NCBI RefSeq assembly: GCF_000971195.1
Contig: NZ_BBLZ01000001.1
Span: 186,001-250,000 of the forward strand
Origin: Demequina soli
GTDB taxonomy: Bacteria; Actinomycetota; Actinomycetes; Actinomycetales; Demequinaceae
Direction: 5' to 3'
DNA: 64,000 bases
The notes beneath the pieces were generated by a model. The model searched no databases. It was not told the origin of the DNA and was given only the letters and a program-made list of their open reading frames with translations. The position numbers and the translations under genes are program-made. Of the stretch, positions 1-64,000 are shown in pieces. Within the stretch, counting starts at the first letter, position 1, and each line of letters opens with the position of its first letter.

Positions 1-1307
1 TTGATGCCGTACTCGGAGGACGGGTCGAGGCTCGCGAGCCACTCCTCGATCGGCACCTCGCGCACGTTGAGCGTGATGCCGATCTCGGCGAGGTCCTGCG
101 CGAGGGCCTGCGCCGCGGTGCCCAGCTGGGGGCCGGTGTTGGGCGTCAGCAGCTCGGCCTCGAAGCCGTCCGGCACGGACGACGCGGCGAGCGCGGCCTT
201 CGCGGCCTCGAGGTCGTAGTCCCACTGCGGGATGCCGGCGAGCATCTCGCGGGCCTCGTCGGGGCTGTAGACCGAGCCGAGCGACTCGGGCGTCATGATC
301 GCGGTCGCGGCCTCGCCGTGGCCCTTGAGGATCGTCGACACGTAGGCGTCACGGTTGACGGCGTGCGCGATGGCCTCGCGCACCTTCGCGTCGTCGAACG
401 GCGCGACGCCGGTGTTGAAGTACAGGCCGACGTAGGAGAGGTCGTTCACGTACTCGACGCGCATGCTGTCGAGCGACTCCCACTGCTCCGCCTGGGAGAA
501 CGGCACGTTGAACGCGACGTCGACGTCGCCGGACTGCGCGGCCAGCAGGCGCGTGGACTCGTCCGAGACGAAGTCCATGCGGATCTCCTTGACCTTGGGC
601 AGGTCGCCCCACCACGTGTCGACCCGCTCGAAGGTCACGTGCGAGTCCGGCACGAACTCCGTGACCTTGTACGGCCCCGTGCCGAGCAGCAGCGAGTCGG
701 AGGTGCCGACGTCGCCGTCGTGGGCCTCCCAGAACGCCTTGGAGGTGATGAACGCGGCGCCCGCGGTGCTCATGTTGCCCGCGAACGCGGCGTCGGGCTG
801 GGTCAGCGTGATGGTGACCTCGTTCTCCCCGGTCGCCTCCACGGAGTCGATGTTCGTCATGTAGTACGCGAGGCCCGGCGAGGCCGTCTCGTCGCGCGCC
901 TGGTCGAGCGAGAACACCACGTCCTCGGCGGTCACCGGCGTGCCGTCCTGGAACTCGGCGTCGTCGCGCAGCTCGTAGACGTAGGTGACGTCGTCGGTCT
1001 GCTCCCAGCTCGCCGCGAGCGCCGGCTGCAGCGCGCCGGTCGAGTCGACCGACACGAGTCCCTCCTGCGCCACGGACGCGACGTAGTAGTTGAGGATGCC
1101 GGACTCGGCCCCCACGTAGAGGCTCGACAGCGAGCCGGGCAGGGCGACGGTGATCGAGTCGATCTCCTGGCCGGTGTCCGCGCCGACCACGGCGCTCGCG
1201 CGGGGCGTGGGTTCCTCGTCGGACGATGCGGTGCAGCCGGCGAGCGCCAACGCGCCCGCCACGGTGACCGCCGCCGTGCGGGCGACGGTGCCGGACGTGA
1301 GTGCCAT
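1..1307 (-). CDS. ABC transporter substrate-binding lipoprotein, SBP family 5 (3' end outside window)
   Basis: This is a periplasmic-type binding protein of the peptide/nickel (SBP_bac_5) family, anchored as a lipoprotein outside the membrane; it would deliver a peptide or similar ligand to an ABC permease presumably encoded left of the window. The N-terminus has a short positive start, a hydrophobic stretch and a lipobox ending Leu-Ala-Gly-Cys at about residue 25. The body shows family features: 'DDAEFQDGTPVTAEDVVFSL', 'GTGPYKVTEF' and 'FNTGVAPFDDAKVREAIAHAVNRD'. The ATG at 1305-1307 has AGGAGAAC just upstream. 435 residues are present. The upstream LysR frame runs into this gene without a stop codon. 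Confidence 0.9.
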   Translation of the reverse strand, partial: MALTSGTVARTAAVTVAGALALAGCTASSDEEPTPRASAVVGADTGQEIDSITVALPGSLSSLYVGAESGILNYYVASVAQEGLVSVDSTGALQPALAASWEQTDDVTYVYELRDDAEFQDGTPVTAEDVVFSLDQARDETASPGLAYYMTNIDSVEATGENEVTITLTQPDAAFAGNMSTAGAAFITSKAFWEAHDGDVGTSDSLLLGTGPYKVTEFVPDSHVTFERVDTWWGDLPKVKEIRMDFVSDESTRLLAAQSGDVDVAFNVPFSQAEQWESLDSMRVEYVNDLSYVGLYFNTGVAPFDDAKVREAIAHAVNRDAYVSTILKGHGEAATAIMTPESLGSVYSPDEAREMLAGIPQWDYDLEAAKAALAASSVPDGFEAELLTPNTGPQLGTAAQALAQDLAEIGITLNVREVPIEEWLASLDPSSEYGI

Positions 1308-2369
1308 GGGGTTCTCCTCTGTAGGGGCCGGGTCATGCTGGAGCGGGGTGGTGACGACGCCGCCCAGGGGCGCGAAACGCGCCCGATGGACGGTGCTGCG
1401 ACGGCGGGAGTCGAGGATGGCCTCGACGCCGACGGGTGAGGGCTGATGCGCGGCCAGGACGCGCAGCGCGGCGGCGACGCCGGGGATCTGCGCGGCCTCG
1501 GCGAGCGTGGCAGCGGTCGTGCGGCGCCGCAGCGCGGGAGCGAGGCCGAGCGCGCGCAGCGACGCGGGCAGCGAGAGCCCCTCGAGCGCGGACTCGATGA
1601 CGAACGCGGCGCCGCGACCATGTGAGGCGAGCGCGACGGCGGTCTCGGGGCGGCTCACCGCCGTGTCCCCGGAGCCCTCGACCCTCCCGATCCGGGCGGC
1701 GACCGCCGCGGAGCACGTGCCCTGGCCGGTGATCCACGGCTCGTCGACGAGCGCCGTCGGGTCGACGCGCCCGTCCGCGCCCGCGACGTCCGCTGCCGTC
1801 AGCGCGATGACCTCCTCCGCGAACAGGAACGAGGTGCGCAGCCCCGCCCCACGGGCACGGTCGCGCCCCTCGAACGGCGTGGCTGTCACGGCGATGTCTG
1901 CTCGCCCGGCGCGCACCATGTCGAGCGCCTCCTCGGCGTCGGTGGCCTCGAGGATCGCGATGTCGAGATGCGGCTGGAGCTGCGCGAGCCTGGCGGCGGC
2001 GGGCGCGAGCACCGCGCCCACCTGCTCGGGTGGGGCCACGAGCCGCACGAGCCCGGCACGGCGCCCGAGCGCGCGGGCGAGCTCCGTCGCCGCCGCCGTG
2101 AGGCTCGCGTCGATGCGCGGCGCGTGGCGCGCGAGCAGCGCGCCCACCGGCGTGAGGCGGGCCGCACGCGCGGTCCGCGCGACGAGCGGCGCCCCGAGGC
2201 GCTCCTCGAGCCGCTGCACGTGCTGGGTGATGGTCGGCTGGCTGAAGCCGAGCGAGCGGGCCGCCGCGGAGATCGAGCCGTGCTCGTCGATGGCGACCAG
2301 GATGCGCAGCGAATGCAGGTCGATGACCCTCGTGAGGGACTCGATCTCGGGGCCGATCGCGCCTTCCAT
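1308..2369 (-). CDS. LysR-family transcriptional regulator, frame open into the downstream SBP gene
   Basis: The N-terminus from the ATG at 2367-2369 reads 'LHSLRILVAIDEHGSISAAA' followed by 'LGFSQPTITQHVQRLEERLG', a standard LysR winged helix (residues about 15-75). A periplasmic-binding-like effector domain follows. It probably controls the adjacent transporter and/or the divergent DUF1684 gene. Odd: I read every codon from 1446 down to 1305 and found no stop, so the frame passes through about 50 extra residues directly into the SBP start Met. The family usually has about 300 residues; here 354 codons precede the SBP ATG. Either the stop was lost, the ORFs are fused, or there is a frameshift error near 1.4 kb. 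Confidence 0.8.
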
Positions 2370-2445
2370 AGGGGGACGCTATCTATCTTTCGACTTCCAT
2401 GGGTTACAGCGATGTTTCATTTTCCGAGACTCACGACCTGCCACC
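2370..2445. promoter_or_regulatory. Divergent promoter/operator region between lysR and the DUF1684 gene
   Basis: These 76 bases are clearly more AT-rich than the surroundings (about 2375-2430) and separate two divergent starts. That is the usual place for a LysR-type T-N11-A operator. I could not single out one convincing box. Confidence 0.45.
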
Positions 2446-3246
2446 ATGGGTCGCGTGACCCTTCCCGCCTCGCACGACGCCTGGCTCGCCGCGCGCGACG
2501 CCGCCGCCTTCGCGCCGCACGGGCTGGCCGCGCTCGCGCGCACGGCGTGGCTCTCCGACACCCCGATGGAGGTGCCGGGCACCCCCGGCGCTTGGCACCT
2601 CGATGCGGGGGTCGCGACCAACGGCGACCTCCGGCTCGCCCCCGGCGACGAGGCCCCACACGGCGAGGTGCTCCTGCGCGCATTCGCCCGCGACGGCGCG
2701 GTCGCCCTGCGCGTGCTCGACCCCGAGCGCCCGGCGCGCGAGGGACTCGCGGCGATCGAGCGCTGGCCCGTCGACCCCGACCTCGTCCGGCCCGGCCGCC
2801 TCGACCCGATGCCCTCCGCCACGACCCCCACCGTCGCGATCGACGGCCACCGAGGGTCCACCCGCTACGACGGCGCGGTCGCCTTCGAGGTCGACGGCAC
2901 CGCCCTCACGCTGCTGGTCCACCGCGAGGGCGACCAGCTGTTCGCGGCATTCGCCGATGCGACCGCGGCCGACGAGTCCTACGCGTTCCGCATGATCCGC
3001 CTGGCGGCGCCCGGGCCCGACGGCGTCGTCATCGTCGACCTCAACCGGGCCTACCTGCCTCCCAGCCGCTTCTCGCCGCACTTCGTGTGCGTGACGCCGC
3101 CCGCGACCAACCGCTGGGCCGTGCCGGTGCGCGGCGGCGAGCGACGCATCGTCCCGCGCGACGCGCGTCAGAACAGCGGCGCCGCGGTCCCCGCCTCGAC
3201 CTCGGGCACGCCCGCGGCGCGCACGGGACCCACCTTGTCGAGGTAG
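2446..3246 (+). CDS. DUF1684 domain protein
   Basis: The protein has 266 residues. The C-terminal half carries the DUF1684 signature: 'VVIVDLNRAYLPPSRFSPHF' followed by 'NRWAVPVRGGERRI'. The N-terminus 'HDAWLAARDAAAFAPHGLAA' also matches the family opening. Members are uncharacterised cytosolic proteins. The ATG at 2446 was chosen; a GTG at 2455 (Val4) is possible. After the family core the frame continues for about 30 residues, overlapping the convergent tdk 3' end by 79 bases; this tail is probably not functionally constrained. Confidence 0.8.
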   Translation: MGRVTLPASHDAWLAARDAAAFAPHGLAALARTAWLSDTPMEVPGTPGAWHLDAGVATNGDLRLAPGDEAPHGEVLLRAFARDGAVALRVLDPERPAREGLAAIERWPVDPDLVRPGRLDPMPSATTPTVAIDGHRGSTRYDGAVAFEVDGTALTLLVHREGDQLFAAFADATAADESYAFRMIRLAAPGPDGVVIVDLNRAYLPPSRFSPHFVCVTPPATNRWAVPVRGGERRIVPRDARQNSGAAVPASTSGTPAARTGPTLSR

Positions 3247-3800
3247 CAGCGCCCGCACAGCGACTCGTAGTCGGCCTGCTGGCCGTCGATGGCGACCTGC
3301 TCGCCGTGGCTGACGAATACGCCCCCGATGACGCGGCCGTTGAAGATCGCCTTCGACCCGCAGCGGCAGATGGTCTTGAGCTCCTCGATCGCGTGCGCGA
3401 TCTCGAGCAGCCGCAGCGACCCCGGGAACGAGTGCGTCATGAAGTCCCCGCGCAGCCCGTAGCAGAGCACCGGCACGCCGTGGCGGACCGCGACGACGAA
3501 CGCCTCGTCGACCTGCGCGGGTGTGAGGAACTGGGCCTCGTCGACGAACACCGCGTCGATCTGGTCGATCGGACGATGCGCGACGAGCGCCTCGTACAGC
3601 GACGCCTCCGCGTCGAGCAGCACGTCGACCGCGCGCTCGACGCCGAGCCGCGACGACACCGAGGTGCCGGCCTTCGTGTCGACGCCCGGCTTGACGATGA
3701 CGGGATGCTGGTCCCGCTCCTCGTAGTTGTAGGCCGCGGTGAGCAGCAGCGCCGACTTGGACGAGTTCATCGCCCCGTAGCGGAAGTACAGTTTCGCCAC
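3168..3800 (-). CDS. tdk: Thymidine kinase
   Basis: This is a class II thymidine kinase (dT + ATP to dTMP + ADP; pyrimidine salvage, cytosol) of 210 residues. It starts at a GTG preceded by an AAGGGG-type ribosome site; family proteins begin with the same 'AKLYFRYGAMNS' sequence. The P-loop is GAMNSSKS, with Ser in place of the second Gly. The Walker-B/lasso region is 'IDAVFVDEAQFLTPAQV'. Two Cys pairs (CRC near residue 146, CGRC near 185) form the structural zinc site. The longer ORF upstream of the GTG is not needed. It converges with the DUF1684 gene. Confidence 0.93.
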   Translation of the reverse strand: MAKLYFRYGAMNSSKSALLLTAAYNYEERDQHPVIVKPGVDTKAGTSVSSRLGVERAVDVLLDAEASLYEALVAHRPIDQIDAVFVDEAQFLTPAQVDEAFVVAVRHGVPVLCYGLRGDFMTHSFPGSLRLLEIAHAIEELKTICRCGSKAIFNGRVIGGVFVSHGEQVAIDGQQADYESLCGRCYLDKVGPVRAAGVPEVEAGTAAPLF

Positions 3801-4020
3801 CGCGGCCCCTTTCCCCGGCGGACGCCCACGCCCGCTCGTGCGGAACACGATACTGGCGCACGGCCTCCGCACGGGACGATGCGACAGTTCGTCTGGATGT
3901 CACCCGGAGGTCGGACGCCGTTCACCTGGGGATGGTGGAGTGGCGCCCCGCAACCGTGCCATGCTCATAGGACTCACCACGAGCAGTCGGCAACGGTGCC
4001 GACGACCAGAAGGAGCCCGC

Positions 4021-4335
4021 ATGTCGCTCACCCGGACCGAGGTCGCCCGTACCGGGCGCGAGCTCGCCGCGAATCTCGAGCGGTCAGGCATCACCCGCGA
4101 GCAGGCGGCCGACGACCTCGGCTTCAGCGCGCGACGCCTCACCGAGACCCTCCGCGTCGGACCCGCGTCCGACCCCGCCGACGTCTGGCTGCTGCGCGAC
4201 TACCTCGACCGCGCCATCCGCGAGCGCGGCGACATCCCGCAGGCCTGGACGGTCCTCACCGACGAGGCGCGCCTGCGCGCCGCCCGCTGGTTCGCCCTTC
4301 GCACCGCGCCCACCGCGCACCGCCACGCCTCTTGA
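4021..4335 (+). CDS. DUF2316 family protein
   Basis: A 104-residue protein matching DUF2316 along its length: 'MSLTRTEVARTGRELAANLE', 'SGITREQAADDLGFSARRL', then 'VWLLRDYLDRAIRERG'. The middle looks like a small helix-turn-helix ('ITREQAADDLGFSARRLTET'), so DNA binding is plausible but not established. AGGAG sits 6 bases before the ATG. It lies 25 bases upstream of the drug exporter on the same strand, so it may be cotranscribed with it. Confidence 0.85.
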   Translation: MSLTRTEVARTGRELAANLERSGITREQAADDLGFSARRLTETLRVGPASDPADVWLLRDYLDRAIRERGDIPQAWTVLTDEARLRAARWFALRTAPTAHRHAS

Positions 4336-4360
4336 GCGGATCGGGGCCTAACCTGGCCCC

Positions 4361-5785
4361 ATGTCCGCCACCCCGGCATCCGGCGCATCGTCCTCGCCCG
4401 TCGCGAGCAGCACCCAGGTCACGGTGCTGTGGATCGCGATCCTGGGCAGCTTCGTCGCGTTCCTGGACGGCAGCATCGTCACCGTCGCGCTGCCGGCGAT
4501 CGCCCGCGACCTCGGCGGCGGCATCGCGCTGCAGCAGTGGGTGACGGACGCGTACCTCATCACGCTGGGCTCGCTCATCCTGGTGGCCGGCAGCCTGTCC
4601 GACCTGTACGGGCGCCTGCGCGTCCTCACGATCGGGCTGATCGGCTTCGGCGCCATGTCGCTCGTGATCGCGCTCGCACCGACGGGCGGCGTGCTCATCG
4701 GCGCGCGCCTGCTCCAGGGCGTCGCCGGCGCGCTGCTGGTCCCGTCGAGCCTCGCGCTCATCATGTCGACGTTCCGCGGGCCGGCCCAGGCGAAGGCCAT
4801 CGGCACGTGGACGGGCGCGACGACGGTCGCGTTCGTGGTGGGCCCGCTGCTCGGCGGCGTGCTGACCGACTACGCGTCGTGGCGGTGGGCGTTCGGCATC
4901 AACGTCGTCCCGATCGCGGTGACCCTCGTGCTCCTGGCCCGGGTCAAGGCGGCGGGCACGCGCGACGTGCGGCGCGAGGGCGCGCGGGTCGACTACGCGA
5001 GCGCGGTGCTGTGCGCCGTCGGGCTCGGCGGCGTCGTCTACGCGCTCGTCGAGCAGCCGCGGCTCGGGTGGTCCGAGCCGGCGGTCGCGATCGGCGCGAT
5101 CGTCGGGGTGCTGGCGCTCGTCGGGTTCTTCTGGCGGCAGGCCCGCGCCGCCGACCCGATGCTGCCCCTGTCGCTGTTCACGGCGCGCAACTTCGCGTGG
5201 GGCAACCTCACCACGTGGTTCGCGTACGGCGGGCTGGCGCTCAACGGCTTCATCGTGAGCGTGTACCTCCAGCAGGGCGCGGGGCTGAGCGCGACCGCGG
5301 CGGGCTTCGCGGGGCTGCCCATCACCGCGCTCGTGATCCTCGGCAGCACGCGCACGGGCGCCTGGGGCGCGCGCTTCGGACCGCGGATCTTCATGACGGT
5401 GGGGCCGTTGACGATGGGCGTGGGCTCCTTCATGCTCCTCGCCGTGTCCGAGGACTTCACCTACTGGACTCAGGCGCTGCCGGGCATCGTGGTGTTCGGG
5501 ATCGGGCTCACCCTCATGGTGCCGCCGCTGACCTCGGCGATCCTGGGCGCGATCGAGGTCGCCCGGTCGGGCATCGCGAGCGCCGTCAACAACGCCGTCG
5601 CGCGCATCGCGGGCCTCGTGGCGGTGGCGCTCATCGGCACGATCGCGGGCGGCCGGCTCGACCTCGCCGGGTTCCACCGCGCGACCGTGGTCACGGGCGT
5701 CTTCATGATGCTCGCGGGCGTCGTCTCGTGGCTGGGCATCAGGAACGATGCGGTGGCCGAGGAGCCCGCGGACGCGCCGTCCTAG
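4361..5785 (+). CDS. MFS multidrug exporter, DHA2 (EmrB/QacA) type
   Basis: A 474-residue membrane protein with about 14 hydrophobic segments. The first segment 'SFVAFLDGSIVTVALPAIAR' and motif A 'GSLSDLYGRLRVL' are typical of proton-driven drug/H+ antiporters of the DHA2 branch; motif C is in 'GVAGALLVPSSLALIMSTF'. Proton-coupled export of a drug or metabolite is inferred; the substrate is unknown. It follows the DUF2316 gene closely and converges with the next minus-strand operon. Confidence 0.9.
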   Translation: MSATPASGASSSPVASSTQVTVLWIAILGSFVAFLDGSIVTVALPAIARDLGGGIALQQWVTDAYLITLGSLILVAGSLSDLYGRLRVLTIGLIGFGAMSLVIALAPTGGVLIGARLLQGVAGALLVPSSLALIMSTFRGPAQAKAIGTWTGATTVAFVVGPLLGGVLTDYASWRWAFGINVVPIAVTLVLLARVKAAGTRDVRREGARVDYASAVLCAVGLGGVVYALVEQPRLGWSEPAVAIGAIVGVLALVGFFWRQARAADPMLPLSLFTARNFAWGNLTTWFAYGGLALNGFIVSVYLQQGAGLSATAAGFAGLPITALVILGSTRTGAWGARFGPRIFMTVGPLTMGVGSFMLLAVSEDFTYWTQALPGIVVFGIGLTLMVPPLTSAILGAIEVARSGIASAVNNAVARIAGLVAVALIGTIAGGRLDLAGFHRATVVTGVFMMLAGVVSWLGIRNDAVAEEPADAPS

Positions 5786-5806
5786 CGGTCGCCGGGTCGA
5801 GAGGTC

Positions 5807-6154
5807 CTAGAGGTCCCCGACCGCCCGCTCGACCAGGTACCGGCGCATCATGACGATCGACTGCATGGTCGGCAGGAACCAGCACGCGACCGCGACGATC
5901 GCCGTGTACCGGCCGGCGGGCAGGATCGCGATCAGCGACGAGACGGCGAACCACGCGCCCGCGGAGATCCAGTACTTCGCCAGCCGCGTCTTGAAGCCCG
6001 CCCACGCGAAGCCGACCCAGCACAGCAGGCCCAGCGACACGAGCGGCGGCAGGATCCACCACGAGGTCGTGAGCCGCCACCGGGTGTTCTGCAGGCGCGC
6101 CACGGCGTAGTCGGGCAGCTCGGCGCCGCCCTCCACCGGAACCTCCTCGCTCAT
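5807..6154 (-). CDS. Small hypothetical membrane protein
   Basis: 115 residues with three hydrophobic segments (about residues 32-52, 62-80 and 84-103) after a short acidic N-terminus; the C-terminus is basic. No family recognised. Its ATG overlaps the stop of the upstream acetyltransferase gene by 4 bases, so it is translationally coupled as the last gene of the 7043-5807 operon. Confidence 0.75.
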   Translation of the reverse strand: MSEEVPVEGGAELPDYAVARLQNTRWRLTTSWWILPPLVSLGLLCWVGFAWAGFKTRLAKYWISAGAWFAVSSLIAILPAGRYTAIVAVACWFLPTMQSIVMMRRYLVERAVGDL

Positions 6155-6654
6155 GCGCGTCCTCCGAGGTCGTAGGTCCACACGTTGAGCGTCATGGGCA
6201 CGCCGCGGTACTCGTCCTCGAGCTCGCCGCGGAACGCGAAGCCGACCGTCCGGCACAGCGCGTTCGACGCGACGTTGTCGACGTTGGGGCAGGCCATGAG
6301 GACGGGCAGGGTCCCGCGAGCGCGCGCGTCCTCGATCACGAGGCGCACGCCCGCGGTCGCGGCGCCCCGGCGCTGGAACTCGGGCAGCACCATCCAGCCG
6401 GTCTCGAGGCACGGCGCACCGTCCCACTCCGACTCCCACCAGCCGATCGAGCCCACGGCGCCCGGCGCATCGTCCCTCCGGATGGTGAACATGCTCGGGC
6501 GGCCGGCGTCCCAACCGCGCACGTACTGCTCGTGGCGGCGCGCGACGCGCGCGGGGGTCTCGGGTCCGGCGAGGTGCTCCATCATCTCGGGCGCGTTCGC
6601 GGCGACGAGCACATCGAGGTCGGCGTCCGTCCAGCGGCGCAGGCGGTACCCCAC
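6151..6654 (-). CDS. GNAT-family N-acetyltransferase, RimJ/RimL-like
   Basis: 167 residues. The acetyl-CoA site is at 'VLPEFQRRGAATAGVRLVIE', the Q-x-x-G-x-A motif A of GNAT enzymes. 'YRLRRWTDADLDVLVAANAP' at the start and 'NVDNVASNALCRTVGFAFRG' near the end resemble RimJ/RimL-type protein acetyltransferases. The substrate is unknown. The GTG start overlaps the previous stop by one base (TAGTG), indicating coupling with the RraB-like gene. Confidence 0.85.
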   Translation of the reverse strand: MGYRLRRWTDADLDVLVAANAPEMMEHLAGPETPARVARRHEQYVRGWDAGRPSMFTIRRDDAPGAVGSIGWWESEWDGAPCLETGWMVLPEFQRRGAATAGVRLVIEDARARGTLPVLMACPNVDNVASNALCRTVGFAFRGELEDEYRGVPMTLNVWTYDLGGRA

Positions 6655-7043
6655 TACAGGTCCTTCTCCGCGTCCGTGAGCAGGCCGGCCCATCCCTCGT
6701 AGTCGCCGCCATGCTTGTCCGCGAGCCGCTCGCACAGGTCGACCGTCGCCCGCAGGAAGTCCGGGACGAGCGGCGTCCGGTAGGCGCGCAGGAACAGCAT
6801 CCACTCGGGGATGTCGTGGCTGGGCTCGACGATCTCGTAGGCGAGGTGCATCGCGCGCAGCTCGTCGGCCGCGGAGCGGATGCGCGGCTCCGACGTGAAG
6901 GACAGGAAGAACTCCGACTCGCGCGGCGCCGTCGGGTCCCCGCCGCGGGCCTCGAGCGCGGCGAGCTGCGCGGCGTCGTCGCTCCACAGCCCGTACGGCT
7001 CGACACGCTTCCGGCCGCCGAACACCTTCGACAGGATTCCCAT
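6654..7043 (-). CDS. RraB-like (ribonuclease E inhibitor B family) protein
   Basis: 129 residues. The pattern 'DPTAPRESEFFLSFTSEPR', a Trp-containing middle ('IPEWMLFLRAYRTPLVPDFL') and the ending 'HGGDYEGWAGLL' fit the RraB fold family (PF06877). In proteobacteria RraB modulates RNase E; a role here is inference only. ATG at 7041-7043 chosen because the preceding sequence codes for a poor N-terminal extension. First gene of a three-gene operon. Confidence 0.65.
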   Translation of the reverse strand: MGILSKVFGGRKRVEPYGLWSDDAAQLAALEARGGDPTAPRESEFFLSFTSEPRIRSAADELRAMHLAYEIVEPSHDIPEWMLFLRAYRTPLVPDFLRATVDLCERLADKHGGDYEGWAGLLTDAEKDL

Positions 7044-7101
7044 GGGGCCACCGTATCGGGGCCGGGTCCCGGCCCGGGACGATGCGCCGCGCACCGGCCG
7101 C

Positions 7102-7653
7102 TCAGCCCGGCAGCGGGCGCCTCATCACCTCGGTGAAGCCCAGCCTCCGGTACACGCGCAGCGCGGGCTCGTTGTCGACGTCGACGGTGAGCGCGAGGTG
7201 GGTCTCGCCCACCGCCTTGACGGCGCGCGCGGCGGCCGCGAGCAGCCCGGAGGCGACGCCCCGGCCGCGGTGGTCGGGCAGGGTGAGGCAGTCGAGGATG
7301 TAGGGGCAGTCGGGCAGGTCGTCGAGGAGGGTGCAGCGGTGCACCACCGTGACCGCGCCGGCGATGCCGCCGTCCTCGGTGATCGCGACGGGCGAGGCGA
7401 CCGGCATGAACGGGCCCGCCTCGTTCTTGAACATGGACTGGGTCATCGCGACGACGCGGTCCCAGTCGTGGAACGGCTCGCGGCGCGGGTAGCACTCCCA
7501 CACGGCCCCGGCGAGCCAGGGGATGTCCTCGGGCACCAGCGCGCGCACGTGCGACCATGGGGTGGCGGCCTCGAGGACCGCGGCGACGGGCGCCTTCATG
7601 ACGATGCGCTCGACGGGCGGCTCGACGTGGGGCTCGGCGGTGTTCTCCGACAT
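7102..7653 (-). CDS. GNAT-family N-acetyltransferase
   Basis: 183 residues. GNAT motif A is 'LTLPDHRGRGVASGLLAAAA' (R-G-x-G-x-A), followed by 'LTVDVDNEPALRVYRRLGFT', the typical motif B. The first 60 residues are less conserved. The substrate is unknown. It stands alone upstream of the RraB operon, 58 bases away, and may be cotranscribed. Confidence 0.85.
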   Translation of the reverse strand: MSENTAEPHVEPPVERIVMKAPVAAVLEAATPWSHVRALVPEDIPWLAGAVWECYPRREPFHDWDRVVAMTQSMFKNEAGPFMPVASPVAITEDGGIAGAVTVVHRCTLLDDLPDCPYILDCLTLPDHRGRGVASGLLAAAARAVKAVGETHLALTVDVDNEPALRVYRRLGFTEVMRRPLPG

Positions 7654-7688
7654 GCTCGGACCGTATCACCGGAGGACCTCACCCCTCC

Positions 7689-7718
7689 TTGACACATACC
7701 CCTGGGGGTATGCATACT
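7689..7718 (+). promoter_or_regulatory. Promoter with CsoR/CstR-like operator
   Basis: TTGACA at 7689-7694 and CATACT at 7713-7718 are separated by 18 bases. The spacer holds the palindrome CATACCCCTGGGGGTATG (7695-7712). G-rich ATACCCC-type palindromes are recognised by CsoR/CstR proteins (copper or persulfide sensors). It drives the Cys-rich small protein at 7792. A second such palindrome lies at 15309. Confidence 0.65.
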
Positions 7719-7791
7719 GGTGGGGAAGCGGCCGGGAGCCTCCCCGTTGCCCGGCCGCGAACACCCGTGATCCCACGAAGGAGAATCAGAT

Positions 7792-7965
7792 ATGTGCTCT
7801 CGCATCACCTGCAGCCAGTGCGGCAAGGCGACCTGGACCGGCTGCGGCCAGCACGTCGAGCAGGCGCTCGCCGGCGTCGCCCCCAAGGACCGCTGCACCT
7901 GCGACCAGGACGGCGCCAAGACCGGCTCGTTCGGCTCGATCTTCGGCTCGATCTTCTCGCGCTGA
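7792..7965 (+). CDS. Small Cys-rich protein (57 aa)
   Basis: Encodes 57 residues beginning MCSRITCSQCGKATWTGCGQ, with Cys at about 2, 7, 10, 18, 36 and 38 including a CxxC and a CxC, then a Ser/Gly/Phe tail. GAAGGAGA precedes the ATG at ideal spacing. Similar short Cys-rich proteins are common in actinobacteria and are unassigned. The promoter carries a CsoR/CstR-like box, suggesting induction by copper or reactive sulfur. It could bind metal or persulfide. A strong terminator follows at 8013. Confidence 0.8.
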   Translation: MCSRITCSQCGKATWTGCGQHVEQALAGVAPKDRCTCDQDGAKTGSFGSIFGSIFSR

Positions 7966-8012
7966 CCGCGCGAGAGGGGCGCGGGGTGACTGCCGCGCTC
8001 CTTCCGAGGACA

Positions 8013-8041
8013 GGCCCCGTCACCCACCCGGTGACGGGGCC
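8013..8041 (+). terminator. Terminator hairpin
   Basis: A 12-bp perfect stem (GGCCCCGTCACC with GGTGACGGGGCC) with a 5-base loop, followed by TTG. It lies 48 bases after the Cys-rich gene stop. Confidence 0.85.
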
Positions 8042-8123
8042 TTGCCGCGTCCCCGCCCCGCACGCGGCGGCCCGTGCCGGGCTAGCCTCGAGGGAGGTCC
8101 CCACCGACACGACGGAGGTCGTC

Positions 8124-8348
8124 ATGAACGAGGCACCCCTGCCCCCGAAGGACACCGCGATCACCTACATCCTCTGGTTCTTCCTCGGACTGCTGGGGAT
8201 CCACCACTTCTACCTGGGCAAGATCGGCCGCGGCATCCTGTGGCTGCTGACCGCCGGCCTGTTCGGCATCGGCTGGTTCGTGGACCTGTTCACCATCCCC
8301 TCGCAGGTGCGCGCCGTGAACGCGCGCCGCGCGATGGGGATCCGATAG
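8124..8348 (+). CDS. TM2-domain membrane protein
   Basis: 74 residues with two membrane segments: 'AITYILWFFLGLLGIHHFYL' and 'ILWLLTAGLFGIGWFVDLFT'. The GxHHFYxGK and GxxWxxDLF elements define the TM2 domain (PF05154). Function unknown. ATG at 8124 lies behind GGAGG. Confidence 0.88.
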   Translation: MNEAPLPPKDTAITYILWFFLGLLGIHHFYLGKIGRGILWLLTAGLFGIGWFVDLFTIPSQVRAVNARRAMGIR

Positions 8349-8410
8349 CACCCCGGCTCTCGACCAACCCCCGATCCGCTCCCAGCGGACTCTCAGCGAC
8401 GGCGCATGAG

Positions 8411-8866
8411 ATGGCTGACATGAACCTCTCGCTGACCGACGTCCTCGACGCCATCGACGGCCCCGACGACGACGCCTTCGCCACCATCATCGCCTCGGCC
8501 CTCGACGTCGACGCGTTCGCGACCTACCTGGCCTTCCAGGAGATCGTCGACAGCTACGACCACGTGGGCGGCCCGTGCGAGCACGCCTTCATGAGCGTCG
8601 ACCCCGCGACCGGCCGCATCGCGGTGGTCGACTGGGCGCTCGACGTCGCGGTCGGCACGCGCGCCGGGCTCGGCGACGCCGAGGGGGCGCGCGTCCTCGC
8701 GCGTCGCTTCCTGTCCCTGCCGGAGTTCGCGGCGCGCGTCGACGCCGAGCTCGAGCGGCTCGCGGCCGCGCTGGTCGCCTCGCACGCGGACGATGCGGCG
8801 GCCGCCGACCAGGCGCGCGTGCTCAAGGCGCACGCACCCGTGCTCGGGCCCGCGCCGCAGCCCTGA
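8411..8866 (+). CDS. CotH-like C-terminal fragment (truncated homologue)
   Basis: 151 residues. '[20 protein letters not shown]' followed by '[17 protein letters not shown]' resembles the last part of CotH-kinase-family proteins, where the next lines of the fold hold a Trp-Asp-x-Asn; here it reads Trp-Ala-Leu-Asp. Family proteins usually have 350 or more residues, so the kinase N-lobe is absent. The start is uncertain (ATG 8411 or 8420; weak ribosome site). It may be a decayed gene or a small stand-alone protein. Confidence 0.5.
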
Positions 8867-8945
8867 CGCACCCGTCCGCCACCCGACCCACGCATCGTCC
8901 CCCCTGCTAGGTTCGGAAGCACCGGCAGGAAGGCGCGCGCAGACC

Positions 8946-10202
8946 ATGACCGAGACGCAGGCCCCCGCGATCACGATGCCCGAGTACGGCGTCCACTCCG
9001 AGGTGGGGACGCTCGAGAAGGTGCTGGTGTGCGCGCCCGGGCTCGCGCACCACCGGCTCACGCCGTCCAACTGCCATGACCTGCTGTTCGACGACGTCAT
9101 GTGGGTCGAGAACGCGGAGCGCGACCACGCGGAGTTCGTCCAGCTCATGCGCGATCGGGACATCCAGGTGCTCGAGCTGCACACGCTGCTCGCCGAGACC
9201 CTCGCGCTCCCCCACGCCCGTTCGTGGCTCCTCGACCGCAAGATCACCCCGGACGAGGTCGGGCTGGGCCTCGCGACCGACATCCGCCACTACCTCGAGG
9301 AGCTCGACAGCCACGCGCTCGCGCGCCACCTCATCGGAGGCCTCTCGACGCTCGACCTGCCGCGCGACTTCTCCCCTCCCGGCATCCAGCTGGTGCGCGA
9401 GGAGTCCGGCATGCGCGACTACCTGCTGCCGCCGCTGCCCAACACCCTCTTCACGCGCGACACCACCAGCTGGATCTATGGCGGCGTCACCCTCAACCCG
9501 CTGTACTGGTCGGCGCGCCACGCGGAGACGCTCGTGATGAAGGCCGTCTACGCGTTCCACCCCGACTTCGGCGACGCCGTGAACGTGTGGTGGGGCGACC
9601 CGGAGATGGACCACGGGCTCGCGACCCTCGAGGGTGGCGACGTCATGCCGATCGGCAACGGCACGGTGCTGGTCGGCATGTCCGAGCGTTCGAGCCGCCA
9701 GGCGATCACCCAGCTCGCGATGGAGCTGTTCCTCGAGGAGGGCGCGGAGAAGGTGATCGTCGCGAAGCTGCCGCGGCTGCGCTCCGCGATGCACCTCGAC
9801 ACGGTGTTCACGCTCGCGGACCGCGACCTGTGCACGGTCTTCCCGGGGATCATCGACGAGATCGAGACGTTCGTGATCCGCGAGGCCCCCGCCCCGACGA
9901 TGCTCGACGTGCGCCGCGACGAGCGTCCCTTCACGGAGGTGGTCAGCGAGGCCCTCGGCGTGGACCTCCGGGTCATCGCGACGGGCGGCGACCGCTACGC
10001 CTCCGAGCGCCAGCAGTGGGACTCGGGCAACAACCTCCTCGCGCTCGAGCCGGGCGTGGTGGTCGCCTACGACCGCAACACCCACACCAACGACGAGCTG
10101 CGCGCCGCGGGCGTCGAGGTCATCGAGATCGTCGGCGCGGAGCTCGGTCGCGGCCGCGGCGGCGCGCACTGCATGACGCAACCGCTGCTGCGGCAGGCCT
10201 GA
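8946..10202 (+). CDS. arcA: Arginine deiminase
   Basis: Converts L-arginine to citrulline and ammonia, the first step of the arginine deiminase pathway (acid/energy stress), in the cytosol. 418 residues, normal length. Visible active-site elements: '[15 protein letters not shown]', '[13 protein letters not shown]', 'MHLDTVF' and the nucleophile in 'GGAHCMTQP' (Cys409). AGGAAGG lies about 13 bases before the ATG. No arcB or arcC follows, so the rest of the pathway must be elsewhere. Confidence 0.95.
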
Positions 10203-10210
10203 CGGAACTG

Positions 10211-10289
10211 CCGACGGAGGCGTCGGGGCTCGACCACGCCGTTGTGGCCGCCTCGCGACAAGAAGGTGCGGGCACGCCATTGTGTCCGC
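10211..10289. repeat. Short hairpin and two 17-bp near-identical repeats after arcA
   Basis: CCGACG-GAGG-CGTCGG (10211-10226) is a small hairpin that could end arcA. CACGCCGTTGTGGCCGC (10235) and CACGCCATTGTGTCCGC (10273) differ at two bases and are 38 bases apart. They could be tandem protein-binding sites; no known regulator box was recognised. The rest of the 245-base gap shows only the AT-richer upstream region of the next gene. Confidence 0.45.
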
Positions 10290-10447
10290 ACTCGACGACG
10301 CTAGCGCCCCCGGCGCCTCGGGACGACGACGTTACGGAATAGTTACCATTGGGACCGGTCACAATTGCGATCCGCCACTCACGAGGGACGATGCGCGGGG
10401 CGCGCGGCGCGCCGGGATACAGTCACGAGGGTGAGGGGGTGACGCCC

Positions 10448-12262
10448 ATGACCGGTTCCGCGACGGAGATCGCGAACCCATCCGAGCCCGCGCGCGAGCC
10501 GGATCCCGCGCCCGCGGCGGCGCCGCGCCACCCCCTGCGCGCCCTGCGCGAGCTGCGGGCCCGGCACACCGCATCGTCCCACCGCCCGCCGCGGCTGCTC
10601 GAGCCGACCTTCTCCGGCGTGGGCCTCGTGGCCGGCGCGCTGTTCATCTCGATCTCGCTGGAGCCGTCGCTGCTGCCCCGCATCCCGGTGGTGCAGGGCG
10701 TCGCCTCCGGGGTGTCGTTCATGGTCGGCTACGGCCTGGGCGCGGGCGCGCACGCGGTGTGGAACTACCTCGAGGTGCCCAACCTGCGCGGGCGGGCGCG
10801 CACGGTGGTCGCGTGGCTCGTGCTGGGCGCGATCGGGCTGAGCCTGTCGCTGTCGATCTGGCGCTGGGTGGGCTGGCAGAACGGCATCCGCCAGACCTTC
10901 GGCATGGACGACCTCAACCCCACCGCGTGGCCGATCGTCGCCGGCGTCGCGATCGTGATCGCCAGCGCGCTGCTCGTGGTCTCGCGGGCGCTGCGCGCCG
11001 CGTTCCGCTGGGCGGACCGCCTGGCGGTCCGGTACCTGCCCCACCGCCTCGCGGTCACGCTCGCGACGCTGGCGATGGTGCTGCTCCTGTGGCTGCTGGT
11101 GTCCGGCGTGCTGGTGCGCGGCTTCTTCATCGGCGCGAACGCGGCGTTCTCGGTGCGCGACACGCACGACATCGCCGGCACCGAGGTCACCCACTCGGCG
11201 CTGCGCTCCGGCGGCGACGGCTCGCTGACGCCGTGGGACACGCTGGGCCGCCAGGGCCGCAAGTGGGTGGCGGGAGGGCCCACGGTCGAGGACCTCGACG
11301 CGTACAGCGGCGGGGGCGCGGTCGAGCCGATCCGCGTGTTCGTGGGCCTGCGGTCCGCAGACACCCTCGAGGGCCGCGCGCAGCTGCTGCTGAAGGAGCT
11401 CGAGCGCACGGGCGCTTTCGACCGCAAGGTGCTGGTGCTCGCGACGAGCACCGGCACCGGGCTCGTGGAGACCAACGCGTCGGACTCGCTTGAGTTCCTC
11501 TACAACGGGGACACGGCGATCGCGAGCCTGCAGTACTCGTACCTGCCGAGCTGGCTGTCGCTGCTGGCGGACCAGGAGGCGGTCGCGGATGCCTCGGTCG
11601 AGGTGTTCCGCGTGGTCCACGACTACTGGGCCACCCTGCCCGAGGACGCGCGCCCCCGGCTCTACCTGTACGGCCTGTCGCTGGGCTCCGCGGGAGTCGA
11701 GGCGGTGCTGAGCTCGCCCGACATCCTCAACGAGCCGATCGACGGCGCGCTCATGGCCGGACCCACCTTCGTCAACCTCATGCACAACGAGCTGGAGCGC
11801 GACCGGGACCCGGGCTCGCCCGCGTGGCTGCCGGTGTTCGGGGAGGGCCGCACCGTGCGCTTCACCGGCGAGGCCGACTCGCTCGGCTCCCCGGCGGGCG
11901 AGTGGGGGCCCACCCGCATCGTCTACCTGCAGCACGGGTCGGATCCCGTGGTCTTCTTCTCCCCCGTGACCTTCTACCGCGAGCCGGAGTGGCTCCGGGG
12001 CGACTCGCGCGCGCCGGACGTGTCGCCGCAGATGCGGTGGTTTCCGATCATCACCGGGTGGGAGACCCTGCTCGACATGCCCGCCGCGGGATCCGTCCCC
12101 GACGGCTTCGGGCACATGTACTCGGTCAAGGCGAACCTCCAGGCATGGGTGGGCGTCACCCATCCCGCGGACTGGACCTCGGACGACACGGAGCGGCTGG
12201 GCGACTACCTCGACAAACGCCGGCAGGAGCAGCTGACGCTGCTCGAGCAGCTCGGGCAGTAG
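10448..12262 (+). CDS. Alpha/beta-hydrolase membrane protein (Abhydrolase_9 family)
   Basis: 604 residues. Residues about 50-260 hold five to six membrane segments (Abhydrolase_9_N type). The extracytoplasmic or cytoplasmic C-terminal half is an alpha/beta hydrolase with nucleophile elbow Gly-Leu-Ser-Leu-Gly ('RLYLYGLSLGSAGVEAVL') and acidic/His candidates in 'IVYLQHGSDPVVFFS' and 'GFGHMYS'. The family is actinobacterial and uncharacterised; lipid or envelope ester hydrolysis is only a guess. It starts at the ATG at 10448 after GAGGGGG. Confidence 0.85.
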   Translation: MTGSATEIANPSEPAREPDPAPAAAPRHPLRALRELRARHTASSHRPPRLLEPTFSGVGLVAGALFISISLEPSLLPRIPVVQGVASGVSFMVGYGLGAGAHAVWNYLEVPNLRGRARTVVAWLVLGAIGLSLSLSIWRWVGWQNGIRQTFGMDDLNPTAWPIVAGVAIVIASALLVVSRALRAAFRWADRLAVRYLPHRLAVTLATLAMVLLLWLLVSGVLVRGFFIGANAAFSVRDTHDIAGTEVTHSALRSGGDGSLTPWDTLGRQGRKWVAGGPTVEDLDAYSGGGAVEPIRVFVGLRSADTLEGRAQLLLKELERTGAFDRKVLVLATSTGTGLVETNASDSLEFLYNGDTAIASLQYSYLPSWLSLLADQEAVADASVEVFRVVHDYWATLPEDARPRLYLYGLSLGSAGVEAVLSSPDILNEPIDGALMAGPTFVNLMHNELERDRDPGSPAWLPVFGEGRTVRFTGEADSLGSPAGEWGPTRIVYLQHGSDPVVFFSPVTFYREPEWLRGDSRAPDVSPQMRWFPIITGWETLLDMPAAGSVPDGFGHMYSVKANLQAWVGVTHPADWTSDDTERLGDYLDKRRQEQLTLLEQLGQ

Positions 12263-12266
12263 CCGG

Positions 12267-12316
12267 CCGATGCGCCTCGCGCGACGGTCACGAGGCCGCC
12301 GCGCGAGGCGCATCGG
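12267..12316. terminator. Bidirectional terminator hairpin
   Basis: A 16-bp perfect stem (CCGATGCGCCTCGCGC 12267-12282 with its complement 12301-12316) and an 18-base loop between two convergent genes. The arm contains CGATGCGCC, shared with the dispersed motif. Confidence 0.8.
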
Positions 12317-12324
12317 GAGACGGG

Positions 12325-12903
12325 TCAGCGGGCGACCGCGAAGCCCCCGGTCCACGGCAGCTTCTCGGAGACGGCGAGCGTGAGCTGCGCGAAGCCGATG
12401 GCCTCGAGCTCGTGCGCGCGGGCGAGCGAGCCCGCGTCGATCGCGCCGACGCCGCCGGCCTCGATCGCGGCGATGAGCGCCGACTTCGCGTCGCTCGAGT
12501 CGCCCGCGACGAGGACGGTCGTCGGGGCGTCGCCCACCTTCTTGGACGCGAGGGTCGCCGCGAAGGTCGTGTTGAAGGCCTTGAGCACGCGGGCGTGGGG
12601 GATCTTCACCTGGATCTCGGCGGTGGCCGACGAGCCGGCGGGCACGACGAGCGAGTCGAAGGTCTCGAAGTCGAGCGGGTTGGTGATGTCCACGACGACC
12701 TTGCCATCGAATGCGTCGCCGTACGCCGCGAGGATCGAGTCGACGGCGGGGAACGGGACCGCGAGCACGACCACGTCGCCGGCCAGCGGGGCCTCGCCCA
12801 CCTGGTCCTTCGCGACGTAGGAGACGGAGCTGCCGCCCTCGGCGAGGACGCCGCCGATCGCGTTGGCCATGGTGCCGGTGCCGATGATGGTGAAGGTGGT
12901 CAT
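12325..12903 (-). CDS. NADPH-dependent F420 reductase-like oxidoreductase
   Basis: 192 residues. An N-terminal Rossmann motif 'TFTIIGTGTMANAIGGVLAE' and 'DVVVLAVPFPAVDSIL' match the coenzyme F420:NADP reductase-like family (PF03807); 'VVVDITNPLDF' and 'VLKAFNTTFAA' are further family blocks. Whether it uses F420 cannot be told. It is divergent from a MarR gene across a 105-base region with two palindromes, so it is very likely that regulator's target. Confidence 0.85.
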   Translation of the reverse strand: MTTFTIIGTGTMANAIGGVLAEGGSSVSYVAKDQVGEAPLAGDVVVLAVPFPAVDSILAAYGDAFDGKVVVDITNPLDFETFDSLVVPAGSSATAEIQVKIPHARVLKAFNTTFAATLASKKVGDAPTTVLVAGDSSDAKSALIAAIEAGGVGAIDAGSLARAHELEAIGFAQLTLAVSEKLPWTGGFAVAR

Positions 12904-12940
12904 GTCGATTCCTATTCCCGGGCCGCCTCGCGCCCCGTTG

Positions 12941-12989
12941 GTTGTACCTACAACAACCGACCATAGCGCCTCTTGGTTGTAGATGCAAC
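12941..12989. promoter_or_regulatory. Two MarR-type operator palindromes
   Basis: GTTGTACCTACAAC (12941-12954) and GTTGTAGATGCAAC (12976-12989) share GTTGTA-N2-TRCAAC geometry, centred 35 bases apart in the divergent region between the reductase gene and the MarR gene. The second lies about 20 bases before the marR start. Autoregulation plus control of the reductase is inferred. Confidence 0.75.
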
Positions 12990-13008
12990 TTCTTGGTATG
13001 ATGGTCCC

Positions 13009-13611
13009 ATGACGAGCACAGACACCGCCCTGCGCCACCCCGAGCGCGTCGCGGTCGCGCGCCTCCACGCGCTGCTCGAGCTGCTCCCCGCGGCCCTCGA
13101 CAAGCGCCTCACCGAGGCGCATCTCACGGCCTTCGAGTTCACGCTGCTCGAGGCGCTGTGGGAGGCCGACGCGCACCGCCTCCGCCTCAGCGCCCTCGCG
13201 TCGCGCACGAACGCGACCCTCCCCCGCCTGTCGCGCGTGGTGACGGGCCTCGAGCGCAAGGGCCTCGTGTCGCGCACGCCCTGCGCCGAGGACGGCCGCG
13301 CGTTCAACGCGGTGCTCACCGACGCCGGCGTCGAGGCGTTCCTGGACACGCGCCCGCTGCACGCGGACGCGGTCCGCGAGATGATCCTCGCCGACCTCGA
13401 CGAGGACGAGGTCGACGCCCTCGCCGGCCTCGCGCTCAAGATCCTGGGCCGGCTCGACCCCGACCGCCGGCTCGCGATCACCGCGAGCCTCGCGGACACC
13501 GCCTGCGCGGCGGACCCCGAGGCCGTGACGTGCGACGCCGACCCGGCACCCGCGGAGTGCGCGGCGGACCCGGCGCCCGTCGCCGGCTGCCCCGCCGACC
13601 CGCAGGCCTGA
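13009..13611 (+). CDS. MarR-family regulator with a Cys-repeat tail
   Basis: 200 residues. Residues about 1-160 are a MarR winged helix ('AFEFTLLEALWEADAHRLRL', 'ALASRTNATLPRLSRVVTGL', 'LERKGLVSRTPCAEDGRAFN'). The last ~40 residues are four imperfect 9-10-residue repeats, each starting Cys then x-Ala-Asp-Pro (CAADPEAVT, CDADPAPAE, CAADPAPVAG, CPADPQA). With Cys in the wing region as well, a thiol or metal switch is plausible. It likely represses the divergent reductase gene. Confidence 0.85.
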   Translation: MTSTDTALRHPERVAVARLHALLELLPAALDKRLTEAHLTAFEFTLLEALWEADAHRLRLSALASRTNATLPRLSRVVTGLERKGLVSRTPCAEDGRAFNAVLTDAGVEAFLDTRPLHADAVREMILADLDEDEVDALAGLALKILGRLDPDRRLAITASLADTACAADPEAVTCDADPAPAECAADPAPVAGCPADPQA

Positions 13612-13615
13612 GCCC

Positions 13616-13643
13616 GCGCCGCCACGGCTAGCGGTGGCGGCGC
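13616..13643. terminator. Bidirectional terminator hairpin
   Basis: 10-bp perfect stem (GCGCCGCCAC with GTGGCGGCGC), 8-base loop, between the convergent marR and 47-residue genes; it overlaps the latter's stop codon. Confidence 0.75.
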
Positions 13644-13771
13644 GCCAGCCTCCACATCGTCCACGACGTGCCGACGAAGCGCGTCAGCTGCGCGACCAGG
13701 GAGCGCCGACGCCGCAGCTCGCCCTCGGTGGGCAGCGGCGCGTGAGCGATCCTGTCGTTGGTGGTGTCCAT
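13628..13771 (-). CDS. Small hypothetical protein (47 aa) after the SQR-like gene
   Basis: 47 residues: MDTTNDRIAHAPLPTEGELR, then RRRRSLVAQLTRFVGTSW and a basic end. Amphipathic and strongly basic C-terminal half; no known domain recognised. GGAGGGG stands 5 bases before the ATG, and the ATG is 13 bases after the flavoprotein stop, so it is the second gene of the operon under the 15309 operator. It may be a membrane-associated partner of the flavoprotein. Confidence 0.65.
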   Translation of the reverse strand: MDTTNDRIAHAPLPTEGELRRRRSLVAQLTRFVGTSWTMWRLARRHR

Positions 13772-13784
13772 CACGCCCCTCCGA

Positions 13785-15242
13785 TCACTCCGGGATCCAG
13801 GCCCAGCCCGGACGGCCCTTCGCCTTGTAGATGAACAGGGTGTGGAGCATGCGCTTCACCCAGTGGCCGGACAGCCCGATCTCACCCTTGGTGGCCTTGA
13901 GGTCGCGCCCCGTCTCGGGGTAGCGCTCCCAGTCGGGCACCACGGGGCTCATCGTCATCGCGGCGGCGGTGCCCGAGCGGAAGCCCGTGCCGGCCGAGGC
14001 GACGCAAGCGGCCGCCATCTCCGACATCGACGCCGCATGCGTGGGCACGGACGCGCCCGTGAGGATCATGTCCGCGATCGACTTCGCGACCACCTTGCCC
14101 ATGGTCCCCGACGGCATGCCGGTGCGCGGCGGCGAGGGCGCGACCGCGACCCCGTCGGGCGTGGCCCGCGGCCGCGAGATCTGGTGCGGCGGGGCGAACG
14201 CGATGCCCACCGCGAACACGTTGCGGTACGTCGGGTTCTGGTACGTGCGCGGCCAGTCGCGCGCGCTCCACTCCTCGTACGGCTTGGGCGTGTAGTCCGC
14301 GTCGACCTTGAGGAAGCCCGACGGCGCGAACACCGTGCCCGTGATGTCCTCGCCGGTCCGGTCGAAGGCCTTCCAGTCGTTGCCCTTGAACGGCGGCAGC
14401 AGCATCGCGAAGTCGTACTCGAGGTCGTTGTGCGAGCCGTCGAGCTGGTCGTAGTGGATGACGCCCTCATCGATGGACGTGACCGCCGCGCCCGTGATGG
14501 CGCGCACGCCGCGCTCGCGGAACAGCGACTCGGTCCACAGCTGCGACGTGGTCCGGTATCCGTGCTGCTCGAACTGCATGCCGCCGACGCCGAAGTCGCC
14601 GAGCTCGTTCTCGTTGGTGAGGTAGACGATCTCGGCGTTGTCGCGCACGCCCGCCTCGCGCAGCTCGTGCTCGACGTTGAACGTGTACTCGAAGGCCGCG
14701 CCCTCGCACGTGCACGTGCCGTGCCCGACGCCGATCACCACCGTCCTCCTCTCGGTGCGCAGCGCCGACTTGAGCGCGTCGAGCCGGTGGGCCGCCTCGG
14801 TGGCGTGGTCGGGGGTGCAGACCGACAGGGTGTGGCCGCCGTCCGGGCCGAGGCCCGGCGTCGCGCCGAAGTTGAGCTTCGGGCCGGTCGCGTTGATGAC
14901 GTAGTCGTAGCGCAGCCGCTCGAGCTCGCCGTCGCGTCCGGGAGAGGTGTGCTCGACCTCGACGGCGGGGCGCGCATCGTCCCCATCCCCCTCGGGCCAC
15001 AGCGCGACGGCCTTCGCCTGCACGAAGGTGATGCCCTTCTTCCGGTAGATCGGCGCGAGGTCGAAGACCACGTCCTCGTGCCTCATCCTGCCGACCCCGA
15101 CCCAGATGTTGGACGGGATCCAGTTGTAGGTGGGCTTGGGGTTGACCACCAGCACCTCGTGCTCCGACGGGAGCAGCCTGCGCAGGTAGAGGGCCGCCGT
15201 GTGCCCCGACACCCCGGCACCCAGGACCACCACGCGGGCCAT
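13785..15242 (-). CDS. FAD-dependent oxidoreductase, sulfide:quinone reductase-like
   Basis: 485 residues. N-terminal dinucleotide fold 'RVVVLGAGVSGHTAALYLRR', then the SQR-like block 'YNWIPSNIWVGVGRM' and 'YDYVINATGPKLNFGATPGL'. Cys candidates for sulfur chemistry lie in 'GVGHGTCTCEGAAFEY' and 'MAAACVASAGTG'. The C-terminus is amphipathic, as in membrane-bound SQRs. It probably oxidises sulfide to polysulfide/persulfide and reduces quinone. The operator upstream fits sulfide stress. A class assignment within the SQR/FCSD superfamily is not possible by eye. Confidence 0.78.
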   Translation of the reverse strand: MARVVVLGAGVSGHTAALYLRRLLPSEHEVLVVNPKPTYNWIPSNIWVGVGRMRHEDVVFDLAPIYRKKGITFVQAKAVALWPEGDGDDARPAVEVEHTSPGRDGELERLRYDYVINATGPKLNFGATPGLGPDGGHTLSVCTPDHATEAAHRLDALKSALRTERRTVVIGVGHGTCTCEGAAFEYTFNVEHELREAGVRDNAEIVYLTNENELGDFGVGGMQFEQHGYRTTSQLWTESLFRERGVRAITGAAVTSIDEGVIHYDQLDGSHNDLEYDFAMLLPPFKGNDWKAFDRTGEDITGTVFAPSGFLKVDADYTPKPYEEWSARDWPRTYQNPTYRNVFAVGIAFAPPHQISRPRATPDGVAVAPSPPRTGMPSGTMGKVVAKSIADMILTGASVPTHAASMSEMAAACVASAGTGFRSGTAAAMTMSPVVPDWERYPETGRDLKATKGEIGLSGHWVKRMLHTLFIYKAKGRPGWAWIPE

Positions 15243-15308
15243 GACCGATCACCGTCCTCGCCGACCTGAGACAGGGCCGTCGTCGTTGACGGCCCATCGC
15301 CTCAGAAC

Positions 15309-15326
15309 TATACCCCCGAGGGTATA
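15309..15326 (-). promoter_or_regulatory. CsoR/CstR-like operator upstream of the SQR-like operon
   Basis: TATACCCCCGAGGGTATA, an ATACCC-N4-GGGTAT palindrome 67 bases upstream of the flavoprotein ATG. It is closely related to the palindrome at 7695-7712. No csoR/cstR gene is in the window. Confidence 0.65.
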
Positions 15327-15374
15327 TGTCGCAAGGGACCTTCGTCCCCGCACGCGAGTCGCCCGGACAGCACG

Positions 15375-15405
15375 ACGCGCCGCCGGGAGGGCCCCGGCGG
15401 CGCGT
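15375..15405 (-). terminator. Terminator hairpin after the holin-like gene
   Basis: 13-bp stem (15375-15387 with 15393-15405) and a 5-base loop, 11 bases beyond the stop at 15416. Confidence 0.7.
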
Positions 15406-15415
15406 GCGTGAAAGG

Positions 15416-15805
15416 TCAGTCCTTCTTCTTGTCCGCCGCCTCCTTGAGCAGGAACATCGGCAGGATCCAGGTCGCGAGCGCGGTGATGAGCCACACCAGC
15501 ACGGTCGCGGCGATCCACGTGCCGACGCCGCTGATGGTGAAGTCCGAGACCACGAGCGTCGCGATGAGCAGCGCGACGAACGTCGACACGAGGCCCACGC
15601 CGCCCAGGATCGCGTTCGCGTACTTGGTGGCCATCTTGAAGATCAGCGGCGACAGGATCCACTGCGCCACCGTGTACACGAGCGTCGCGACGATCAACGC
15701 GGTGAACGGCAGGGACATGTTGTCGCTCAGGATCAGCGACGTGATCCACAGGCCCAGGGCCGCGGAACCGAGGAAGATCAGCGTGTGAATCAGGAATCGC
15801 ACCAT
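15416..15805 (-). CDS. Phage-holin-family-4-like membrane protein (first copy)
   Basis: 129 residues, four hydrophobic segments and a Lys-rich C-terminus, as in the actinobacterial 4-TMS holin-like family (PF04020). Conserved blocks 'ILSPLIFKMATKYANAILGG' and 'VGLVSTFVALLIATL'. Despite the name these are widespread chromosomal proteins and lysis is not implied. A paralogue lies directly upstream; the two are in tandem. Confidence 0.82.
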   Translation of the reverse strand: MVRFLIHTLIFLGSAALGLWITSLILSDNMSLPFTALIVATLVYTVAQWILSPLIFKMATKYANAILGGVGLVSTFVALLIATLVVSDFTISGVGTWIAATVLVWLITALATWILPMFLLKEAADKKKD

Positions 15806-15895
15806 GAGGCAGACGCTACTCCCTGAACGTCCGATTCGCGCGGAAATCAGGCATGACGCTGAAATGTCGCGTTCGGGCCCGGACGATGCGCCGGC

Positions 15896-16330
15896 TCAGT
15901 CGCGCTTGTCGGCAGGCTTGTCGACGGCCTTGCCGCCCTTGCCGGGCTCGCCGTCCTTGTCGCCCATCCGCCCGAAGACGCCGGGCAGCACCCACACGCC
16001 GATCGCGGTGATGAGCCACACCAGCAGCGTCCCGCCGGCCCACGCGCCGAAGCCGTGGATGCTCAGGCCGGAGGTGAGCGTCGCGGTGATGAGCAGCGCG
16101 ACGAACGTCGAGATGATGCCGACGCCGCCGACCACCGCACGCGCGCGCTTGTGGATCTGGCGCTCGATGAGCGGGGACAGGAGGCTCTGGGCGAGCGCGA
16201 AGATCACCGTCGCGGTGATGAGGCCGCTGATCTTCAGCTCGAAGTCCGCGCCCAGGATGAGCGAGGTCAGCGCGAGGGCCGCGATCGCGGACGCGAGGAA
16301 CACGGCGGCCTTGAGCAGGAATCTCTCCAT
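15896..16330 (-). CDS. Phage-holin-family-4-like membrane protein (second copy)
   Basis: 144 residues, paralogous to the 129-residue neighbour: 'LLSPLIERQIHKRARAVVGG' and 'VGIISTFVALLITATL' align block by block. Four membrane segments, then a 25-residue Lys/Asp/Gly tail. The pair is 90 bases apart with a GGACGATGCG copy between, so they may be separate transcripts. Confidence 0.82.
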   Translation of the reverse strand: MERFLLKAAVFLASAIAALALTSLILGADFELKISGLITATVIFALAQSLLSPLIERQIHKRARAVVGGVGIISTFVALLITATLTSGLSIHGFGAWAGGTLLVWLITAIGVWVLPGVFGRMGDKDGEPGKGGKAVDKPADKRD

Positions 16331-16354
16331 GAGCCGACGCTACCCCGGCGCGCC

Positions 16355-16498
16355 GACGATGCGCGAGAGGGTTGTGCGGCGCCGCGCCGCGCATCGTCCC
16401 AGGCAATACACCCGGACAGACGACGAGGGCGCCTCCGAAGAGGCGCCCTCGTGGTGCTGTCGACCATGCCTTCCGGCCACCAGGGACTTGCGGCCGGA
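16355..16498. other. Hairpin-rich intergenic region (16331-16632), possible small RNA
   Basis: Three inverted repeats in a row: GACGATGCGCG (16355-16365) with its complement (16388-16398); a 13-bp perfect stem with CGAA loop (16423-16452); and TCCGGCC/GGCCGGA (16472-16498). No convincing protein frame covers the 302-base gap. The 13-bp hairpin looks like a terminator, but no gene runs into it from either side, so a short unannotated transcript is possible. A leader for the antiporter gene is an alternative. Confidence 0.4.
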
Positions 16499-16632
16499 GT
16501 CAAGACGATGCGGTCCTAGGACCTTGTGCCCAGAACGATAGCGCATGCGCCGGCATTCCCGGGACCTTCGCCACGGGCGAAAGAACCCGATTCCGACACA
16601 TCCCGGCAAAACGGGCCGGATAGGGTCGTGCC

Positions 16633-18288
16633 ATGCTGCACCACGCGCCCCTCATCACGACGATCGCGGTGGGCCTGGTCGCGGCGTTCGCCCTCGGCCT
16701 GATCGCGCAGAGGCTGCGGCTGTCCCCCATCGTCGGCTACCTCGCCGCGGGGCTGCTCATCGGCCCGCACTCGCCCGGCTTCGTGGGCGACGTCGACCTC
16801 GCGCAGCAGCTGAGCGAGATCGGCGTGATCCTGCTGATGTTCGGCGTCGGGCTGCACTTCTCCTTCAAGGAGCTGCTCGCGGTGCGGCGCGTCGCGGTCC
16901 CGGGCGCGATCGTGCAGATGATCGTCGCGACCGGGCTCGGCACGGGCCTCGGCCTGCTGCTCGGCTGGGACCTCACCGCCGCGATCCTGTTCGGCCTCGC
17001 GCTGTCCGTCGCGTCGACCGTGGTGATGCTGCGCGCGCTCGAGGAGCGCCAGATGCTCGACACCCGCGCGGGCCACATCGCCGTCGGCTGGCTCATCGTC
17101 GAGGACCTCGCCATGGTGATCGCCCTGGTGCTGGTCCCCGTGCTCGCCGGCGGGGACGCGGTCTCGGGCGGTGAGCTCGCGGGCGAGCTCGCGCTCACGG
17201 TCCTGCGCGTGGGCGGCTTCGTCGCGCTCATGTGGATCGTGGGCCGCCGCGTGATCCCGTGGACGCTCGCGCGCGTGGCCGACACGGGCTCGCGCGAGCT
17301 CTTCACGCTCGGCGTGCTCGCGATCGGCCTCGGCGTCGCGGTGGGCGCCGCATGGGTGTTCGAGGTGTCGTTCGCGCTGGGCGCGTTCTTCGCGGGCATG
17401 ATCCTGCGCGAGTCGGACCTGTCGCACCGCGCGGCGGAGGACTCCCTGCCGCTGCGCGACGCGTTCGCGGTGCTGTTCTTCGTGGCGGTCGGCATGCTCG
17501 TCGACCCGGCCGTCGTGTGGCAGCACCCGGTGGCGCTGCTCGCGACCGTCCTCGTGATCGTCGCCGGCAAGTTCGGCATCGCGTTCGTGCTCGTGAGGGC
17601 GCTGCGCTACTCGCGGTCGATGTCGGTCGTGGTCGCCGCCTCGCTCGCGCAGATCGGCGAGTTCTCCTTCATCCTCGTCACGCTCGGCGAGGACCTCGGC
17701 GCGCTGCCGGGGCAGGCGCGCGACCTGGTGCTCGCGGGCGCGATCGTGTCCATCATCCTCAACCCGCTGCTGTTCGCGTGGGTGTCGCGCGTCGTCGCGC
17801 GCCGCGCGGCCAAGGACGTCGCGGAGGCCTCGCCCGACGACGGCCCGATCGCAGCCGCCGCGACGGGCCACGTGATCGTGGTCGGCTACGGGCGCGTCGG
17901 CGGCCGGGCCGCGCGCCGGCTGTGGGCCGCCTCGATCCCGGTGGTCGTGATCGACGACGACGAGACCCGCGTGGCCGCCATCCGCGACCTGGGGCACGAG
18001 GCGATCCTGGGCAACGCGGCGCGCGCGAAGGTGCTGGGCGCCGCGGGCATCGGCTCGGCGCGCGCCGTGCTCGTCGGCGTGCCGGACCCGCTCAACGCGG
18101 GCGCGGTGGTCGCGAAGGCGCGCGAGCTCGCGCCGGACGCCGACATCGTCGCGCGCGGCCACGGCTCGAGGGACGTCGCCTACCTCCAGGAGCAAGGCGC
18201 CAGCCGCGTGCTCGTGGGCGTCCACGAGGTCGCCGACCTGATGGTCGAGAGGGTCGGAGGCCCGGAGAACGAATCCGAAAGGGCTTAG
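16633..18288 (+). CDS. Monovalent cation:proton antiporter, CPA2/KefB-YbaL type with TrkA-N domain
   Basis: 551 residues. Residues 1-390: about 12-13 membrane segments with family signatures 'LRLSPIVGYLAAGLLIGPHS', 'EIGVILLMFGVGLHFSFKEL' and 'FEVSFALGAFFAGMILRES'. Residues about 410-540: a Rossmann TrkA-N domain 'GHVIVVGYGRVGGRAARRLW' that senses NAD(H) or similar. Likely K+ efflux in exchange for protons in the plasma membrane. It lacks a glutathione-gated module, as expected in actinobacteria. Confidence 0.9.
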   Translation: MLHHAPLITTIAVGLVAAFALGLIAQRLRLSPIVGYLAAGLLIGPHSPGFVGDVDLAQQLSEIGVILLMFGVGLHFSFKELLAVRRVAVPGAIVQMIVATGLGTGLGLLLGWDLTAAILFGLALSVASTVVMLRALEERQMLDTRAGHIAVGWLIVEDLAMVIALVLVPVLAGGDAVSGGELAGELALTVLRVGGFVALMWIVGRRVIPWTLARVADTGSRELFTLGVLAIGLGVAVGAAWVFEVSFALGAFFAGMILRESDLSHRAAEDSLPLRDAFAVLFFVAVGMLVDPAVVWQHPVALLATVLVIVAGKFGIAFVLVRALRYSRSMSVVVAASLAQIGEFSFILVTLGEDLGALPGQARDLVLAGAIVSIILNPLLFAWVSRVVARRAAKDVAEASPDDGPIAAAATGHVIVVGYGRVGGRAARRLWAASIPVVVIDDDETRVAAIRDLGHEAILGNAARAKVLGAAGIGSARAVLVGVPDPLNAGAVVAKARELAPDADIVARGHGSRDVAYLQEQGASRVLVGVHEVADLMVERVGGPENESERA

Positions 18289-18299
18289 GCGTCCGATTT

Positions 18300-18389
18300 C
18301 CAATGACAGATGTGACGGGTGTGATCGGGCGCGAGGGCGACGTCGATCTCGCCCTTCACACGCACCACTTCCTTCACATTTGTCATTGG
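18300..18389. promoter_or_regulatory. Widely spaced inverted repeat and hairpin between antiporter and wHTH gene
   Basis: CCAATGACAGATGTGA (18300-18315) and TCACATTTGTCATTGG (18374-18389) are inverted copies with one mismatch, 58 bases apart. Between them AGGGCGA/TCGCCCT (18334-18355) forms a modest hairpin that may end the antiporter mRNA. The two outer arms look like paired sites for a regulator, most simply the adjacent winged-helix protein. Confidence 0.6.
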
Positions 18390-18408
18390 CAATCCGTACC
18401 CTGAGGGC

Positions 18409-18822
18409 ATGAGCCACGACGCGGTGCGCCTCGACGCCCTCATCAAGGCACTCGGTCACGCCTACGACGCCGCCTTCGACGATGCGCTCGCCGACCGCTC
18501 CACCACCCGCGCCGAGTTCGTCCTGCTGAGCGTCCTCGCGGGCGCCCCCGACCCGCTCGCCTGGGACGCGGTCGAGGGACGCATGCCGCCCGGCTACGGC
18601 GCGGGCCGCCTCACCGACGCGTGGAACGGCCTGGCCGCGGGCGGCTGGGTCGCCGAGGAGGACGGCCTCTTCGCCGCCACCGCGACCGGTCGCGACGCCC
18701 TCGCCGACCTCCACGTGGAGGTCGACAGCATCCACGAGCGCGCCACCGACGGCCTCACGGAGCCCCAGATCGAGGCCGCCACCGCCGCGCTGAGGACGAT
18801 GCTCGGCAACCTCGAGGACTGA
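18409..18822 (+). CDS. MarR-like winged-helix protein
   Basis: 137 residues with the helix-rich layout of a MarR protein: 'TTRAEFVLLSVLAGAPDPLA', a short recognition region 'GYGAGRLTDAWNGLAAGGWV', a wing ('EEDGLFAATATGRDAL') and a long C-terminal helix. The match is weak, so it may be a divergent or degenerate regulator. The upstream inverted repeat suggests autoregulation. Convergent with the AhpD-family gene, with only 3 bases between. Confidence 0.6.
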   Translation: MSHDAVRLDALIKALGHAYDAAFDDALADRSTTRAEFVLLSVLAGAPDPLAWDAVEGRMPPGYGAGRLTDAWNGLAAGGWVAEEDGLFAATATGRDALADLHVEVDSIHERATDGLTEPQIEAATAALRTMLGNLED

Positions 18823-18825
18823 GCG

Positions 18826-19239
18826 CTACTCCACCCCGCGCATAACGCGGTTCCAGGCGTTGGTGGTCGCGACGACCTCGACGATCGCGCCCAGCTGGGT
18901 CGCGTTGAACCACTCGCCGGCGTGCGCGCGGGCCTCCTCCTCGAGCGCGCGCGGCGCGTCCGTGAGCACCTCGGCCAGGCGCAGCGCCGCCATCTCGCCG
19001 TCGCTCACCAGGCCGGGACGGATCTGGCGGGCGGGCCGCGCGAGCGCGCTGATGAGGTCGGGACGCGTGCCGGCGTCCGCGAGCGACTCCGCGTGCAGGC
19101 GTATCGAGTGGCGGCAGCCGTTGAGATGGGACACGCGCAGCCGCAGCAGGTCGCGCAGGCGACGCTCGAGCACGTCGCCGGCGTCGCCGTCGAGCCGCTC
19201 CAGCGCCTTGAGGAAGCCGGCGCCCACCCTCGCCTCCAT
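18826..19239 (-). CDS. AhpD/carboxymuconolactone decarboxylase-family protein
   Basis: 137 residues, all-helical CMD/AhpD fold. The family's redox motif, usually C-x-x-C-x-x-x-H, here reads 'NGCRHSIRLHAESLAD': the second Cys is Ser while His is kept. 'LLRLRVSHLNGC' and 'EWFNATQLGAIVEVVATTNA' confirm the family. Loss of the resolving Cys suggests no classical disulfide peroxidase activity; a one-Cys mechanism remains possible. ATG at 19237-19239 chosen. Confidence 0.82.
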   Translation of the reverse strand: MEARVGAGFLKALERLDGDAGDVLERRLRDLLRLRVSHLNGCRHSIRLHAESLADAGTRPDLISALARPARQIRPGLVSDGEMAALRLAEVLTDAPRALEEEARAHAGEWFNATQLGAIVEVVATTNAWNRVMRGVE

Positions 19240-19309
19240 GCCTCCCGAGGCTACCGGCGCATCGTCCTCCGCCCGGGCCGCACGCGCCGCCGGCGGGCAT
19301 GATGCTGTC

Positions 19310-19627
19310 ATTCCTCGTATCTCACCCGCGGCGCTGGCGACCCTCGCGGGCGCGCTCGCCGTCAACGCGCTGCCGCACGGGACGGCCGCCGCGCGAGGCC
19401 GCCCGTTCCCCTCGCCCTTCGCGGACCCGCCCGGGCGCGGCATGTCGCCGCCCGCGCACAACGCCGCCTGGTCCGCGATCAACGCCGCCGGCGCCGTCGC
19501 GTGCGGCGCACTCGCCCTGCGGAGGGACGATGCGCGGGACCTGGCCGTACCCGCCGCGGCCGGGGCGGCGGTCATGGCCGTCGTGGTGGCCGCGTGGTTC
19601 GGGCCGCTGCTGCGGCATCGGCCCTGA
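19310..19627 (+). CDS. Small membrane protein, start uncertain
   Basis: A frame of about 105 residues containing 'LAGALAVNALPHGTAAARG', 'RPFPSPFADPPGRGMSPPAH' and two hydrophobic segments; this N-A-x-P-H plus F-P-x-P-F pattern is seen in a family of small actinobacterial membrane proteins. No ATG, GTG or TTG opens the frame near the expected start; ATT at 19310 is the best-placed codon. Either a rare start is used or the 5' end has been damaged. Two ATGs nearby (19299, 19302) are in a different frame. Confidence 0.45.
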   Translation: MPRISPAALATLAGALAVNALPHGTAAARGRPFPSPFADPPGRGMSPPAHNAAWSAINAAGAVACGALALRRDDARDLAVPAAAGAAVMAVVVAAWFGPLLRHRP

Positions 19628-19664
19628 TTCCGCGCATCGTCCACCCTCTGGAAGAATGGCGCCC

Positions 19665-22418
19665 ATGACTTCGCGCATCCCGGACAAGGCCACCGTCGAC
19701 GGGCTTGAGGACCGCTGGAACGAGGCCTGGGAGGCCGCCGGCACGTACCGCTTCGACGAGTCGAGGACTCGCGACGAGGTGTACTCGATCGACACCCCGC
19801 CGCCGACCGTCTCGGGCTCCCTGCACGTCGGCCACGTCTTCAGCTACACGCACACGGACGTGGTCGCCCGCTTCCAGCGCATGCGCGGCCGCGAGGTGTT
19901 CTACCCGATGGGCTGGGACGACAACGGCCTGCCCACCGAGCGCCGCGTCCAGAACTACTACGGCGTGCGCTGCGACCCCACGCTTCCCTACGTCGAGGGC
20001 TACGAGCCCCCGTTCGAGGGCGGCGAGGGCAAGTCCGTCAAGGCGGCCGACCAGCAGCCCATCTCGCGCCGCAACTTCGTCGAGCTGTGCGAGCGCCTCA
20101 CCGCGGAGGACGAGAAGCAGTTCGAGTCGCTGTGGCGCCACCTCGGCCTCTCGGTCGACTGGTCGCGCACCTACCAGACCATCTCCCCCTCGTCCCAGGC
20201 GGTCGCCCAGCAGGCGTTCCTGCGCGGCCTCGCCCGCAACGAGTGCTACCAGGCCGAGGCGCCGACCCTGTGGGACGTGACGTTCCGCACCGCGGTCGCG
20301 CAGGCGGAGCTCGAGGACCGCGAGCGTCCCGGCGCCTACCACCGCCTGGCGTTCGAGCCGGCGGCGGACATGGAGGAGGCCACCGGCTCGTACGAGTCGA
20401 TCTGGATCGAGACGACGCGCCCCGAGCTGCTGCCCGCGTGCGTGGCCCTGGTCGCCCACCCGGACGACGAGCGCTACCAGCCGCTGTTCGGCAAGCACGT
20501 GCGCACGCCGCTGTTCGGCGTCGAGGTGCCCGTCGTGGCGCACCACCTCGCCCAGCCCGACAAGGGCTCCGGCATCGCGATGATCTGCACCTTCGGCGAC
20601 GTCACCGACGTCACCTGGTGGCGCGAGCTGCGCCTGCCGACCCGCCCCGTCATCGGCTGGGACGGCCGCATGCTTGCCGAGGCGCCGCACGGCATCGAGT
20701 CGGAGGCGGGCCTCGCCGCGTACGCCGAGATCGCCGGCATGACCACGTTCTCGGCGCAGAAGCGCATCGTCGAGCTGCTCGTCGAGGCCGGCGTCATGGA
20801 CGGCGAGCCGCGCCCCATCTCCCACCCCGTGAAGTTCTTCGAGAAGGGCGACAAGCCGCTCGAGATCGTCACCACGCGCCAGTGGTACATCCGCAACGGC
20901 GGCACCGACAAGGCGCTGAACGATGCGCTGGTGGCCCGGGGTGGCGAGCTCGACTTCGAACCCGACTTCATGCGCGTGCGCTACGAGAACTGGGTCAAGG
21001 GCCTCACGGGCGACTGGCTGATCTCGCGTCAGCGCTTCTTCGGCGTGCCGATCCCCGTCTGGTATCCCGTCCTCGCGGACGGCTCGCCCGACTACGAGAA
21101 CCCCATCGTCCCCGGCGAGGACGCCCTTCCGGTGGACCCGTCGGCCGACGTGCCCGCCGGCTACACCGCGGACCAGCGCGACGTCCCCGGCGGCTTCACC
21201 GGCGAGAAGGACATCATGGACACGTGGGCGACCTCGTCGCTCACCCCGCAGATCGTGTGCGGCTGGCGCGACAACCCCGCGCTGTTCGCGGCCACGTTCC
21301 CCATGGACCTGCGCCCGCAGGGCCAGGACATCATCCGCACGTGGCTCTTCTCCACGGTGGTGCGTTCGCACGCCGAGCACGGCACGCTGCCGTGGAAGCA
21401 CGCCGCGATCTCCGGCTGGATCCTCGACCCCGACCGCAAGAAGATGTCGAAGTCGAAGGGCAACGTCGTCACGCCGATGGGCCTGCTCGAGCAGCACGGC
21501 TCGGACGCGGTCCGCTACTGGGCCGCCGCCGCGCGCCTGGGCACGGACGCCGCGTTCGACGAGGGCCAGATGAAGATCGGCCGTCGCCTCGCGATGAAGG
21601 TGCTCAACGCCTCGAAGTTCGTGCTCGGCGCGACGGGCATCGCGACCGCCGCGGACGCCTCGCTCGAGGCCGGGCTCGCCGCGACCGCGCACGTGACCTC
21701 CGCGTCCGTCACGGAGCCGCTCGACCGGGCCATGCTGTCGGCGCTGGCCGACGTCGTCGACGCCGCCACCAAGGCGCTCGAGGGCTACGACCACACCAAG
21801 GCCCTCGAGGTCGCCGAGACGCTCTTCTGGACGTTCTGCGACGACTACCTCGAGCTGGTCAAGGCGCGCGCCTACGACGGCGCCGCCCCCGGCGAGGCCA
21901 TCGATCCGCTCGCGACGTGCTCGGCGGGCGCCGCATCGGCCCGCGCCGCGCTCACCCTCGCCCTGCAGACGTTCCTGCGCCTGTTCGCGCCGGTGCTGCC
22001 GTTCGCGACCGAGGAGGTGTGGAGCTGGTTCCAGGAGGGCTCGGTGCATCGCGCGTCCTGGCCCGTGTCGTCGCCGCTGCGCGAGGTCGCGGGTGCGTCC
22101 TCGCAGGGCGCTCCCCTGCTCGCCGCCGCGGGCGAGGCGCTGTCCGTGCTGCGCAAGGTCAAGTCGGAGGCGAAGGTCTCGCAGCGCACCGCGATCGTGT
22201 CCGTGGACCTGCTGGTGCCGGCCGCGAAGGCGGGCTTCGTGCGCGCCGCGGAGCCGGACCTGCTCGCCGCGGGCCGCGTCGAGGCGATGCAGATCGTCGA
22301 CACGGAGGCCGCTCTCGAGCCCAACGTCGACGGCCTGGGCTCCGAGGACGGCTCGTCCGACGAGATCGCCGACCCCACCGTCATGCGCACCGAGAACGCG
22401 GTGCTCGCGGAGGCCTGA
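19665..22418 (+). CDS. valS: Valyl-tRNA synthetase
   Basis: Charges tRNA-Val (Val + ATP + tRNA). 917 residues. Signature 1 is 'TVSGSLHVGHVFSYTHTDVV' (HVGH form of HIGH, near residue 52); the second is 'DRKKMSKSKGNVVTP' (near residue 594). The CP1 editing domain lies between. The C-terminal anticodon-binding helices end in a short acidic tail. The ATG at 19665 is preferred over the in-frame ATG at 19656 because GGAAG lies 9 bases before it. Confidence 0.95.
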   Translation: MTSRIPDKATVDGLEDRWNEAWEAAGTYRFDESRTRDEVYSIDTPPPTVSGSLHVGHVFSYTHTDVVARFQRMRGREVFYPMGWDDNGLPTERRVQNYYGVRCDPTLPYVEGYEPPFEGGEGKSVKAADQQPISRRNFVELCERLTAEDEKQFESLWRHLGLSVDWSRTYQTISPSSQAVAQQAFLRGLARNECYQAEAPTLWDVTFRTAVAQAELEDRERPGAYHRLAFEPAADMEEATGSYESIWIETTRPELLPACVALVAHPDDERYQPLFGKHVRTPLFGVEVPVVAHHLAQPDKGSGIAMICTFGDVTDVTWWRELRLPTRPVIGWDGRMLAEAPHGIESEAGLAAYAEIAGMTTFSAQKRIVELLVEAGVMDGEPRPISHPVKFFEKGDKPLEIVTTRQWYIRNGGTDKALNDALVARGGELDFEPDFMRVRYENWVKGLTGDWLISRQRFFGVPIPVWYPVLADGSPDYENPIVPGEDALPVDPSADVPAGYTADQRDVPGGFTGEKDIMDTWATSSLTPQIVCGWRDNPALFAATFPMDLRPQGQDIIRTWLFSTVVRSHAEHGTLPWKHAAISGWILDPDRKKMSKSKGNVVTPMGLLEQHGSDAVRYWAAAARLGTDAAFDEGQMKIGRRLAMKVLNASKFVLGATGIATAADASLEAGLAATAHVTSASVTEPLDRAMLSALADVVDAATKALEGYDHTKALEVAETLFWTFCDDYLELVKARAYDGAAPGEAIDPLATCSAGAASARAALTLALQTFLRLFAPVLPFATEEVWSWFQEGSVHRASWPVSSPLREVAGASSQGAPLLAAAGEALSVLRKVKSEAKVSQRTAIVSVDLLVPAAKAGFVRAAEPDLLAAGRVEAMQIVDTEAALEPNVDGLGSEDGSSDEIADPTVMRTENAVLAEA

Positions 22419-22500
22419 GCCTCCCGCACGTCCGGCTCGCCCCGCGCGGCGTCCCTGTTCCGGGGGGCGTCCCGCCGGGCGGGCCGTCGCGTCTCCCCTG

Positions 22501-23136
22501 CTACCCCTCGAGCAGCGCGGCCGCGAGGGCCCGCTCGACCCAGGCCGCGTACTCCGCGAGGGACCAGCCCTCGACCTCGACCAGCTGGGCGTAGGTATGG
22601 GGGTGGCCGACGCTCCAGATGAGCGCCGCGACGTCCGCGCGCGGGAGGTCCCTCGCGCCGGGCCGCTCACGCAGCTGGTCCGCCGCGAGGCCGTAGTGCG
22701 CGAGCCGCTGGGACGCGCGCCGGCGCTCGAGCTCGGCGACCGCGTCGTCGTGCGCCGCCGCCTCGCGGATCAGCCGGATCACCGGCGCGACCCGCGGCTG
22801 CGACTCGGCGAACCACGCGGCGAGCACGGCGACCATCTCGCGCGCGGTCGCGGTGGCGCCGGCCCGCTCGGCCATGAACTCGGGCACCCGGCGCGGGGCG
22901 CCCGGGCCCGCGGCCGCGGCGTCGAGGACCGCGTCGAGCACCTCGCGCTTGCTGCCGACCGCGTTGTACACGGTCTGGACCGCGACGCCCGCCTCCCGCG
23001 CGATGTCGGCGATGGAGGTGCGGCCGTAGCCCTTGTCGACCATGAGGGCATGCGCGGCCTCGACGATGCGCGCACGCGTGGCCTCCGCGTGCCGGCGCGG
23101 GGCGCGGCTCTCGGCCGAGGTCTTGACGGCGTCCAC
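22501..23136 (-). CDS. TetR-family regulator
   Basis: 211 residues. N-terminal helix-turn-helix 'TRARIVEAAHALMVDKGYGR', 'TSIADIAREAGVAVQTVYNA' is unmistakable TetR; the C-terminal ligand domain is Arg/Ala-rich. It is divergent from an FMO-like gene and the shared 65-base gap has two related palindromes, so it probably represses both. Confidence 0.9.
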   Translation of the reverse strand: MDAVKTSAESRAPRRHAEATRARIVEAAHALMVDKGYGRTSIADIAREAGVAVQTVYNAVGSKREVLDAVLDAAAAGPGAPRRVPEFMAERAGATATAREMVAVLAAWFAESQPRVAPVIRLIREAAAHDDAVAELERRRASQRLAHYGLAADQLRERPGARDLPRADVAALIWSVGHPHTYAQLVEVEGWSLAEYAAWVERALAAALLEG

Positions 23137-23140
23137 GCCA

Positions 23141-23178
23141 TTAGAATAGCGTTCCAGTTGTTGGAATCATGTTCCAAC
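23141..23178. promoter_or_regulatory. Two TetR-type operators
   Basis: GTTGGAATCATGTTCCAAC (23160-23178) is a perfect palindrome around TCATG. TTAGAATAGCGTTCCAG (23141-23157) is an imperfect copy of the same TTGGAA-N5-TTCCAA plan, 19 bases away. Both sit between divergent starts. Confidence 0.75.
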
Positions 23179-23201
23179 TACTGCGTGTCGGGAGGTGCGC
23201 C

Positions 23202-24275
23202 GTGGACGATCAGCACGATGTCGTGGTCATCGGAGGCGGCCAGGCGGGACTCGCCGCCGGCCACCACCTCGAGCGGGCCGGCGTGGACCACGTGGTCCTC
23301 GACGCGGGGCCCGCAGCCGGGGCCCAGTGGCGCAGACGCTGGGACACGCTGCGGCTCTTCACCCCCGTCCAGCACTCGACCCTGCCCGGCCTCGCCTGGG
23401 AGCACCCCCGCGGATACTTCCCCACCAAGGACGAGGTCGCCGACTACCTCGAGCGCTACGAGGATGCGCGCGCGTTGCCCGTGCGCCATGGCGTCGCGGT
23501 GAACCGGCTCGCACGAGGGCCCCGGGGCTTCGCGCTCGAGACGTCCGCGGGACCGATGCGCGCCGGCGCTGTGGTGGTCGCGACCGGCGCGACCACCCTC
23601 CCCCACGTGCCGGAGGTCGGCGCGGGGATGGACCCGAGCATCGTCCAGGTGCACTCGGACGCGTACCGGTCGCCCGCGGACGTGCCGGGCCGCAGGGTGC
23701 TGGTCGTCGGGTTCGGGACGTCCGGCGCGGAGATCGCGGTCGAGCTCGCGGCCGCGGGTCGTGAGGTGACCATCGCCGGGCACCCGACCCCGCACCCGCC
23801 CGACGCCCTGCTCGCCGTCGCCGGCGGCGCGTGGTGGGTGGTGATCACGCGCGTCCTCAACCGGCGCACGCCGATGGGCCGCAGGGTCGCGCCGCAGGCG
23901 CTCGCGCACGGCGCCCCGCTCATCCGGATCTCGGCGCACGATGTCGAGGCGGCCGGGGTGCGGCGGGTGGGCAGGATCGAGGGCGTCGACGCCGGGGTGC
24001 CCGTCGCGGACTCGGGGCCGCTGGAGGTCGACGCCGTCGTGTGGTGCACCGGCTACCGCGGCGACCTCGGGTGGATCGACGTGCCCGCGCTCGAGAGGGA
24101 CGCGCACGGGTTCCCGGTGGCGCCCTTCGGGCTCGCGCCGGCGGTGCCGGGGCTGACCTTCGTGGGGATGCCGTTCCAGACCCGGATGGCGTCGCAGCTC
24201 CTGGGAGGCGTGGGGGACGACGCGGCGTCGGTGGTGGCGGCCCTGACCGGGGACCGCGAGGCGCTGGCCGCCTGA
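23202..24275 (+). CDS. Flavin-containing monooxygenase-like NAD(P)/FAD protein
   Basis: 357 residues. FAD site 'DVVVIGGGQAGLAAGHHLER', FMO-like 'WRRRWDTLRLFTPVQHSTLP', second NADPH Rossmann 'GRRVLVVGFGTSGAEIAVEL', and ATG motif 'VVVATGATTLPHVPEV'. Similar to small FMO/thioredoxin-reductase-like oxidases in actinobacteria (CzcO-like). The substrate is unknown. GTG 23202 with GGGAGG six bases upstream is preferred; an ATG at 23169 lies inside the operator. Confidence 0.85.
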   Translation: MDDQHDVVVIGGGQAGLAAGHHLERAGVDHVVLDAGPAAGAQWRRRWDTLRLFTPVQHSTLPGLAWEHPRGYFPTKDEVADYLERYEDARALPVRHGVAVNRLARGPRGFALETSAGPMRAGAVVVATGATTLPHVPEVGAGMDPSIVQVHSDAYRSPADVPGRRVLVVGFGTSGAEIAVELAAAGREVTIAGHPTPHPPDALLAVAGGAWWVVITRVLNRRTPMGRRVAPQALAHGAPLIRISAHDVEAAGVRRVGRIEGVDAGVPVADSGPLEVDAVVWCTGYRGDLGWIDVPALERDAHGFPVAPFGLAPAVPGLTFVGMPFQTRMASQLLGGVGDDAASVVAALTGDREALAA

Positions 24276-24386
24276 CCACCCGCCCCGGGCGCGCCGATGT
24301 CCCCGACACCGCGCGCGGACCGCTCCCTCCCCAGGACCCGCGACCCCCCGGTCCCGCGGGTCGCGCCGACGGCTAGAACTGGGCGT

Positions 24387-25316
24387 GTGACCCACCTCCG
24401 CGTTCTTCCCTCGCAGGCATCCGGCGAGATGCTCGTCGACACGCTGCGCCGCACCACGCGCGCGTTCACGTTCGCGGAGCTCGCGAGCATGTCCTCCGCC
24501 CGCAAGGCCCGGACCGCGATCGGACACGGGGAGGCGGTCCGCATCCTTCCGGACGCCTACGTCGCGGATGTCCATCAACGATCCTTCGAGGCGCGCGTCG
24601 ACGCGGCGCTGCTGTGGGCGGGCGTGACGGGGACGCTGTCGGGCCCCGCCGCGATGCACGTGTGGGGGTTCCTCGCCGAGCCGCCGAGCGTCGTCGACCT
24701 GGTCGTGCCCCACCCCATGCATCACCAGACGCCGGAGTGGCTGCGGATCCGGCGGATCAGCTGGCAGCCGCCGCTGTCGCGGATCGGCGGGAAGACGCTG
24801 GTGGGGCCGGCGCACGCCGTGGTGCTCGGGTACGGGCTCCTCCCCGGAGGTCAGCGCGCCGCCGCGGTGCACAAGGCCATCTCGACCCACCTGGTGAGCG
24901 CCCGCTCGCTGCTCGACGCGCTCGAGGCGGTCCCGCGCGTCCCGGCCCGGCGCGAGCTGGCGCAGCGCCTGACCGACGCCGAGACCGGCGCCGAGACCGA
25001 CCTCGAGGAGCGCGGCCCGCGCAGGGTGTTCAACACCGGCGAGTTCGCGAGGCTCGTGCGCCAGCACCACGTCATGGCGAACAACCGCAGCTACCGCCTC
25101 GACATGTTCGATCCGGCGACGCTGACCGACGTCGAGCTCGACGCCGACGAGCTCCACTCGACGCCGCTGCAGCGTCAGCGGGACATGCGCCGCGACGCGG
25201 ATCTCGCGCTCGTGGGGATCCAGACGATCCGCCTGAGCCACCGCGACGTCACCGAGCGCCCCGAGTGGTGCCGCGCGCTGGTGCGCGGCGTGCTCGTGGC
25301 ACGCGCGACACGGTAG
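24387..25316 (+). CDS. Hypothetical protein with DUF559/Vsr-like C-terminus
   Basis: 309 residues. The N-terminal 130 residues resemble AbiEi-type winged-helix proteins ('FTFAELASMSSARKARTAIG', 'SGPAAMHVWGFL'). The C-terminal 80 residues look like the DUF559 restriction-endonuclease-like fold: 'YRLDMFDPATLTDVELDADE' then 'RQRDMRRDADLALVGIQTIR'. Such fusions are frequent in actinobacterial genomes with no proven role. GTG 24387 chosen; the longer ATG-started frame has a Pro/Arg-rich leader. Confidence 0.6.
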   Translation: MTHLRVLPSQASGEMLVDTLRRTTRAFTFAELASMSSARKARTAIGHGEAVRILPDAYVADVHQRSFEARVDAALLWAGVTGTLSGPAAMHVWGFLAEPPSVVDLVVPHPMHHQTPEWLRIRRISWQPPLSRIGGKTLVGPAHAVVLGYGLLPGGQRAAAVHKAISTHLVSARSLLDALEAVPRVPARRELAQRLTDAETGAETDLEERGPRRVFNTGEFARLVRQHHVMANNRSYRLDMFDPATLTDVELDADELHSTPLQRQRDMRRDADLALVGIQTIRLSHRDVTERPEWCRALVRGVLVARATR

Positions 25317-25389
25317 GCGACAATCGGCTACCGGTCAGGCGCGCAGATCCGCTGAGACCGACAACCGTCTACCCATTCGGAGAAAAGGG

Positions 25390-26646
<1,257 letters not shown>

Positions 26647-26779
26647 CGGGAGACTCCTCTCACGAGCAACGTCGTGCCCCTCCAGGCTACCCACGCCCTC
26701 CGACATGCGGGAGACGGCACGCCGGTCCCGCCCGTGCCCGGGGCGGCCGCGGCACGATGCGCGGGCCGCCCGGACGCGC

Positions 26780-26823
26780 CGAGGGGCGCCGTGCACGGTG
26801 TGCTCCGCGCGCGACGCCCCTCG
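26780..26823 (-). terminator. Terminator hairpin after clpP2
   Basis: 9-bp stem CGAGGGGCG (26780-26788) with CGCCCCTCG (26815-26823) and an internal GTGCAC, 14 bases beyond the clpP2 stop. Confidence 0.65.
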
Positions 26824-26836
26824 ATCACGGGTCGTC

Positions 26837-27532
26837 CTAGAGGTGGACGGACTCGGTGCCCTTGCGGGACTCGAGGATCTGGTCGACGAGGCCGTAGTCG
26901 CGGGCCTCGGCGGCGGACAGGAACGTGTCGCGCTCGATGTCCTCGCGCACCTTCTCCGGGGTCTGGCCGGAGTGGAACGCCAGGGTGTTCTCGAGCCACT
27001 CGCGCATGCGGAGCATCTCCTCCGCGTAGATCTCGATGTCCGAGGCCTGCGCACGGGCGCCGCCCTCGATGCGCGGCTGGTGGATCATCACGCGGGCGTT
27101 GGGCAGCGCGAGGCGACGGCCGGGGGTGCCGGCCGCGAGCAGCACGGCCGCGGCGGAGGCCGCCTGGCCCAGGCACACCGTCTGGATCTCCGGCTTGATG
27201 TACTGCATCGTGTCGTAGATCGCGGTGAGCGCGGTCTGCGAGCCGCCGGGCGAGTTGATGTACAGCGTGATGAGGCGGTCCGGGTCCTGCGACTCGAGCA
27301 CCAGCAGCTGCGCCATCACGTCGTCCGCGGACGCGTCGTCGATCTGCACGCCGAGGAAGATGATGCGGTCCTCGAAGAGCTTCGCGTACGGGTCCTGGCG
27401 CTTGAAGCCGTAGGCCGTGCGCTCCTCGAACTGGGGAAGGATGTAGCGCGACGAGGGGGCCTCGTACGCCCCGCCGCCGAACGTGCCGGCCGTGCGGCCG
27501 GCCGCCTGGAACGCGCGCTGGATCTCGCTCAC
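26837..27532 (-). CDS. clpP2: ATP-dependent Clp protease proteolytic subunit 2
   Basis: 231 residues. Serine protease of the Clp complex. Catalytic Ser in '[20 protein letters not shown]', His in 'ARVMIHQP', Asp in '[13 protein letters not shown]'. Longer N-terminus than clpP1, typical of the second ClpP of actinobacteria that forms the mixed ClpP1P2 tetradecamer. Its ATG overlaps the clpP1 stop by 4 bases. Confidence 0.95.
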
Positions 27533-28143
27533 GCCTTGCCTCCCTGGGACTTGTCGCCGGCCTCGGCCGCGTGCTTGATCACCTTGTCGACGAAGCCGTA
27601 CTCGAGCGCCTCGTCGGCCGTGAACCAGCGGTCGCGGTCGGCGTCCTTGTTGATCTGCTCGACCGACTTGCCGGTCTGCGCGGCGGTCAGCGAGGCGAGC
27701 ACCTTCTTCATGTGCATGATGAGCTCCGCGTTGATGCGGATGTCCGTCGCGGTGCCGTAGATGCCGCCCGAGGGCTGGTGCATCATCACGCGGGCGTGCG
27801 GCGTCGCGAAGCGCTTGCCGGGCGCGCCCGAGGAGAGCAGGAACTGCCCCATCGACGCCGCCATGCCCATCGCGACGGTCGCGACCTCGGGCTTGATGTA
27901 CTGCATCGTGTCGTAGATCGCCATGCCCGCGGTGATGGAGCCGCCGGGGCTGTTGATGTACAGGTAGATGTCCTTGTCCGGGTCCTCCGCGGCCAGCAGC
28001 ATCATCTGGGCGCAGATGGCGTTCGCGTTGTCGTCGCGCACCTCGTCGCCGAGCCAGATGATGCGCTCGCGCAGCAGCCGGTTGAAGATCGAGTCGTTGA
28101 GCGCCATGCCGGGCCCCTCGCCTCGCGCCGTGATGTCGTTCAC
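27529..28143 (-). CDS. clpP1: ATP-dependent Clp protease proteolytic subunit 1
   Basis: 204 residues. Ser in '[20 protein letters not shown]', His in '[10 protein letters not shown]', Asp in '[13 protein letters not shown]'. First gene of the clpP1-clpP2 operon, with AGGAGGA before the ATG. The upstream 220-base gap to the divergent DUF4190 gene holds a GGACGATGCG copy and no clear ClgR box. Confidence 0.96.
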
Positions 28144-28363
28144 GTGTGTCCTCCTGTCAAGCGTCCTGGTTGACCCTAACGCGCACGGCGCGCACGACGA
28201 TGCCGCCGACGCCCCCTTTTCGCTACGGGGGGAACGGCGCCCGTCCTCCGGGGCAACCCTGAGCGGCCGACACGCCGGATCGGCCCGCGGGACGATGCGC
28301 CGGGCGGGCGGCGGCCCCTACGTTGGGGGCGTCAGCGCCACCCGAGCATCCCAGGAGGACCCC

Positions 28364-28753
28364 GTGAGCGACGCACCGCAGGACCCGTACGCCCCGCAGC
28401 AGCCCGTCTACGCCCAGGCTCCCGGCTACGCGCAGCCCGCGCCGGGCTACGGCCCGCCGCCCGCCACCGAGAAGAACTGGATGGGGATCACCTCGCTCGT
28501 GCTGTCCCTCGTCGGCCTGTTCACCTGGTTCACGGCCATCCCCGGCGTCATCTTCGGCCACCTCAGCCTGAGCGCCGCCCGCCGGGGCGAGGCCGACAAC
28601 CGCGGCCTGGGCTTGGCCGGGCTCATCGTGGGGTACGTCGTCATCGCGCTCGGCATCCTCGGCATGATCGCGCTGCTGGCCCTCGTCGGCTGGGCTGTCG
28701 ACACGTGCGGCGGCTCGAACCCCGCCGACATCTGCACCACGACCCCCGCCTGA
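28364..28753 (+). CDS. DUF4190 membrane protein
   Basis: 129 residues. A Pro/Tyr/Gln-rich cytosolic N-terminus (about 35 residues, PQQPVYAQAPGYAQP-like) then DUF4190: 'NWMGITSLVLSLVGLFTW', 'GVIFGHLSLSAARRGEADNR' and a second membrane segment. Function unknown. GTG start with AGGAGG at ideal spacing. A paralogue follows 89 bases downstream. Confidence 0.85.
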   Translation: MSDAPQDPYAPQQPVYAQAPGYAQPAPGYGPPPATEKNWMGITSLVLSLVGLFTWFTAIPGVIFGHLSLSAARRGEADNRGLGLAGLIVGYVVIALGILGMIALLALVGWAVDTCGGSNPADICTTTPA

Positions 28754-28842
28754 CGGCGGGCGCCGACGGCGCTCACCGCACGCCGCGGGGCGGCCGCGGA
28801 TAGCCTGGGAAGGGCCCCGACCACGCGATCCGAGGAGGGACG

Positions 28843-29487
28843 ATGTCCACACCCGACGAGCCCGAGGCGGCACCCGAGCCGGAGCCCACCGAGGTGCTCC
28901 CCGTGGAGCCCGCGGCCGCCGCACCGTTCGACCCGGAGACGCAGCCCCCGACCGAGCCCATGCCAGCGCAGCCGGAGGCACCACCGACGGCTCCCCCGGA
29001 GCCGCCCGCGCCTCCCGCCGCCCCGGGCACCCCGCCCGAGGTGCAGCCGCCGGTCCAGCCGACCGCCGCATCGTCCCCGGCGCCGCAGGCGGCCTACGGC
29101 CAGCCGCCCTACGCCGCCCAGCCCCTGTACCCGCCGCAGCAACCCTACGGCCAGCCGCCCTACGCGGCGGCCCCTCCCCCGGCGACCCCCCGGCCCGCGG
29201 GCACGAAGACGTGGCTCAACATCACCTCGTTCGTGACGAGCCTGCTGGGGCTCGGGTTGCTGGGCGTGATCTTCGGCCACCTCGGCGTGAGCGCCTCCCG
29301 GCGCGGCGAGGCCGACCTCCGGGGGCTCGGCATCGCGGGCCTCATCATCGGCTACCTCAACATCCTGCTGACGATCATCGCGATCATCGCCGTCATCGTC
29401 GCGGTCGCGAGCTGCGCGAACGACCAGCAGTGCGTCGACTGGTGGACCAACCTGCAGAACGACGTCCAGCACAGCACGAACGCCTAG
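28843..29487 (+). CDS. DUF4190 membrane protein with long Pro-rich N-terminus
   Basis: 214 residues. The first ~120 are Pro/Glu/Ala-rich low complexity, including two YGQPPYAA repeats. DUF4190 follows: 'GVIFGHLGVSASRRGEADLR' and 'GLGIAGLIIGYLNILLTIIA'. The C-terminal ~25 residues are probably extracytoplasmic with two Cys. It aligns with the preceding gene in the membrane part, so the pair is a tandem duplication. Confidence 0.85.
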   Translation: MSTPDEPEAAPEPEPTEVLPVEPAAAAPFDPETQPPTEPMPAQPEAPPTAPPEPPAPPAAPGTPPEVQPPVQPTAASSPAPQAAYGQPPYAAQPLYPPQQPYGQPPYAAAPPPATPRPAGTKTWLNITSFVTSLLGLGLLGVIFGHLGVSASRRGEADLRGLGIAGLIIGYLNILLTIIAIIAVIVAVASCANDQQCVDWWTNLQNDVQHSTNA

Positions 29488-29493
29488 AACGAG

Positions 29494-29534
29494 CGCGAGG
29501 CCCCGGCCACCTTCACGGTGACCGGGGCCTCGCG
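29494..29534. terminator. Bidirectional terminator hairpin
   Basis: 18-base arms (29494-29511 and 29517-29534, one mismatch) around TTCAC, between the convergent DUF4190 and tig genes. Confidence 0.85.
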
Positions 29535-29562
29535 GCGTCGGCGCGCGGGCGCGCGCGGCGGG

Positions 29563-30888
29563 TTACTCGGCGGCGGCCTCCTCGGAGACCTCCTCCGCCT
29601 TCGTCTCGTCCTCGAGCGAGCCGATGACCTCGGAGAGGTCCACGGCGGCGCCCGCGGTGTCGACCACGGCGGCGCGGCGCAGCGCGAAGGCGGTGGCCTT
29701 CGAGCGCGCGACCTCGGCCACCATCGCGGGGATCTGGCCGGCCTGCTCCACCTGCTGGATGAAGGTGCCCGGGTCCATGCCGTACTGGCGCGACGAGTTG
29801 ATCAGGTAGTCGAGGAGCTCGGGCTGCTCGACCTCGATGTCCAGGTCCTCGGCGAGCTGGTCGAGGAGGATCTGGGTGCGGAGGGCCTTGGTGGCCTCCT
29901 CGGTGACCTCGGCGCGGTGCTCGTCGTCCTCGAGGCGGTTCTCGTTCTCGAGGTGGCTGTGCACCTCGTTCTCGATGACCTTCTTGGGGAGCTCGAAGTC
30001 GGTGGCCTCGGTCAGCTTCTCGAGGAGCTTCTCGCGGGCCTCCATGGCCTGGTTGTTGGTCTTGATGCGGGCGACCTGCTCCTTGAGGTCGTCGCGGAGC
30101 TCGGCGACCGTGTCGAACTCCGACGCGAGCTGCGCGAAGTCGTCGTCCGCCTCGGGGAGCTCGCGGGTCTTGACGGCGGTCACCTTGACGGTGATCTGCG
30201 CGGTCTCACCGGCGTGGTCGCCGGCCGCGAGCGGGCCCTCGAACGTGGTCTCCTCGCCGGCCGACAGGCCCGCGATGGCCTCGTCGATGCCCTCGAGCAT
30301 GTTGCCGGCTCCCACCTGGTAGGAGGTGCCCTGCACGGTGTCGATGGTCTCGCCGTCGATCGAGGCGGAGAGGTCGATCGTGACGAAGTCCTTGTCGGCC
30401 GCGGGGCGGTCGACGCCCACGAGGGTGCCGAAGCGCTCGCGCAGCGCCTCGAGGCGCTCGTCCACGTCGGCGTCCTCGACGACGATCGGCTCGACCTCGA
30501 TGATGAGGTCGGCGGCGGCCGGGAGGGTCACCTCGGGGCGCACCTCGACGACCGCGGTGAACTCGAGGCCCTCGTCGCCGGCGACGACGCCGGGAACCTT
30601 GGTGACCTCGACCTCGGGCTGGCCGAAGGGACGGATGCCGGTCTCGCGGACGGCCTCGGAGTACCAGCCGGGGAGGCCGTCGTTGACGGCGTGCTCGATG
30701 ATCGCACCCTTGCCCACACGCTGCTCGAGGACCTTCGCGGGGATCTTGCCCTTGCGGAAGCCGGGGATCTGCACCTGGCTGCCCACGTGCTCGTAGGCGT
30801 GCTTCATGCTGTCGGCGAGGTCCGCCTCGGTGAGGTTGACCGTGAGCTTGACGGTCGTGGCGTCGATCTTCTCGAGGGCGCTGGTCAC
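29563..30888 (-). CDS. tig: Trigger factor, ribosome-associated chaperone/PPIase
   Basis: 441 residues. Ribosome-binding loop 'QIPGFRKGKIPAKVLEQRVG', FKBP-type PPIase domain about residues 160-245 ('VTIDLSASIDGETID', 'ITVKVTAVKTRELPE'), and a helical C-terminal chaperone domain with an acidic tail. GTG start with CAGGAG 6 bases upstream. Located next to clpP/clpX as in many bacteria, although here two DUF4190 genes sit between. Confidence 0.95.
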   Translation of the reverse strand: MTSALEKIDATTVKLTVNLTEADLADSMKHAYEHVGSQVQIPGFRKGKIPAKVLEQRVGKGAIIEHAVNDGLPGWYSEAVRETGIRPFGQPEVEVTKVPGVVAGDEGLEFTAVVEVRPEVTLPAAADLIIEVEPIVVEDADVDERLEALRERFGTLVGVDRPAADKDFVTIDLSASIDGETIDTVQGTSYQVGAGNMLEGIDEAIAGLSAGEETTFEGPLAAGDHAGETAQITVKVTAVKTRELPEADDDFAQLASEFDTVAELRDDLKEQVARIKTNNQAMEAREKLLEKLTEATDFELPKKVIENEVHSHLENENRLEDDEHRAEVTEEATKALRTQILLDQLAEDLDIEVEQPELLDYLINSSRQYGMDPGTFIQQVEQAGQIPAMVAEVARSKATAFALRRAAVVDTAGAAVDLSEVIGSLEDETKAEEVSEEAAAE

Positions 30889-31035
30889 TACGTACTCCTG
30901 GCGTTGGGTTGTGGGGCCCGCGGGGGCTCCGTCGGCTCCCGGTGGTCGGGCAACCCCGCAATCGTACGCGTCGCGCGCACACAGGCCAATTCGGAAGACA
31001 TAGCGGACGATGCGGGACAACCGGGGCGCCCGCCC

Positions 31036-31064
31036 TTGACGCCTCCCCGGGCCGGGCCTATACC
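31036..31064 (+). promoter_or_regulatory. Promoter of a leaderless marR transcript
   Basis: TTGACG (31036-31041), 17-base spacer, TATACC (31059-31064); the ATG at 31071 falls exactly at the expected transcription start, so the mRNA is probably leaderless. Confidence 0.65.
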
Positions 31065-31070
31065 TCGCCT

Positions 31071-31565
31071 ATGGACGACGCTCGACGGGACACGCTGGTC
31101 GCGCTCTTCGGCGCCGTCCACGACGCGACGCGCTCGGCCGCCGCCGCGCTCGGCGATCGCACCGGGTCCGCCACCCGCCACATCCTCGGCCTGCTCGCCG
31201 CCGAGGGCGACCTGCGGATCTCCACGGTCGCGGCCGCCGTGCGCATCCCGCCGCCGGCGATCGCGCACTCCGCGGCGCAGCTCGAGGACCAGGGGCTGAT
31301 CGCGCGGCGCCCCGATCCCGCGGACGCGCGCCACGCGCTCCTCTCCCTCACCGCCGCGGGCCACGATGCGGTCGCGGAGTGGCGCGCGCGCCTCGCCGAG
31401 GTGGCCGCGCCTGCGCTCACGGGGCTCGCCGAAGCCGACTGGGCGATCCTCGCCGCAGCCGCGCGCATCATCTCGAGCGTGGACCTCAGCGTCGAGCGCC
31501 TGCGCGGCGGGCTCTCGAGCGACGGCGCTCCCGCGACGCCGGGCCGCGGGCTCCACGCCGTCTGA
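31071..31565 (+). CDS. MarR-family regulator (paralogue A)
   Basis: 164 residues. MarR wHTH: 'RHILGLLAAEGDLRISTVAA', recognition 'AVRIPPPAIAHSAAQLEDQG', wing 'RRPDPADARHALLSLTAAG'. Shares the block PDPADAR and overall layout with the regulator at 31649, so the two are tandem paralogues. Probably a ligand-responsive repressor; the target may be its neighbour's operon. Confidence 0.82.
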   Translation: MDDARRDTLVALFGAVHDATRSAAAALGDRTGSATRHILGLLAAEGDLRISTVAAAVRIPPPAIAHSAAQLEDQGLIARRPDPADARHALLSLTAAGHDAVAEWRARLAEVAAPALTGLAEADWAILAAAARIISSVDLSVERLRGGLSSDGAPATPGRGLHAV

Positions 31566-31611
31566 CGGCCGCACCCACCACCGCGCGGACGCGCGGCGCC
31601 ACGGGCACGCC

Positions 31612-31641
31612 TTGACGGATATACATAAGTGACTTATATAT
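31612..31641 (+). promoter_or_regulatory. Promoter with MarR operator ATAAGTGACTTAT
   Basis: TTGACG (31612-31617), 17 bases, TATATA (31635-31640). The perfect palindrome ATAAGT-G-ACTTAT (31625-31637) covers the spacer and the -10. The start ATG is at 31649, with almost no leader. Confidence 0.75.
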
Positions 31642-31648
31642 TTGAAGA

Positions 31649-32077
31649 ATGGAAAACCAGCGCCGCGCCACCCTGGCCGCCCTGCTCGTCTCATCGAACC
31701 GGCTCACCCGGGAGGCGGCGCGCGCGACCGGGGACGCGACCCCCGCATCGTCCCGGCAGATCCTGTCGCTGCTGACCGCGGAGGGCCCCCTCCGCATCGG
31801 CGCCATCGCCGCCGCGCTGCGCCTGTCGCAGCCCGGCGTCACCCAGGCCGCGGCGACGCTCGAGGGCCACGGCCTGGTGTCGCGCGGGCCCGACCCCGCC
31901 GACGCCCGCGCGACGGTCCTCACCCTCACCGAGGCCGGGCGCGCCGCCGCGGTCGAGTGGCGTGATCGCCTCGCGACCGCGCTCGAGCCCGCGCTCGCCC
32001 ACCTCACCGACGACGACTGGGCCACGCTCGCCCGTGCCGCCGCGATCCTCGACACCCTCGACAAGGAGTCACTGTGA
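31649..32077 (+). CDS. MarR-family regulator (paralogue B)
   Basis: 142 residues: 'RQILSLLTAEGPLRIGAIAA', 'ALRLSQPGVTQAAATLEGHG', 'VSRGPDPADARATVLTLTEA'. It heads an operon with the MFS exporter (4-base overlap), and the operator sits on its promoter: a classic MarR-efflux arrangement in which substrate binding would release repression. Confidence 0.88.
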   Translation: MENQRRATLAALLVSSNRLTREAARATGDATPASSRQILSLLTAEGPLRIGAIAAALRLSQPGVTQAAATLEGHGLVSRGPDPADARATVLTLTEAGRAAAVEWRDRLATALEPALAHLTDDDWATLARAAAILDTLDKESL

Positions 32078-33306
32078 GCAGTCCCCAGTCCCCGTCCAGC
32101 ATCCTCCACCAGCCCCGCACGGTGTGGGCGGTCGCGTTCGCGTCCGTCGTCGCGTTCATGGGCATCGGCCTCGTCGACCCGATCCTGCCGGCGATCTCGG
32201 AGGCCCTCGAGGCCACCCCCGCGCAGGCCGAGCTGCTCTTCACGTCCTACCTGCTCGTCACCGGCCTCGCGATGCTGGTCACCAGCTGGGTGTCCGGCCG
32301 CATCGGCACGCGCTGGACGCTGCTCGCGGGCCTCGGCCTCGTCGTGGTGTTCGCGGCGCTGGCCGGCGGGGCGGGCTCCGTGAACGAGATCATCGGCCTG
32401 CGCGCCGGCTGGGGGCTCGGCAACGCGCTGTTCATCTCGACCGCGCTGGCGACGATCGTGGGTGCCGCCTCGGGCGGCGCCGCGAACGCGATCATCCTCT
32501 ACGAGGCGGCGCTGGGCCTCGGCATCGCGATCGGCCCGCTGCTGGGCGGCGTGCTCGGCAACGTCTCGTGGCGCGCGCCGTTCTTCGGCACCGCGACGCT
32601 CATGGCGATCGCGTTCGTGGCGCTGCTCGTCATGCTGCGCGGCGACGCGACCCCGCGCGTGCGGGTGCCGTTCAGCGCGCCGTTCCGGGCGCTGCGCCAC
32701 CGCGGCCTCCAGCGGCTCGCGATCACCGCGTTCCTCTACAACATCGGCTTCTTCACGCTGCTGGCCTACACCCCGTTCCCGCTGGGCTTCGGCGCGATCG
32801 GGCTGGGTCTGACGTTCTTCGGGTGGGGGCTCGGCGTCGCGATCACCTCGGTGTGGGTCGCGCCGCTGCTGACCGCGCGGATCCGCCGCACCGCGGTGCT
32901 CGGCGGCACGCTCACGCTGCTCGCGGCCGACCTGCTGGCCGCATCGTTCCTGGTGTCCTCGCCGCCCGCGCTCGTCACCTGCGTCGTGATCGGCGGCCTG
33001 CTCCTCGGCGTGCTCAACACCGTGTTCACCGAGGCCGTCATGGAGGCCACGGACTTCCCGCGCACCGTCGCCTCGTCGGCGTACTCGTCGGTGCGCTTCC
33101 TCGGCGGCGCGATCGCCCCGCCGCTCGCGGCATGGCTCGCGGCTCAGGCCGGCGACTGGCTGCCGTACGCGGTTGCCGCGGTCGCCGTCCTCGCGGGCGC
33201 CGTCGTGGTCACCGCCTCGCGGGGCGTGCTCGCGCGCGTCGACGCGCACCTGGCGGAGCCGGCCGAGGTCGAGGCGATGGCGATCGCCGTGGGCGACGCG
33301 GCCTGA
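32074..33306 (+). CDS. MFS exporter, DHA1-like
   Basis: 410 residues with 12 hydrophobic segments. 'VVAFMGIGLVDPILPAISEA' at TM1 and motif A 'TSWVSGRIGTRWTLL' are typical of drug-resistance MFS proteins. GTG start overlaps the marR stop (GTGA). Export of the ligand sensed by the MarR protein is inferred. Confidence 0.9.
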   Translation: MSSPQSPSSILHQPRTVWAVAFASVVAFMGIGLVDPILPAISEALEATPAQAELLFTSYLLVTGLAMLVTSWVSGRIGTRWTLLAGLGLVVVFAALAGGAGSVNEIIGLRAGWGLGNALFISTALATIVGAASGGAANAIILYEAALGLGIAIGPLLGGVLGNVSWRAPFFGTATLMAIAFVALLVMLRGDATPRVRVPFSAPFRALRHRGLQRLAITAFLYNIGFFTLLAYTPFPLGFGAIGLGLTFFGWGLGVAITSVWVAPLLTARIRRTAVLGGTLTLLAADLLAASFLVSSPPALVTCVVIGGLLLGVLNTVFTEAVMEATDFPRTVASSAYSSVRFLGGAIAPPLAAWLAAQAGDWLPYAVAAVAVLAGAVVVTASRGVLARVDAHLAEPAEVEAMAIAVGDAA

Positions 33307-33335
33307 CGGTCGGCGCGTCGCGCCGGCCCACCCGG

Positions 33336-33374
33336 ACGATGCGCCGGTCGGGACCACCCCGGCCGGCGCATCGT
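33336..33374. terminator. Bidirectional terminator built from an inverted pair of the dispersed motif
   Basis: ACGATGCGCCGG (33336-33347) and CCGGCGCATCGT (33363-33374) form a perfect 12-bp stem with a 15-base loop, between the convergent MFS and NYN genes. One arm includes an exact GGACGATGCG. Confidence 0.8.
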
Positions 33375-33378
33375 GCCG

Positions 33379-33936
33379 CTACAGGAACTGCAGCGGGTCG
33401 AACTCCGCGATCGGGATGATGCGCACGCGCGGCAGCGGCTCGTTGAACGCGTGGATGTCGTACTCCATGTCGAAGAACTCGAGGCCCTGCTCCTGGAGCT
33501 CGATGAACGCGTTGTTGCGGAACTCGACGAAGCCCGCGAGCCCGACCCGGCGGCCGTCGAGGAGGTCCTCGATGCCGTCCACGAAGTCGCCGTCGTTGCT
33601 GACCAGCACCACGTCGTCCTGACGCTCGCGCAGCGCCTCCATGGTGCGCTGGATCGCCATGTCGACGACCTTCTCCCCCGGCCCGCCCGACAGCGGCACC
33701 GGCCGGAAGCCGATCGCGAGGAGCGCCTGCACGAACGTCATGGGCAGCTCGTTGTTCGCGGCGAGGAAGAACAGGCCCTGCGTCGGCTGGTCCCACCGCT
33801 CCTGCACGTGGCGCAGCACGCGCTCCCAGCGGGGACGCTCCTCGGGGCGCGGGCGGCGCCCCAGGATGGAGGTGCCGAGGGTGGCGTCGATGTTCTCGCC
33901 GTCGACCAGGACGTAGGTGACCCGCTTGTGTGCCAT
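33379..33936 (-). CDS. NYN-domain (PIN-like) nuclease family protein
   Basis: 185 residues. 'VTYVLVDGENIDATLG' (first catalytic Asp), 'KVVDMAIQRTMEALRE' and 'DVVLVSNDGDFVDGIEDLLD' (acidic cluster) are the NYN/LabA signature of putative RNases. The C-terminal 35 residues are family-specific. Role unknown; RNA processing is inferred. Confidence 0.85.
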   Translation of the reverse strand: MAHKRVTYVLVDGENIDATLGTSILGRRPRPEERPRWERVLRHVQERWDQPTQGLFFLAANNELPMTFVQALLAIGFRPVPLSGGPGEKVVDMAIQRTMEALRERQDDVVLVSNDGDFVDGIEDLLDGRRVGLAGFVEFRNNAFIELQEQGLEFFDMEYDIHAFNEPLPRVRIIPIAEFDPLQFL

Positions 33937-33968
33937 GCCGCGAGCCTACGTGGTCGTAGCCTGACCGC

Positions 33969-34370
33969 ATGAGCGGAGGCGTGATGCAGACGATCGCGAT
34001 GGTGCTCGCCGGGCTGGCGGCGGCGGTGCACGTGTACATCTTCTGGCTGGAGTCGTTCGCGTGGATGCGGCCGTCGACGTGGCGGGTGTTCGGCATCGCC
34101 ACCGAGGAGGAGGCGCGCACCACGCGTGCGCTCGCCTACAACCAGGGCTTCTACAACCTGTTCCTCGCGATCACGGCCGGGGTCGGCATCGTCCTGCTGG
34201 CGACGGGGGACGATGCGGCGGGGCGGGCGCTGATCCTGGCCGGATGCGGGTCGATGGCCGCCGCCGCGCTCGTGCTGATCGCGGGATCGCGCGCCTACGC
34301 CGGCGCGGCCCTCAAGCAGGGCCTGCTCCCGCTGCTCGCCGTGGTCGCGCTCGGCACGTCGATGCTCTGA
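33969..34370 (+). CDS. DUF1304 membrane protein
   Basis: 133 residues with four membrane segments. 'AAAVHVYIFWLESFAWMRPS' and 'RALAYNQGFYNLFLAITAGV' are the DUF1304 hallmarks. Function unknown. Residues Asp-Asp-Ala in the second loop are written by a GGACGATGCG copy. Confidence 0.9.
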   Translation: MSGGVMQTIAMVLAGLAAAVHVYIFWLESFAWMRPSTWRVFGIATEEEARTTRALAYNQGFYNLFLAITAGVGIVLLATGDDAAGRALILAGCGSMAAAALVLIAGSRAYAGAALKQGLLPLLAVVALGTSML

Positions 34371-34392
34371 GGGCCCGCCGGCCGGCCTCCCG

Positions 34393-34989
34393 CTAGGCCT
34401 CGGCCTGCTTGGCCTCGAGCCGCTCCTTCGACGCGGCGCGCCACACCTTGAGCCCCGCGTCGGCGTTGAGCGCGGCGATCCCGACGCCGACCACGATGTC
34501 CGGCCAGCCCGACACCCAGGCCAACGCGATCGCGGCCGACGCGAGGATCGCGACGTTGGCCAGCGCATCGTTCCGTGCGGACAGCCACGCGGCGTGCGCG
34601 AGCGAGCCGCCATGGTGGCGGTGACGCGCGAGGATCGCGGCGGCGACCAGGTTGGCCGCGAGCGCACCGAACGCGGTGACGGTGAGCGGGAGCGTCTCCG
34701 GGCGGGTCGGATCGAGGATCTTGACGACCGCCGTGACGAGCGTGACAGCCGCGGGCACGAGGATCACGATCGCGAGGGCGTGGCCCACCCGCGCGCGGCG
34801 GTGCAGGGGCCAGGCCGCCGCGAAGAAGATCAACATGTTGAGGATCCCGTCCTCGAGGAAGTCGATCGAGTCCGCGACGAGGGACACCGAGCCGATGAGC
34901 TGCGAGACGGTGAACTCCACGACCGCGTAGGCGAGGTTGATGAGCGCGACCGCGAGGACCGCGCGGCGCAGGGCCTGGACCGACGTCAT
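34393..34989 (-). CDS. Cation diffusion facilitator-like membrane protein without cytosolic domain
   Basis: 198 residues, six hydrophobic segments. 'SVSLVADSIDFLEDGILNML' corresponds to the metal-site helix 2 of CDF proteins and 'WLSARNDALANVAILASAAI' to helix 5. The usual C-terminal dimerisation domain is missing, as in short CDF homologues. Metal export is inferred; the specificity is unknown. Confidence 0.75.
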   Translation of the reverse strand: MTSVQALRRAVLAVALINLAYAVVEFTVSQLIGSVSLVADSIDFLEDGILNMLIFFAAAWPLHRRARVGHALAIVILVPAAVTLVTAVVKILDPTRPETLPLTVTAFGALAANLVAAAILARHRHHGGSLAHAAWLSARNDALANVAILASAAIALAWVSGWPDIVVGVGIAALNADAGLKVWRAASKERLEAKQAEA

Positions 34990-35018
34990 GCGCTCAGCGT
35001 GCCAGAGGCGCGGCCCGC

Positions 35019-35417
35019 CTACGCGTCGCTCGCCTCGAGCGGCGACCGGTCCCCGACGGACCACCGGTGGCCGAACAGGTCGGTGAGGCCGCCCTGGCGG
35101 TGCGGCCCCCAGGGCATCGCATGCTCGGATACTGGCGTGAGGGCGGAGGCACCCGCCGCCGCGGCTCGCGCGAGGACCACGTCGGGGTCGTCGACGAGCA
35201 GCTCGATCCGCGCGGTGGTGGTGCCGGCGGCGAGGGGGTCCGTCTCGCGCTCCTTCCCCGGCACGGTCTCGTGGACCAGGAACGGCGCCCCGGCGATCTC
35301 GAGGAGCGCGACCCCGCCGAGGTCCCACCGGGGTGCCGCGCCGAAGGCCTGGGCGTACCAGCGCACCGCGGCGGCCGCGTCGGGGACGATCAGCATGACG
35401 GTGACGGCGGTGCTCAC
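35019..35417 (-). CDS. VOC-family (glyoxalase-like) protein
   Basis: 132 residues. Two beta-alpha-beta-beta-beta modules: 'VMLIVPDAAAAVRWYAQAFG' and 'ARIELLVDDPDVVLARAAAA', ending 'GGLTDLFGHRWSVGD'. PhnB/glyoxalase-like fold; ligand unknown. A GTG start is chosen to include the first strand. Confidence 0.82.
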   Translation of the reverse strand: MSTAVTVMLIVPDAAAAVRWYAQAFGAAPRWDLGGVALLEIAGAPFLVHETVPGKERETDPLAAGTTTARIELLVDDPDVVLARAAAAGASALTPVSEHAMPWGPHRQGGLTDLFGHRWSVGDRSPLEASDA

Positions 35418-35467
35418 GGCTCCCAGGATGCGCGCGCCGGGCCCGGAACGCCAGGGCGCGCGACCCC

Positions 35468-36046
35468 TCAGGGGGCCGGAGTGCACCCGGGCGGCGGCGA
35501 GTTGCCGCTGATGGTGAAGTCCTCGCACTGCAGGAAGTGCGGGTTGAGCCAGCCGAGCACAAGGCTCACCGCGGCGATGATGCCGACGGTCGCCGCCGCG
35601 GCCGCCCATCCCCGCGCCGGCACGGCCTCGACCAGGTCGGGCCTGACCGTGCGCAGCAGCACCCACACCAGGGTGGGCAGCCCCACCACGGTGACGATCG
35701 CGCCGAACCAGCGCACGAGCTGCGTGACGGCGGGGTTGTCGGCCGCGGAGCCGACGAACTCGCCGACGATCCACAGCGTGGGGACCAGCAGCGTCGCGAG
35801 CACGCGCCCGCGCGGGCGCTCCCCTCCCTGGCGGAACAGCACGACCAGCAGCGCGGCGGTGGCCGCGGCCCACAGCAGGAGGATCTGCTCGAAGAAGACG
35901 CGTCCCCACGCGCCCAGCGTGAAGGCGGGCCACCAGATCACGGTGGCGGCGCCGACGACGAACGCGCCCACCGTGCGGCGGGCGCGTTGCGCCTCCTGCG
36001 CAGGATTCGGCGCGACCGCTGGGCCCTCGCCCTCGTGCTCGCTCAT
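35468..36046 (-). CDS. Hypothetical membrane protein
   Basis: 192 residues with five hydrophobic segments and an external C-terminal 'NPHFLQCEDFTISGNSPPPG' segment with two Cys. No family recognised. It is the last gene before the 28-bp direct repeat that bounds the accessory cluster. Confidence 0.75.
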   Translation of the reverse strand: MSEHEGEGPAVAPNPAQEAQRARRTVGAFVVGAATVIWWPAFTLGAWGRVFFEQILLLWAAATAALLVVLFRQGGERPRGRVLATLLVPTLWIVGEFVGSAADNPAVTQLVRWFGAIVTVVGLPTLVWVLLRTVRPDLVEAVPARGWAAAAATVGIIAAVSLVLGWLNPHFLQCEDFTISGNSPPPGCTPAP

Positions 36047-36148
36047 GCGCGCTCACCCCGTGCACCACGCTAGCCCGGCGCGATGGCCGGCGCGTGGGCG
36101 GGGGCGGCCCGCTCATGGCGACCGCACCCGGGTGCCTCGGGTTGGCCT

Positions 36149-36176
36149 CGGCTGAATCTGATGGGTTCCTGATGGG
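36149..36176. repeat. 28-bp direct repeat, left copy
   Basis: Begins CGGCTGAATCTGATGGG and ends with a second GATGGG, so it contains a short internal tandem (GATGGGTTCCT then GATGGG). Identical to 55422-55449; GGTTGG three bases upstream is also shared. The gap 36047-36427 around it holds no gene I can support. Confidence 0.85.
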
Positions 36177-36372
36177 ACCGCAGGACCGGGCCAGACGCCG
36201 CCAATCGGTGCGGCCGGCAATCCCGACGCGACCAATACCCGCGCCCGACGGCCAGGCGCGGGTCGATACGGCCGTGGCGAGATGCGTGGTGAGAACCGCC
36301 CCGCAGCGTTGGCACTGCACCCCGCCAGCCGCTGGCCGACCACCCCGAACTTGGCACCCCCGAACGTCCAGC

Positions 36373-36404
36373 GCCGGTCCCATGCCACCCGGCATGGGAC
36401 CGGC
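36373..36404 (-). terminator. Terminator hairpin
   Basis: 14-bp perfect stem (GCCGGTCCCATGCC with complement) and ACCC loop, 24 bases past the hydrolase stop. Confidence 0.8.
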
Positions 36405-36427
36405 GTGACGGCCTGAAGCCCCCCTCG

Positions 36428-37156
36428 TCAGCCGAGGTGCTGCTCGAAGAACGCCAACGTGCGCGTTCGAGCGTCCTCGGCGGCTTCAGGCACGAGCGGA
36501 CTCGGCAGTCCGGGCATGAACTCCTCGAGGTCGAAGGCATGTCCCGCGCCGGAGTAGCGGACCACCTGAGCCTTTGCGCCAGCGCTGGCGAGGGCGTGCT
36601 CGATCGCGTCGAGCTCACCCTCGGCAAGCAGGAAGTCATCGGCTCCGAACAGCCCGAGCCACGGAGTCGTGAGTGCGGCAAGTCGGCCGCCCAGTGCCTG
36701 CAGCCCCGGGTGCTCACCGTACGCCGGCTCGATGATGCCGTTGGCGTAGTAGCTGGCTGCCGCCGCCACCGAGCCCTCGAGCGCGGCGACCAGGGCCGCA
36801 CGGCCTCCGAACGAGAACCCCAGGACGCCGATCCGGGTCGAGTCGATCCCCAGACCCCGCAGGAAGTCCATGGCGCTCGAGATATCTGCCCCGGTGGAGT
36901 CGTCGCCCGGCATCGCGAGCGCGAACTCCTCGACGCTGGGGAAGCCGAACGGGTCGACCAGATCCTCGCCCCGCCTGTGGTGCAACATCGGAGCCACCGC
37001 CGTGTAACCGCGCGATGCCAGCCGTTCGAGCCACTCCGCGATCTGCGGCGTGTACCCGGGCGCCTGGTGCAGGACGACGACTCCGCCGCGCGCGTCCCCG
37101 TCGGCACGCGCGACGCGCAACGGCACCCCGTGGTGCTCAACGCTCTCGATGGTCAT
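36428..37156 (-). CDS. Dienelactone hydrolase-family protein
   Basis: 242 residues, alpha/beta hydrolase of the DLH family. 'GGVVVLHQAPGYTPQIAEWL' (oxyanion strand), nucleophile elbow 'IGVLGFSFGGRAALVAALEG' (Ser rather than the Cys of classical ClcD), acid in 'LGLFGADDFLLAEGE', His in 'YSGAGHAFDLEEF'. It probably hydrolyses a lactone or ester intermediate of the island's pathway. Same strand as, and 34 bases below, the monooxygenase gene, so likely cotranscribed. Confidence 0.82.
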   Translation of the reverse strand: MTIESVEHHGVPLRVARADGDARGGVVVLHQAPGYTPQIAEWLERLASRGYTAVAPMLHHRRGEDLVDPFGFPSVEEFALAMPGDDSTGADISSAMDFLRGLGIDSTRIGVLGFSFGGRAALVAALEGSVAAAASYYANGIIEPAYGEHPGLQALGGRLAALTTPWLGLFGADDFLLAEGELDAIEHALASAGAKAQVVRYSGAGHAFDLEEFMPGLPSPLVPEAAEDARTRTLAFFEQHLG

Positions 37157-37190
37157 GCGTCACCTGCCTTCGCTGCCGCTTTGCGCGATC

Positions 37191-38402
37191 TCACTCGGTT
37201 CCCGGGATCGGCCCGAAGGTCGGGCCCATCCAGATGTAGTTCGCGGGCGCACCGAGAAGGTCCCAGCCCACGTTGACCATGTGCGAGTCATCCACGATGA
37301 AGTGCTGGACGCCCGCGAGCGCGTCGCGGATCGCGCGCTGCGTGTCGCCGGCGCGCAGGGTGATGCCGCCCCCGCGCCGGTAGGCCCACTCCGCGATCTC
37401 GCGTGCGACGTCGTGCGCGTGGATGTTGGCGCCCATCAGCATCGAGGTCTGCGTGCGGGAGAGGCCGCAGCCCTCGCGCAGGGTGTCGTCGATGTCCGCG
37501 AGCACCTGGTGCACGAGCGCTCGCGCAGCTTGAGCCTTCATCTCCTGCTGCGCATACTCCATTCGGAACCGGTCACTGTCGGCCTGTCGTCGGGCGCCGG
37601 GCCGGGTCGGGGGGCGGCTCGCGTTCGCGGCGGCGTCGTCGAGGAGCCGGCGGGTGATCCCCGTGGCGAAGCCCAGGTGCATCAAGGGGATGAGCAGCCC
37701 TACGCCGCCCAGCGCCTCATCACCGCCGAGGATCGGCGCGCCGAGCACCACCGCCTCGTGGTCGGCGGGAACGAACACGTCGGTGAAGGTGAAGTCGACG
37801 CTGCCGGTGCCGCGCAGCCCGATCGTGTCCCACCCTCCGCCATAGGCGATCTCCGAAGTCGGAACGGCGAACATCGCGGGAGGGCCGTCGACCGGCTCGT
37901 CGTTCACGACCTTCCGTGCCGGCGTGAAGATGAAGCGGGTGTGCTTCGAACCGCTCGCGTACCGGTACGAGCCCGTGAGCTTCCAGCCTCCATCCACGGC
38001 GACCGCGGTCGCCGCACCGTTGCTCACGGCGCCGAACAGGGGCTCGCCCGAGTCGATGATCGCTCGGGCGGGGTCGTACTCGAGGTAGTCGATCATGTGA
38101 CCGCCCGCAGCGAAGATCGTGTTGACCCAGCCGATCGAGCCGTCGATCTGCGCGACGCGATCGAGGATCGGAAGCGCTTCGCCGGGGAACAGGCCAAGGC
38201 CCCCGAGCTCCTTCGGCAGGAAGACCCGGGTCACGCCGGTCTCGACGAGGAGATCGATGGCGCGGTCGGTGAGCTTCTGCGCCTCCTCCGTCTCGGCGGC
38301 CTCTGCCTTGAGGTCCTCCGCGACGGACTCGAGCTTGCGCATGATGGCGGCGACGATCTCCGCGTTGTCGAGCTGGTGCTGGGGTTCTGTGGTCAGCGTC
38401 AT
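37191..38402 (-). CDS. Group D flavin-dependent monooxygenase (acyl-CoA dehydrogenase fold)
   Basis: 403 residues. 'VTRVFLPKELGGLGLFPGEA' and 'QIDGSIGWVNTIFAAGGHMI' are typical of two-component hydroxylases such as HsaA/DszC-type enzymes; 'GWKLTGSYRYASGSKHTRFI' follows. These use FMNH2 or FADH2 from a separate reductase, which is probably the gene at 40787. Substrate unknown, likely aromatic or cyclic. ATG 38402 with GAGAAGGG upstream was chosen over an extended frame to 38462. Confidence 0.82.
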   Translation of the reverse strand: MTLTTEPQHQLDNAEIVAAIMRKLESVAEDLKAEAAETEEAQKLTDRAIDLLVETGVTRVFLPKELGGLGLFPGEALPILDRVAQIDGSIGWVNTIFAAGGHMIDYLEYDPARAIIDSGEPLFGAVSNGAATAVAVDGGWKLTGSYRYASGSKHTRFIFTPARKVVNDEPVDGPPAMFAVPTSEIAYGGGWDTIGLRGTGSVDFTFTDVFVPADHEAVVLGAPILGGDEALGGVGLLIPLMHLGFATGITRRLLDDAAANASRPPTRPGARRQADSDRFRMEYAQQEMKAQAARALVHQVLADIDDTLREGCGLSRTQTSMLMGANIHAHDVAREIAEWAYRRGGGITLRAGDTQRAIRDALAGVQHFIVDDSHMVNVGWDLLGAPANYIWMGPTFGPIPGTE

Positions 38403-38488
38403 TGCTGAGGCCCTTCTCTCGATGCCCCGATCGGCTCCGGTGCCGATGGGGTGCGACTGCACGGGTGCACCGTGTCAGTTCACATCCG

Positions 38489-38517
38489 AGTATTGACATA
38501 TCACGGTGCGAGGTCAA
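38489..38517 (-). promoter_or_regulatory. Promoter of the monooxygenase operon
   Basis: On the minus strand TTGACC (38517-38512), 17 bases, AATACT (38494-38489). The spacer region is AT-richer than its surroundings and is spanned by TTGAC...GTCAA half-sites (38493-38517), a possible regulator site. Confidence 0.6.
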
Positions 38518-38671
38518 GGCCCGACTTCGACGTGACGAGTCGCGACCCGCGGGATGCGGCCGTGCGCACGAACGCGTCTGCGGACGAGCTCAGGCCCCGC
38601 TACGCCAAACCGCGCCGAGCATCGTCACGCCTCCCGCACGGACCGCCACGGCGCGAGCGACGGCGGGGACG

Positions 38672-39340
38672 TCAGAACTGGAAGCTCACGGAGTGGCTGG
38701 CGAGCGACGTCGCGGTCAGCAGCCACTCGGTCACGCGAGCCCTCGATTCACGGATGAAGGACAGCGCGAGCTCCTCCGCCTCGTCGGGCGTCGCCGACAG
38801 CGCCGCCGACATGCCCAGCACCTGAATCGCGCTCAGCGTCTCCGACTTCCACACGAGGGTGAAGATGCGCTGCATGTCGCCCGCGAGCCTCCGATAGAGG
38901 TCGGAGAGGATCACATTGTCTGCCGCCGCGACCACGACCGCCCACGTCTTCGTCGCATAGGCGACCATCTCTTCACCGCTGGACTGCGCGCCAGGCACCT
39001 GCAGTGCCGTGATCTGCGCGCGATGCTCATCCGTCATGCGCGTCACCGCAAGCCGAAGGATCGGCGGGCCGAGGATCTCCCATGCCTCGAAGAACTGGAT
39101 GATGCCGCGCAAGGTGATCGGTGCGACCTGGTAGCCGACTCTCGGGATGGCGGTCAGCAGATTGTCGGCCGTCAACCGCACGAGCGCACCGCGCACCGCC
39201 GACAGCCCCAGGCCGTATTCCGCGGCGAGTCCGCGCTCCGTCACCTGCGAGCCGGGAGCCAGCGTGCACTCGAGAATCTCACGGCGGAGCAGATCGTAGG
39301 CGCGATCAACCAGGGAGGTCGTCGACGGCTGATCGCTCAT
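38672..39340 (-). CDS. GntR-family (FadR-like) regulator
   Basis: 222 residues. N-terminal GntR wHTH 'DRAYDLLRREILECTLAPGS', 'VTERGLAAEYGLGLSAVRGA', 'LTAIPRVGYQVAPITL'; C-terminal helical ligand domain. Probably responds to a pathway intermediate and controls the monooxygenase operon downstream. ATG 39340 chosen. Confidence 0.85.
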   Translation of the reverse strand: MSDQPSTTSLVDRAYDLLRREILECTLAPGSQVTERGLAAEYGLGLSAVRGALVRLTADNLLTAIPRVGYQVAPITLRGIIQFFEAWEILGPPILRLAVTRMTDEHRAQITALQVPGAQSSGEEMVAYATKTWAVVVAAADNVILSDLYRRLAGDMQRIFTLVWKSETLSAIQVLGMSAALSATPDEAEELALSFIRESRARVTEWLLTATSLASHSVSFQF

Positions 39341-39510
39341 TCGCCCAGCGTAGGGCAAGCGGCGATCACCCCCTGGCTCCGGCGTACCGGCGCGCCTCCG
39401 CGGTTCGCCCTGCCCGGCGCCCACGCGCATGCCACCTAGGCTCATCCGACGCCGTGTCGATCGCCACCGCCTGCGCGATGGCGCGGGTTCTGCAATTGCA
39501 ATTCAGGCTA

Positions 39511-39540
39511 TTGACATCTCAAAAGCGCGCTGTCTAGTTT
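39511..39540 (+). promoter_or_regulatory. Promoter upstream of the 39674 gene
   Basis: TTGACA (39511-39516), 18 bases, TAGTTT (39535-39540), preceded by the palindrome TGCAATTGCA (39491-39500). The rest of the 333-base gap shows no other feature. Confidence 0.6.
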
Positions 39541-39673
39541 CGTTGACTACGAGGCGTCGACGCGGACCCCCCTCGCTCTCGAGCCGTCATGCGCGGCCCC
39601 GGCGGGCAGTCCTGGCCGGGCGTCCGTGCGGACAGGTCCGCTGTCCGCTGACGAGCGAGCAAGGGAGCAGGAC

Positions 39674-39982
39674 ATGGCAGACATCGATGGCCGGTGGCAC
39701 ATCGAGGCGATGACGCCGATGGGCAAGCAGACCTCCGTACTGGACCTCGCCGTCAGCGGGTCGTCCGCGACGGGCACGCTCGCAGGACCCGACGGAACGT
39801 CGTCCGAGATCCTCGACGCGAAGGTGGACGGCTCGAGGGTCGAGTTCGGGATCCAGACCACGACGCCGATGGCGATGAAGATCAACCTCTCCCTCGAGTT
39901 CGAGGGCGACGCGGTGACGGGGAAGGTGAAGGCCGGCATCTTCCCGCCAGCACGCGCCGCCGGATGGCGGGTCGCCGGCTGA
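39674..39982 (+). CDS. Small beta-rich hypothetical protein
   Basis: 102 residues with repeating strand pattern: 'GRWHIEAMTPMGKQTSVLDL', 'SSATGTLAGPDGTSSEILDA', 'KVDGSRVEFGIQTTTPMAMK', 'GDAVTGKVKAGIFPP'. This layout is found in small proteins near steroid- and aromatic-degradation genes in actinobacteria and proteobacteria; no enzyme activity is known. It has its own promoter and is followed by an exceptionally strong hairpin. Confidence 0.7.
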   Translation: MADIDGRWHIEAMTPMGKQTSVLDLAVSGSSATGTLAGPDGTSSEILDAKVDGSRVEFGIQTTTPMAMKINLSLEFEGDAVTGKVKAGIFPPARAAGWRVAG

Positions 39983-40000
39983 AGGGCACCTCAGGTCGAC

Positions 40001-40054
40001 GACGGCGACGAGGGGGCGCCCCGCGGCGAAGCGGGGCGCCCCCTCGTCGCCGTC
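40001..40054. terminator. Bidirectional terminator, 24-bp perfect stem
   Basis: Arms 40001-40024 and 40031-40054 are perfect complements around GGCGAA. The right arm overlaps the stop codon of the convergent 40053 gene. Confidence 0.9.
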
Positions 40055-40790
40055 ACCGGTACACGGGGCCTTCGTACACGCGAGCGCCGACGATCATGCC
40101 CTCGCGGAACGAGTAGACACCGAGGCCAGCATGCGGCGGGCGCCTCCAGCTGGTGAACTCGACCGCGTACCCGTCGCCCGCTCGCGTCACCGTGTTGAAC
40201 TCGAGCGGCACACCACCTTCGGAGCCTGAGAACGCGGCGACGAAGACGTCGCGCCCCACCGTGCCGATGGGCGAGTGGAACTCGGCGTCCGGGTGCACGA
40301 CCGCCTCGAGCAGCGCGCGGTCGCCGCGCGTCACGGCCTTGAAGTACCGCTCCAGCTCGTCCGGCCATGCGAAGTCGGTGCGCGCGAGCACGGGGCGGCG
40401 GGGATCGGTGAGCCCGAAGTGTGCCTTGTTGTAGTAGACGCGGGCTCGGGGATCGGCGTCGGTCTTGTCCCAGACGAACGCCACCGGGACGTCGGCGGGC
40501 TCACCGACGTCGCGTCGGAAGGCGTACTCCCAGACGTCCCGCTCGGCGGACTCCGTCGCAGAGACCCGCTCGACCGACGCCCACGATCGCGCGGGCCAGA
40601 CGAGCGACTCCGCCTCGAAGGCGCCCGCATCGCACCAGCCGACCGTCGGATCGTCGATGGACGCCTGGAGGCGTAGACGCTCGATCAGCGCCGCGACCCC
40701 TGCCTCCTGCCCGTCGGCCGGCGTCGCGCCGGGCTCGGGCACCGGCGCTGAGGCCGGCGTCGAGGCCGGGGTGCTCGCGTCGACGCTCAT
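40053..40790 (-). CDS. NTF2/SnoaL-like protein
   Basis: 245 residues. The C-terminal ~110 residues look like a SnoaL-type ketosteroid-isomerase fold: 'YFKAVTRGDRALLEAVVHPD', 'AEFHSPIGTVGRDVFVAAFS', 'VYSFREGMIVGARVYEG'. The N-terminal half has an Ala/Pro-rich leader and a second, less clear domain with 'YNKAHFGLTDPRRPVLARTD'. Could be an isomerase or cyclase. Its ATG overlaps the flavin reductase stop by 4 bases, so the two are coupled. Confidence 0.65.
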   Translation of the reverse strand: MSVDASTPASTPASAPVPEPGATPADGQEAGVAALIERLRLQASIDDPTVGWCDAGAFEAESLVWPARSWASVERVSATESAERDVWEYAFRRDVGEPADVPVAFVWDKTDADPRARVYYNKAHFGLTDPRRPVLARTDFAWPDELERYFKAVTRGDRALLEAVVHPDAEFHSPIGTVGRDVFVAAFSGSEGGVPLEFNTVTRAGDGYAVEFTSWRRPPHAGLGVYSFREGMIVGARVYEGPVYR

Positions 40791-41365
40791 GCGAACCTCG
40801 AAACGTCGCCAAGGACGTGCCACTCACGGTTGTGATAGACGAGGGGCGAGGCATCGTCCTCCCCGTCCTGCCACGACTCGATGACGTGCACGACGAAGAG
40901 CGTTGCCGCACCCGCGTCCTCCTTCTTGACCACGCGCCCGCGGATGCGTCGGCGGGGAGCGACGTAGTACGGCTCGCCCGTGGGCAGCACCGCCCACTGC
41001 TCGGGGTCGGCGAAGCGGTCGACACCGCTCGTCGCGCCAAGCACAGCGATGTCGTGGCATGCGGCATCGATGAGATGGATCACCAGGGTCTCGGCCGCGA
41101 GGAGCGTCGGCGTGCTCGACGACATGTCCGACGCCGAGAAGACGAGCAGGGGCGGCGCGACGCTGATGGAGAACAGCGACGATGCCGTCATCGCGACCGG
41201 GCCGCCACCAGCGTCCGCGGTGATCACCGCGACGCCCGACGGATGGTCGCGGAACAGCGCCTTCAAAGCGTCGGGGCTCACCCCCGGCTCGCCCCCGAGC
41301 GCGACCTGATCGATGGCCGACGTCGACGGAACAGTCGACGGTAGGGATTCTTCGATTTGAGTCAT
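40787..41365 (-). CDS. Flavin reductase-like protein (two-component monooxygenase reductase)
   Basis: 192 residues. 'FRDHPSGVAVITADAGGGPV', 'AMTASSLFSISVAPPLLVFS' and 'HNREWHVLGD' are hallmarks of the FMN-binding flavin reductase family (HpaC/HsaB-like). It would supply reduced flavin to the monooxygenase at 37191, from which it is separated by the GntR gene, the 39674 gene and the NTF2-like gene. ATG 41365 chosen. Confidence 0.85.
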   Translation of the reverse strand: MTQIEESLPSTVPSTSAIDQVALGGEPGVSPDALKALFRDHPSGVAVITADAGGGPVAMTASSLFSISVAPPLLVFSASDMSSSTPTLLAAETLVIHLIDAACHDIAVLGATSGVDRFADPEQWAVLPTGEPYYVAPRRRIRGRVVKKEDAGAATLFVVHVIESWQDGEDDASPLVYHNREWHVLGDVSRFA

Positions 41366-41477
41366 CACGTACGCCTTTGCATTGTTGGTGCGACCTCGTT
41401 GTCGCCAAGCTGCAATGCCACAGTAACCCGTTGACCTTTCAGTTACCAGCCCCGGATCCCGAGGTGGGCACTCAGGC

Positions 41478-41505
41478 GCGGCGCCGCGTTCACAGAGGGC
41501 GCCGC
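41478..41505 (-). terminator. Terminator hairpin after marR
   Basis: 8-bp stem GCGGCGCC with GGCGCCGC and 12-base loop, about 105 bases past the marR stop, upstream of the flavin reductase gene. Confidence 0.5.
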
Positions 41506-41610
41506 ACGCGCGCGGCACGATGCGGGACGCGGGAAGCACTGGATCGGCACGGCTGCGCCACCCGGCCCCGCCGCCGGACGCCGGCGCGATGCGCGGGGCG
41601 TCGCCCGCAG

Positions 41611-42066
41611 CTAGGTCAGGTCGGAGTACGCGATGCGTAGCAAGAGGCCGCGGAGCACGTCGACCTCCGCCTCGGACAGCGAGGAATGCACGGCACGCTC
41701 GACACTCCGCACCGCGGCTCTGGCGGCGGTGAACAGCGACACGCCTTGCGCCGTCGCCTCGACGGTGCGGGTCCGCCTGTCGCTCGGTACAGGCCTCCGG
41801 TGGACAAGGCCGCGCGACTCGAGATCATCGACCAGCGCGACGATCTGGCTGGGGTCGAGGCGCAGGTGGGCAGCCAGGCCTCGCTGCGTCGGGCTGCACT
41901 CCACAGCGAGCGCCAGAACCGAGTAGGACCTGACCTTCAGGCCCAGCCCCGCAAGGGCGCCGTTGCCGGCGGCGGCCGCCACGGCGCTCGCACGCGCGAG
42001 CAGGAAGCTCGCGTCCGAGTCGAGCGAGCTGGGCCCGATCCCGGCCGCGGTGCGTTCGGCTTCCAT
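41611..42066 (-). CDS. MarR-family regulator
   Basis: 151 residues. 'KVRSYSVLALAVECSPTQRG', 'LAAHLRLDPSQIVALVDDLE', wing 'RPVPSDRRTRTVEATAQG'. Divergent from the SDR-amidohydrolase-MaoC-ligase operon, which it probably controls through the palindrome at 42097. Confidence 0.87.
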   Translation of the reverse strand: MEAERTAAGIGPSSLDSDASFLLARASAVAAAAGNGALAGLGLKVRSYSVLALAVECSPTQRGLAAHLRLDPSQIVALVDDLESRGLVHRRPVPSDRRTRTVEATAQGVSLFTAARAAVRSVERAVHSSLSEAEVDVLRGLLLRIAYSDLT

Positions 42067-42096
42067 GGCCCAAGCCTAGCAAGCGACATGAGATAT

Positions 42097-42107
42097 TCAA
42101 TCATTGA
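42097..42107. promoter_or_regulatory. MarR operator candidate TCAATCATTGA
   Basis: Perfect 11-base palindrome in an AT-rich patch (42087-42115) between divergent marR and SDR starts; TTGACG overlaps its right half as a possible -35 toward the SDR gene. Confidence 0.55.
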
Positions 42108-42159
42108 CGTTCTCAACGAAGCATGGTCGGATGTGGCCATGGAACAAGGGAGTTCGCTG

Positions 42160-43104
42160 ATGTCACACGCCACACCGCTCAGCGGGAAGGTCGCCATCGT
42201 GACGGGATCGGGCCGCGGCCTCGGTCTCGCCTACGCGCAGGAGCTCGCCCGGCAGGGCGTGTCGGTGGTCGTCAACGACGTCGACGCGGACACCGCCGCC
42301 GGGGCGGTCGCGTCGATCACGGCGGCTGGCGGCTCCGCCGTCGCCGTGGTGGCGCCCGTGGGGCCCACCCCGACCGCCGACGCGCTCGTCGCCGCAGCCC
42401 TGGACACCTTCGGCCGCCTCGACATCCTGGTGACCAACGCGGGCGTGCTGCGCGACACCGTGCTGTGGAAGATGAGCGACGAGGACTTCGACACGGTCAT
42501 CGGCGTGCACCTGCGGGGCACCTTCACCTGCGTGCGCGCGGCCGCGACGCACTTCCGTGAGAATCAGGTCGCGGGGCGCATCATCTGCATCGGCTCCCCC
42601 ACGGGTCAGCGCGGCAACTTCGGCCAGACCAACTACGCGGCCGCCAAGGCCGGGATCGTCGGCATGGTGCGGACCTGGGCGCTCGAGCTCAAGCGCGCGG
42701 GCATCACGGCGAACGTGGTGATCCCGGTCGCGGCGACCACCATGACGGCGACAGTGCCCTACTTCGCCGCCGCCGTCGAGGCGGATGAGGCCGGCGCGCC
42801 GATGCCCGCGTTCTTCCGTCACGACCTCGGGTTCGGCACGGCGGACGACGTCGCCGGTCTCATCGCGTACCTGGCATCCGACGCCGCTGCGGGTGTCACC
42901 GGCCAGGCGATCGGCGTCGGCGGCGACCGGCTGCAGCTCTGGTCCCACCCCGAGGCCGTGACCACCGCCTACCACGACGGCGGATGGACCTTCGAGGCGC
43001 TCGACGCGGAGTTCCCCGCCGTCGTGGGTGACCACCTCCAGAGCGTGGGCGAGAGGTTCCCACCGCTGCCCGAGGACCTCGTCCGCCCTCAGGTCACGGC
43101 CTGA
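42160..43104 (+). CDS. SDR-family dehydrogenase, (3R)-hydroxyacyl-CoA dehydrogenase-like
   Basis: 314 residues. NAD(P) motif 'VAIVTGSGRGLGLAYAQELA', 'LDILVTNAGVLRDTVLWKMS', Ser in 'RIICIGSPTGQRGN', catalytic Tyr-x3-Lys in 'NYAAAKAGIVGMV'. The GRGLG form and VVNDV resemble multifunctional-enzyme-type hydroxyacyl-CoA dehydrogenases, fitting the MaoC and acyl-CoA ligase genes downstream. ATG 42160 with AGGGAG is preferred over the in-frame ATG at 42139. Confidence 0.88.
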   Translation: MSHATPLSGKVAIVTGSGRGLGLAYAQELARQGVSVVVNDVDADTAAGAVASITAAGGSAVAVVAPVGPTPTADALVAAALDTFGRLDILVTNAGVLRDTVLWKMSDEDFDTVIGVHLRGTFTCVRAAATHFRENQVAGRIICIGSPTGQRGNFGQTNYAAAKAGIVGMVRTWALELKRAGITANVVIPVAATTMTATVPYFAAAVEADEAGAPMPAFFRHDLGFGTADDVAGLIAYLASDAAAGVTGQAIGVGGDRLQLWSHPEAVTTAYHDGGWTFEALDAEFPAVVGDHLQSVGERFPPLPEDLVRPQVTA

Positions 43105-43135
43105 CGGTGTCCGCACGACCAGCCGGACGGCGCCG

Positions 43136-44017
43136 ATGACATACGCACCCGAGCTCGACCTCGACTCGATCACCGCGATCGACATGCATGTGCACGTCGA
43201 GGTGGACGGCCACGGCCATGCGTCGCTTCCGGCCGACCTCGCCGAGGCCGCCTCGAAGTACTTCCGCACCGACGGGCCGCGCCCCGAGCTCGAGGCGATC
43301 GCCACCCACTACCGCGAGCGCCGGATGGCGGCGGTGGTCTTCACGGTGGACGCCGAGACCGGGCTGGGGCACCCGCCGCTGTCGAGCGAGGAGATCGCCG
43401 CGGGCGCAGCTGCGCACGCGGACGTGCTCATTCCCTTCGGATCGGTCGACCCGCACCGTCCGGACGCCGTCGAGCGCATCCACCGGCTGGCGTCCGAGCA
43501 CGGCGTGCGCGGCTTCAAGTTCCATCCGACGGTGCAGGGCTTCGACCCGAGCGACGAGCGCTGGTACCCGCTGTACGCGGCGATCGAGGCCGCGGCGGTC
43601 CCGGCGCTGTTCCACACCGGCCAGACCGGAATCGGGGCGGGCCTCCCCGGCGGGCGCGGACTGCGACTCGCGCTGTCGAACCCCATGCTGCTCGACGGTG
43701 TCGCCGCCGACTTCCCCGACCTGCAGATCATCATGGCGCACCCCAGCGTGCCGTGGCAGGACGAGGCGCTCGCGGTGGCGACGCACAAGCACAACACGTG
43801 GATCGACCTCTCCGGCTGGAGCCCCACGTACTTCCCCGAGACGCTCGTGCGCGCCGCCGGCTCGTACCTGTCCGACCGCGTGCTGTTCGGCACCGACTTC
43901 CCGCTGCTCACCCCCGACCGATGGCTGGCCGACATCGAGCGCACTGCGCTCAAGCCGGAGAAGCTGCCCGCGATCCTCAAGGACAACGCCATCCGCCTGC
44001 TCGGCCTCGACATCTGA
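43136..44017 (+). CDS. Amidohydrolase (ACMSD-like, Amidohydro_2)
   Basis: 293 residues, TIM barrel. Metal site His-x-His in 'AIDMHVHVEVDGHGHA', 'VRGFKFHPTVQGFDPSDERW', 'LQIIMAHPSVPWQDEA' and the Asp in 'RVLFGTDFPLLTPDRW'. Family members decarboxylate or hydrolyse ring-cleavage products. This suggests a late step of an aromatic pathway. It sits 31 bases after the SDR gene. Confidence 0.88.
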   Translation: MTYAPELDLDSITAIDMHVHVEVDGHGHASLPADLAEAASKYFRTDGPRPELEAIATHYRERRMAAVVFTVDAETGLGHPPLSSEEIAAGAAAHADVLIPFGSVDPHRPDAVERIHRLASEHGVRGFKFHPTVQGFDPSDERWYPLYAAIEAAAVPALFHTGQTGIGAGLPGGRGLRLALSNPMLLDGVAADFPDLQIIMAHPSVPWQDEALAVATHKHNTWIDLSGWSPTYFPETLVRAAGSYLSDRVLFGTDFPLLTPDRWLADIERTALKPEKLPAILKDNAIRLLGLDI

Positions 44018-44065
44018 CGCACGCCGCGCATCGTCCCCCAGCCCGCCCCCACGAAAGGAAACGTC

Positions 44066-44524
44066 ATGACCACCACCTCCGTCGCCTACGCCGACCTCGC
44101 GGACCTCCGCGGACGCGACCTGGGCTGGTCCGACTGGCTCGAGATCGACCAAGAGCGCGTGAACGTCTTCGCCGACGCCGTCGACGACCACCAGTGGATC
44201 CACACCGAGCCCGAGCGCGCGACGGCGGAGAGCCCTTTCGGGGGACCGATCGCCCACGGGTTCCTCACCTTGTCGCTCGCGACGCGCTTCTGGACCGAGC
44301 TGCTCGAGGTCGACGGCGTGAGCGCGAAGGTCAACTACGGGCTCGACAAGGTCCGCTTCGTGTCGCCCGTCCAGGTCGGGGCACGCGTGCGCATGAACGC
44401 GGTGATCGCCGAGGTGACGGACGTGCCGGGCGGGTACCAGCTCACCGTCGACCAGACCATCGAGGTCGAGGGTGGGACCAAGCCCGCGGTGGTGGCGCGG
44501 GGCCTGTACCGCTTCTACGCCTGA
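44066..44524 (+). CDS. MaoC-family (R)-specific enoyl-CoA hydratase
   Basis: 152 residues, single hot-dog domain. Catalytic Asp/His in 'NVFADAVDDHQWIHTEPERA' and 'FGGPIAHGFLTLSLATRFW'. Hydrates a 2-enoyl-CoA to a 3-hydroxyacyl-CoA, the substrate type of the SDR two genes upstream. GAAAGGAAA precedes the ATG. Confidence 0.9.
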   Translation: MTTTSVAYADLADLRGRDLGWSDWLEIDQERVNVFADAVDDHQWIHTEPERATAESPFGGPIAHGFLTLSLATRFWTELLEVDGVSAKVNYGLDKVRFVSPVQVGARVRMNAVIAEVTDVPGGYQLTVDQTIEVEGGTKPAVVARGLYRFYA

Positions 44525-44567
44525 TATCTTCCGAACTCGACCCTACTCACGCTGCAACGAGGCACAC

Positions 44568-46130
44568 ATGAGGAACCAGGGACTCGGCGACTGGGTCGCC
44601 CGTCGACGCATCAAGTCCGCCGGCGATACAGCGCTGATCGGCGAGGAGCGCACATATACGTATGAGGTGTTCGCGGACCGTATCGCCCGGCTCGCGAACG
44701 CCCTCGCGGCACGGGGGCTCGCCAAGCGTGACCGCCTGGTCTACCTGGGCAACAACCACCCCGACTTCCTGACGACATTCTTCGCGTGCGGCACGCTCGG
44801 CGCGATCTTCGTCCCGCTGAACACCCGGCTCGCCTCCAGCGAGCTCGAGTACATGATCGAGGACTCGGGTGCGACGTTCCTGGTCACCCACGAGTCGGCT
44901 CGCGACCTCGCCCGGGCCGCCGCCTGGTCGAGCGGCATCCGCCATCGCCTCGTGGTGGGCGGACCTGCGGATCTGCCTGCGGTCGAGTCGTTCGACGAGG
45001 TGGTGGACGCCGCGAGCGGATCGCTGCGCGACGAGGAGGTCTCGCTCGAGGATCCCGCGATGATCCTGTACACGTCCGGCACCACCGGGCGCCCGAAGGG
45101 CGCCGTCCTCACGCACGGGAACCTCACCTGGAACGTCTTCAACGCGATCGTGGACTACGACGTCACCAGCGAGGAGGTCGCGCTCATGCTCTCGCCCATG
45201 TTCCACGTCGCCTCCCTGTCGATGGGCGCCCTGCCGGCGCTGCTCAAGGGCGGCGCCGTGGTGCTGCAGGAGCGCGTGGAACCAGCGGCGGTGCTCGACG
45301 CGATCGCGTGCCACCAGGTGACCAGCCTGTCGGGCGTCCCCACGACGTTCCAGTTCCTCGCCGAGGATCCGGCATGGGCCGAGGCTGACCTGTCGAGCAT
45401 CAGGAAGCTCACCTGCGGCGGCTCCAGCATCCCGCTTCGCGTGATCGAGGCCTACGCCGCACGCGGGCTGTCGTTCTCGAGCGGCTACGGGATGACCGAG
45501 GCGTCGCCCGGAGCGACCTCGCTCCCGGTTCGGAAGGCGAGCGAGCACGTCGGCACATCCGGGTTGGCGCACTTCTTCACGAGCGTGCGCATCGTGGGTC
45601 CCGACGGATCGGTGCTCCCGCCGGGCGAGGCCGGCGAGATCCAGATCTCGGGGCCGAACGTCATCCGCGAGTACTGGCGCCGCCCCGATGAGAGCGCGAG
45701 GAGCCACGATGGCGCCTGGCTGAGATCGGGGGACATCGGCAGCGTCGACCGCGACGGCTATCTCACCGTGACCGACCGGCTCAAGGACATGATCATCTCC
45801 GGCGGCGAGAACGTGTACCCCGCGGAGATCGAGCAGCTCATCATGGAGCTGTCAGCCGTGCGAGCGAGCGCCGTCATCGGCGTGCCTGACGACCGGTGGG
45901 GCGAGGTCCCCCTCGCGGTCATCGCGTTGCACGCCGGAGCCGGCCTCTCGCCGCAGGCTGTCCTCGACCACCTCAAAGGGCGGCTCGCGCGGTACAAGCA
46001 ACCGCGCGCGGTGGTCATCGTGGACGACCTCCCCCGGACCGCGAGCGGAAAGGTCCGCAAGGTCGAGCTCAGGCAGATGTTCAGCGCCGTGCCGTCGGAC
46101 CCCGTGGACCAGGGTGCGAGGCGGGGCTAG
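44568..46130 (+). CDS. Acyl-CoA synthetase (AMP-binding)
   Basis: 520 residues. P-loop 'MILYTSGTTGRPKGAVLTHG', 'FSSGYGMTEASPGATSLP', 'WLRSGDIGSVDRDGYLTVTD', hinge 'DRLKDMIISGGENVYPAEIE', and the C-terminal Lys of 'LPRTASGKVRKVEL'. It would activate a carboxylic acid substrate for the SDR/MaoC steps. Last gene of the plus-strand operon; its end overlaps the convergent tetR stop by 4 bases. Confidence 0.92.
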   Translation: MRNQGLGDWVARRRIKSAGDTALIGEERTYTYEVFADRIARLANALAARGLAKRDRLVYLGNNHPDFLTTFFACGTLGAIFVPLNTRLASSELEYMIEDSGATFLVTHESARDLARAAAWSSGIRHRLVVGGPADLPAVESFDEVVDAASGSLRDEEVSLEDPAMILYTSGTTGRPKGAVLTHGNLTWNVFNAIVDYDVTSEEVALMLSPMFHVASLSMGALPALLKGGAVVLQERVEPAAVLDAIACHQVTSLSGVPTTFQFLAEDPAWAEADLSSIRKLTCGGSSIPLRVIEAYAARGLSFSSGYGMTEASPGATSLPVRKASEHVGTSGLAHFFTSVRIVGPDGSVLPPGEAGEIQISGPNVIREYWRRPDESARSHDGAWLRSGDIGSVDRDGYLTVTDRLKDMIISGGENVYPAEIEQLIMELSAVRASAVIGVPDDRWGEVPLAVIALHAGAGLSPQAVLDHLKGRLARYKQPRAVVIVDDLPRTASGKVRKVELRQMFSAVPSDPVDQGARRG

Positions 46131-46762
46131 AGCGAGAGATCCTCGGTGACGACGTCCTGGAGGCGGCTCCGGAACCTGTCGACGATGTCCACGGCTCGCG
46201 GGTCGAGGAGCCACTGGACCTGAAGCCCGTCGATGAGCGCGACGAGCTCGGAGGAGAGTCCCGGCGTCCAGGAGCCCGTTCGCACCCTCCCTCGGGACGA
46301 TGCCTCGACCAGCGCATCGTCGATGTCCGCCCGCAACGATCGGTACCGGGCGACGAAGTAGGCGTGAGCGGGGTGGTCGGGGTCGGATGCCTCGGCCGAC
46401 AGGACCGCGAACAGCGCGACGATCTCGCGCTGCGTCACATTGTGGGCGACGACGTCGAGCAGCCTGCGAAGGTAGTCGATGCCGTCGCGCCGCGGGTCCG
46501 CGCCCTCGAAGAAGAGGACGCCGTTGATGCGGTCGCGCTCCTCGAGGACCGCGGTGAGGAGCGCCTCCTTGGACGGGAAGTGGTGCTGAAGCCCCGCGCG
46601 TGAGACTCCGCACGCGGCGGCGATCTGCACCATCGACGCGGAGCGGTATCCCCCGGCGGCGAAAGCGAAGAACGCGGTGTTGAGGATCTCGGCACGCCGC
46701 CGCTCGCCCTTCGCGTAGCCGCCGCGTGTACGCGCGGCTGGCGGCGTCTCGCTCCCCGTCAT
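46127..46762 (-). CDS. TetR-family regulator
   Basis: 211 residues. 'RRAEILNTAFFAFAAGGYRS', 'SMVQIAAACGVSRAGLQHHF', 'PSKEALLTAVLEERD'. Last gene of the phosphotransferase-MATE-tetR operon (ATGA overlap with the MATE gene), so it likely regulates its own efflux operon. Confidence 0.9.
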   Translation of the reverse strand: MTGSETPPAARTRGGYAKGERRRAEILNTAFFAFAAGGYRSASMVQIAAACGVSRAGLQHHFPSKEALLTAVLEERDRINGVLFFEGADPRRDGIDYLRRLLDVVAHNVTQREIVALFAVLSAEASDPDHPAHAYFVARYRSLRADIDDALVEASSRGRVRTGSWTPGLSSELVALIDGLQVQWLLDPRAVDIVDRFRSRLQDVVTEDLSL

Positions 46763-48105
46763 GCCATCACCTTGGCACGAGCCGGACGTCGAACCCACCG
46801 CTTCACGCCCACGGCCGCGATGGCGGACACCAGATCCCCGGACGCGAGGGCGACCCAGATCCCGGTCGGGCCGAACGGAGCAAGCGTCGCGACGAGCGGA
46901 AGCCGGATGACGAGCACCGTGCCGATGGAGACGACATACGAGGCCCGGGGCGATCCCGTGGCCTGGAACAGCCCCGATACCAACGGCGCGACGCCGGAGA
47001 AGACGAATCCCAGGGCGACGATGCGGAGAGCCGTCGCCGCGTCGCCGTGCGCCGGGCCCGGGCCGAGGAAGACGGCTGCCAGGGGTTCCGCGGCGAGGAG
47101 CACGACCGCGCAGGCCACCGCGCCATAGAGCACGGTCGAGCGCATGACGATGCGCGTCGCGGCGCCTACCCGGTCGGCGAGGCCGGCGCCGCTCGAGTAG
47201 CTGACCACGGGTTGAGCCCCCTGCGTGATCCCGGTCTGGGGCATCGTGATGAACGTCTGGACCCGCGCGCAGACGGCGAACGCGGCGAGCGCTGCGGCGC
47301 CCGCGGTGGCGAGGGATGCGTTCACCACCGCGGCGACGACGGTCGCTCCGATGCCGGCGAGGAAGGACGGTGCACCGATCGCGACCATGGCGCCGATCGT
47401 GCGCGCACGGGGACGCAGGTGCGCGAGCGTGATCCGATACGGGCGGTCCGGCTGCCCGAAGAAGAACCACATGGACATCAGCGCGGACACCGCCTGCCCG
47501 CCCACCGTGCCGAGCGCCGCTCCCATGACGCCCATGTCGAGTCCCATGATGAGCAGCGGGTCCAGCGCGATCTGCACGGCCACGGGGATCACCCAGAGCA
47601 GCGTGGAGAATCGGATCCGCCCCTCGGCGCGCACGATCGCGGAGAAGCCGGTGGACACGAGTGCGCCGGCAAGGATCACGGCGGCATAGGGCCGCGCATA
47701 CGGCATCGTCTCCGCCGTCGCCCCCAACAGGCGCAGCAGCGGGTCCAGGAACGTCAGCCCGAGCAGGGTGGTCGCTGCGGCCGCCGACCAGAACAGGACG
47801 ATCGCATTTCCCGTGGCGCGAGCAGCGTGGCCCGTCCGGCCCGCGCCGAGCGCCCGCGCGACCAGCGACGCCGCCCCGACGCCGACCGTGGTCGACACCG
47901 CGCCGACGAGGAGCAGGAGCGGCGTCGCCAGCGCCACCGCCGCGAGCGCGGTCTCGCCGACCAGCCGTGCCACGAACCACGTGTTGGTCAGCGCGTAGAC
48001 GCCGTACACACCCACGGACATGGTCGTGTGCAGGCACGACTCCCACAGGAGCGGTCCGAGGGGTCGCGTCCCGAGCTCATCGGCGCGCGCGGGCGAGCGC
48101 GGCAC
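46759..48105 (-). CDS. MATE-family efflux protein
   Basis: 448 residues with 12 membrane segments in two homologous halves ('GPLLWESCLHTTMSVGVYGV' and 'ATVVAAVVNASLATAGAAAL'). Ion-coupled export of an organic cation or pathway compound. It follows the phosphotransferase gene after one base and overlaps the tetR start. Confidence 0.88.
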   Translation of the reverse strand: MPRSPARADELGTRPLGPLLWESCLHTTMSVGVYGVYALTNTWFVARLVGETALAAVALATPLLLLVGAVSTTVGVGAASLVARALGAGRTGHAARATGNAIVLFWSAAAATTLLGLTFLDPLLRLLGATAETMPYARPYAAVILAGALVSTGFSAIVRAEGRIRFSTLLWVIPVAVQIALDPLLIMGLDMGVMGAALGTVGGQAVSALMSMWFFFGQPDRPYRITLAHLRPRARTIGAMVAIGAPSFLAGIGATVVAAVVNASLATAGAAALAAFAVCARVQTFITMPQTGITQGAQPVVSYSSGAGLADRVGAATRIVMRSTVLYGAVACAVVLLAAEPLAAVFLGPGPAHGDAATALRIVALGFVFSGVAPLVSGLFQATGSPRASYVVSIGTVLVIRLPLVATLAPFGPTGIWVALASGDLVSAIAAVGVKRWVRRPARAKVMA

Positions 48106-48106
48106 G

Positions 48107-49099
48107 TCAGCGGCGCGCGCGACCGAGCGCGGCCATCACGCGGTCGAGCTCCGCCCGGCCGAAGTCGTAGACGACGGTGTCGGTGTGCCCCCGGTAGCGG
48201 GTCTCGACCACCATGATGAGCGCGAGGTACATCGAGTAGAGGCGGCGTCGCGTGCGCTGCGTCTCGCTGAGCACCCGCAAGCCGAAGCCCTCCATGAAGT
48301 CCGTCGGATCGTCGAATCCGGCGAGGTCGAGCCCGGTGAGCCCGGCCTCCATCAGCGGATCGCCGTACAGCGCGCGCTCGTGGTCGAGGATCGCGACGAT
48401 GCGCCCGTCCTTGATCATGGAGTTCTTCGCCCACAGATCGACCTCGATGAGCCGCGGTTCGGTGACCTCGTCGAGCGCGCCGGCATGCTCCTCAAGCACA
48501 CGCCGGATCTCGTCAGGCTCCCACCCGAGGTCGATCCCGACGGCGGCGCCGTCCCGCAGCGTGTCCTCGATGGCGGCGGTGAACGCCTCGCGCCAGGTGC
48601 GGAAGCCAGGCCCGAGCAGCGGCCCGTAGTGCGGGCCCACCACCTGGTTGATCTCGCGGTTGAGCGCGCCGAGCTCGCGGTTGCCCACGGCGATCACCTC
48701 GGGCGCAAGTCGCCCGTCAGAGGCGGCGAAGCCGAAGTTGTCCGCATCGATGTGCTCCATGAAGAACAGGTCCGCATCCACCACCTCGTGCGACAGGTCG
48801 ATGTGCTCGATCCGCGGTACCGGCACGGACGTCCGCTCGGCCACGAGGCGCATCGCCTCGAGCTCGTTGCGCATCATGCCGACCTCGCGAGTCAACACGG
48901 GCACGTCCGCCGGTGGGGCGACCTTGAGCACGACCACCCGACCCGACCGCAGCCGGATGCGGTAGGCCACGTTGAACCAGCCTTCGGTGATCTCCTCGGC
49001 GAAGTCCTCGTCCTCGGGCACCTCGTCGCGCCCGAACCCACGCTCGATCAGCACCCGGAGGGTGGCGGTGGACTGGCGGTTCTTCGTGAGACTCTCCAT
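48107..49099 (-). CDS. Phosphotransferase (APH-like kinase) family protein
   Basis: 330 residues. Kinase-like fold: 'EEITEGWFNVAYRIRLRSGR', Lys in 'VVVLKVAPPADVPVLTREVG', catalytic-loop variant 'RLIEVDLWAKNSMIKDGRIV' (Asp-x4-Asn) and metal Asp in 'VAILDHERALYGDPLMEAG'. Related to the many APH-family proteins of unknown substrate; here in an operon with MATE and TetR genes. ATG 49099 with GAGAGGACGAG upstream. Confidence 0.8.
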   Translation of the reverse strand: MESLTKNRQSTATLRVLIERGFGRDEVPEDEDFAEEITEGWFNVAYRIRLRSGRVVVLKVAPPADVPVLTREVGMMRNELEAMRLVAERTSVPVPRIEHIDLSHEVVDADLFFMEHIDADNFGFAASDGRLAPEVIAVGNRELGALNREINQVVGPHYGPLLGPGFRTWREAFTAAIEDTLRDGAAVGIDLGWEPDEIRRVLEEHAGALDEVTEPRLIEVDLWAKNSMIKDGRIVAILDHERALYGDPLMEAGLTGLDLAGFDDPTDFMEGFGLRVLSETQRTRRRLYSMYLALIMVVETRYRGHTDTVVYDFGRAELDRVMAALGRARR

Positions 49100-49168
49100 C
49101 GAGGCTCGTCCTCTCGTACGTCGCTCAACCCCAAGCCGCATGGCCGGGATGAGCAGAGAGCGTAGCAG

Positions 49169-49190
49169 AAACCGGCACCCTTGCCGGTTT
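49169..49190. promoter_or_regulatory. Palindrome AAACCGGCA-CCCT-TGCCGGTTT
   Basis: A 9-bp perfect inverted repeat 70 bases upstream of the phosphotransferase operon and about 100 bases after the convergent-strand tetR stop. On the plus strand a TTTT run follows. It may be the operator for the operon's own TetR, or a terminator. Confidence 0.5.
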
Positions 49191-49289
49191 TGTGGGGCGC
49201 GTGGGCATGGGTCACGGCGCGGCTTCGCACCTGAAGGCCTCCCGCCCGCCGGGGTCGACATCGCCGCGCGAGCGAGCTCCGCCGAGACT

Positions 49290-49829
49290 TCACACGCCGA
49301 CGACCTTCCTCACAGCCGATGCCACCACGTCGCGCTCGAGCGGCGCCACATCGAGGGCGCCGTGCAGCGCGAACCCCTCGATCAGGGCGTCGAGCTGACG
49401 CGCGACGTCTGGGGGGAACCAGCGTTCGAGCTCGGACCTGCTCACGGCCATCCATCGGCCGGTGATCTCTCGGTAGGCGGGGTCTCGTGCCGCGAGCATG
49501 TAGAGCTCGTACGCGACGATGTTGTCGCGCGCCCCGGCGTCGGCGCAGAGATCGCGGACGAGGGCGACCACGGCAGCGATCGCCTCCTCGTGCGTGCGCG
49601 CCTCGGCGAAGTGCGCGGCGTAGGACGCGGAGAAGTGCTCCGCGAAGCGCGCGAACGCCGTCCGGAGCAGGTCATCCATGCCATCGAAGTGATAGGTCAT
49701 GGACCCCAGGGGCACGTCAGCACGGTGAGCGATCCCTCGGTGGGACACCCCGGCCACGCCGACCTCTGCGATCAGGTCGAGCGTGACCTCGACGATGCGG
49801 TCGCGCCTTCCGGGATCATGGCGCCGCAC
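49290..49829 (-). CDS. TetR-family regulator (AcrR-like)
   Basis: 179 residues. 'RDRIVEVTLDLIAEVGVAGV', 'SHRGIAHRADVPLGSMTYHF', 'DGMDDLLRTAFARFAEHF'. Overlaps the 3' end of the acetyltransferase gene by 14 bases, so it is the second gene of that operon and probably autoregulated from the GTACGATCGTAC palindrome upstream. Confidence 0.88.
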   Translation of the reverse strand: MRRHDPGRRDRIVEVTLDLIAEVGVAGVSHRGIAHRADVPLGSMTYHFDGMDDLLRTAFARFAEHFSASYAAHFAEARTHEEAIAAVVALVRDLCADAGARDNIVAYELYMLAARDPAYREITGRWMAVSRSELERWFPPDVARQLDALIEGFALHGALDVAPLERDVVASAVRKVVGV

Positions 49830-50439
49830 TCTCGCCGTCCTCCTCGAGCGTGCGGATCACCTTCGCGGGAACGCCGGCCACGACGACGTTCGCCGGCACG
49901 TCCTTGGTCACGACCGCACCGGCGGCGACGACGGAGTTCTCGCCCACGCTCACTCCTGGGCAGATGATGGCGCCGCCGCCGAGCCACACGTTGTCGCCGA
50001 TGACGATGGGTCGCGCCGCCTCCCACTTGTCGCGCCGGGGCTGCGGATCCAAGGGATGCGTCGGCGTGAGGAGCTGGACGTGGGGACCGATCTGGCAGTC
50101 GGCACCGATCGTGATGGGCGCGACGTCCAAGGCGGTGAGGCCCATGTTGACGAAGGTGCGGGCACCGATGCGGATGTTCGTGCCGTAGTCGACATAAATC
50201 GGCGCCCGCACGAATGCGGTGGGGTCCGTTCCAGGCATCAGCTCTCGCGCGGCCTCTTGACCACGCTCGGGATCCCGGTGGTACTCGTCCGCGAAACGCG
50301 CCATGCGCCGCACGGCGACACCTTGCGCCTCTGCGATCGCCGGGTCGTCCGCGATGTAAAGGTCTCCCGCCATCATCCGTTCGTGGTGGGACCGCCGGTC
50401 GGCCGCGCCGTCGCCACGAGAGGCTTCATGATCACTCAT
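49816..50439 (-). CDS. Sugar O-acetyltransferase, maltose/galactoside type
   Basis: 207 residues. N-terminal 'RMMAGDLYIADDPAIAEAQG', then left-handed beta-helix hexapeptide repeats: 'NIRIGARTFVNMGLTALDVA', 'IGPHVQLLTPTHPLDP', 'IGDNVWLGGGAIICPGVSVG', 'VVAAGAVVTKDVPANVVVAG'. Acetyl-CoA-dependent O-acetylation of a sugar or xenobiotic, a detoxification reaction. ATG 50439 chosen. Confidence 0.9.
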   Translation of the reverse strand: MSDHEASRGDGAADRRSHHERMMAGDLYIADDPAIAEAQGVAVRRMARFADEYHRDPERGQEAARELMPGTDPTAFVRAPIYVDYGTNIRIGARTFVNMGLTALDVAPITIGADCQIGPHVQLLTPTHPLDPQPRRDKWEAARPIVIGDNVWLGGGAIICPGVSVGENSVVAAGAVVTKDVPANVVVAGVPAKVIRTLEEDGESAAP

Positions 50440-50441
50440 GC

Positions 50442-50453
50442 GTACGATCGTAC
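50442..50453 (-). promoter_or_regulatory. Operator candidate GTACGATCGTAC
   Basis: A perfect 12-base palindrome two bases upstream of the acetyltransferase ATG, extended by AT-rich flanks; a -10-like TTATGT lies on its far side. Likely target of the TetR protein encoded in the same operon. Confidence 0.6.
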
Positions 50454-50578
50454 ATAACCACCCCGGGTGCGCGCCCCACAGGCCGCTCGGGCCCGGAGCC
50501 CGACCAGGACCGGCCACCTCGTCAACGTCGCGGTGCGGCCGTGAGCCCGGCGCTCCCCACGCAGGCGACCGGACGCGA

Positions 50579-50624
50579 GACGGCCGTCCCGACGCGCGCG
50601 GCAGCGCACGTCGGGACGGCCGTC
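50579..50624 (-). terminator. Terminator hairpin after the MMPL gene
   Basis: 16-bp perfect stem (50579-50594 with 50609-50624), 14-base loop, 21 bases past the stop at 50645. Confidence 0.8.
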
Positions 50625-50644
50625 AGGGCTGCGTCACGCCGGCA

Positions 50645-53113
50645 TCAGCCCTGCGGCGACCCCGCCGCGACCAGGTCGTCGTCCCCCTCCCGATCAGACG
50701 ACTGCGGCAGAGGATGCGAGCGTTCGAGCGCCGCGCCCTCGACATCCACGTCCGGAAGGATGCGGTCGAGCCACCTCGGAAGCCACCACGCCGCCGAGCC
50801 GAGCAGGTGCATGACCGCCGGGATGAGCAGCAGCCGCACGACGAAAGCGTCGAGCAGCACGCCGAAGGCGAGCGCGAATCCCACGGACTTCACCAGGGCA
50901 GACTCGGCGAAGATGAACCCCGAGAAGACCGACACCATGATGAGGGCCGCGGCGACCACGACGCTCCGGCCCGCGCGAAGACCCGTCACGACCGCCTCGC
51001 GCGCGGGCGCGCCGTGCACGTAGGCCTCACGCATGCCGGACACCAGGAACAGCTGGTAGTCCATCGCCAGCCCGAACAGCACGCCGACCGCGACGATCGG
51101 GATGAAGGTCAGCACAGGCCCGGGCTCGTTGATGCCGAACACCCCCGAGAGCCACCCCCATTGGAACACCGCGGTCAGGCCGCCGAACATCGCGACGAGC
51201 GACAGGATGAAGCCGAGCGTCGCGGTGAGTGGTACGAGCAGCGAGCGGAACACGACCAGCAGGATCAGCAGCGAGAATCCGACGACAACCGCGAGGTAGA
51301 TAGGGAGCGCGTCGGCCACCTTCTCGCTGATGTCGATGTTGCCCGAGGCGTTGCCGGCGACGCCGAACGAGTCGACCCCGGCGAGCTTCAGGTCGCGGAT
51401 CTCGACGACAAGATCCTCGGTCGACGCCGCCGTAGGCCCGTCGGCCGGGATGAGCTGGAAGGCGAGCAGCGTGCCATCCTCGGAGGCGCCCATCGGCACG
51501 ACCGCGCGGACGTTGTCGAGCGACTTCAACGCCGTGCCGACGCGCACCTGCTCGGCCAGCAGCGCATCATCCGTGACGACGTCCCCCATGTCCGCGACCG
51601 TGACCAGGGGGCTGTTGAATCCCGCGCCGAACTCGTCCCGGGTGAGCGTGTAGGCACGATAGCCGTCGGACCCGGCCGGCTCCCCGGCGCTCGTGTTGAG
51701 CCCCATGCGCATGTCGAGCGCAGGGATGGCGATCACGATGAGCAGCGCGACGGCGCCGACGATCGTGAGGACGGCGCGGCGCGTGGTCATCGCCTTCCGG
51801 CTCGCACCTCGGCCGCGCGTCGCGGCCGAGCGGGCACGGCCGCGCCCCTTGGCCTTGGGGGTCAGACGCGAACCCGCGAGGCCCATCAGCGCCGGGGTGA
51901 GCGAGAGCGCCATCGCGATGGCGACCGCGACACAGATGGCGCCCACGGTTCCCATCGCTCCGAGGAAGGAGATTCCCACGAGGTTGAGCGCCAACAGGGC
52001 GGTCACCACGGTGGCACCGGCGAACAGCACGGCGTTGCCGGAAGTGCCGTTGGCAAGACCGATCGACTCCCGCACCTCCATGCCGGCCCGGAGCTGCTTG
52101 CGGTGGCGGTTGATGATGAAGAGCGCGTAGTCGATGCCGACAGCAACGCCGAGCATCAGGCCGAGGATCGGCGTCAGCGTCATCATGTCGAGGACGCTCG
52201 AGAGGCTGAGCGAGACCATGAGCCCGACGGCGACGCCGAGCAGCGCGACGATGAGCGGGAGGCCGGCCGCGGTGATCGTACCGAGCATGACGATCAGGAC
52301 GATCGCCGCGACCAGCAGGCCGCCGATCTCCCCCGGCCCGACGATGCTGGGCATCTCGCCGGAGATCTCACCCGCAGGAATCACGTCGACACCATCGATC
52401 GGATGGTCCGCGAGGCTCGCCTTGATCGCGTCCTTGAGGTCCTCCGAGATCGTCGTCGCCGCCTCGTTGAACTGCACCGCGGCCATCGCCGTGGCGCCGT
52501 CGTCCGAGATCTGCTGGGCACCATCCGCGAGAGACATGAGTGCGGCCGCGTTGCCCAGCGAGGCCTGCTGAGCGTCAAGCTTCGCCAGCGCGCTCTCGAG
52601 ATCTTCCTGCTGCGCGTCGAGCGCGTCGACGGCGGCGTCGAGCGCCCCCGTCTCCGCGAGGCTCGTGCGCTGGCTCGCGATCCGCTCGAGCCCCGCCTCG
52701 ACGTCGGCGCGTGCCGCCGCGATCTCATCAAGGCCCCGGGCGACGTCCGCATGCTGCGTCTCGATCTCCTTCGCGGTCGCGAAGGGATCCACGGCGCCCG
52801 TGACGCCGTCGACATCCTCCAGCGCGGCGAGCGTCGCGCCGACCTCGGCCTGCTGCGCCTCGGTGAACGGCTCGCCGTCGACGGTCTGGAAGAGGACCGT
52901 GCTCGCGCCGGCACCCGCGTCGGGGAAGCCCTCGGCGATCTGCGCGCCGACCTCCTCGGTCGGGGTGCCGGGGATGCTGATGGCGGTGGAAAGCGTGCCA
53001 CCGAACAGCACGAAGGCGCCGACGGCGAGCGCGAGCGCGCTGAGCCACGCGCCGATCACGCGCCATGGATGCCGAGCCGACGAGACGCCGAGCCGGTAGA
53101 GAAGTGCAGCCAC
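50645..53113 (-). CDS. MMPL-family RND transporter
   Basis: 822 residues. N-terminal TM ('HPWRVIGAWLSALALAVGAF'), an external domain with a coiled-coil-like Ala/Gln/Asp stretch (about residues 110-240), then two blocks of membrane helices with RND signatures 'GVAVGIDYALFIINRHRKQL' and 'VGVLFGLAMDYQLFLVSGMR'. Exports lipids, siderophores or toxic hydrophobic compounds. GTG 53113 was taken as start; the upstream extension is Arg/Pro-rich. The quinone reductase gene lies just upstream on the same strand. Confidence 0.9.
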   Translation of the reverse strand: MAALLYRLGVSSARHPWRVIGAWLSALALAVGAFVLFGGTLSTAISIPGTPTEEVGAQIAEGFPDAGAGASTVLFQTVDGEPFTEAQQAEVGATLAALEDVDGVTGAVDPFATAKEIETQHADVARGLDEIAAARADVEAGLERIASQRTSLAETGALDAAVDALDAQQEDLESALAKLDAQQASLGNAAALMSLADGAQQISDDGATAMAAVQFNEAATTISEDLKDAIKASLADHPIDGVDVIPAGEISGEMPSIVGPGEIGGLLVAAIVLIVMLGTITAAGLPLIVALLGVAVGLMVSLSLSSVLDMMTLTPILGLMLGVAVGIDYALFIINRHRKQLRAGMEVRESIGLANGTSGNAVLFAGATVVTALLALNLVGISFLGAMGTVGAICVAVAIAMALSLTPALMGLAGSRLTPKAKGRGRARSAATRGRGASRKAMTTRRAVLTIVGAVALLIVIAIPALDMRMGLNTSAGEPAGSDGYRAYTLTRDEFGAGFNSPLVTVADMGDVVTDDALLAEQVRVGTALKSLDNVRAVVPMGASEDGTLLAFQLIPADGPTAASTEDLVVEIRDLKLAGVDSFGVAGNASGNIDISEKVADALPIYLAVVVGFSLLILLVVFRSLLVPLTATLGFILSLVAMFGGLTAVFQWGWLSGVFGINEPGPVLTFIPIVAVGVLFGLAMDYQLFLVSGMREAYVHGAPAREAVVTGLRAGRSVVVAAALIMVSVFSGFIFAESALVKSVGFALAFGVLLDAFVVRLLLIPAVMHLLGSAAWWLPRWLDRILPDVDVEGAALERSHPLPQSSDREGDDDLVAAGSPQG

Positions 53114-53198
53114 TGGAGGACCTTTCAGAAACGTAGGGGACTGAAGAACAGGGGGCGGTCGGAGAGCCACCGGGCGGGGCACGCCTGGCGACCATGGG

Positions 53199-54098
53199 TC
53201 ACGGGCGCAGGAGGGTCTTCCCACGCTCGCGGTCGACATGCACGAGCGGCGCATCCTCGAGGGGACGCACGCCTGTCACGTGCAGGCGGAGACGGCCGGC
53301 GTCGACTGACGCGACAAGCTCCTCGAGGACCGTGCGCGAGGGGTGCGCGGCCATCCTGATGGTGGTGATCCGTTCGTCGTCCGCCTCGATGTCCGTGGTC
53401 GCCGACACCAGACGACCGCGAGTCCGCACCAGCGGCGCGAGCTCCGCGACCGGGGTGGGCGCGACGTTGACGGCGAGGTCGTAGGAACCCGGCTCGATGT
53501 CGCGGACCGCCGTCTCGGTGTAGTCGAGGATCCGCGCTGCGCCGTAGCCGCGCACGCGCTCCACGCTCATCGGGCCCGCGATCGCATCGACCTCCGCGCC
53601 GGCGGCGACCGCGAGCTGGACCGCGAGGCCACCGACCACGCTTCCGGCACCGTTGACGAGCACACGTTGGCCACCGACGAGCGCACCGTGCTCGAACAGG
53701 GCCTGCCACGCGGTGGTCCCGGTCGACGGCAGCCCCGCGGCTTCGACCAGGGGTATCGCCGTCGGCGCGTGGGCAAGCAGCCCGACCGGCACGGCGACGT
53801 ACTCGGCCGCTGCTCCCACGATGTTCGGCGGGAGGAACGCCACGACAGCATCCCCTGGCGCGAACTCCGGTCCAGCATCGCCGACGATCGTCCCAGCGAG
53901 GTCCATGCCCATCGTGTGCGGAAAGGTCAGCGGCAGCACGGCAGAGAAGGCGCCGGTGCGGATCGCCACATCGGCAGGGTTGAAGGACGTCGCCGCCACC
54001 TTGACGAGCGCCTCCCCTGGGGCCTGTCGAGGCATCGGAGCCTCGTCCACCTGCAGAACCTCGGGCCCTCCGTAGGCATGGATGCGCAGCGCCTTCAT
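53199..54098 (-). CDS. NADPH:quinone reductase-like MDR protein
   Basis: 299 residues. Groups with zinc-free quinone oxidoreductases: 'MKALRIHAYGGPEVLQVDEA', 'TMGMDLAGTIVGDAGPEFAP', NADPH site 'VLVNGAGSVVGGLAVQLAVA'. Reduces quinones or enones, a detoxifying step. With the MMPL gene it forms a two-gene operon divergent from a tetR gene. Confidence 0.87.
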   Translation of the reverse strand: MKALRIHAYGGPEVLQVDEAPMPRQAPGEALVKVAATSFNPADVAIRTGAFSAVLPLTFPHTMGMDLAGTIVGDAGPEFAPGDAVVAFLPPNIVGAAAEYVAVPVGLLAHAPTAIPLVEAAGLPSTGTTAWQALFEHGALVGGQRVLVNGAGSVVGGLAVQLAVAAGAEVDAIAGPMSVERVRGYGAARILDYTETAVRDIEPGSYDLAVNVAPTPVAELAPLVRTRGRLVSATTDIEADDERITTIRMAAHPSRTVLEELVASVDAGRLRLHVTGVRPLEDAPLVHVDRERGKTLLRP

Positions 54099-54221
54099 GT
54101 CGTACCTCTCCGTGTGGTGCGCGCCACGTGAGCGCCTCGCGCGCATCACATGGCATTCACTGCGTCGGAACTGGCGGCATCGGCACACCAAGGCGCCTCC
54201 ACAGCCGGCATCGACGCCCAA

Positions 54222-54264
54222 AACCGGAGGCAATTCCTCCGGTTGACTGGGACCTTAGCACTAA
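54222..54264. promoter_or_regulatory. TetR operators between quinone reductase and tetR
   Basis: AACCGGAGG (54222-54230) and CCTCCGGTT (54236-54244) form a perfect inverted repeat around CAATT; TTAG-CA-CTAA (54255-54264) is a second small palindrome. Both sit in the divergent intergenic region. Confidence 0.7.
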
Positions 54265-54305
54265 AACGGAGAACGTGCGTCCGCTTGCCTGCCTAGGATG
54301 AACCC

Positions 54306-54980
54306 ATGAGCACCTCGGCCTCACCGCAGCACCGCCCCCTTCGCGCCGACGCCGAACGCAACCGCCGGCGCCTCCTCCGCGCGGCCCGAGAGGTGTTCGC
54401 GGCGCGCGGCCTGGACGTCGCACTCGACGACGTCGCCCGCCACGCCGGGGTTGGCGTCGGCACCGTCTACCGACGATTCGCGAACCGCGAGGAGCTCGTC
54501 GAGGCGGTCCTCGACGAAGGCGTCCGGCAAGTCGCCGAGATCGCCAAGGACGCACTCACCGACGACGACCCCTGGGAAGCCTTCGAGCGCTTCTTCCTGG
54601 AGGCCACCGCAATGCTCGCGGAGGACCGCGGGCTGCGCGAGATCCTGCTGCTGGGCGGACACGGCACCGGCGCCGCACTGGAGACGGCGCAGGCGCTGCT
54701 CACACCGAGAGTTGACGCCCTCATCGAGCGCGCGCAACGCTCCGGACAGCTGCGCGACGACCTCGAGCCCATCGACTTCCCGATGATCCAGCTCATGCTC
54801 GGCGCCGCATCGGAGCGGAGCCGGGACGTCGAGCCCGGCCAATGGCGGCGCTACGCCGGCCTGCTGCTCGACGGCCTGCGCACACGTCGGGACGGCCCGA
54901 CCGCGCTCGGCACCCCCGCGCTCACCGGCAACGAGTTCTACCGCAGCATGACGGGCCACGCCAACGAGTCCGCGCGCTAG
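54306..54980 (+). CDS. TetR-family regulator
   Basis: 224 residues. 'RNRRRLLRAAREVFAARGLD', 'ALDDVARHAGVGVGTVYRRF', 'ANREELVEAVLDEGVRQVAE', then the TetR_C-type domain. Represses the divergent quinone reductase/MMPL operon by inference. Last gene of the accessory cluster before the tRNA-Pro element. Confidence 0.9.
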   Translation: MSTSASPQHRPLRADAERNRRRLLRAAREVFAARGLDVALDDVARHAGVGVGTVYRRFANREELVEAVLDEGVRQVAEIAKDALTDDDPWEAFERFFLEATAMLAEDRGLREILLLGGHGTGAALETAQALLTPRVDALIERAQRSGQLRDDLEPIDFPMIQLMLGAASERSRDVEPGQWRRYAGLLLDGLRTRRDGPTALGTPALTGNEFYRSMTGHANESAR

Positions 54981-55187
54981 CTGAACTCGCTCACGAGCCC
55001 GGAGACAGCGCCGAGTCCCGATGGACCTACTGGAGCCTTGCAACTCGGCGGCATCGCGCCCGAGCCGACCTCAGGGCCTCGAGCCCGCCCCGAGCGCCGG
55101 AGTGCACACCCGAAGCGTCCGTGACCCACCCGCGCTATCGCCGCTCCGCAGTACCGCAGCGAACTCGGGCCTCAGCGAGGCCAAAGT

Positions 55188-55300
55188 GATGAGTAAACGA
55201 TGACCTGGTCACTTCTCACATCCGATGAAGGTCGTGGAAACCTGCGAGTTACCAGGACTTTCACCGTCGGGGTGACAGGATTTGAACCTGCGACCCTCTG
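55188..55300. repeat. Left attachment repeat (attL/attR copy)
   Basis: 113 bases; differs from 60257-60369 at about seven positions, all in the first ~55 bases; the last ~57 bases, including the tRNA 3' part, are identical. The preceding 54981-55187 shows no gene. Confidence 0.9.
55267..55300 (-). pseudogene. tRNA-Pro 3' fragment
   Basis: Equivalent to the acceptor 3' strand, T arm, variable region and part of the anticodon stem of the intact tRNA-Pro at 60336. A scar of site-specific integration, not a functional tRNA. Confidence 0.9.
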
Positions 55301-55421
55301 TAGGATCCGGCCGGCTTCCGGACCTTCACGCTTGTCCCGGGAGCTCGCGTGTTCCCTGGTGATGCGAGGGACGCTGGCGGTTCGCTCATTCCGACTGTAC
55401 CCGGATGATTCCGGTTGGTCA

Positions 55422-55449
55422 CGGCTGAATCTGATGGGTTCCTGATGGG
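55422..55449. repeat. 28-bp direct repeat, right copy
   Basis: Identical to 36149-36176. It lies 121 bases inside the tRNA-Pro element. The internal tandem GATGGG-TTCCT-GATGGG resembles the short direct repeats bound by integrase arms. Confidence 0.85.
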
Positions 55450-55479
55450 TTCACACTCCGGCGAGCTCGCCTGTCGAAC

Positions 55480-56379
55480 TCAGTCCCAGCGCCGCGCGCT
55501 GGGGTCCCAGCGGTGCACAGCCTGTGATCCAAGGACGGGGTCGGCGAACTCGGAGACTGCCGCGAGCACCTCACTGAAGGTCTCAGGAAGGTCGTCGAGC
55601 CTGCCTGTGCGCCGTCGCCATGCGGCCCACTTCGCCTGTGCGAGTGCCGGCATTCCGGCGAGCGCGGGCAGGAGCGGCTTGAGCTCGACGCCACGGTAGC
55701 GCGCGACGGTCTCGAACGACGCTCGAAGCACGCTCGCGCCCACGTCCCTGGAGCGCGTGAGCGTGTAGACGTCGGCGAAGTCTCGCCACCGGGTGTTCGC
55801 CTCGCCGCGGTCGAGCATGGTGATGATCTTCTCGGCGAGCACCATCGTCAGCGGGTAGCCGAGCAGCCTGATCCCCTCTTGCCCGAGCGCGAGCAGCCGG
55901 GGCACCTCCACGACAGTGGGGGCGGGCCCGATCGGATCGCCGAAGTTGACGTCGATGCCGATGGTCACCCGAGAGCGGCCGAGATGTCCGACGAGCCGGA
56001 CGCGGACTCCTGCGTACTCATCTTCGTCACGGATAGCGGTCGCCCCCACGCTCTCGACGTCGAAGACGACGCCGTCCGCCATGTCGATCGATGCGATCGC
56101 ACGGACTCTCTCGGCGACGTCGTCCGCATCGTTCGCAAGACCAGTCGCCTGCAGGTCGATGTCTTTGGTCGGCCGTCGAAGTGCGAACGCCGCGAGGAGC
56201 ACACCGCCCTTGAGCACGAAGTCATCGCGATGCCCGCTCGCGGCGATCCGGGCGAGGAACGCCTCGAGGACGTACAGCGTCTGCAGCTCCTGGACGTCCC
56301 CGCCGGTCGCCCGCGCGAGACCACGGATGGCGAGGACCGCGTCGCCGTCGGGCGTGCCGTGTCGAGGGTTCGGGCTCAC
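55480..56379 (-). CDS. abiEii: AbiEii nucleotidyltransferase toxin (type IV TA / abortive infection)
   Basis: 299 residues. Nucleotidyltransferase site 'FVLKGGVLLAAFALRRPTKD' followed by Ile-Asp-Leu (G-G...R-x-T-x-D-x-D) and the family block 'VLAEKIITMLDRGEANTRWR' then Asp-Phe-Ala-Asp-Val-Tyr. AbiEii toxins are GTP-binding and block growth on phage infection. The GTG start overlaps the abiEi stop by 4 bases, so translation is coupled. This frame can be extended to 56481 but the coupling favours 56379. Confidence 0.88.
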   Translation of the reverse strand: MSPNPRHGTPDGDAVLAIRGLARATGGDVQELQTLYVLEAFLARIAASGHRDDFVLKGGVLLAAFALRRPTKDIDLQATGLANDADDVAERVRAIASIDMADGVVFDVESVGATAIRDEDEYAGVRVRLVGHLGRSRVTIGIDVNFGDPIGPAPTVVEVPRLLALGQEGIRLLGYPLTMVLAEKIITMLDRGEANTRWRDFADVYTLTRSRDVGASVLRASFETVARYRGVELKPLLPALAGMPALAQAKWAAWRRRTGRLDDLPETFSEVLAAVSEFADPVLGSQAVHRWDPSARRWD

Positions 56380-56957
56380 AGCAGGATCTCCAATGCAGTC
56401 CGGATCGCGGGCTGCGCCTTGGGGAATGATGCGGCCATCTCGAGGAGCGCAGACGGGCTGCTCTCGCGAGTGCGGAGCCATCGCTTCAGCGCCTCGATCG
56501 CAAGGTCGCTGCCCCAGTCGTGTCGCAGTCGGAACAGGTCGATGATCGTCCGCTCCGCGGAGTACAGGCCGATAGACAGGTCGCCGGGCAGCTGGTGCTC
56601 ACCACGCCCGATGTCGAACGTCGCTGCATCGAATCGGTGCCACGCGATCGGAGCCGTCGGCGCCTCGATCGACTGGATCCCGCGCGGGATCGCGATGTGC
56701 GAGCGAGTGGGGATCTCGTCGGTCAGCTCGTGCAAGGCGAGCGCCGAGAGCAGGCAGAGCGTCGCTTGCGGTCGCTTGGCTGCGATCGCGATCCATGCTG
56801 CCGTCGTGTCGTCGACCTCACCGGCTCGCAGGAACAACCCCGGCGCGATGCGCTCATACTCCCCCGCGCCCAGCAAGGCCCGGAGCCGATGCCTGGTCAG
56901 GCCATGGTCCGCGAGCGACTCGTAGCGGAGCATCGTGGGATCTGCAGATGGAGCCAT
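56376..56957 (-). CDS. abiEi: AbiEi antitoxin/repressor
   Basis: 193 residues. N-terminal winged helix 'HGLTRHRLRALLGAGEYERI', 'APGLFLRAGEVDDTTAAWIA'; middle 'KRPQATLCLLSALALHELTD'; C-terminal AbiEi_1-type domain. AbiEi antitoxins neutralise AbiEii without direct contact and repress their own promoter through inverted repeats; such a repeat is present at 56981-57025. Confidence 0.88.
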   Translation of the reverse strand: MAPSADPTMLRYESLADHGLTRHRLRALLGAGEYERIAPGLFLRAGEVDDTTAAWIAIAAKRPQATLCLLSALALHELTDEIPTRSHIAIPRGIQSIEAPTAPIAWHRFDAATFDIGRGEHQLPGDLSIGLYSAERTIIDLFRLRHDWGSDLAIEALKRWLRTRESSPSALLEMAASFPKAQPAIRTALEILL

Positions 56958-56980
56958 GCCCGTGTCCTCCCGGTCACTCC

Positions 56981-57025
56981 GACGGAAACATGAACAGATA
57001 AAGAATACCTGTTACTGTTTCCGTC
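56981..57025 (-). promoter_or_regulatory. abiE promoter with perfect inverted repeat
   Basis: GACGGAAACA (56981-56990) and AACAG (56993-56997) are mirrored by CTGTT (57009-57013) and TGTTTCCGTC (57016-57025), symmetric about 57003. The centre is AT-rich and contains a -10-like TATTCT on the minus strand. Matches the operator plan expected for AbiEi autoregulation. Confidence 0.75.
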
Positions 57026-57396
57026 GATCAAGAGTGTGCTCGCCAGGACCCCTGAACGGCCGGCGCCGCTGCTTCGACGCGCAACTGACCGAGATACCAC
57101 TCGCGGCGATGCAGGCGACCACGACCGCGCATCATCGGCACCATCACGCGAAGATCTCCACGAAACCCGGAGCGCAACACTTCGCGGGTCGCACGTCTCG
57201 CAACACGCACCACCAGGGGCACAACGCCGAGGAAGACAACCGTTACGCCACCCGACAGGGCTGGACCCACGGCACCAGGCCGACGAGACTCCACTGGTCT
57301 CGGTTCATCCGAAATTACTCGGCGCCGCAACCCGTCCGCAATCGCGCCGTTCTATGGTGACGGTGCCACCCAATCAGGCGAAGAGAAGGAATCGGG
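57026..57396. other. Intergenic stretch without a supported gene
   Basis: Open frames here are His/Arg/Pro-rich and look non-coding. The last ~100 bases are presumably the promoter and leader of the secreted protein gene; no clear -35/-10 pair was identified. Confidence 0.5.
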
Positions 57397-57777
57397 ATGA
57401 ACCGCCCACTGTCGGCCATCAGCGCATTTACGCTCGGCATCTTCTTGCTCATCGCAGGCGGGTCAACCGCAGGCGCAACCACTCATACCCGCGCATCCGC
57501 CACGCCGGCCAGCGCCCAGGTTGCTGCCGCGTCCTGGGTGGAGTGGGACGGCAACCACATCACCACCGCGGCAAAATGTGCAGCCCGTTTGACCTACATC
57601 GCCAACACTTACAACATCCAACGAAGCGCGCTGTGGTGCGAGAAAGTCGCCGTGCCCATCTGCCCACCCCAGTACTACTGGGTCCTGATGATCAACACCA
57701 GCGCTGCAGCATTCTCCGTCCCCGAGACGGTCACTCGCGAGGCTGCATCATCGACACTGGTCGCCGCCTGCGCGTGA
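57397..57777 (+). CDS. Small secreted protein, unknown
   Basis: 126 residues with a signal peptide: charged start, hydrophobic 'ISAFTLGIFLLIAGGSTAGA', probable cleavage after Ala about residue 27. The mature part has five Cys and aromatic residues ('WVEWDGNHITTAAKCAARLT', 'SALWCEKVAVPICPPQYYWV'). AAGGAA precedes the ATG. Codon use is less GC-biased than in neighbours. No family recognised; its position beside AbiE suggests a cargo gene. Confidence 0.7.
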   Translation: MNRPLSAISAFTLGIFLLIAGGSTAGATTHTRASATPASAQVAAASWVEWDGNHITTAAKCAARLTYIANTYNIQRSALWCEKVAVPICPPQYYWVLMINTSAAAFSVPETVTREAASSTLVAACA

Positions 57778-57782
57778 GCAGG

Positions 57783-58298
57783 TCACGGAGCCCCTGGTTG
57801 CCCCTTGTCGTAGACGAGGGGCAACCAGCTCAGTGCATCGGACAGCCTCACTGGCTCGCGGGCATACCTCACTTGCAGTCCAACGGCACCTTCGACCTCA
57901 CATCCGAAGGTTGGCTGATGAGCTCCGTCCCATTGAGGCTTGCGGTGACGTCGCGAGCGTTCGACGACGTCCTCCACCACATGGTCGTCGCTTCCGGGTC
58001 TTGGGCAGATGATGCACTCCACGTCGAACGGCTGACGCCAGTCCCGCGGGCGACGAATGAGCGGCAAGCGCGCGGCCAGGTGCGCCGGACTCTTCGCACC
58101 GAAGAACGACCTAGGCACCGGGACCCCGTCGAACGATCCCTCTTGGAAGAGGGGTCGGCGCTCGAGATCGATGTCATCGAGGACGGGCAAGGGCGGTTGC
58201 ACCGCGTTGTTCTCGCGCACGATGTGCGACGCGTCAAGGCCGCGCTCGAGCATCGAGACGGCATACCCCTCGAAGTCATCCCGAGCCGGCGCACGCAA
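57783..58298 (-). CDS. Hypothetical frame, one of two competing strands
   Basis: 171 residues from a TTG (ATG at 58253 possible): 'DDFEGYAVSMLERGLDASHI', 'FGAKSPAHLAARLPLIRRPR', 'FDVECIICPRPGSDDHVVED'. Composition and GC at third positions look more like a protein than the opposing frame, but the frame stays open upstream to about 58535 without a good start and its 3' end lies in a strong hairpin. Could be a 5'-truncated gene. Mutually exclusive with 57918-58493. Confidence 0.35.
   Translation of the reverse strand: MRAPARDDFEGYAVSMLERGLDASHIVRENNAVQPPLPVLDDIDLERRPLFQEGSFDGVPVPRSFFGAKSPAHLAARLPLIRRPRDWRQPFDVECIICPRPGSDDHVVEDVVERSRRHRKPQWDGAHQPTFGCEVEGAVGLQVRYAREPVRLSDALSWLPLVYDKGQPGAP
57794..57828 (+). 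terminator. Terminator hairpin after the secreted-protein gene
   Basis: 12-bp perfect stem CTGGTTGCCCCT with AGGGGCAACCAG and an 11-base loop, 16 bases past the stop at 57777. Confidence 0.75.
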
Positions 58299-58493
58299 GC
58301 CGAGCTCGATTCGATCCTCGAAGAGATTCTCGCCGACGAGCCTCTCGTGCGCGGATTCGGATTCAAGGCCAGACCACGCGAACAGGTGCGCATCGCGTTG
58401 ACAGTCCTTCGAGTGACGCCGCGGCTCGAGCGCAGACTCGCCGCCGTGCCGGCCGACGTGCTCGACATCACTAGCCTCGTCACACCTCGTTGA
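57918..58493 (+). CDS. Hypothetical frame, alternative to the minus-strand ORF
   Basis: 191 residues from an ATG with GAAGG seven bases upstream. The C-terminal 110 residues ('SALEIDVIEDGQGRLHRVVL', 'QAELDSILEEILADEPLVRG') read like a soluble protein; the middle is Arg-rich and suspicious. A TGACCCG/CGGGTCA hairpin starts at its stop codon. No family recognised. Confidence 0.35.
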   Translation: MSSVPLRLAVTSRAFDDVLHHMVVASGSWADDALHVERLTPVPRATNERQARGQVRRTLRTEERPRHRDPVERSLLEEGSALEIDVIEDGQGRLHRVVLAHDVRRVKAALEHRDGIPLEVIPSRRTQAELDSILEEILADEPLVRGFGFKARPREQVRIALTVLRVTPRLERRLAAVPADVLDITSLVTPR

Positions 58494-58604
58494 CCCGCGG
58501 CACGTGACACGGGTCAGGCTCCCTTGGACTTATTCTTGGATTGATCCCCGCCCTGCACCTCCCGCACAAAGCGGTGAACGAGCGCCGTGCGGCAGTCTTG
58601 GCCC

Positions 58605-59114
58605 ATGAACATGGTCCGAGAAGACTGGCTGCTAATCGCAGCGTTCGGCGCGCCGTTGACCAGTGCAATCATCTTCGGGGTGTCAATCTGGCTGAACATG
58701 CGCGCGACACGGCGAGCCGAAGCCGCTCGACTCGCAGCTGCGGTTCGTGCGAGCGCCTTGGCTGCCCTGAAGGCCGGCACCGTGTCACACACGTTGGGTC
58801 TGTTCAGCGGCTGGCCATACGAGTTCGTTCTTCGGACTAGCGAACTTGCCAGTTGGATTGACATCAAGGGTGAGAACCCGGTGAGCAAGTGGCTTGTGGA
58901 AGGGGTTCCGCACGTCGTGCAGGAGTATGACGCGGAGGCCCGAGGGCGCAGAGTTGGCGAGTACGTCGCGATGCTGATCCTTCTCGAAGACCGCAAGGGC
59001 CGGCCGATGCGGCGCGCCCGCCGGGTCGCCGCGGCCAAGCCCTGGCCCGACGAACTCCCGGACCTGCCGCGATGGCGGAAGCTAGTGCAGTCGATGCGGG
59101 CCACCAGCGACTGA
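58605..59114 (+). CDS. Hypothetical membrane-anchored protein
   Basis: 169 residues with one N-terminal membrane anchor ('WLLIAAFGAPLTSAIIFGVS') followed by a basic Arg/Ala helix and a soluble domain ('FSGWPYEFVLRTSELASWID'). Codon use is mixed. Start uncertain (ATG 58605 or 58611, or GTG 58587). Located between the unknown ORF and the integrase; unknown cargo. Confidence 0.6.
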   Translation: MNMVREDWLLIAAFGAPLTSAIIFGVSIWLNMRATRRAEAARLAAAVRASALAALKAGTVSHTLGLFSGWPYEFVLRTSELASWIDIKGENPVSKWLVEGVPHVVQEYDAEARGRRVGEYVAMLILLEDRKGRPMRRARRVAAAKPWPDELPDLPRWRKLVQSMRATSD

Positions 59115-59229
59115 ACCGATGCGCCTCGGGCATGGCCAAGACTCGGAAACATTGACCTGGCCCGCCTGCGACGAGTGCTTCTGGTTGGCGGTCGGCTATG
59201 ACGAGGCGGCGCCGATGAGGCGGCAGGGA

Positions 59230-60219
59230 TCATAGGCCCAGGTGTCGGCTCGACGTGGTCTGCATCGACGCGATGGGTCGGATGTAGGCGTTCACCAGCA
59301 TCGCGAGGTCGCGGTGGCGGGTCTGTGCAGCGATGCGGTCGAGTGGCACGCCGGCCATCGCGGCGGCCGTGGCGTGGCCGGCGCGTAGGGAGTGGGCGGT
59401 GATGCGGTCGCCGGTGAAGCCGACGGCGTGGGCGCGGGTCTTGACGATCCGCACGACCGAGGCGGCGTTGATCGGCTCGCTCGTGACGGTGCCGTTCGCG
59501 CGGACTCGGGTGAAGACGCTCCCGGCGCTGCGGGGGCGGACGCGCAGCCATGTGCCCAGTGCTTCGACTGGATCCGATTCGGCGTGACGGCCGCGGGCGA
59601 TGGCGATGGCCTGGCCCGCGCCGTGGGGGTCGCCTTTTGACCGGCGCACGGTGATGAGAAGTCCACCCTCTGCGGGCGCTATGTCCCCCACTTCCAGCGC
59701 GGCGAGCTCACATCGGCGCATGGCCGAGGCGAAGCCGAGCAGGATGATCGCGGCGTCGCGCTTGCCGATGGCGGTGGTGCGGTCGATGGCAGCGAGGATC
59801 TCGCGGATGTCCTCGACGAACAGGGGTCGTGCGCGGCGGCGGGGTGCGACGCCGAGGATGCGGCGCAGGCCGCGCCGGACGCGTGTCACGAGCTCGCTGT
59901 CGGTGGGGTCGTCCAGGCCGGCGACTCGGTGCCGGTGGGCGATGGCGGCAAGGGTGCAGGTGACCATCCCCATCGTCAGGCCCCGTTCGGCCTGCGTGGT
60001 GATGTAGGCGCAGACAATCTCGGGTGCCGCGGGCAACGCCGTGAAGCCGCGCTGGTCACACCAGGTCTCGAATCCTCGCCACGCCGAGGCGTAGGTGGTG
60101 CGCGTCGAGGGCGCGTGATGGGCCGCAACCGCTGCGTCGATCCGTGCCAAGTCGGCCGGAGTCAGCCCTGCGGGGAGGGATCGCGGGAAGTCTTCGTCTG
60201 CTGTCAGCCATGGAGTCAT
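59230..60219 (-). CDS. Tyrosine-type site-specific integrase
   Basis: 329 residues. N-terminal SAM-like core-binding domain ('STRTTYASAWRGFETWCDQR'), then catalytic residues in order: Arg168 ('SAMRRCELAALEVG'), Lys195 ('TVRRSKGDP'), His276-x-x-Arg279 ('ITAHSLRAGHATA'), His302 ('QTRHRDLA') and Tyr312 ('VNAYIRP'). Its start is 38 bases inside the tRNA-proximal repeat. Full set of residues, so it may be active. Confidence 0.93.
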   Translation of the reverse strand: MTPWLTADEDFPRSLPAGLTPADLARIDAAVAAHHAPSTRTTYASAWRGFETWCDQRGFTALPAAPEIVCAYITTQAERGLTMGMVTCTLAAIAHRHRVAGLDDPTDSELVTRVRRGLRRILGVAPRRRARPLFVEDIREILAAIDRTTAIGKRDAAIILLGFASAMRRCELAALEVGDIAPAEGGLLITVRRSKGDPHGAGQAIAIARGRHAESDPVEALGTWLRVRPRSAGSVFTRVRANGTVTSEPINAASVVRIVKTRAHAVGFTGDRITAHSLRAGHATAAAMAGVPLDRIAAQTRHRDLAMLVNAYIRPIASMQTTSSRHLGL

Positions 60220-60256
60220 GCAGGCATGCCAGCAGGGCGACAGCAGTCGTCACAAA

Positions 60257-60369
60257 GATGAGTAAAAGATGACTTGGTCACTTTTCACGTCCAATGAAGC
60301 TCGTGGAAACCCGCGAGTTACCAGGACTTTCACCGTCGGGGTGACAGGATTTGAACCTGCGACCCTCTG
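60257..60369. repeat. Right attachment repeat overlapping tRNA-Pro
   Basis: 113-bp copy that runs from near the integrase start into the anticodon arm of the intact tRNA-Pro; partner of 55188-55300. Confidence 0.9.
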
Positions 60370-60409
60370 CTCCCAAAGCAGATGCGCTACCAAGCTGCGC
60401 TACACCCCG
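60336..60409 (-). tRNA. tRNA-Pro (anticodon TGG)
   Basis: 74 bases on the minus strand. Acceptor CGGGGTG/CACCCCG, anticodon stem around loop TTTGGGA (anticodon TGG, reads CCA), T arm GCAGG-TTCAAAT-CCTGT, discriminator A; CCA is not encoded. Its 3' half is the integration target of the AbiE element and is fully restored. Confidence 0.97.
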
Positions 60410-60498
60410 TGTCACCCCACGCGGGGGCGATGTTCCTCGCTCGCGCGAGGCTCCGCTACTCTAGTACGCGCCGAGCAGGCGTCATCGCCGTCGGCTTC

Positions 60499-60569
60499 GC
60501 GGGTGTAGCTCAATGGTAGAGCCTCAGTCTTCCAAACTGATCACGCGGGTTCGATTCCCGTCACCCGCT
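60499..60569 (+). tRNA. tRNA-Gly (anticodon TCC)
   Basis: 71 bases. Acceptor GCGGGTG/CACCCGC, anticodon stem TCAGT/ACTGA around loop CTTCCAA (anticodon TCC), T arm GCGGG-TTCGATT-CCCGT. Followed closely by a terminator. Confidence 0.97.
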
Positions 60570-60577
60570 CTCGCAGC

Positions 60578-60607
60578 ACGAAGGCCCCTCCCCGGAGGGG
60601 CCTTCGT
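60578..60607 (+). terminator. Terminator after tRNA-Gly
   Basis: ACGAAGGCCCCTCC (60578-60591) pairs with GGAGGGGCCTTCGT (60594-60607); 9 bases after the tRNA. Confidence 0.85.
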
Positions 60608-60708
60608 CGTCGATGCGAACGTGCGCGCTGCGAGGCGCTCACTGCCCGATTCTCGCGATTCTGAGGACTGGGCACCTCAGGGGGCGCGACGCTGGCCGCG
60701 CGAAGGGA

Positions 60709-63582
60709 TCACAGCGCCGCCCACGCCTCGCGGCGCACCATCACCCGCTCGAGCGCCGCGAGGAAACGCTCCACGGCGGCGGCGTCGATGGTGAGCGGCG
60801 GCTTGATCTTGAGCACGTTCTTGTGATCGCCGGTCGGCTGCACGATGACGCCCTCCAGCAGCAGCGCCTCGCAGATCTCGCGCGCCGCCACGGCGTCCGG
60901 CGCGTCGGGTCCGCCCGCGACCACCTCGAGGCCCAGGTACAGGCCCAGCCCGTGAACCTCGCCGAGGGCGGCGAAGCGCGCGCAGGCCGCGCGCAGGCCG
61001 TCCGCGAGCAGCGCGCCCACCACCCGGGCGTTCTCCTGCAGCGCGTCCTCGTCGAGCACACGCAGCACGGTGGACCCGACCACACAGCTGACGGGGCTTC
61101 CGCCCGCCGACGAGAAGAACGACCCCTCCACCGCGAACCGTTCCGCGATCTCGCGCGTCGTGATGACCGCCCCCAGCGGGTGACCGTTTCCCATGGCCTT
61201 GGCGACCGCGATGACGTCGGGCACCACGCCCTGCTGCTCGAAGCCCCAGAAGTGCTCGCCGAGGCGCCCGTAGCTCACCTGGACCTCGTCCGACACGACG
61301 ATGCCGCCGCGCGAGCGCACCGCCTCCCACACGCCCGCGAGGTACCCGTCGGGCAGCAGGATGCCGCCGCCGTTGCCGAAGATCGGCTCCGCCACGAACC
61401 CGGCGAGCGACACCCCGGCCGCGTCGAGCTCGCCCAGGCGCCACAGCGCATCGTTCAGGTACCGCCGCACCTCCGCACCTCGGTGTCGGCCGCGATACGT
61501 GTTGGGCGCGTCGAGCAGGTGCACCCAGTCGGGGCGCGACGCCAGCGCGCCGGGGTTGTCCCCCAGCGAGGTCGAGATCGCATCGGCGCCGACGGTCCAT
61601 CCGTGGTACGCCTCGGTGAGCGCGAGGATGTCGGTCCGTCCGGTCGCGGCGCGCGCGACGCGGATCGCGAGGTCCACGGCCTCCGAGCCCGAGTTCACCA
61701 GCAGCACGGTGTCGAGCCCCTCGGGCGCGCGGGCGGCGAGCTCCTCCGAGAAGTCCACGACGGCCTCGTAGTGGAAGCGCGAGTTGGTGTTGAGGCGGCG
61801 CAGCTGGCGGTCGACGGCGTCCGCGATGCGCGGCTCGCCGTGACCGAGGATCGCGACGTTGTTGACCATGTCGAGGTAGCCGCGCCCGTCGGTGTCGATG
61901 AGGTGGTGGCGCCAGCCGCGCTCGATCCGCGGCGGCGCGGCGTAGTAGTGCTCCTGCACGGCGGCGAACGACGCGTCGCGGGCCGCGAGCAGGGCACCTG
62001 GCGTGCGGGGGGACGATGCGCCGGTCGCCGGGACGCGTCCCAGCAGCGGGGCGGGGTCCGGGCACAGCGCGGCCCAGGCGTCGTCGTGCCCGGGCATCAC
62101 GCGTGCTGGCGGCCCGAGGTGGGGCACCACGGACTGCCACACGAGCACGACGGCGAGCCCGTCGTCCGCCGCTGCCGCGCGCGCGACGGGCTGACCGGCG
62201 ACCACGCGGGCGCCCGCGGCCACGAGAGGCTCGACGCCGCGCACGTGCACCGCGGGACCGTAGTCGACGCGGAGCGCGAGCGCGTCGGCCTCCGCGAGGG
62301 TCACGGTCCCGCCCGCCGGGCTCACGATCGTGGTGCCGGACGCGACGGCGACCGCCCGGCCCGCCAGCCGCGAGCGCGGGGCGGCGGCGAGCGCGGCCTC
62401 CGGCAGCAGGAGGTGCTCGCCGTACCGCGTGACCGCGCCGGCGCCGTCGGCGCGGGCCTCCGCGAGCGCGGAGCGGAGCGACGCGGGGTCGAGCCACGCG
62501 CCCCCGTCGTGGCGGGCCGACTTCACGGACAGGTCGGCCTCGGGCGCGTCGGCGAGCCCGGCGATCATGGGGGCGTAGGTCCGCGATGCGGCGTCGGGCA
62601 CGCGGCCGAGCGCGTGGCGCACGAGCAGCTCGGCCTCGTCGAAGCCCAGCGCGGTCGCGCGCTCGAGCATCCGCGCCTCGAGCGGCCGACGCGCCCGCGC
62701 GTAGTCGTTCGAGGGATCCTCCGCGAGCACGCGCTCCCCCGCCGCGGCGAGGACCACGGCGCGCGCCACCACGAGGGGCCACACGGCCACGAGGTCGTCC
62801 TCGTCGAGCGGGGCCGCGCGATCGAAGGCGGCGACGGCGGCGAGCGCGTCGCCGATGGCGTCGCCGTCGTGCTGGAGCAGCGCGCACGCGAGGATCGCGG
62901 CCTCCGCGACGGCCCAGCCTAGCCCCAGGTCGCCGAAGTCGATCAGGCCGGCCACGCGGCACTCGGGGTCGACCACCACGTTGTCGGCGGTGAGGTCGCC
63001 GTGCACCGCCTGGACCCGCAGGCGCGGCGCAACCCCGGCCAGCCGTGCGCCCGCGGATTCGAGCAGTGCGGCGAGGCGCGCATGCTCGTCGGTGCCGAGC
63101 GCGACGGCGGCGGCGTCGAGCACCTCGCGCGCGCGCCGCAGGTCCCACGCGCCGGACGCCAGCCCGGCGTGCGCGAACGACGCGAGAGCGGCCGTCAGCT
63201 CCCCCGCGGTCGCGCCGAGCGCGGCGGGCAGGCCCGCGGGCAGCCGCGCGCCGTGCGGAGGCTCGCCCTCGAGGAAGTCGAGCACGCGGGCATGCGCGCC
63301 GCCGTCGAGGGGCACGATGCGCTCGCCGCCCGTGGTCGCGTGGACGCGCGGGACCGGCAACCCCGCCGCGGCCAGGTGCGCGAGCGCGGCGTCCTGGGCC
63401 TCGAGCGCGGCGCGCGCGATGCCCGGGTGTGACGCCTTGAGCAGGCGGCGCGTCCCGTCGGCGAGCGTGAGCAGGACGTTGCGGTCCTCGTTGGAGCCGA
63501 GGTCGCGGGCGTCGGCGAGGTCGAGGCCCCACTCACGCGCGGCGAGCGCGCGCAGGGCGTCGAGGGTGAGGTCGGCGTTCAT
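60709..63582 (-). CDS. Kinase / M23-like / class-III aminotransferase (phospholyase-type) fusion
   Basis: 957 residues. Residues 1-330: APH-type kinase with 'VQAVHGDLTADNVVVD' (catalytic loop) and 'VAGLIDFGDLGLG' (metal Asp). About 330-500: a peptidase-M23-like beta swivel ('VASGTTIVSPAGGTVTLAEA', 'GARVVAGQPVARAAA'). 510-957: PLP fold-type I, with PLP Lys in 'DVIAVAKAMGNGHPLGAVIT'. Such fusions resemble hydroxylysine kinase joined to phosphohydroxylysine/phosphoethanolamine phospho-lyase: phosphorylate, then eliminate. The exact substrate is unknown. Confidence 0.85.
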   Translation of the reverse strand: MNADLTLDALRALAAREWGLDLADARDLGSNEDRNVLLTLADGTRRLLKASHPGIARAALEAQDAALAHLAAAGLPVPRVHATTGGERIVPLDGGAHARVLDFLEGEPPHGARLPAGLPAALGATAGELTAALASFAHAGLASGAWDLRRAREVLDAAAVALGTDEHARLAALLESAGARLAGVAPRLRVQAVHGDLTADNVVVDPECRVAGLIDFGDLGLGWAVAEAAILACALLQHDGDAIGDALAAVAAFDRAAPLDEDDLVAVWPLVVARAVVLAAAGERVLAEDPSNDYARARRPLEARMLERATALGFDEAELLVRHALGRVPDAASRTYAPMIAGLADAPEADLSVKSARHDGGAWLDPASLRSALAEARADGAGAVTRYGEHLLLPEAALAAAPRSRLAGRAVAVASGTTIVSPAGGTVTLAEADALALRVDYGPAVHVRGVEPLVAAGARVVAGQPVARAAAADDGLAVVLVWQSVVPHLGPPARVMPGHDDAWAALCPDPAPLLGRVPATGASSPRTPGALLAARDASFAAVQEHYYAAPPRIERGWRHHLIDTDGRGYLDMVNNVAILGHGEPRIADAVDRQLRRLNTNSRFHYEAVVDFSEELAARAPEGLDTVLLVNSGSEAVDLAIRVARAATGRTDILALTEAYHGWTVGADAISTSLGDNPGALASRPDWVHLLDAPNTYRGRHRGAEVRRYLNDALWRLGELDAAGVSLAGFVAEPIFGNGGGILLPDGYLAGVWEAVRSRGGIVVSDEVQVSYGRLGEHFWGFEQQGVVPDVIAVAKAMGNGHPLGAVITTREIAERFAVEGSFFSSAGGSPVSCVVGSTVLRVLDEDALQENARVVGALLADGLRAACARFAALGEVHGLGLYLGLEVVAGGPDAPDAVAAREICEALLLEGVIVQPTGDHKNVLKIKPPLTIDAAAVERFLAALERVMVRREAWAAL

Positions 63583-63625
63583 GATGCGCGCATCGTCTCA
63601 CCCCGCCGCGCCGCGCGCGGGCGCG

Positions 63626-64000
63626 CTACTCCGAGGCGGCGGTCAGCGCGTCGAGCTCGTCGGTCGACAGCTCGAGGGTCATCGAGGCCAGCAGCGGCGC
63701 GAGCTGCTCGAGGGTGCGGGCCGAGGCGATCGGCGCCACGACGGTCGGCCGCGAGCGCAGCCAGGCAAGCGCGACCGACGCGACCTCGACGCCGTGCGAG
63801 GCGGCGACGGAGTCGAGCGCCTCGAGCACGCGGCGGCCGCGGTCGTCGAGGTAGGCGCCGGCGCCCTCGGCGCGGACGGAGTCCACCGCGACGCCGTCGC
63901 GGTACTTGCCCGCGAGGAAGCCCTTGGCGAGCGCGAAGTACGGCAGCACGCCGAGCCCGTGACGGCTCGCGGCGTCCCGCGTCTCGCCCTCGAAGCCGCG
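63626..64000 (-). CDS. Aldo/keto reductase, N-terminal part outside window
   Basis: The C-terminal ~125 residues of an AKR: 'LGVLPYFALAKGFLAGKYRD', 'VASVALAWLRSRPTVVAPIA' then Ser-Ala-Arg-Thr (the NADPH-binding loop) and 'LEQLAPLLASMTLELSTDEL'. Reduces an aldehyde or ketone with NADPH. Catalytic Asp/Tyr/Lys/His are in the missing part. Confidence 0.9.
   Translation of the reverse strand, partial: RGFEGETRDAASRHGLGVLPYFALAKGFLAGKYRDGVAVDSVRAEGAGAYLDDRGRRVLEALDSVAASHGVEVASVALAWLRSRPTVVAPIASARTLEQLAPLLASMTLELSTDELDALTAASE

Follow-up and report, generated by a model that had tools for sequence, protein, structure and literature searches.

A candidate DNA-uptake word and its dialects in the actinobacterial genus Demequina

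The ten-base word GGACGATGCG, which is scattered in both orientations through the genome of Demequina soli, is probably the core of a DNA-uptake sequence of the DUS/USS-like kind and one dialect of a genus-wide set of such words, a reading drawn from genome comparisons to which we give a chance of roughly three in four. As far as the open-access literature shows, it would be the first putative uptake word outside Neisseriaceae and Pasteurellaceae; a search of titles and the starts of abstracts in that literature found no such word in Actinobacteria, and no experimental test of uptake or transformation in Demequina was found there. A preliminary description of this DNA had proposed an uptake role, and the count of the word, its lack of polarity, its enrichment between genes, its dialects, the genes for a type IV pilus, ComEA and ComEC, and a word-poor accessory stretch all speak for that proposal, while pairs of the word in terminators proved to be weak evidence and a cognate minor pilin was not found among the pilins compared.

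The window, which is the whole 64-kb stretch of DNA analysed (C16:186001-250000 of the D. soli assembly G000, 3,002,692 bases in 16 contigs), holds 25 exact copies of the word, 13 on the plus strand and 12 on the minus strand (Table 1), where the preliminary description had given 24 and was right about the plus copies but one short on the minus strand. Its estimate of less than one expected copy agrees with the 0.8-1.0 that we calculate, and the one-mismatch forms, described as over a dozen, number 42 in the window. Exact and one-mismatch forms together come to 67, compared to 22.1 +/- 4.8 in 100 dinucleotide shuffles of the window (largest 33). The whole assembly carries 1475 exact copies (754 forward, 721 reverse), or about 490 per Mb with the two orientations taken together. 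In the 484 kb of the genome that served as our statistics sample, window included, 227 copies were found versus 6.7 expected under an order-3 Markov model, a 34-fold excess that places the word far from the Markov expectation against which a genome-wide count had been proposed, and GGACGATGCG was the top-ranked 10-mer of this sample, N runs apart. Over 464 kb there were 224 copies, while 200 letter-shuffled 10-mers averaged 2.4 and the most frequent of them reached 21. A reversed-word control (3+0 copies in G000) was dropped, since the TAG in the reversed word makes it too lenient, and the Markov expectation and low-count congeners were used in its place. In abundance GGACGATGCG resembles the DUS and USS, words of 9-12 bp that are present hundreds to thousands of times, above expectation.

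Table 1. Exact copies of the word and the word-poor stretch in the window; gene and intergenic labels are from our own codon-model gene calls, not from curated annotation.
Feature	Position	Strand	Location or content
GGACGATGCG copy	1221..1230	+	in gene
GGACGATGCG copy	3145..3154	-	intergenic
GGACGATGCG copy	3571..3580	+	in gene
GGACGATGCG copy	3874..3883	+	intergenic
GGACGATGCG copy	4384..4393	-	in gene
GGACGATGCG copy	6466..6475	-	in gene
GGACGATGCG copy	7077..7086	+	intergenic
GGACGATGCG copy	8788..8797	+	in gene
GGACGATGCG copy	8891..8900	-	intergenic
GGACGATGCG copy	10386..10395	+	intergenic
GGACGATGCG copy	10570..10579	-	in gene
GGACGATGCG copy	14973..14982	-	in gene
GGACGATGCG copy	15881..15890	+	intergenic
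GGACGATGCG copy	16390..16399	-	intergenic
GGACGATGCG copy	19258..19267	-	intergenic
GGACGATGCG copy	19525..19534	+	in gene
GGACGATGCG copy	19633..19642	-	intergenic
GGACGATGCG copy	28290..28299	+	intergenic
GGACGATGCG copy	29067..29076	-	in gene
GGACGATGCG copy	31005..31014	+	intergenic
GGACGATGCG copy	31744..31753	-	in gene
GGACGATGCG copy	33334..33343	+	intergenic
GGACGATGCG copy	34208..34217	+	in gene
GGACGATGCG copy	44027..44036	-	intergenic; sole copy of 27.8 kb word-poor stretch
GGACGATGCG copy	62011..62020	+	in gene
word-poor stretch	36300..62000	.	catabolic/transport-type genes

The copies are spread unevenly, with 23 of the 25 before 34.3 kb and a single one between 34.3 and 62.0 kb. 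The DNA from 36300 to 62000 looks accessory and is mostly of lower GC and almost without GGACGATGCG; five genes that were looked up there encode a dienelactone hydrolase, an acyl-CoA dehydrogenase, a short-chain dehydrogenase, an AMP-binding ligase and an MMPL protein. A 20 kb query (window positions 25-45 kb) was searched against 18 congeners, most of them draft assemblies, with short partial matches left out of the counts. Parts of the word-rich 25-35 kb had long matches in all 18 congeners, whereas, among the matches listed, the word-poor 36.3-41.5 kb had long matches in three (G006, G008 and G019) and the segment 41.7-45 kb in eight (G006, G008, G010, G014, G015, G018, G019 and G042). Matches to 36.3-45 kb were always on contigs of the congeners other than those that carried the 25-35 kb block. 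Judged by this distribution, 36.3-45 kb of the window is accessory DNA, and the word-poor stretch fits recently gained DNA that has yet to collect the word. Accumulation of GGACGATGCG in the core genome would be consistent with this one 20 kb comparison and also with two trends across 58 bins of 8 kb, in which the count rises with coding typicality (rho 0.34) and with GC (rho 0.55), the latter perhaps partly an effect of composition, since GGACGATGCG is itself 70% GC.

Related species carry related words, which we treat as dialects A (GGACGATGCG), B (GGCCGATGC) and C (SCCGACGCTG). Across 44 Demequina genomes, GGACGATGCG occurs 711-1564 times in 15, 235 times in G023 and 10-123 times in 28. Words were ranked in 20-40 kb from each of 21 few-copy genomes, G023 included, and in many of these samples a related word came out on top, while some were without a clear word. 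GGCCGATGC reaches at least 580 copies in 19 genomes, G018 among them, with a maximum of 2018 (1004+1014) in G031; the base that follows it varies, being G in G001, G002 and G016, C in G025 and G031, and T in G005. At its low end are G032, G017 and G003 with 584-718 copies, and these are less sure as B genomes because A genomes other than G018 reach 488; GCCGATGC was among the top words in samples of the same three. Word C was counted 925 times (460+465) in G037, 359 in G034, 303 in G026 and 217 in G033, and one genome, G018, carries both A (927) and B (664). Strand use of the related words in sister species is equal. At cut-offs of 200 for A, 580 for B and 200 for C, which were set after the counts were seen, 38 of the 44 genomes could be assigned to a dialect, and G004, G012, G013, G036, G039 and G043 had none of the three words at these cut-offs; five of these six carry ComEC and PilM. 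G043, in which all three dialect words are scarce, is rich in GGCGGGGTCGG-like words and in G runs, which may represent a further dialect or a repeat of an unrelated kind.

Related Demequina species share their dialect. A species tree of 40 genomes was built from aroC, aroB, aroK, aroQ, efp and nusB (G011, G035, G036 and G039 were left out), and on it 13 A genomes, G018 and G023 among them, group in a single clade and G021 and G028 make up a separate pair, while B is found in several clades and C in two places. Dialect and species distance gave rank correlations of 0.41-0.56 in sets of at least 28 genomes. The words thus behave as DUS and USS do in following phylogeny among relatives, with A arising twice and B not confined to one clade.

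The word switches dialect at a few homologous coding positions. Word sites of the com and pil regions were projected onto reciprocal-best orthologues, with gap pairs (165 and 277) kept outside the A-site totals. Of 1125 pairs at A sites within A genomes, 328 retained the A word and 14 showed the B word; of 995 pairs in which A sites were projected onto B genomes, 40 showed GGCCGATGCx and 3 showed GGACGATGCx, and these 40 pairs trace to 8 entries, or about six or seven positions without duplicates, and reflect shared ancestry. B sites retained their word in 374 of 1547 pairs within B genomes, and in A genomes the contrast was much weaker, 41 of 1398 pairs having the A word and 32 the B word. 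For sites taken from G021 and G028, 16 of 91 pairs with B genomes showed the B word, and 7 of 78 pairs with the main A clade showed the A word. The switching signal between B and C is weak: GCCGATGC was in register in 11 of 172 C-to-B pairs, from two source sites, and a C-like word was seen in 26 of 352 B-to-C pairs versus 45 of 1398 B-to-A pairs, the T to C change involved being in many cases silent at the protein level.

The machinery found with uptake sequences elsewhere, a type IV pilus with ComEA and ComEC, is present in Demequina at the level of genes. A ComEC domain and PilM were each detected in 43 of the 44 genomes, the exception being G036, which is 85% complete. In D. soli a pil operon upstream of aroC encodes PilB, PilT, PilC, a PilA-like pilin, minor pilins, PilD and PilM, together with genes in the PilN and PilO positions for which the Pfam match was absent or sub-threshold; aroC and its neighbours were named by length, order and the start of their sequences. 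ComEA of D. soli has SLBB and helix-hairpin-helix domains, and ComEC has Competence and Lactamase_B domains, so that the search for comEC, comEA and type IV pilus genes proposed earlier finds such genes in this genome. A prepilin (N_methyl) gene also lies away from the pil operon in 16 of 18 Demequina (not in G002 and G006). In D. soli this orphan adjoins metE, with a GNAT gene nearby, and similar neighbours, recognised from the starts of the neighbouring proteins, were seen in many, not all, of the 16 loci. Strong profile matches to the orphan pilin were obtained in 30 of the 44 genomes; the 14 without one include the A genomes G006, G014, G023 and G042, and weaker matches in G012, G036 and G039 may be orphan pilins. 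The predicted model of this protein has a mean pLDDT of 91, and a Foldseek search against the PDB gave no match at E<=0.001. Most A genomes have the residues YVEN in the orphan pilin and some B genomes YVEQ. The C-terminal part of the orphan prepilin (L239:2586-3002) is common to the PilA-position pilin of type II operons, and other open frames in many Demequina match the pilin profile in its later part only, at about model positions 23-139 (for example G000:C15:12548-12889).

A minor pilin that co-evolves with dialect, in the manner of ComP or ComN, was not found among the proteins compared. Pairwise distances of 20 proteins (one also as its C-terminal part), each in 12 to 40 genomes, were correlated with dialect given species, with 300 label permutations. 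No pilin, operon or orphan, tracks dialect (partial r -0.19 to 0.06); the orphan gave 0.00 (n=28, p=0.53), and values for ComEA (0.03) and aroC (-0.04) were similarly close to zero. ComEC gave the highest value, 0.37 (p=0.003), but controls were also raised, namely leuS, which lies near ComEC (0.26, p=0.003), aroB (0.17, p=0.01) and holA (0.12, p=0.03), which makes the species tree an imperfect control, and in view of leuS we did not accept ComEC as the dialect reader. The orphan minor pilin, which its location away from the operon and its single-residue differences had made attractive, was likewise rejected as a ComP-like receptor and retained just as a lead, given its zero dialect signal and the 14 genomes that lack a strong match, and the type IV pilus operon was rejected as a simple dialect switch, as each of its two allelic types is found among A as well as B genomes. 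These types, set by the best BLAST match of minor pilins and PilM, have separate minor-pilin and PilM sets, with PilN and PilO cross-matching at about 20-30% or not at all, and they sit in similar neighbourhoods (for example G015 versus its close relatives G010 and G020), a pattern that looks like operon-level exchange.

If GGACGATGCG is an uptake word, the cell surface would capture DNA that carries the word of the species, pilus retraction and ComEC would draw that DNA inside, and recombination would thereby favour word-carrying DNA from kin. The word would then rise wherever the chromosome tolerates it, in intergenic spacers and in D-D-A and A-S-S codon contexts, and recently gained DNA would be left word-poor. 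A shift in recognition specificity would lead to genome-wide replacement of the word and so to dialects, with A and B differing chiefly at position 3. Specificity may reside in some feature that several pilins conserve, or elsewhere than in pilins, because type IV pilus pilins, the orphan included, turn over while the dialect is unchanged.

Demequina, an actinobacterium, is without the outer membrane of Neisseria, and the sequence of the Pasteurellaceae USS is unrelated to the Demequina word. The Demequina word is unrelated in sequence to the Neisseriaceae DUS as well, and its inverted pairs are rare. Uptake specificity is described as known only in the families Neisseriaceae and Pasteurellaceae (PMC12616744). 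In Neisseriaceae, the DUS has dialects, a 10-mer core and, for AT-DUS, about 1900 copies (PMC3630211), and it is read by the minor pilin ComP (PMC6370729, PMC12616744), the tree of which is reported there to be highly congruent with DUS dialects. Shared with that system are a 10-mer core in about a thousand to several thousand copies, a type IV pilus, dialects that follow the core-genome tree, and a genome of two dialects, S. muelleri there and G018 in Demequina; accumulation in the core genome, described for the DUS (PMC3630211), may be a further likeness. The Pasteurellaceae USS is a short word with divergent dialects within the family, as in Demequina, with ComN/PpdA as its predicted receptor and a minor pilin reported to co-evolve with the word (PMC12616744). 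The main difference from what is reported for both families is that no Demequina pilin tested tracks dialect. Among Actinobacteria, Micrococcus luteus undergoes natural transformation by Flp/Tad pili (PMC4322843, PMC8467076); the likeness lies in actinobacterial ComEA and ComEC, which for Demequina means the genes alone, and the difference in the pilus, Flp there and of the PilB/T/C/M type in Demequina, and a text search of both papers for the term 'uptake sequence' gave no hit.

The most serious competitor, which we nonetheless consider unlikely, is a word of the HIP1, nucleoid or methylation type, maintained by a protein that binds or modifies DNA inside the cell and has no part in uptake, with dialects arising as that protein changes. 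HIP1 of cyanobacteria is a very abundant chromosomal word, a palindromic octamer without strand preference, and GGACGATGCG shares its abundance and strand neutrality; high density, strand neutrality and species-dependent variants would all fit such a protein, as would the failure of the expected surface receptor to appear in the pilin comparison. However, GGACGATGCG, which differs from its own reverse complement, is not a palindrome like HIP1, and restriction sites tend to be avoided in genomes, not enriched. Spread by transformation would directly explain the scarcity of the word in the accessory stretch, although newly gained DNA that adapts slowly would show it too.

The anatomy of the word is part of the case for an uptake sequence. 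In the 484 kb sample the inner core ACGATGC tolerates few changes, one-mismatch forms altered within it being mostly near or below expectation, and the edges are more tolerant, with forms altered at positions 1, 2 and 10 mostly enriched, up to 7-fold; the change that leads to dialect B, A to C at position 3, shows 3.2-fold enrichment. Together the 30 one-mismatch forms sum to 272, where about 157 are expected, and outnumber the 227 exact copies, which speaks against the uptake reading. A second alternative is that an uptake specificity shaped this genome and competence has since been lost in the strain; the one-mismatch total, the six congeners without a clear word and the turnover of pilin sets point in this direction. 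The exact word nevertheless exceeds every single one-mismatch form, the commonest of which has 41 copies, and the pil operon, comEA and comEC of D. soli are open frames with their domains, making loss of competence a very improbable account.

Words of the KOPS, AIMS or Chi type, which serve segregation or recombination, are also over-represented and short, but such words need polarity along the replichore, and this makes them a highly implausible explanation here. The three contiguous blocks of 120-184 kb that were inspected (464 kb in total) hold 45/51, 25/20 and 40/43 plus and minus copies, and the strands summed over 15 GGACGATGCG-rich congeners are 8935/8867. Equal strand use, as first described, is therefore upheld genome-wide (754/721) and by block, and the replichore bias for which a check had been suggested is absent from these blocks, which are parts of replichores. 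The inverted pairs in terminators fared less well: 8 close neighbours lie within 60 bp in the 484 kb sample, all of them also within 50 bp, where chance gives 5.5, and while 7 of the 8 are in hairpin order and 7 of the 8 are intergenic, their number is near chance.

The word is enriched between genes. In the 484 kb sample, with our own gene calls, 71 of the 227 copies are intergenic where intergenic sequence makes up 10.8%, which corresponds to 1.35 copies per kb versus 0.36 in coding sequence, a 3.7-fold difference; in the window 13 of 25 are intergenic by the same calls, close to the half that had been stated. The intergenic ratio is 2.8 in the other 13 A genomes, 2.4 in group B1, 2.0 in B4 and 1.3 in G037, and no enrichment of their words was seen in B2 (0.9), B3 (0.8) and the other C genomes (0.9), the ratios of B2 and B3 being blurred by a gene caller that left about a quarter of the sequence uncalled. 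The 156 coding copies comprise 83 read in sense as xDDA, 40 in antisense as xASS, 22 in antisense as RIV and 11 others, and GAT makes up 10.0% of Asp codons in D. soli, which confirms the Asp-Asp-Ala and Ala-Ser-Ser readings and the uncommon codon pointed out before; no position bias along genes was detected. Flanks are weakly constrained: the base directly 5' of the word is G in 73% of intergenic copies, and the third and fourth bases 3' of it are G in 56-70% (484 kb sample). The same GG recurs in the consensus sequences of the remaining 13 A genomes, of B2, B3 and B4, and of C, where it is in register with B, partly at 45-55% in these other groups; B1 has G at the fourth base after the word only. 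Base composition, codon usage or a mobile repeat scattered through the genome has next to no chance of accounting for the word, even with 83 of 156 coding copies read as DDA in one frame, given the 34-fold excess over the Markov model, a count far above those of all 200 shuffled words, the enrichment outside genes, and wider flanks that are not conserved, which argues against a mobile repeat.

Cryobacterium, which belongs to another family than Demequina, has a word of its own, AGCGGATGC, with 954-1460 copies in five of six genomes. The six counts are 1460, 1269, 208, 954, 1092 and 1321, with strands balanced, and 13 genomes of other genera have 23-214. The six Cryobacterium pil loci contain 42 copies versus 1.7 expected, partly via shared ancestry, and another 20 kb of C. 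luteum contains 7. The GATGC common to AGCGGATGC and to Demequina words A and B may be due to common descent or to chance. Among 361 genomes from other families of the order and one from the sister genus, no count of GGACGATGCG above 102 was seen (from a table read by eye), and three genomes of the family genera g2 and g3 have 29, 28 and 4. No clear word emerged from 20 kb of the sister genus, and none that was convincing from Cellulomonas, Actinotalea, Sanguibacter, Kineococcus and other loci.

We put forward, as a tentative and somewhat doubtful extension, that Actinobacteria have uptake with self-recognition, in Demequina and in Cryobacterium with its GATGC-cored word, with at least three dialects inside one genus and a reader other than a co-evolving minor pilin, since exchange of the pilus operon and of the orphan pilin leaves the dialect as it was. 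If true, this would be a third and mechanistically different uptake specificity, and a barrier of sexual isolation that rewrites codons at homologous sites. With 44 species genomes, at least three dialects and the mixed genome G018, Demequina would be a good system in which to study how uptake specificity originates, shifts and isolates species, and the uptake reading predicts natural competence, and thus genetic tools, in both Demequina and Cryobacterium.

Pooled homologous loci yield misleading top words; pooled pil loci of Coriobacteriia gave strong CCCGAACCCG-type words, perhaps a coding repeat. In Cryobacterium luteum (G408:C51, 172-220 kb), several clusters of pilin- and PilC-like genes lie within about 50 kb.
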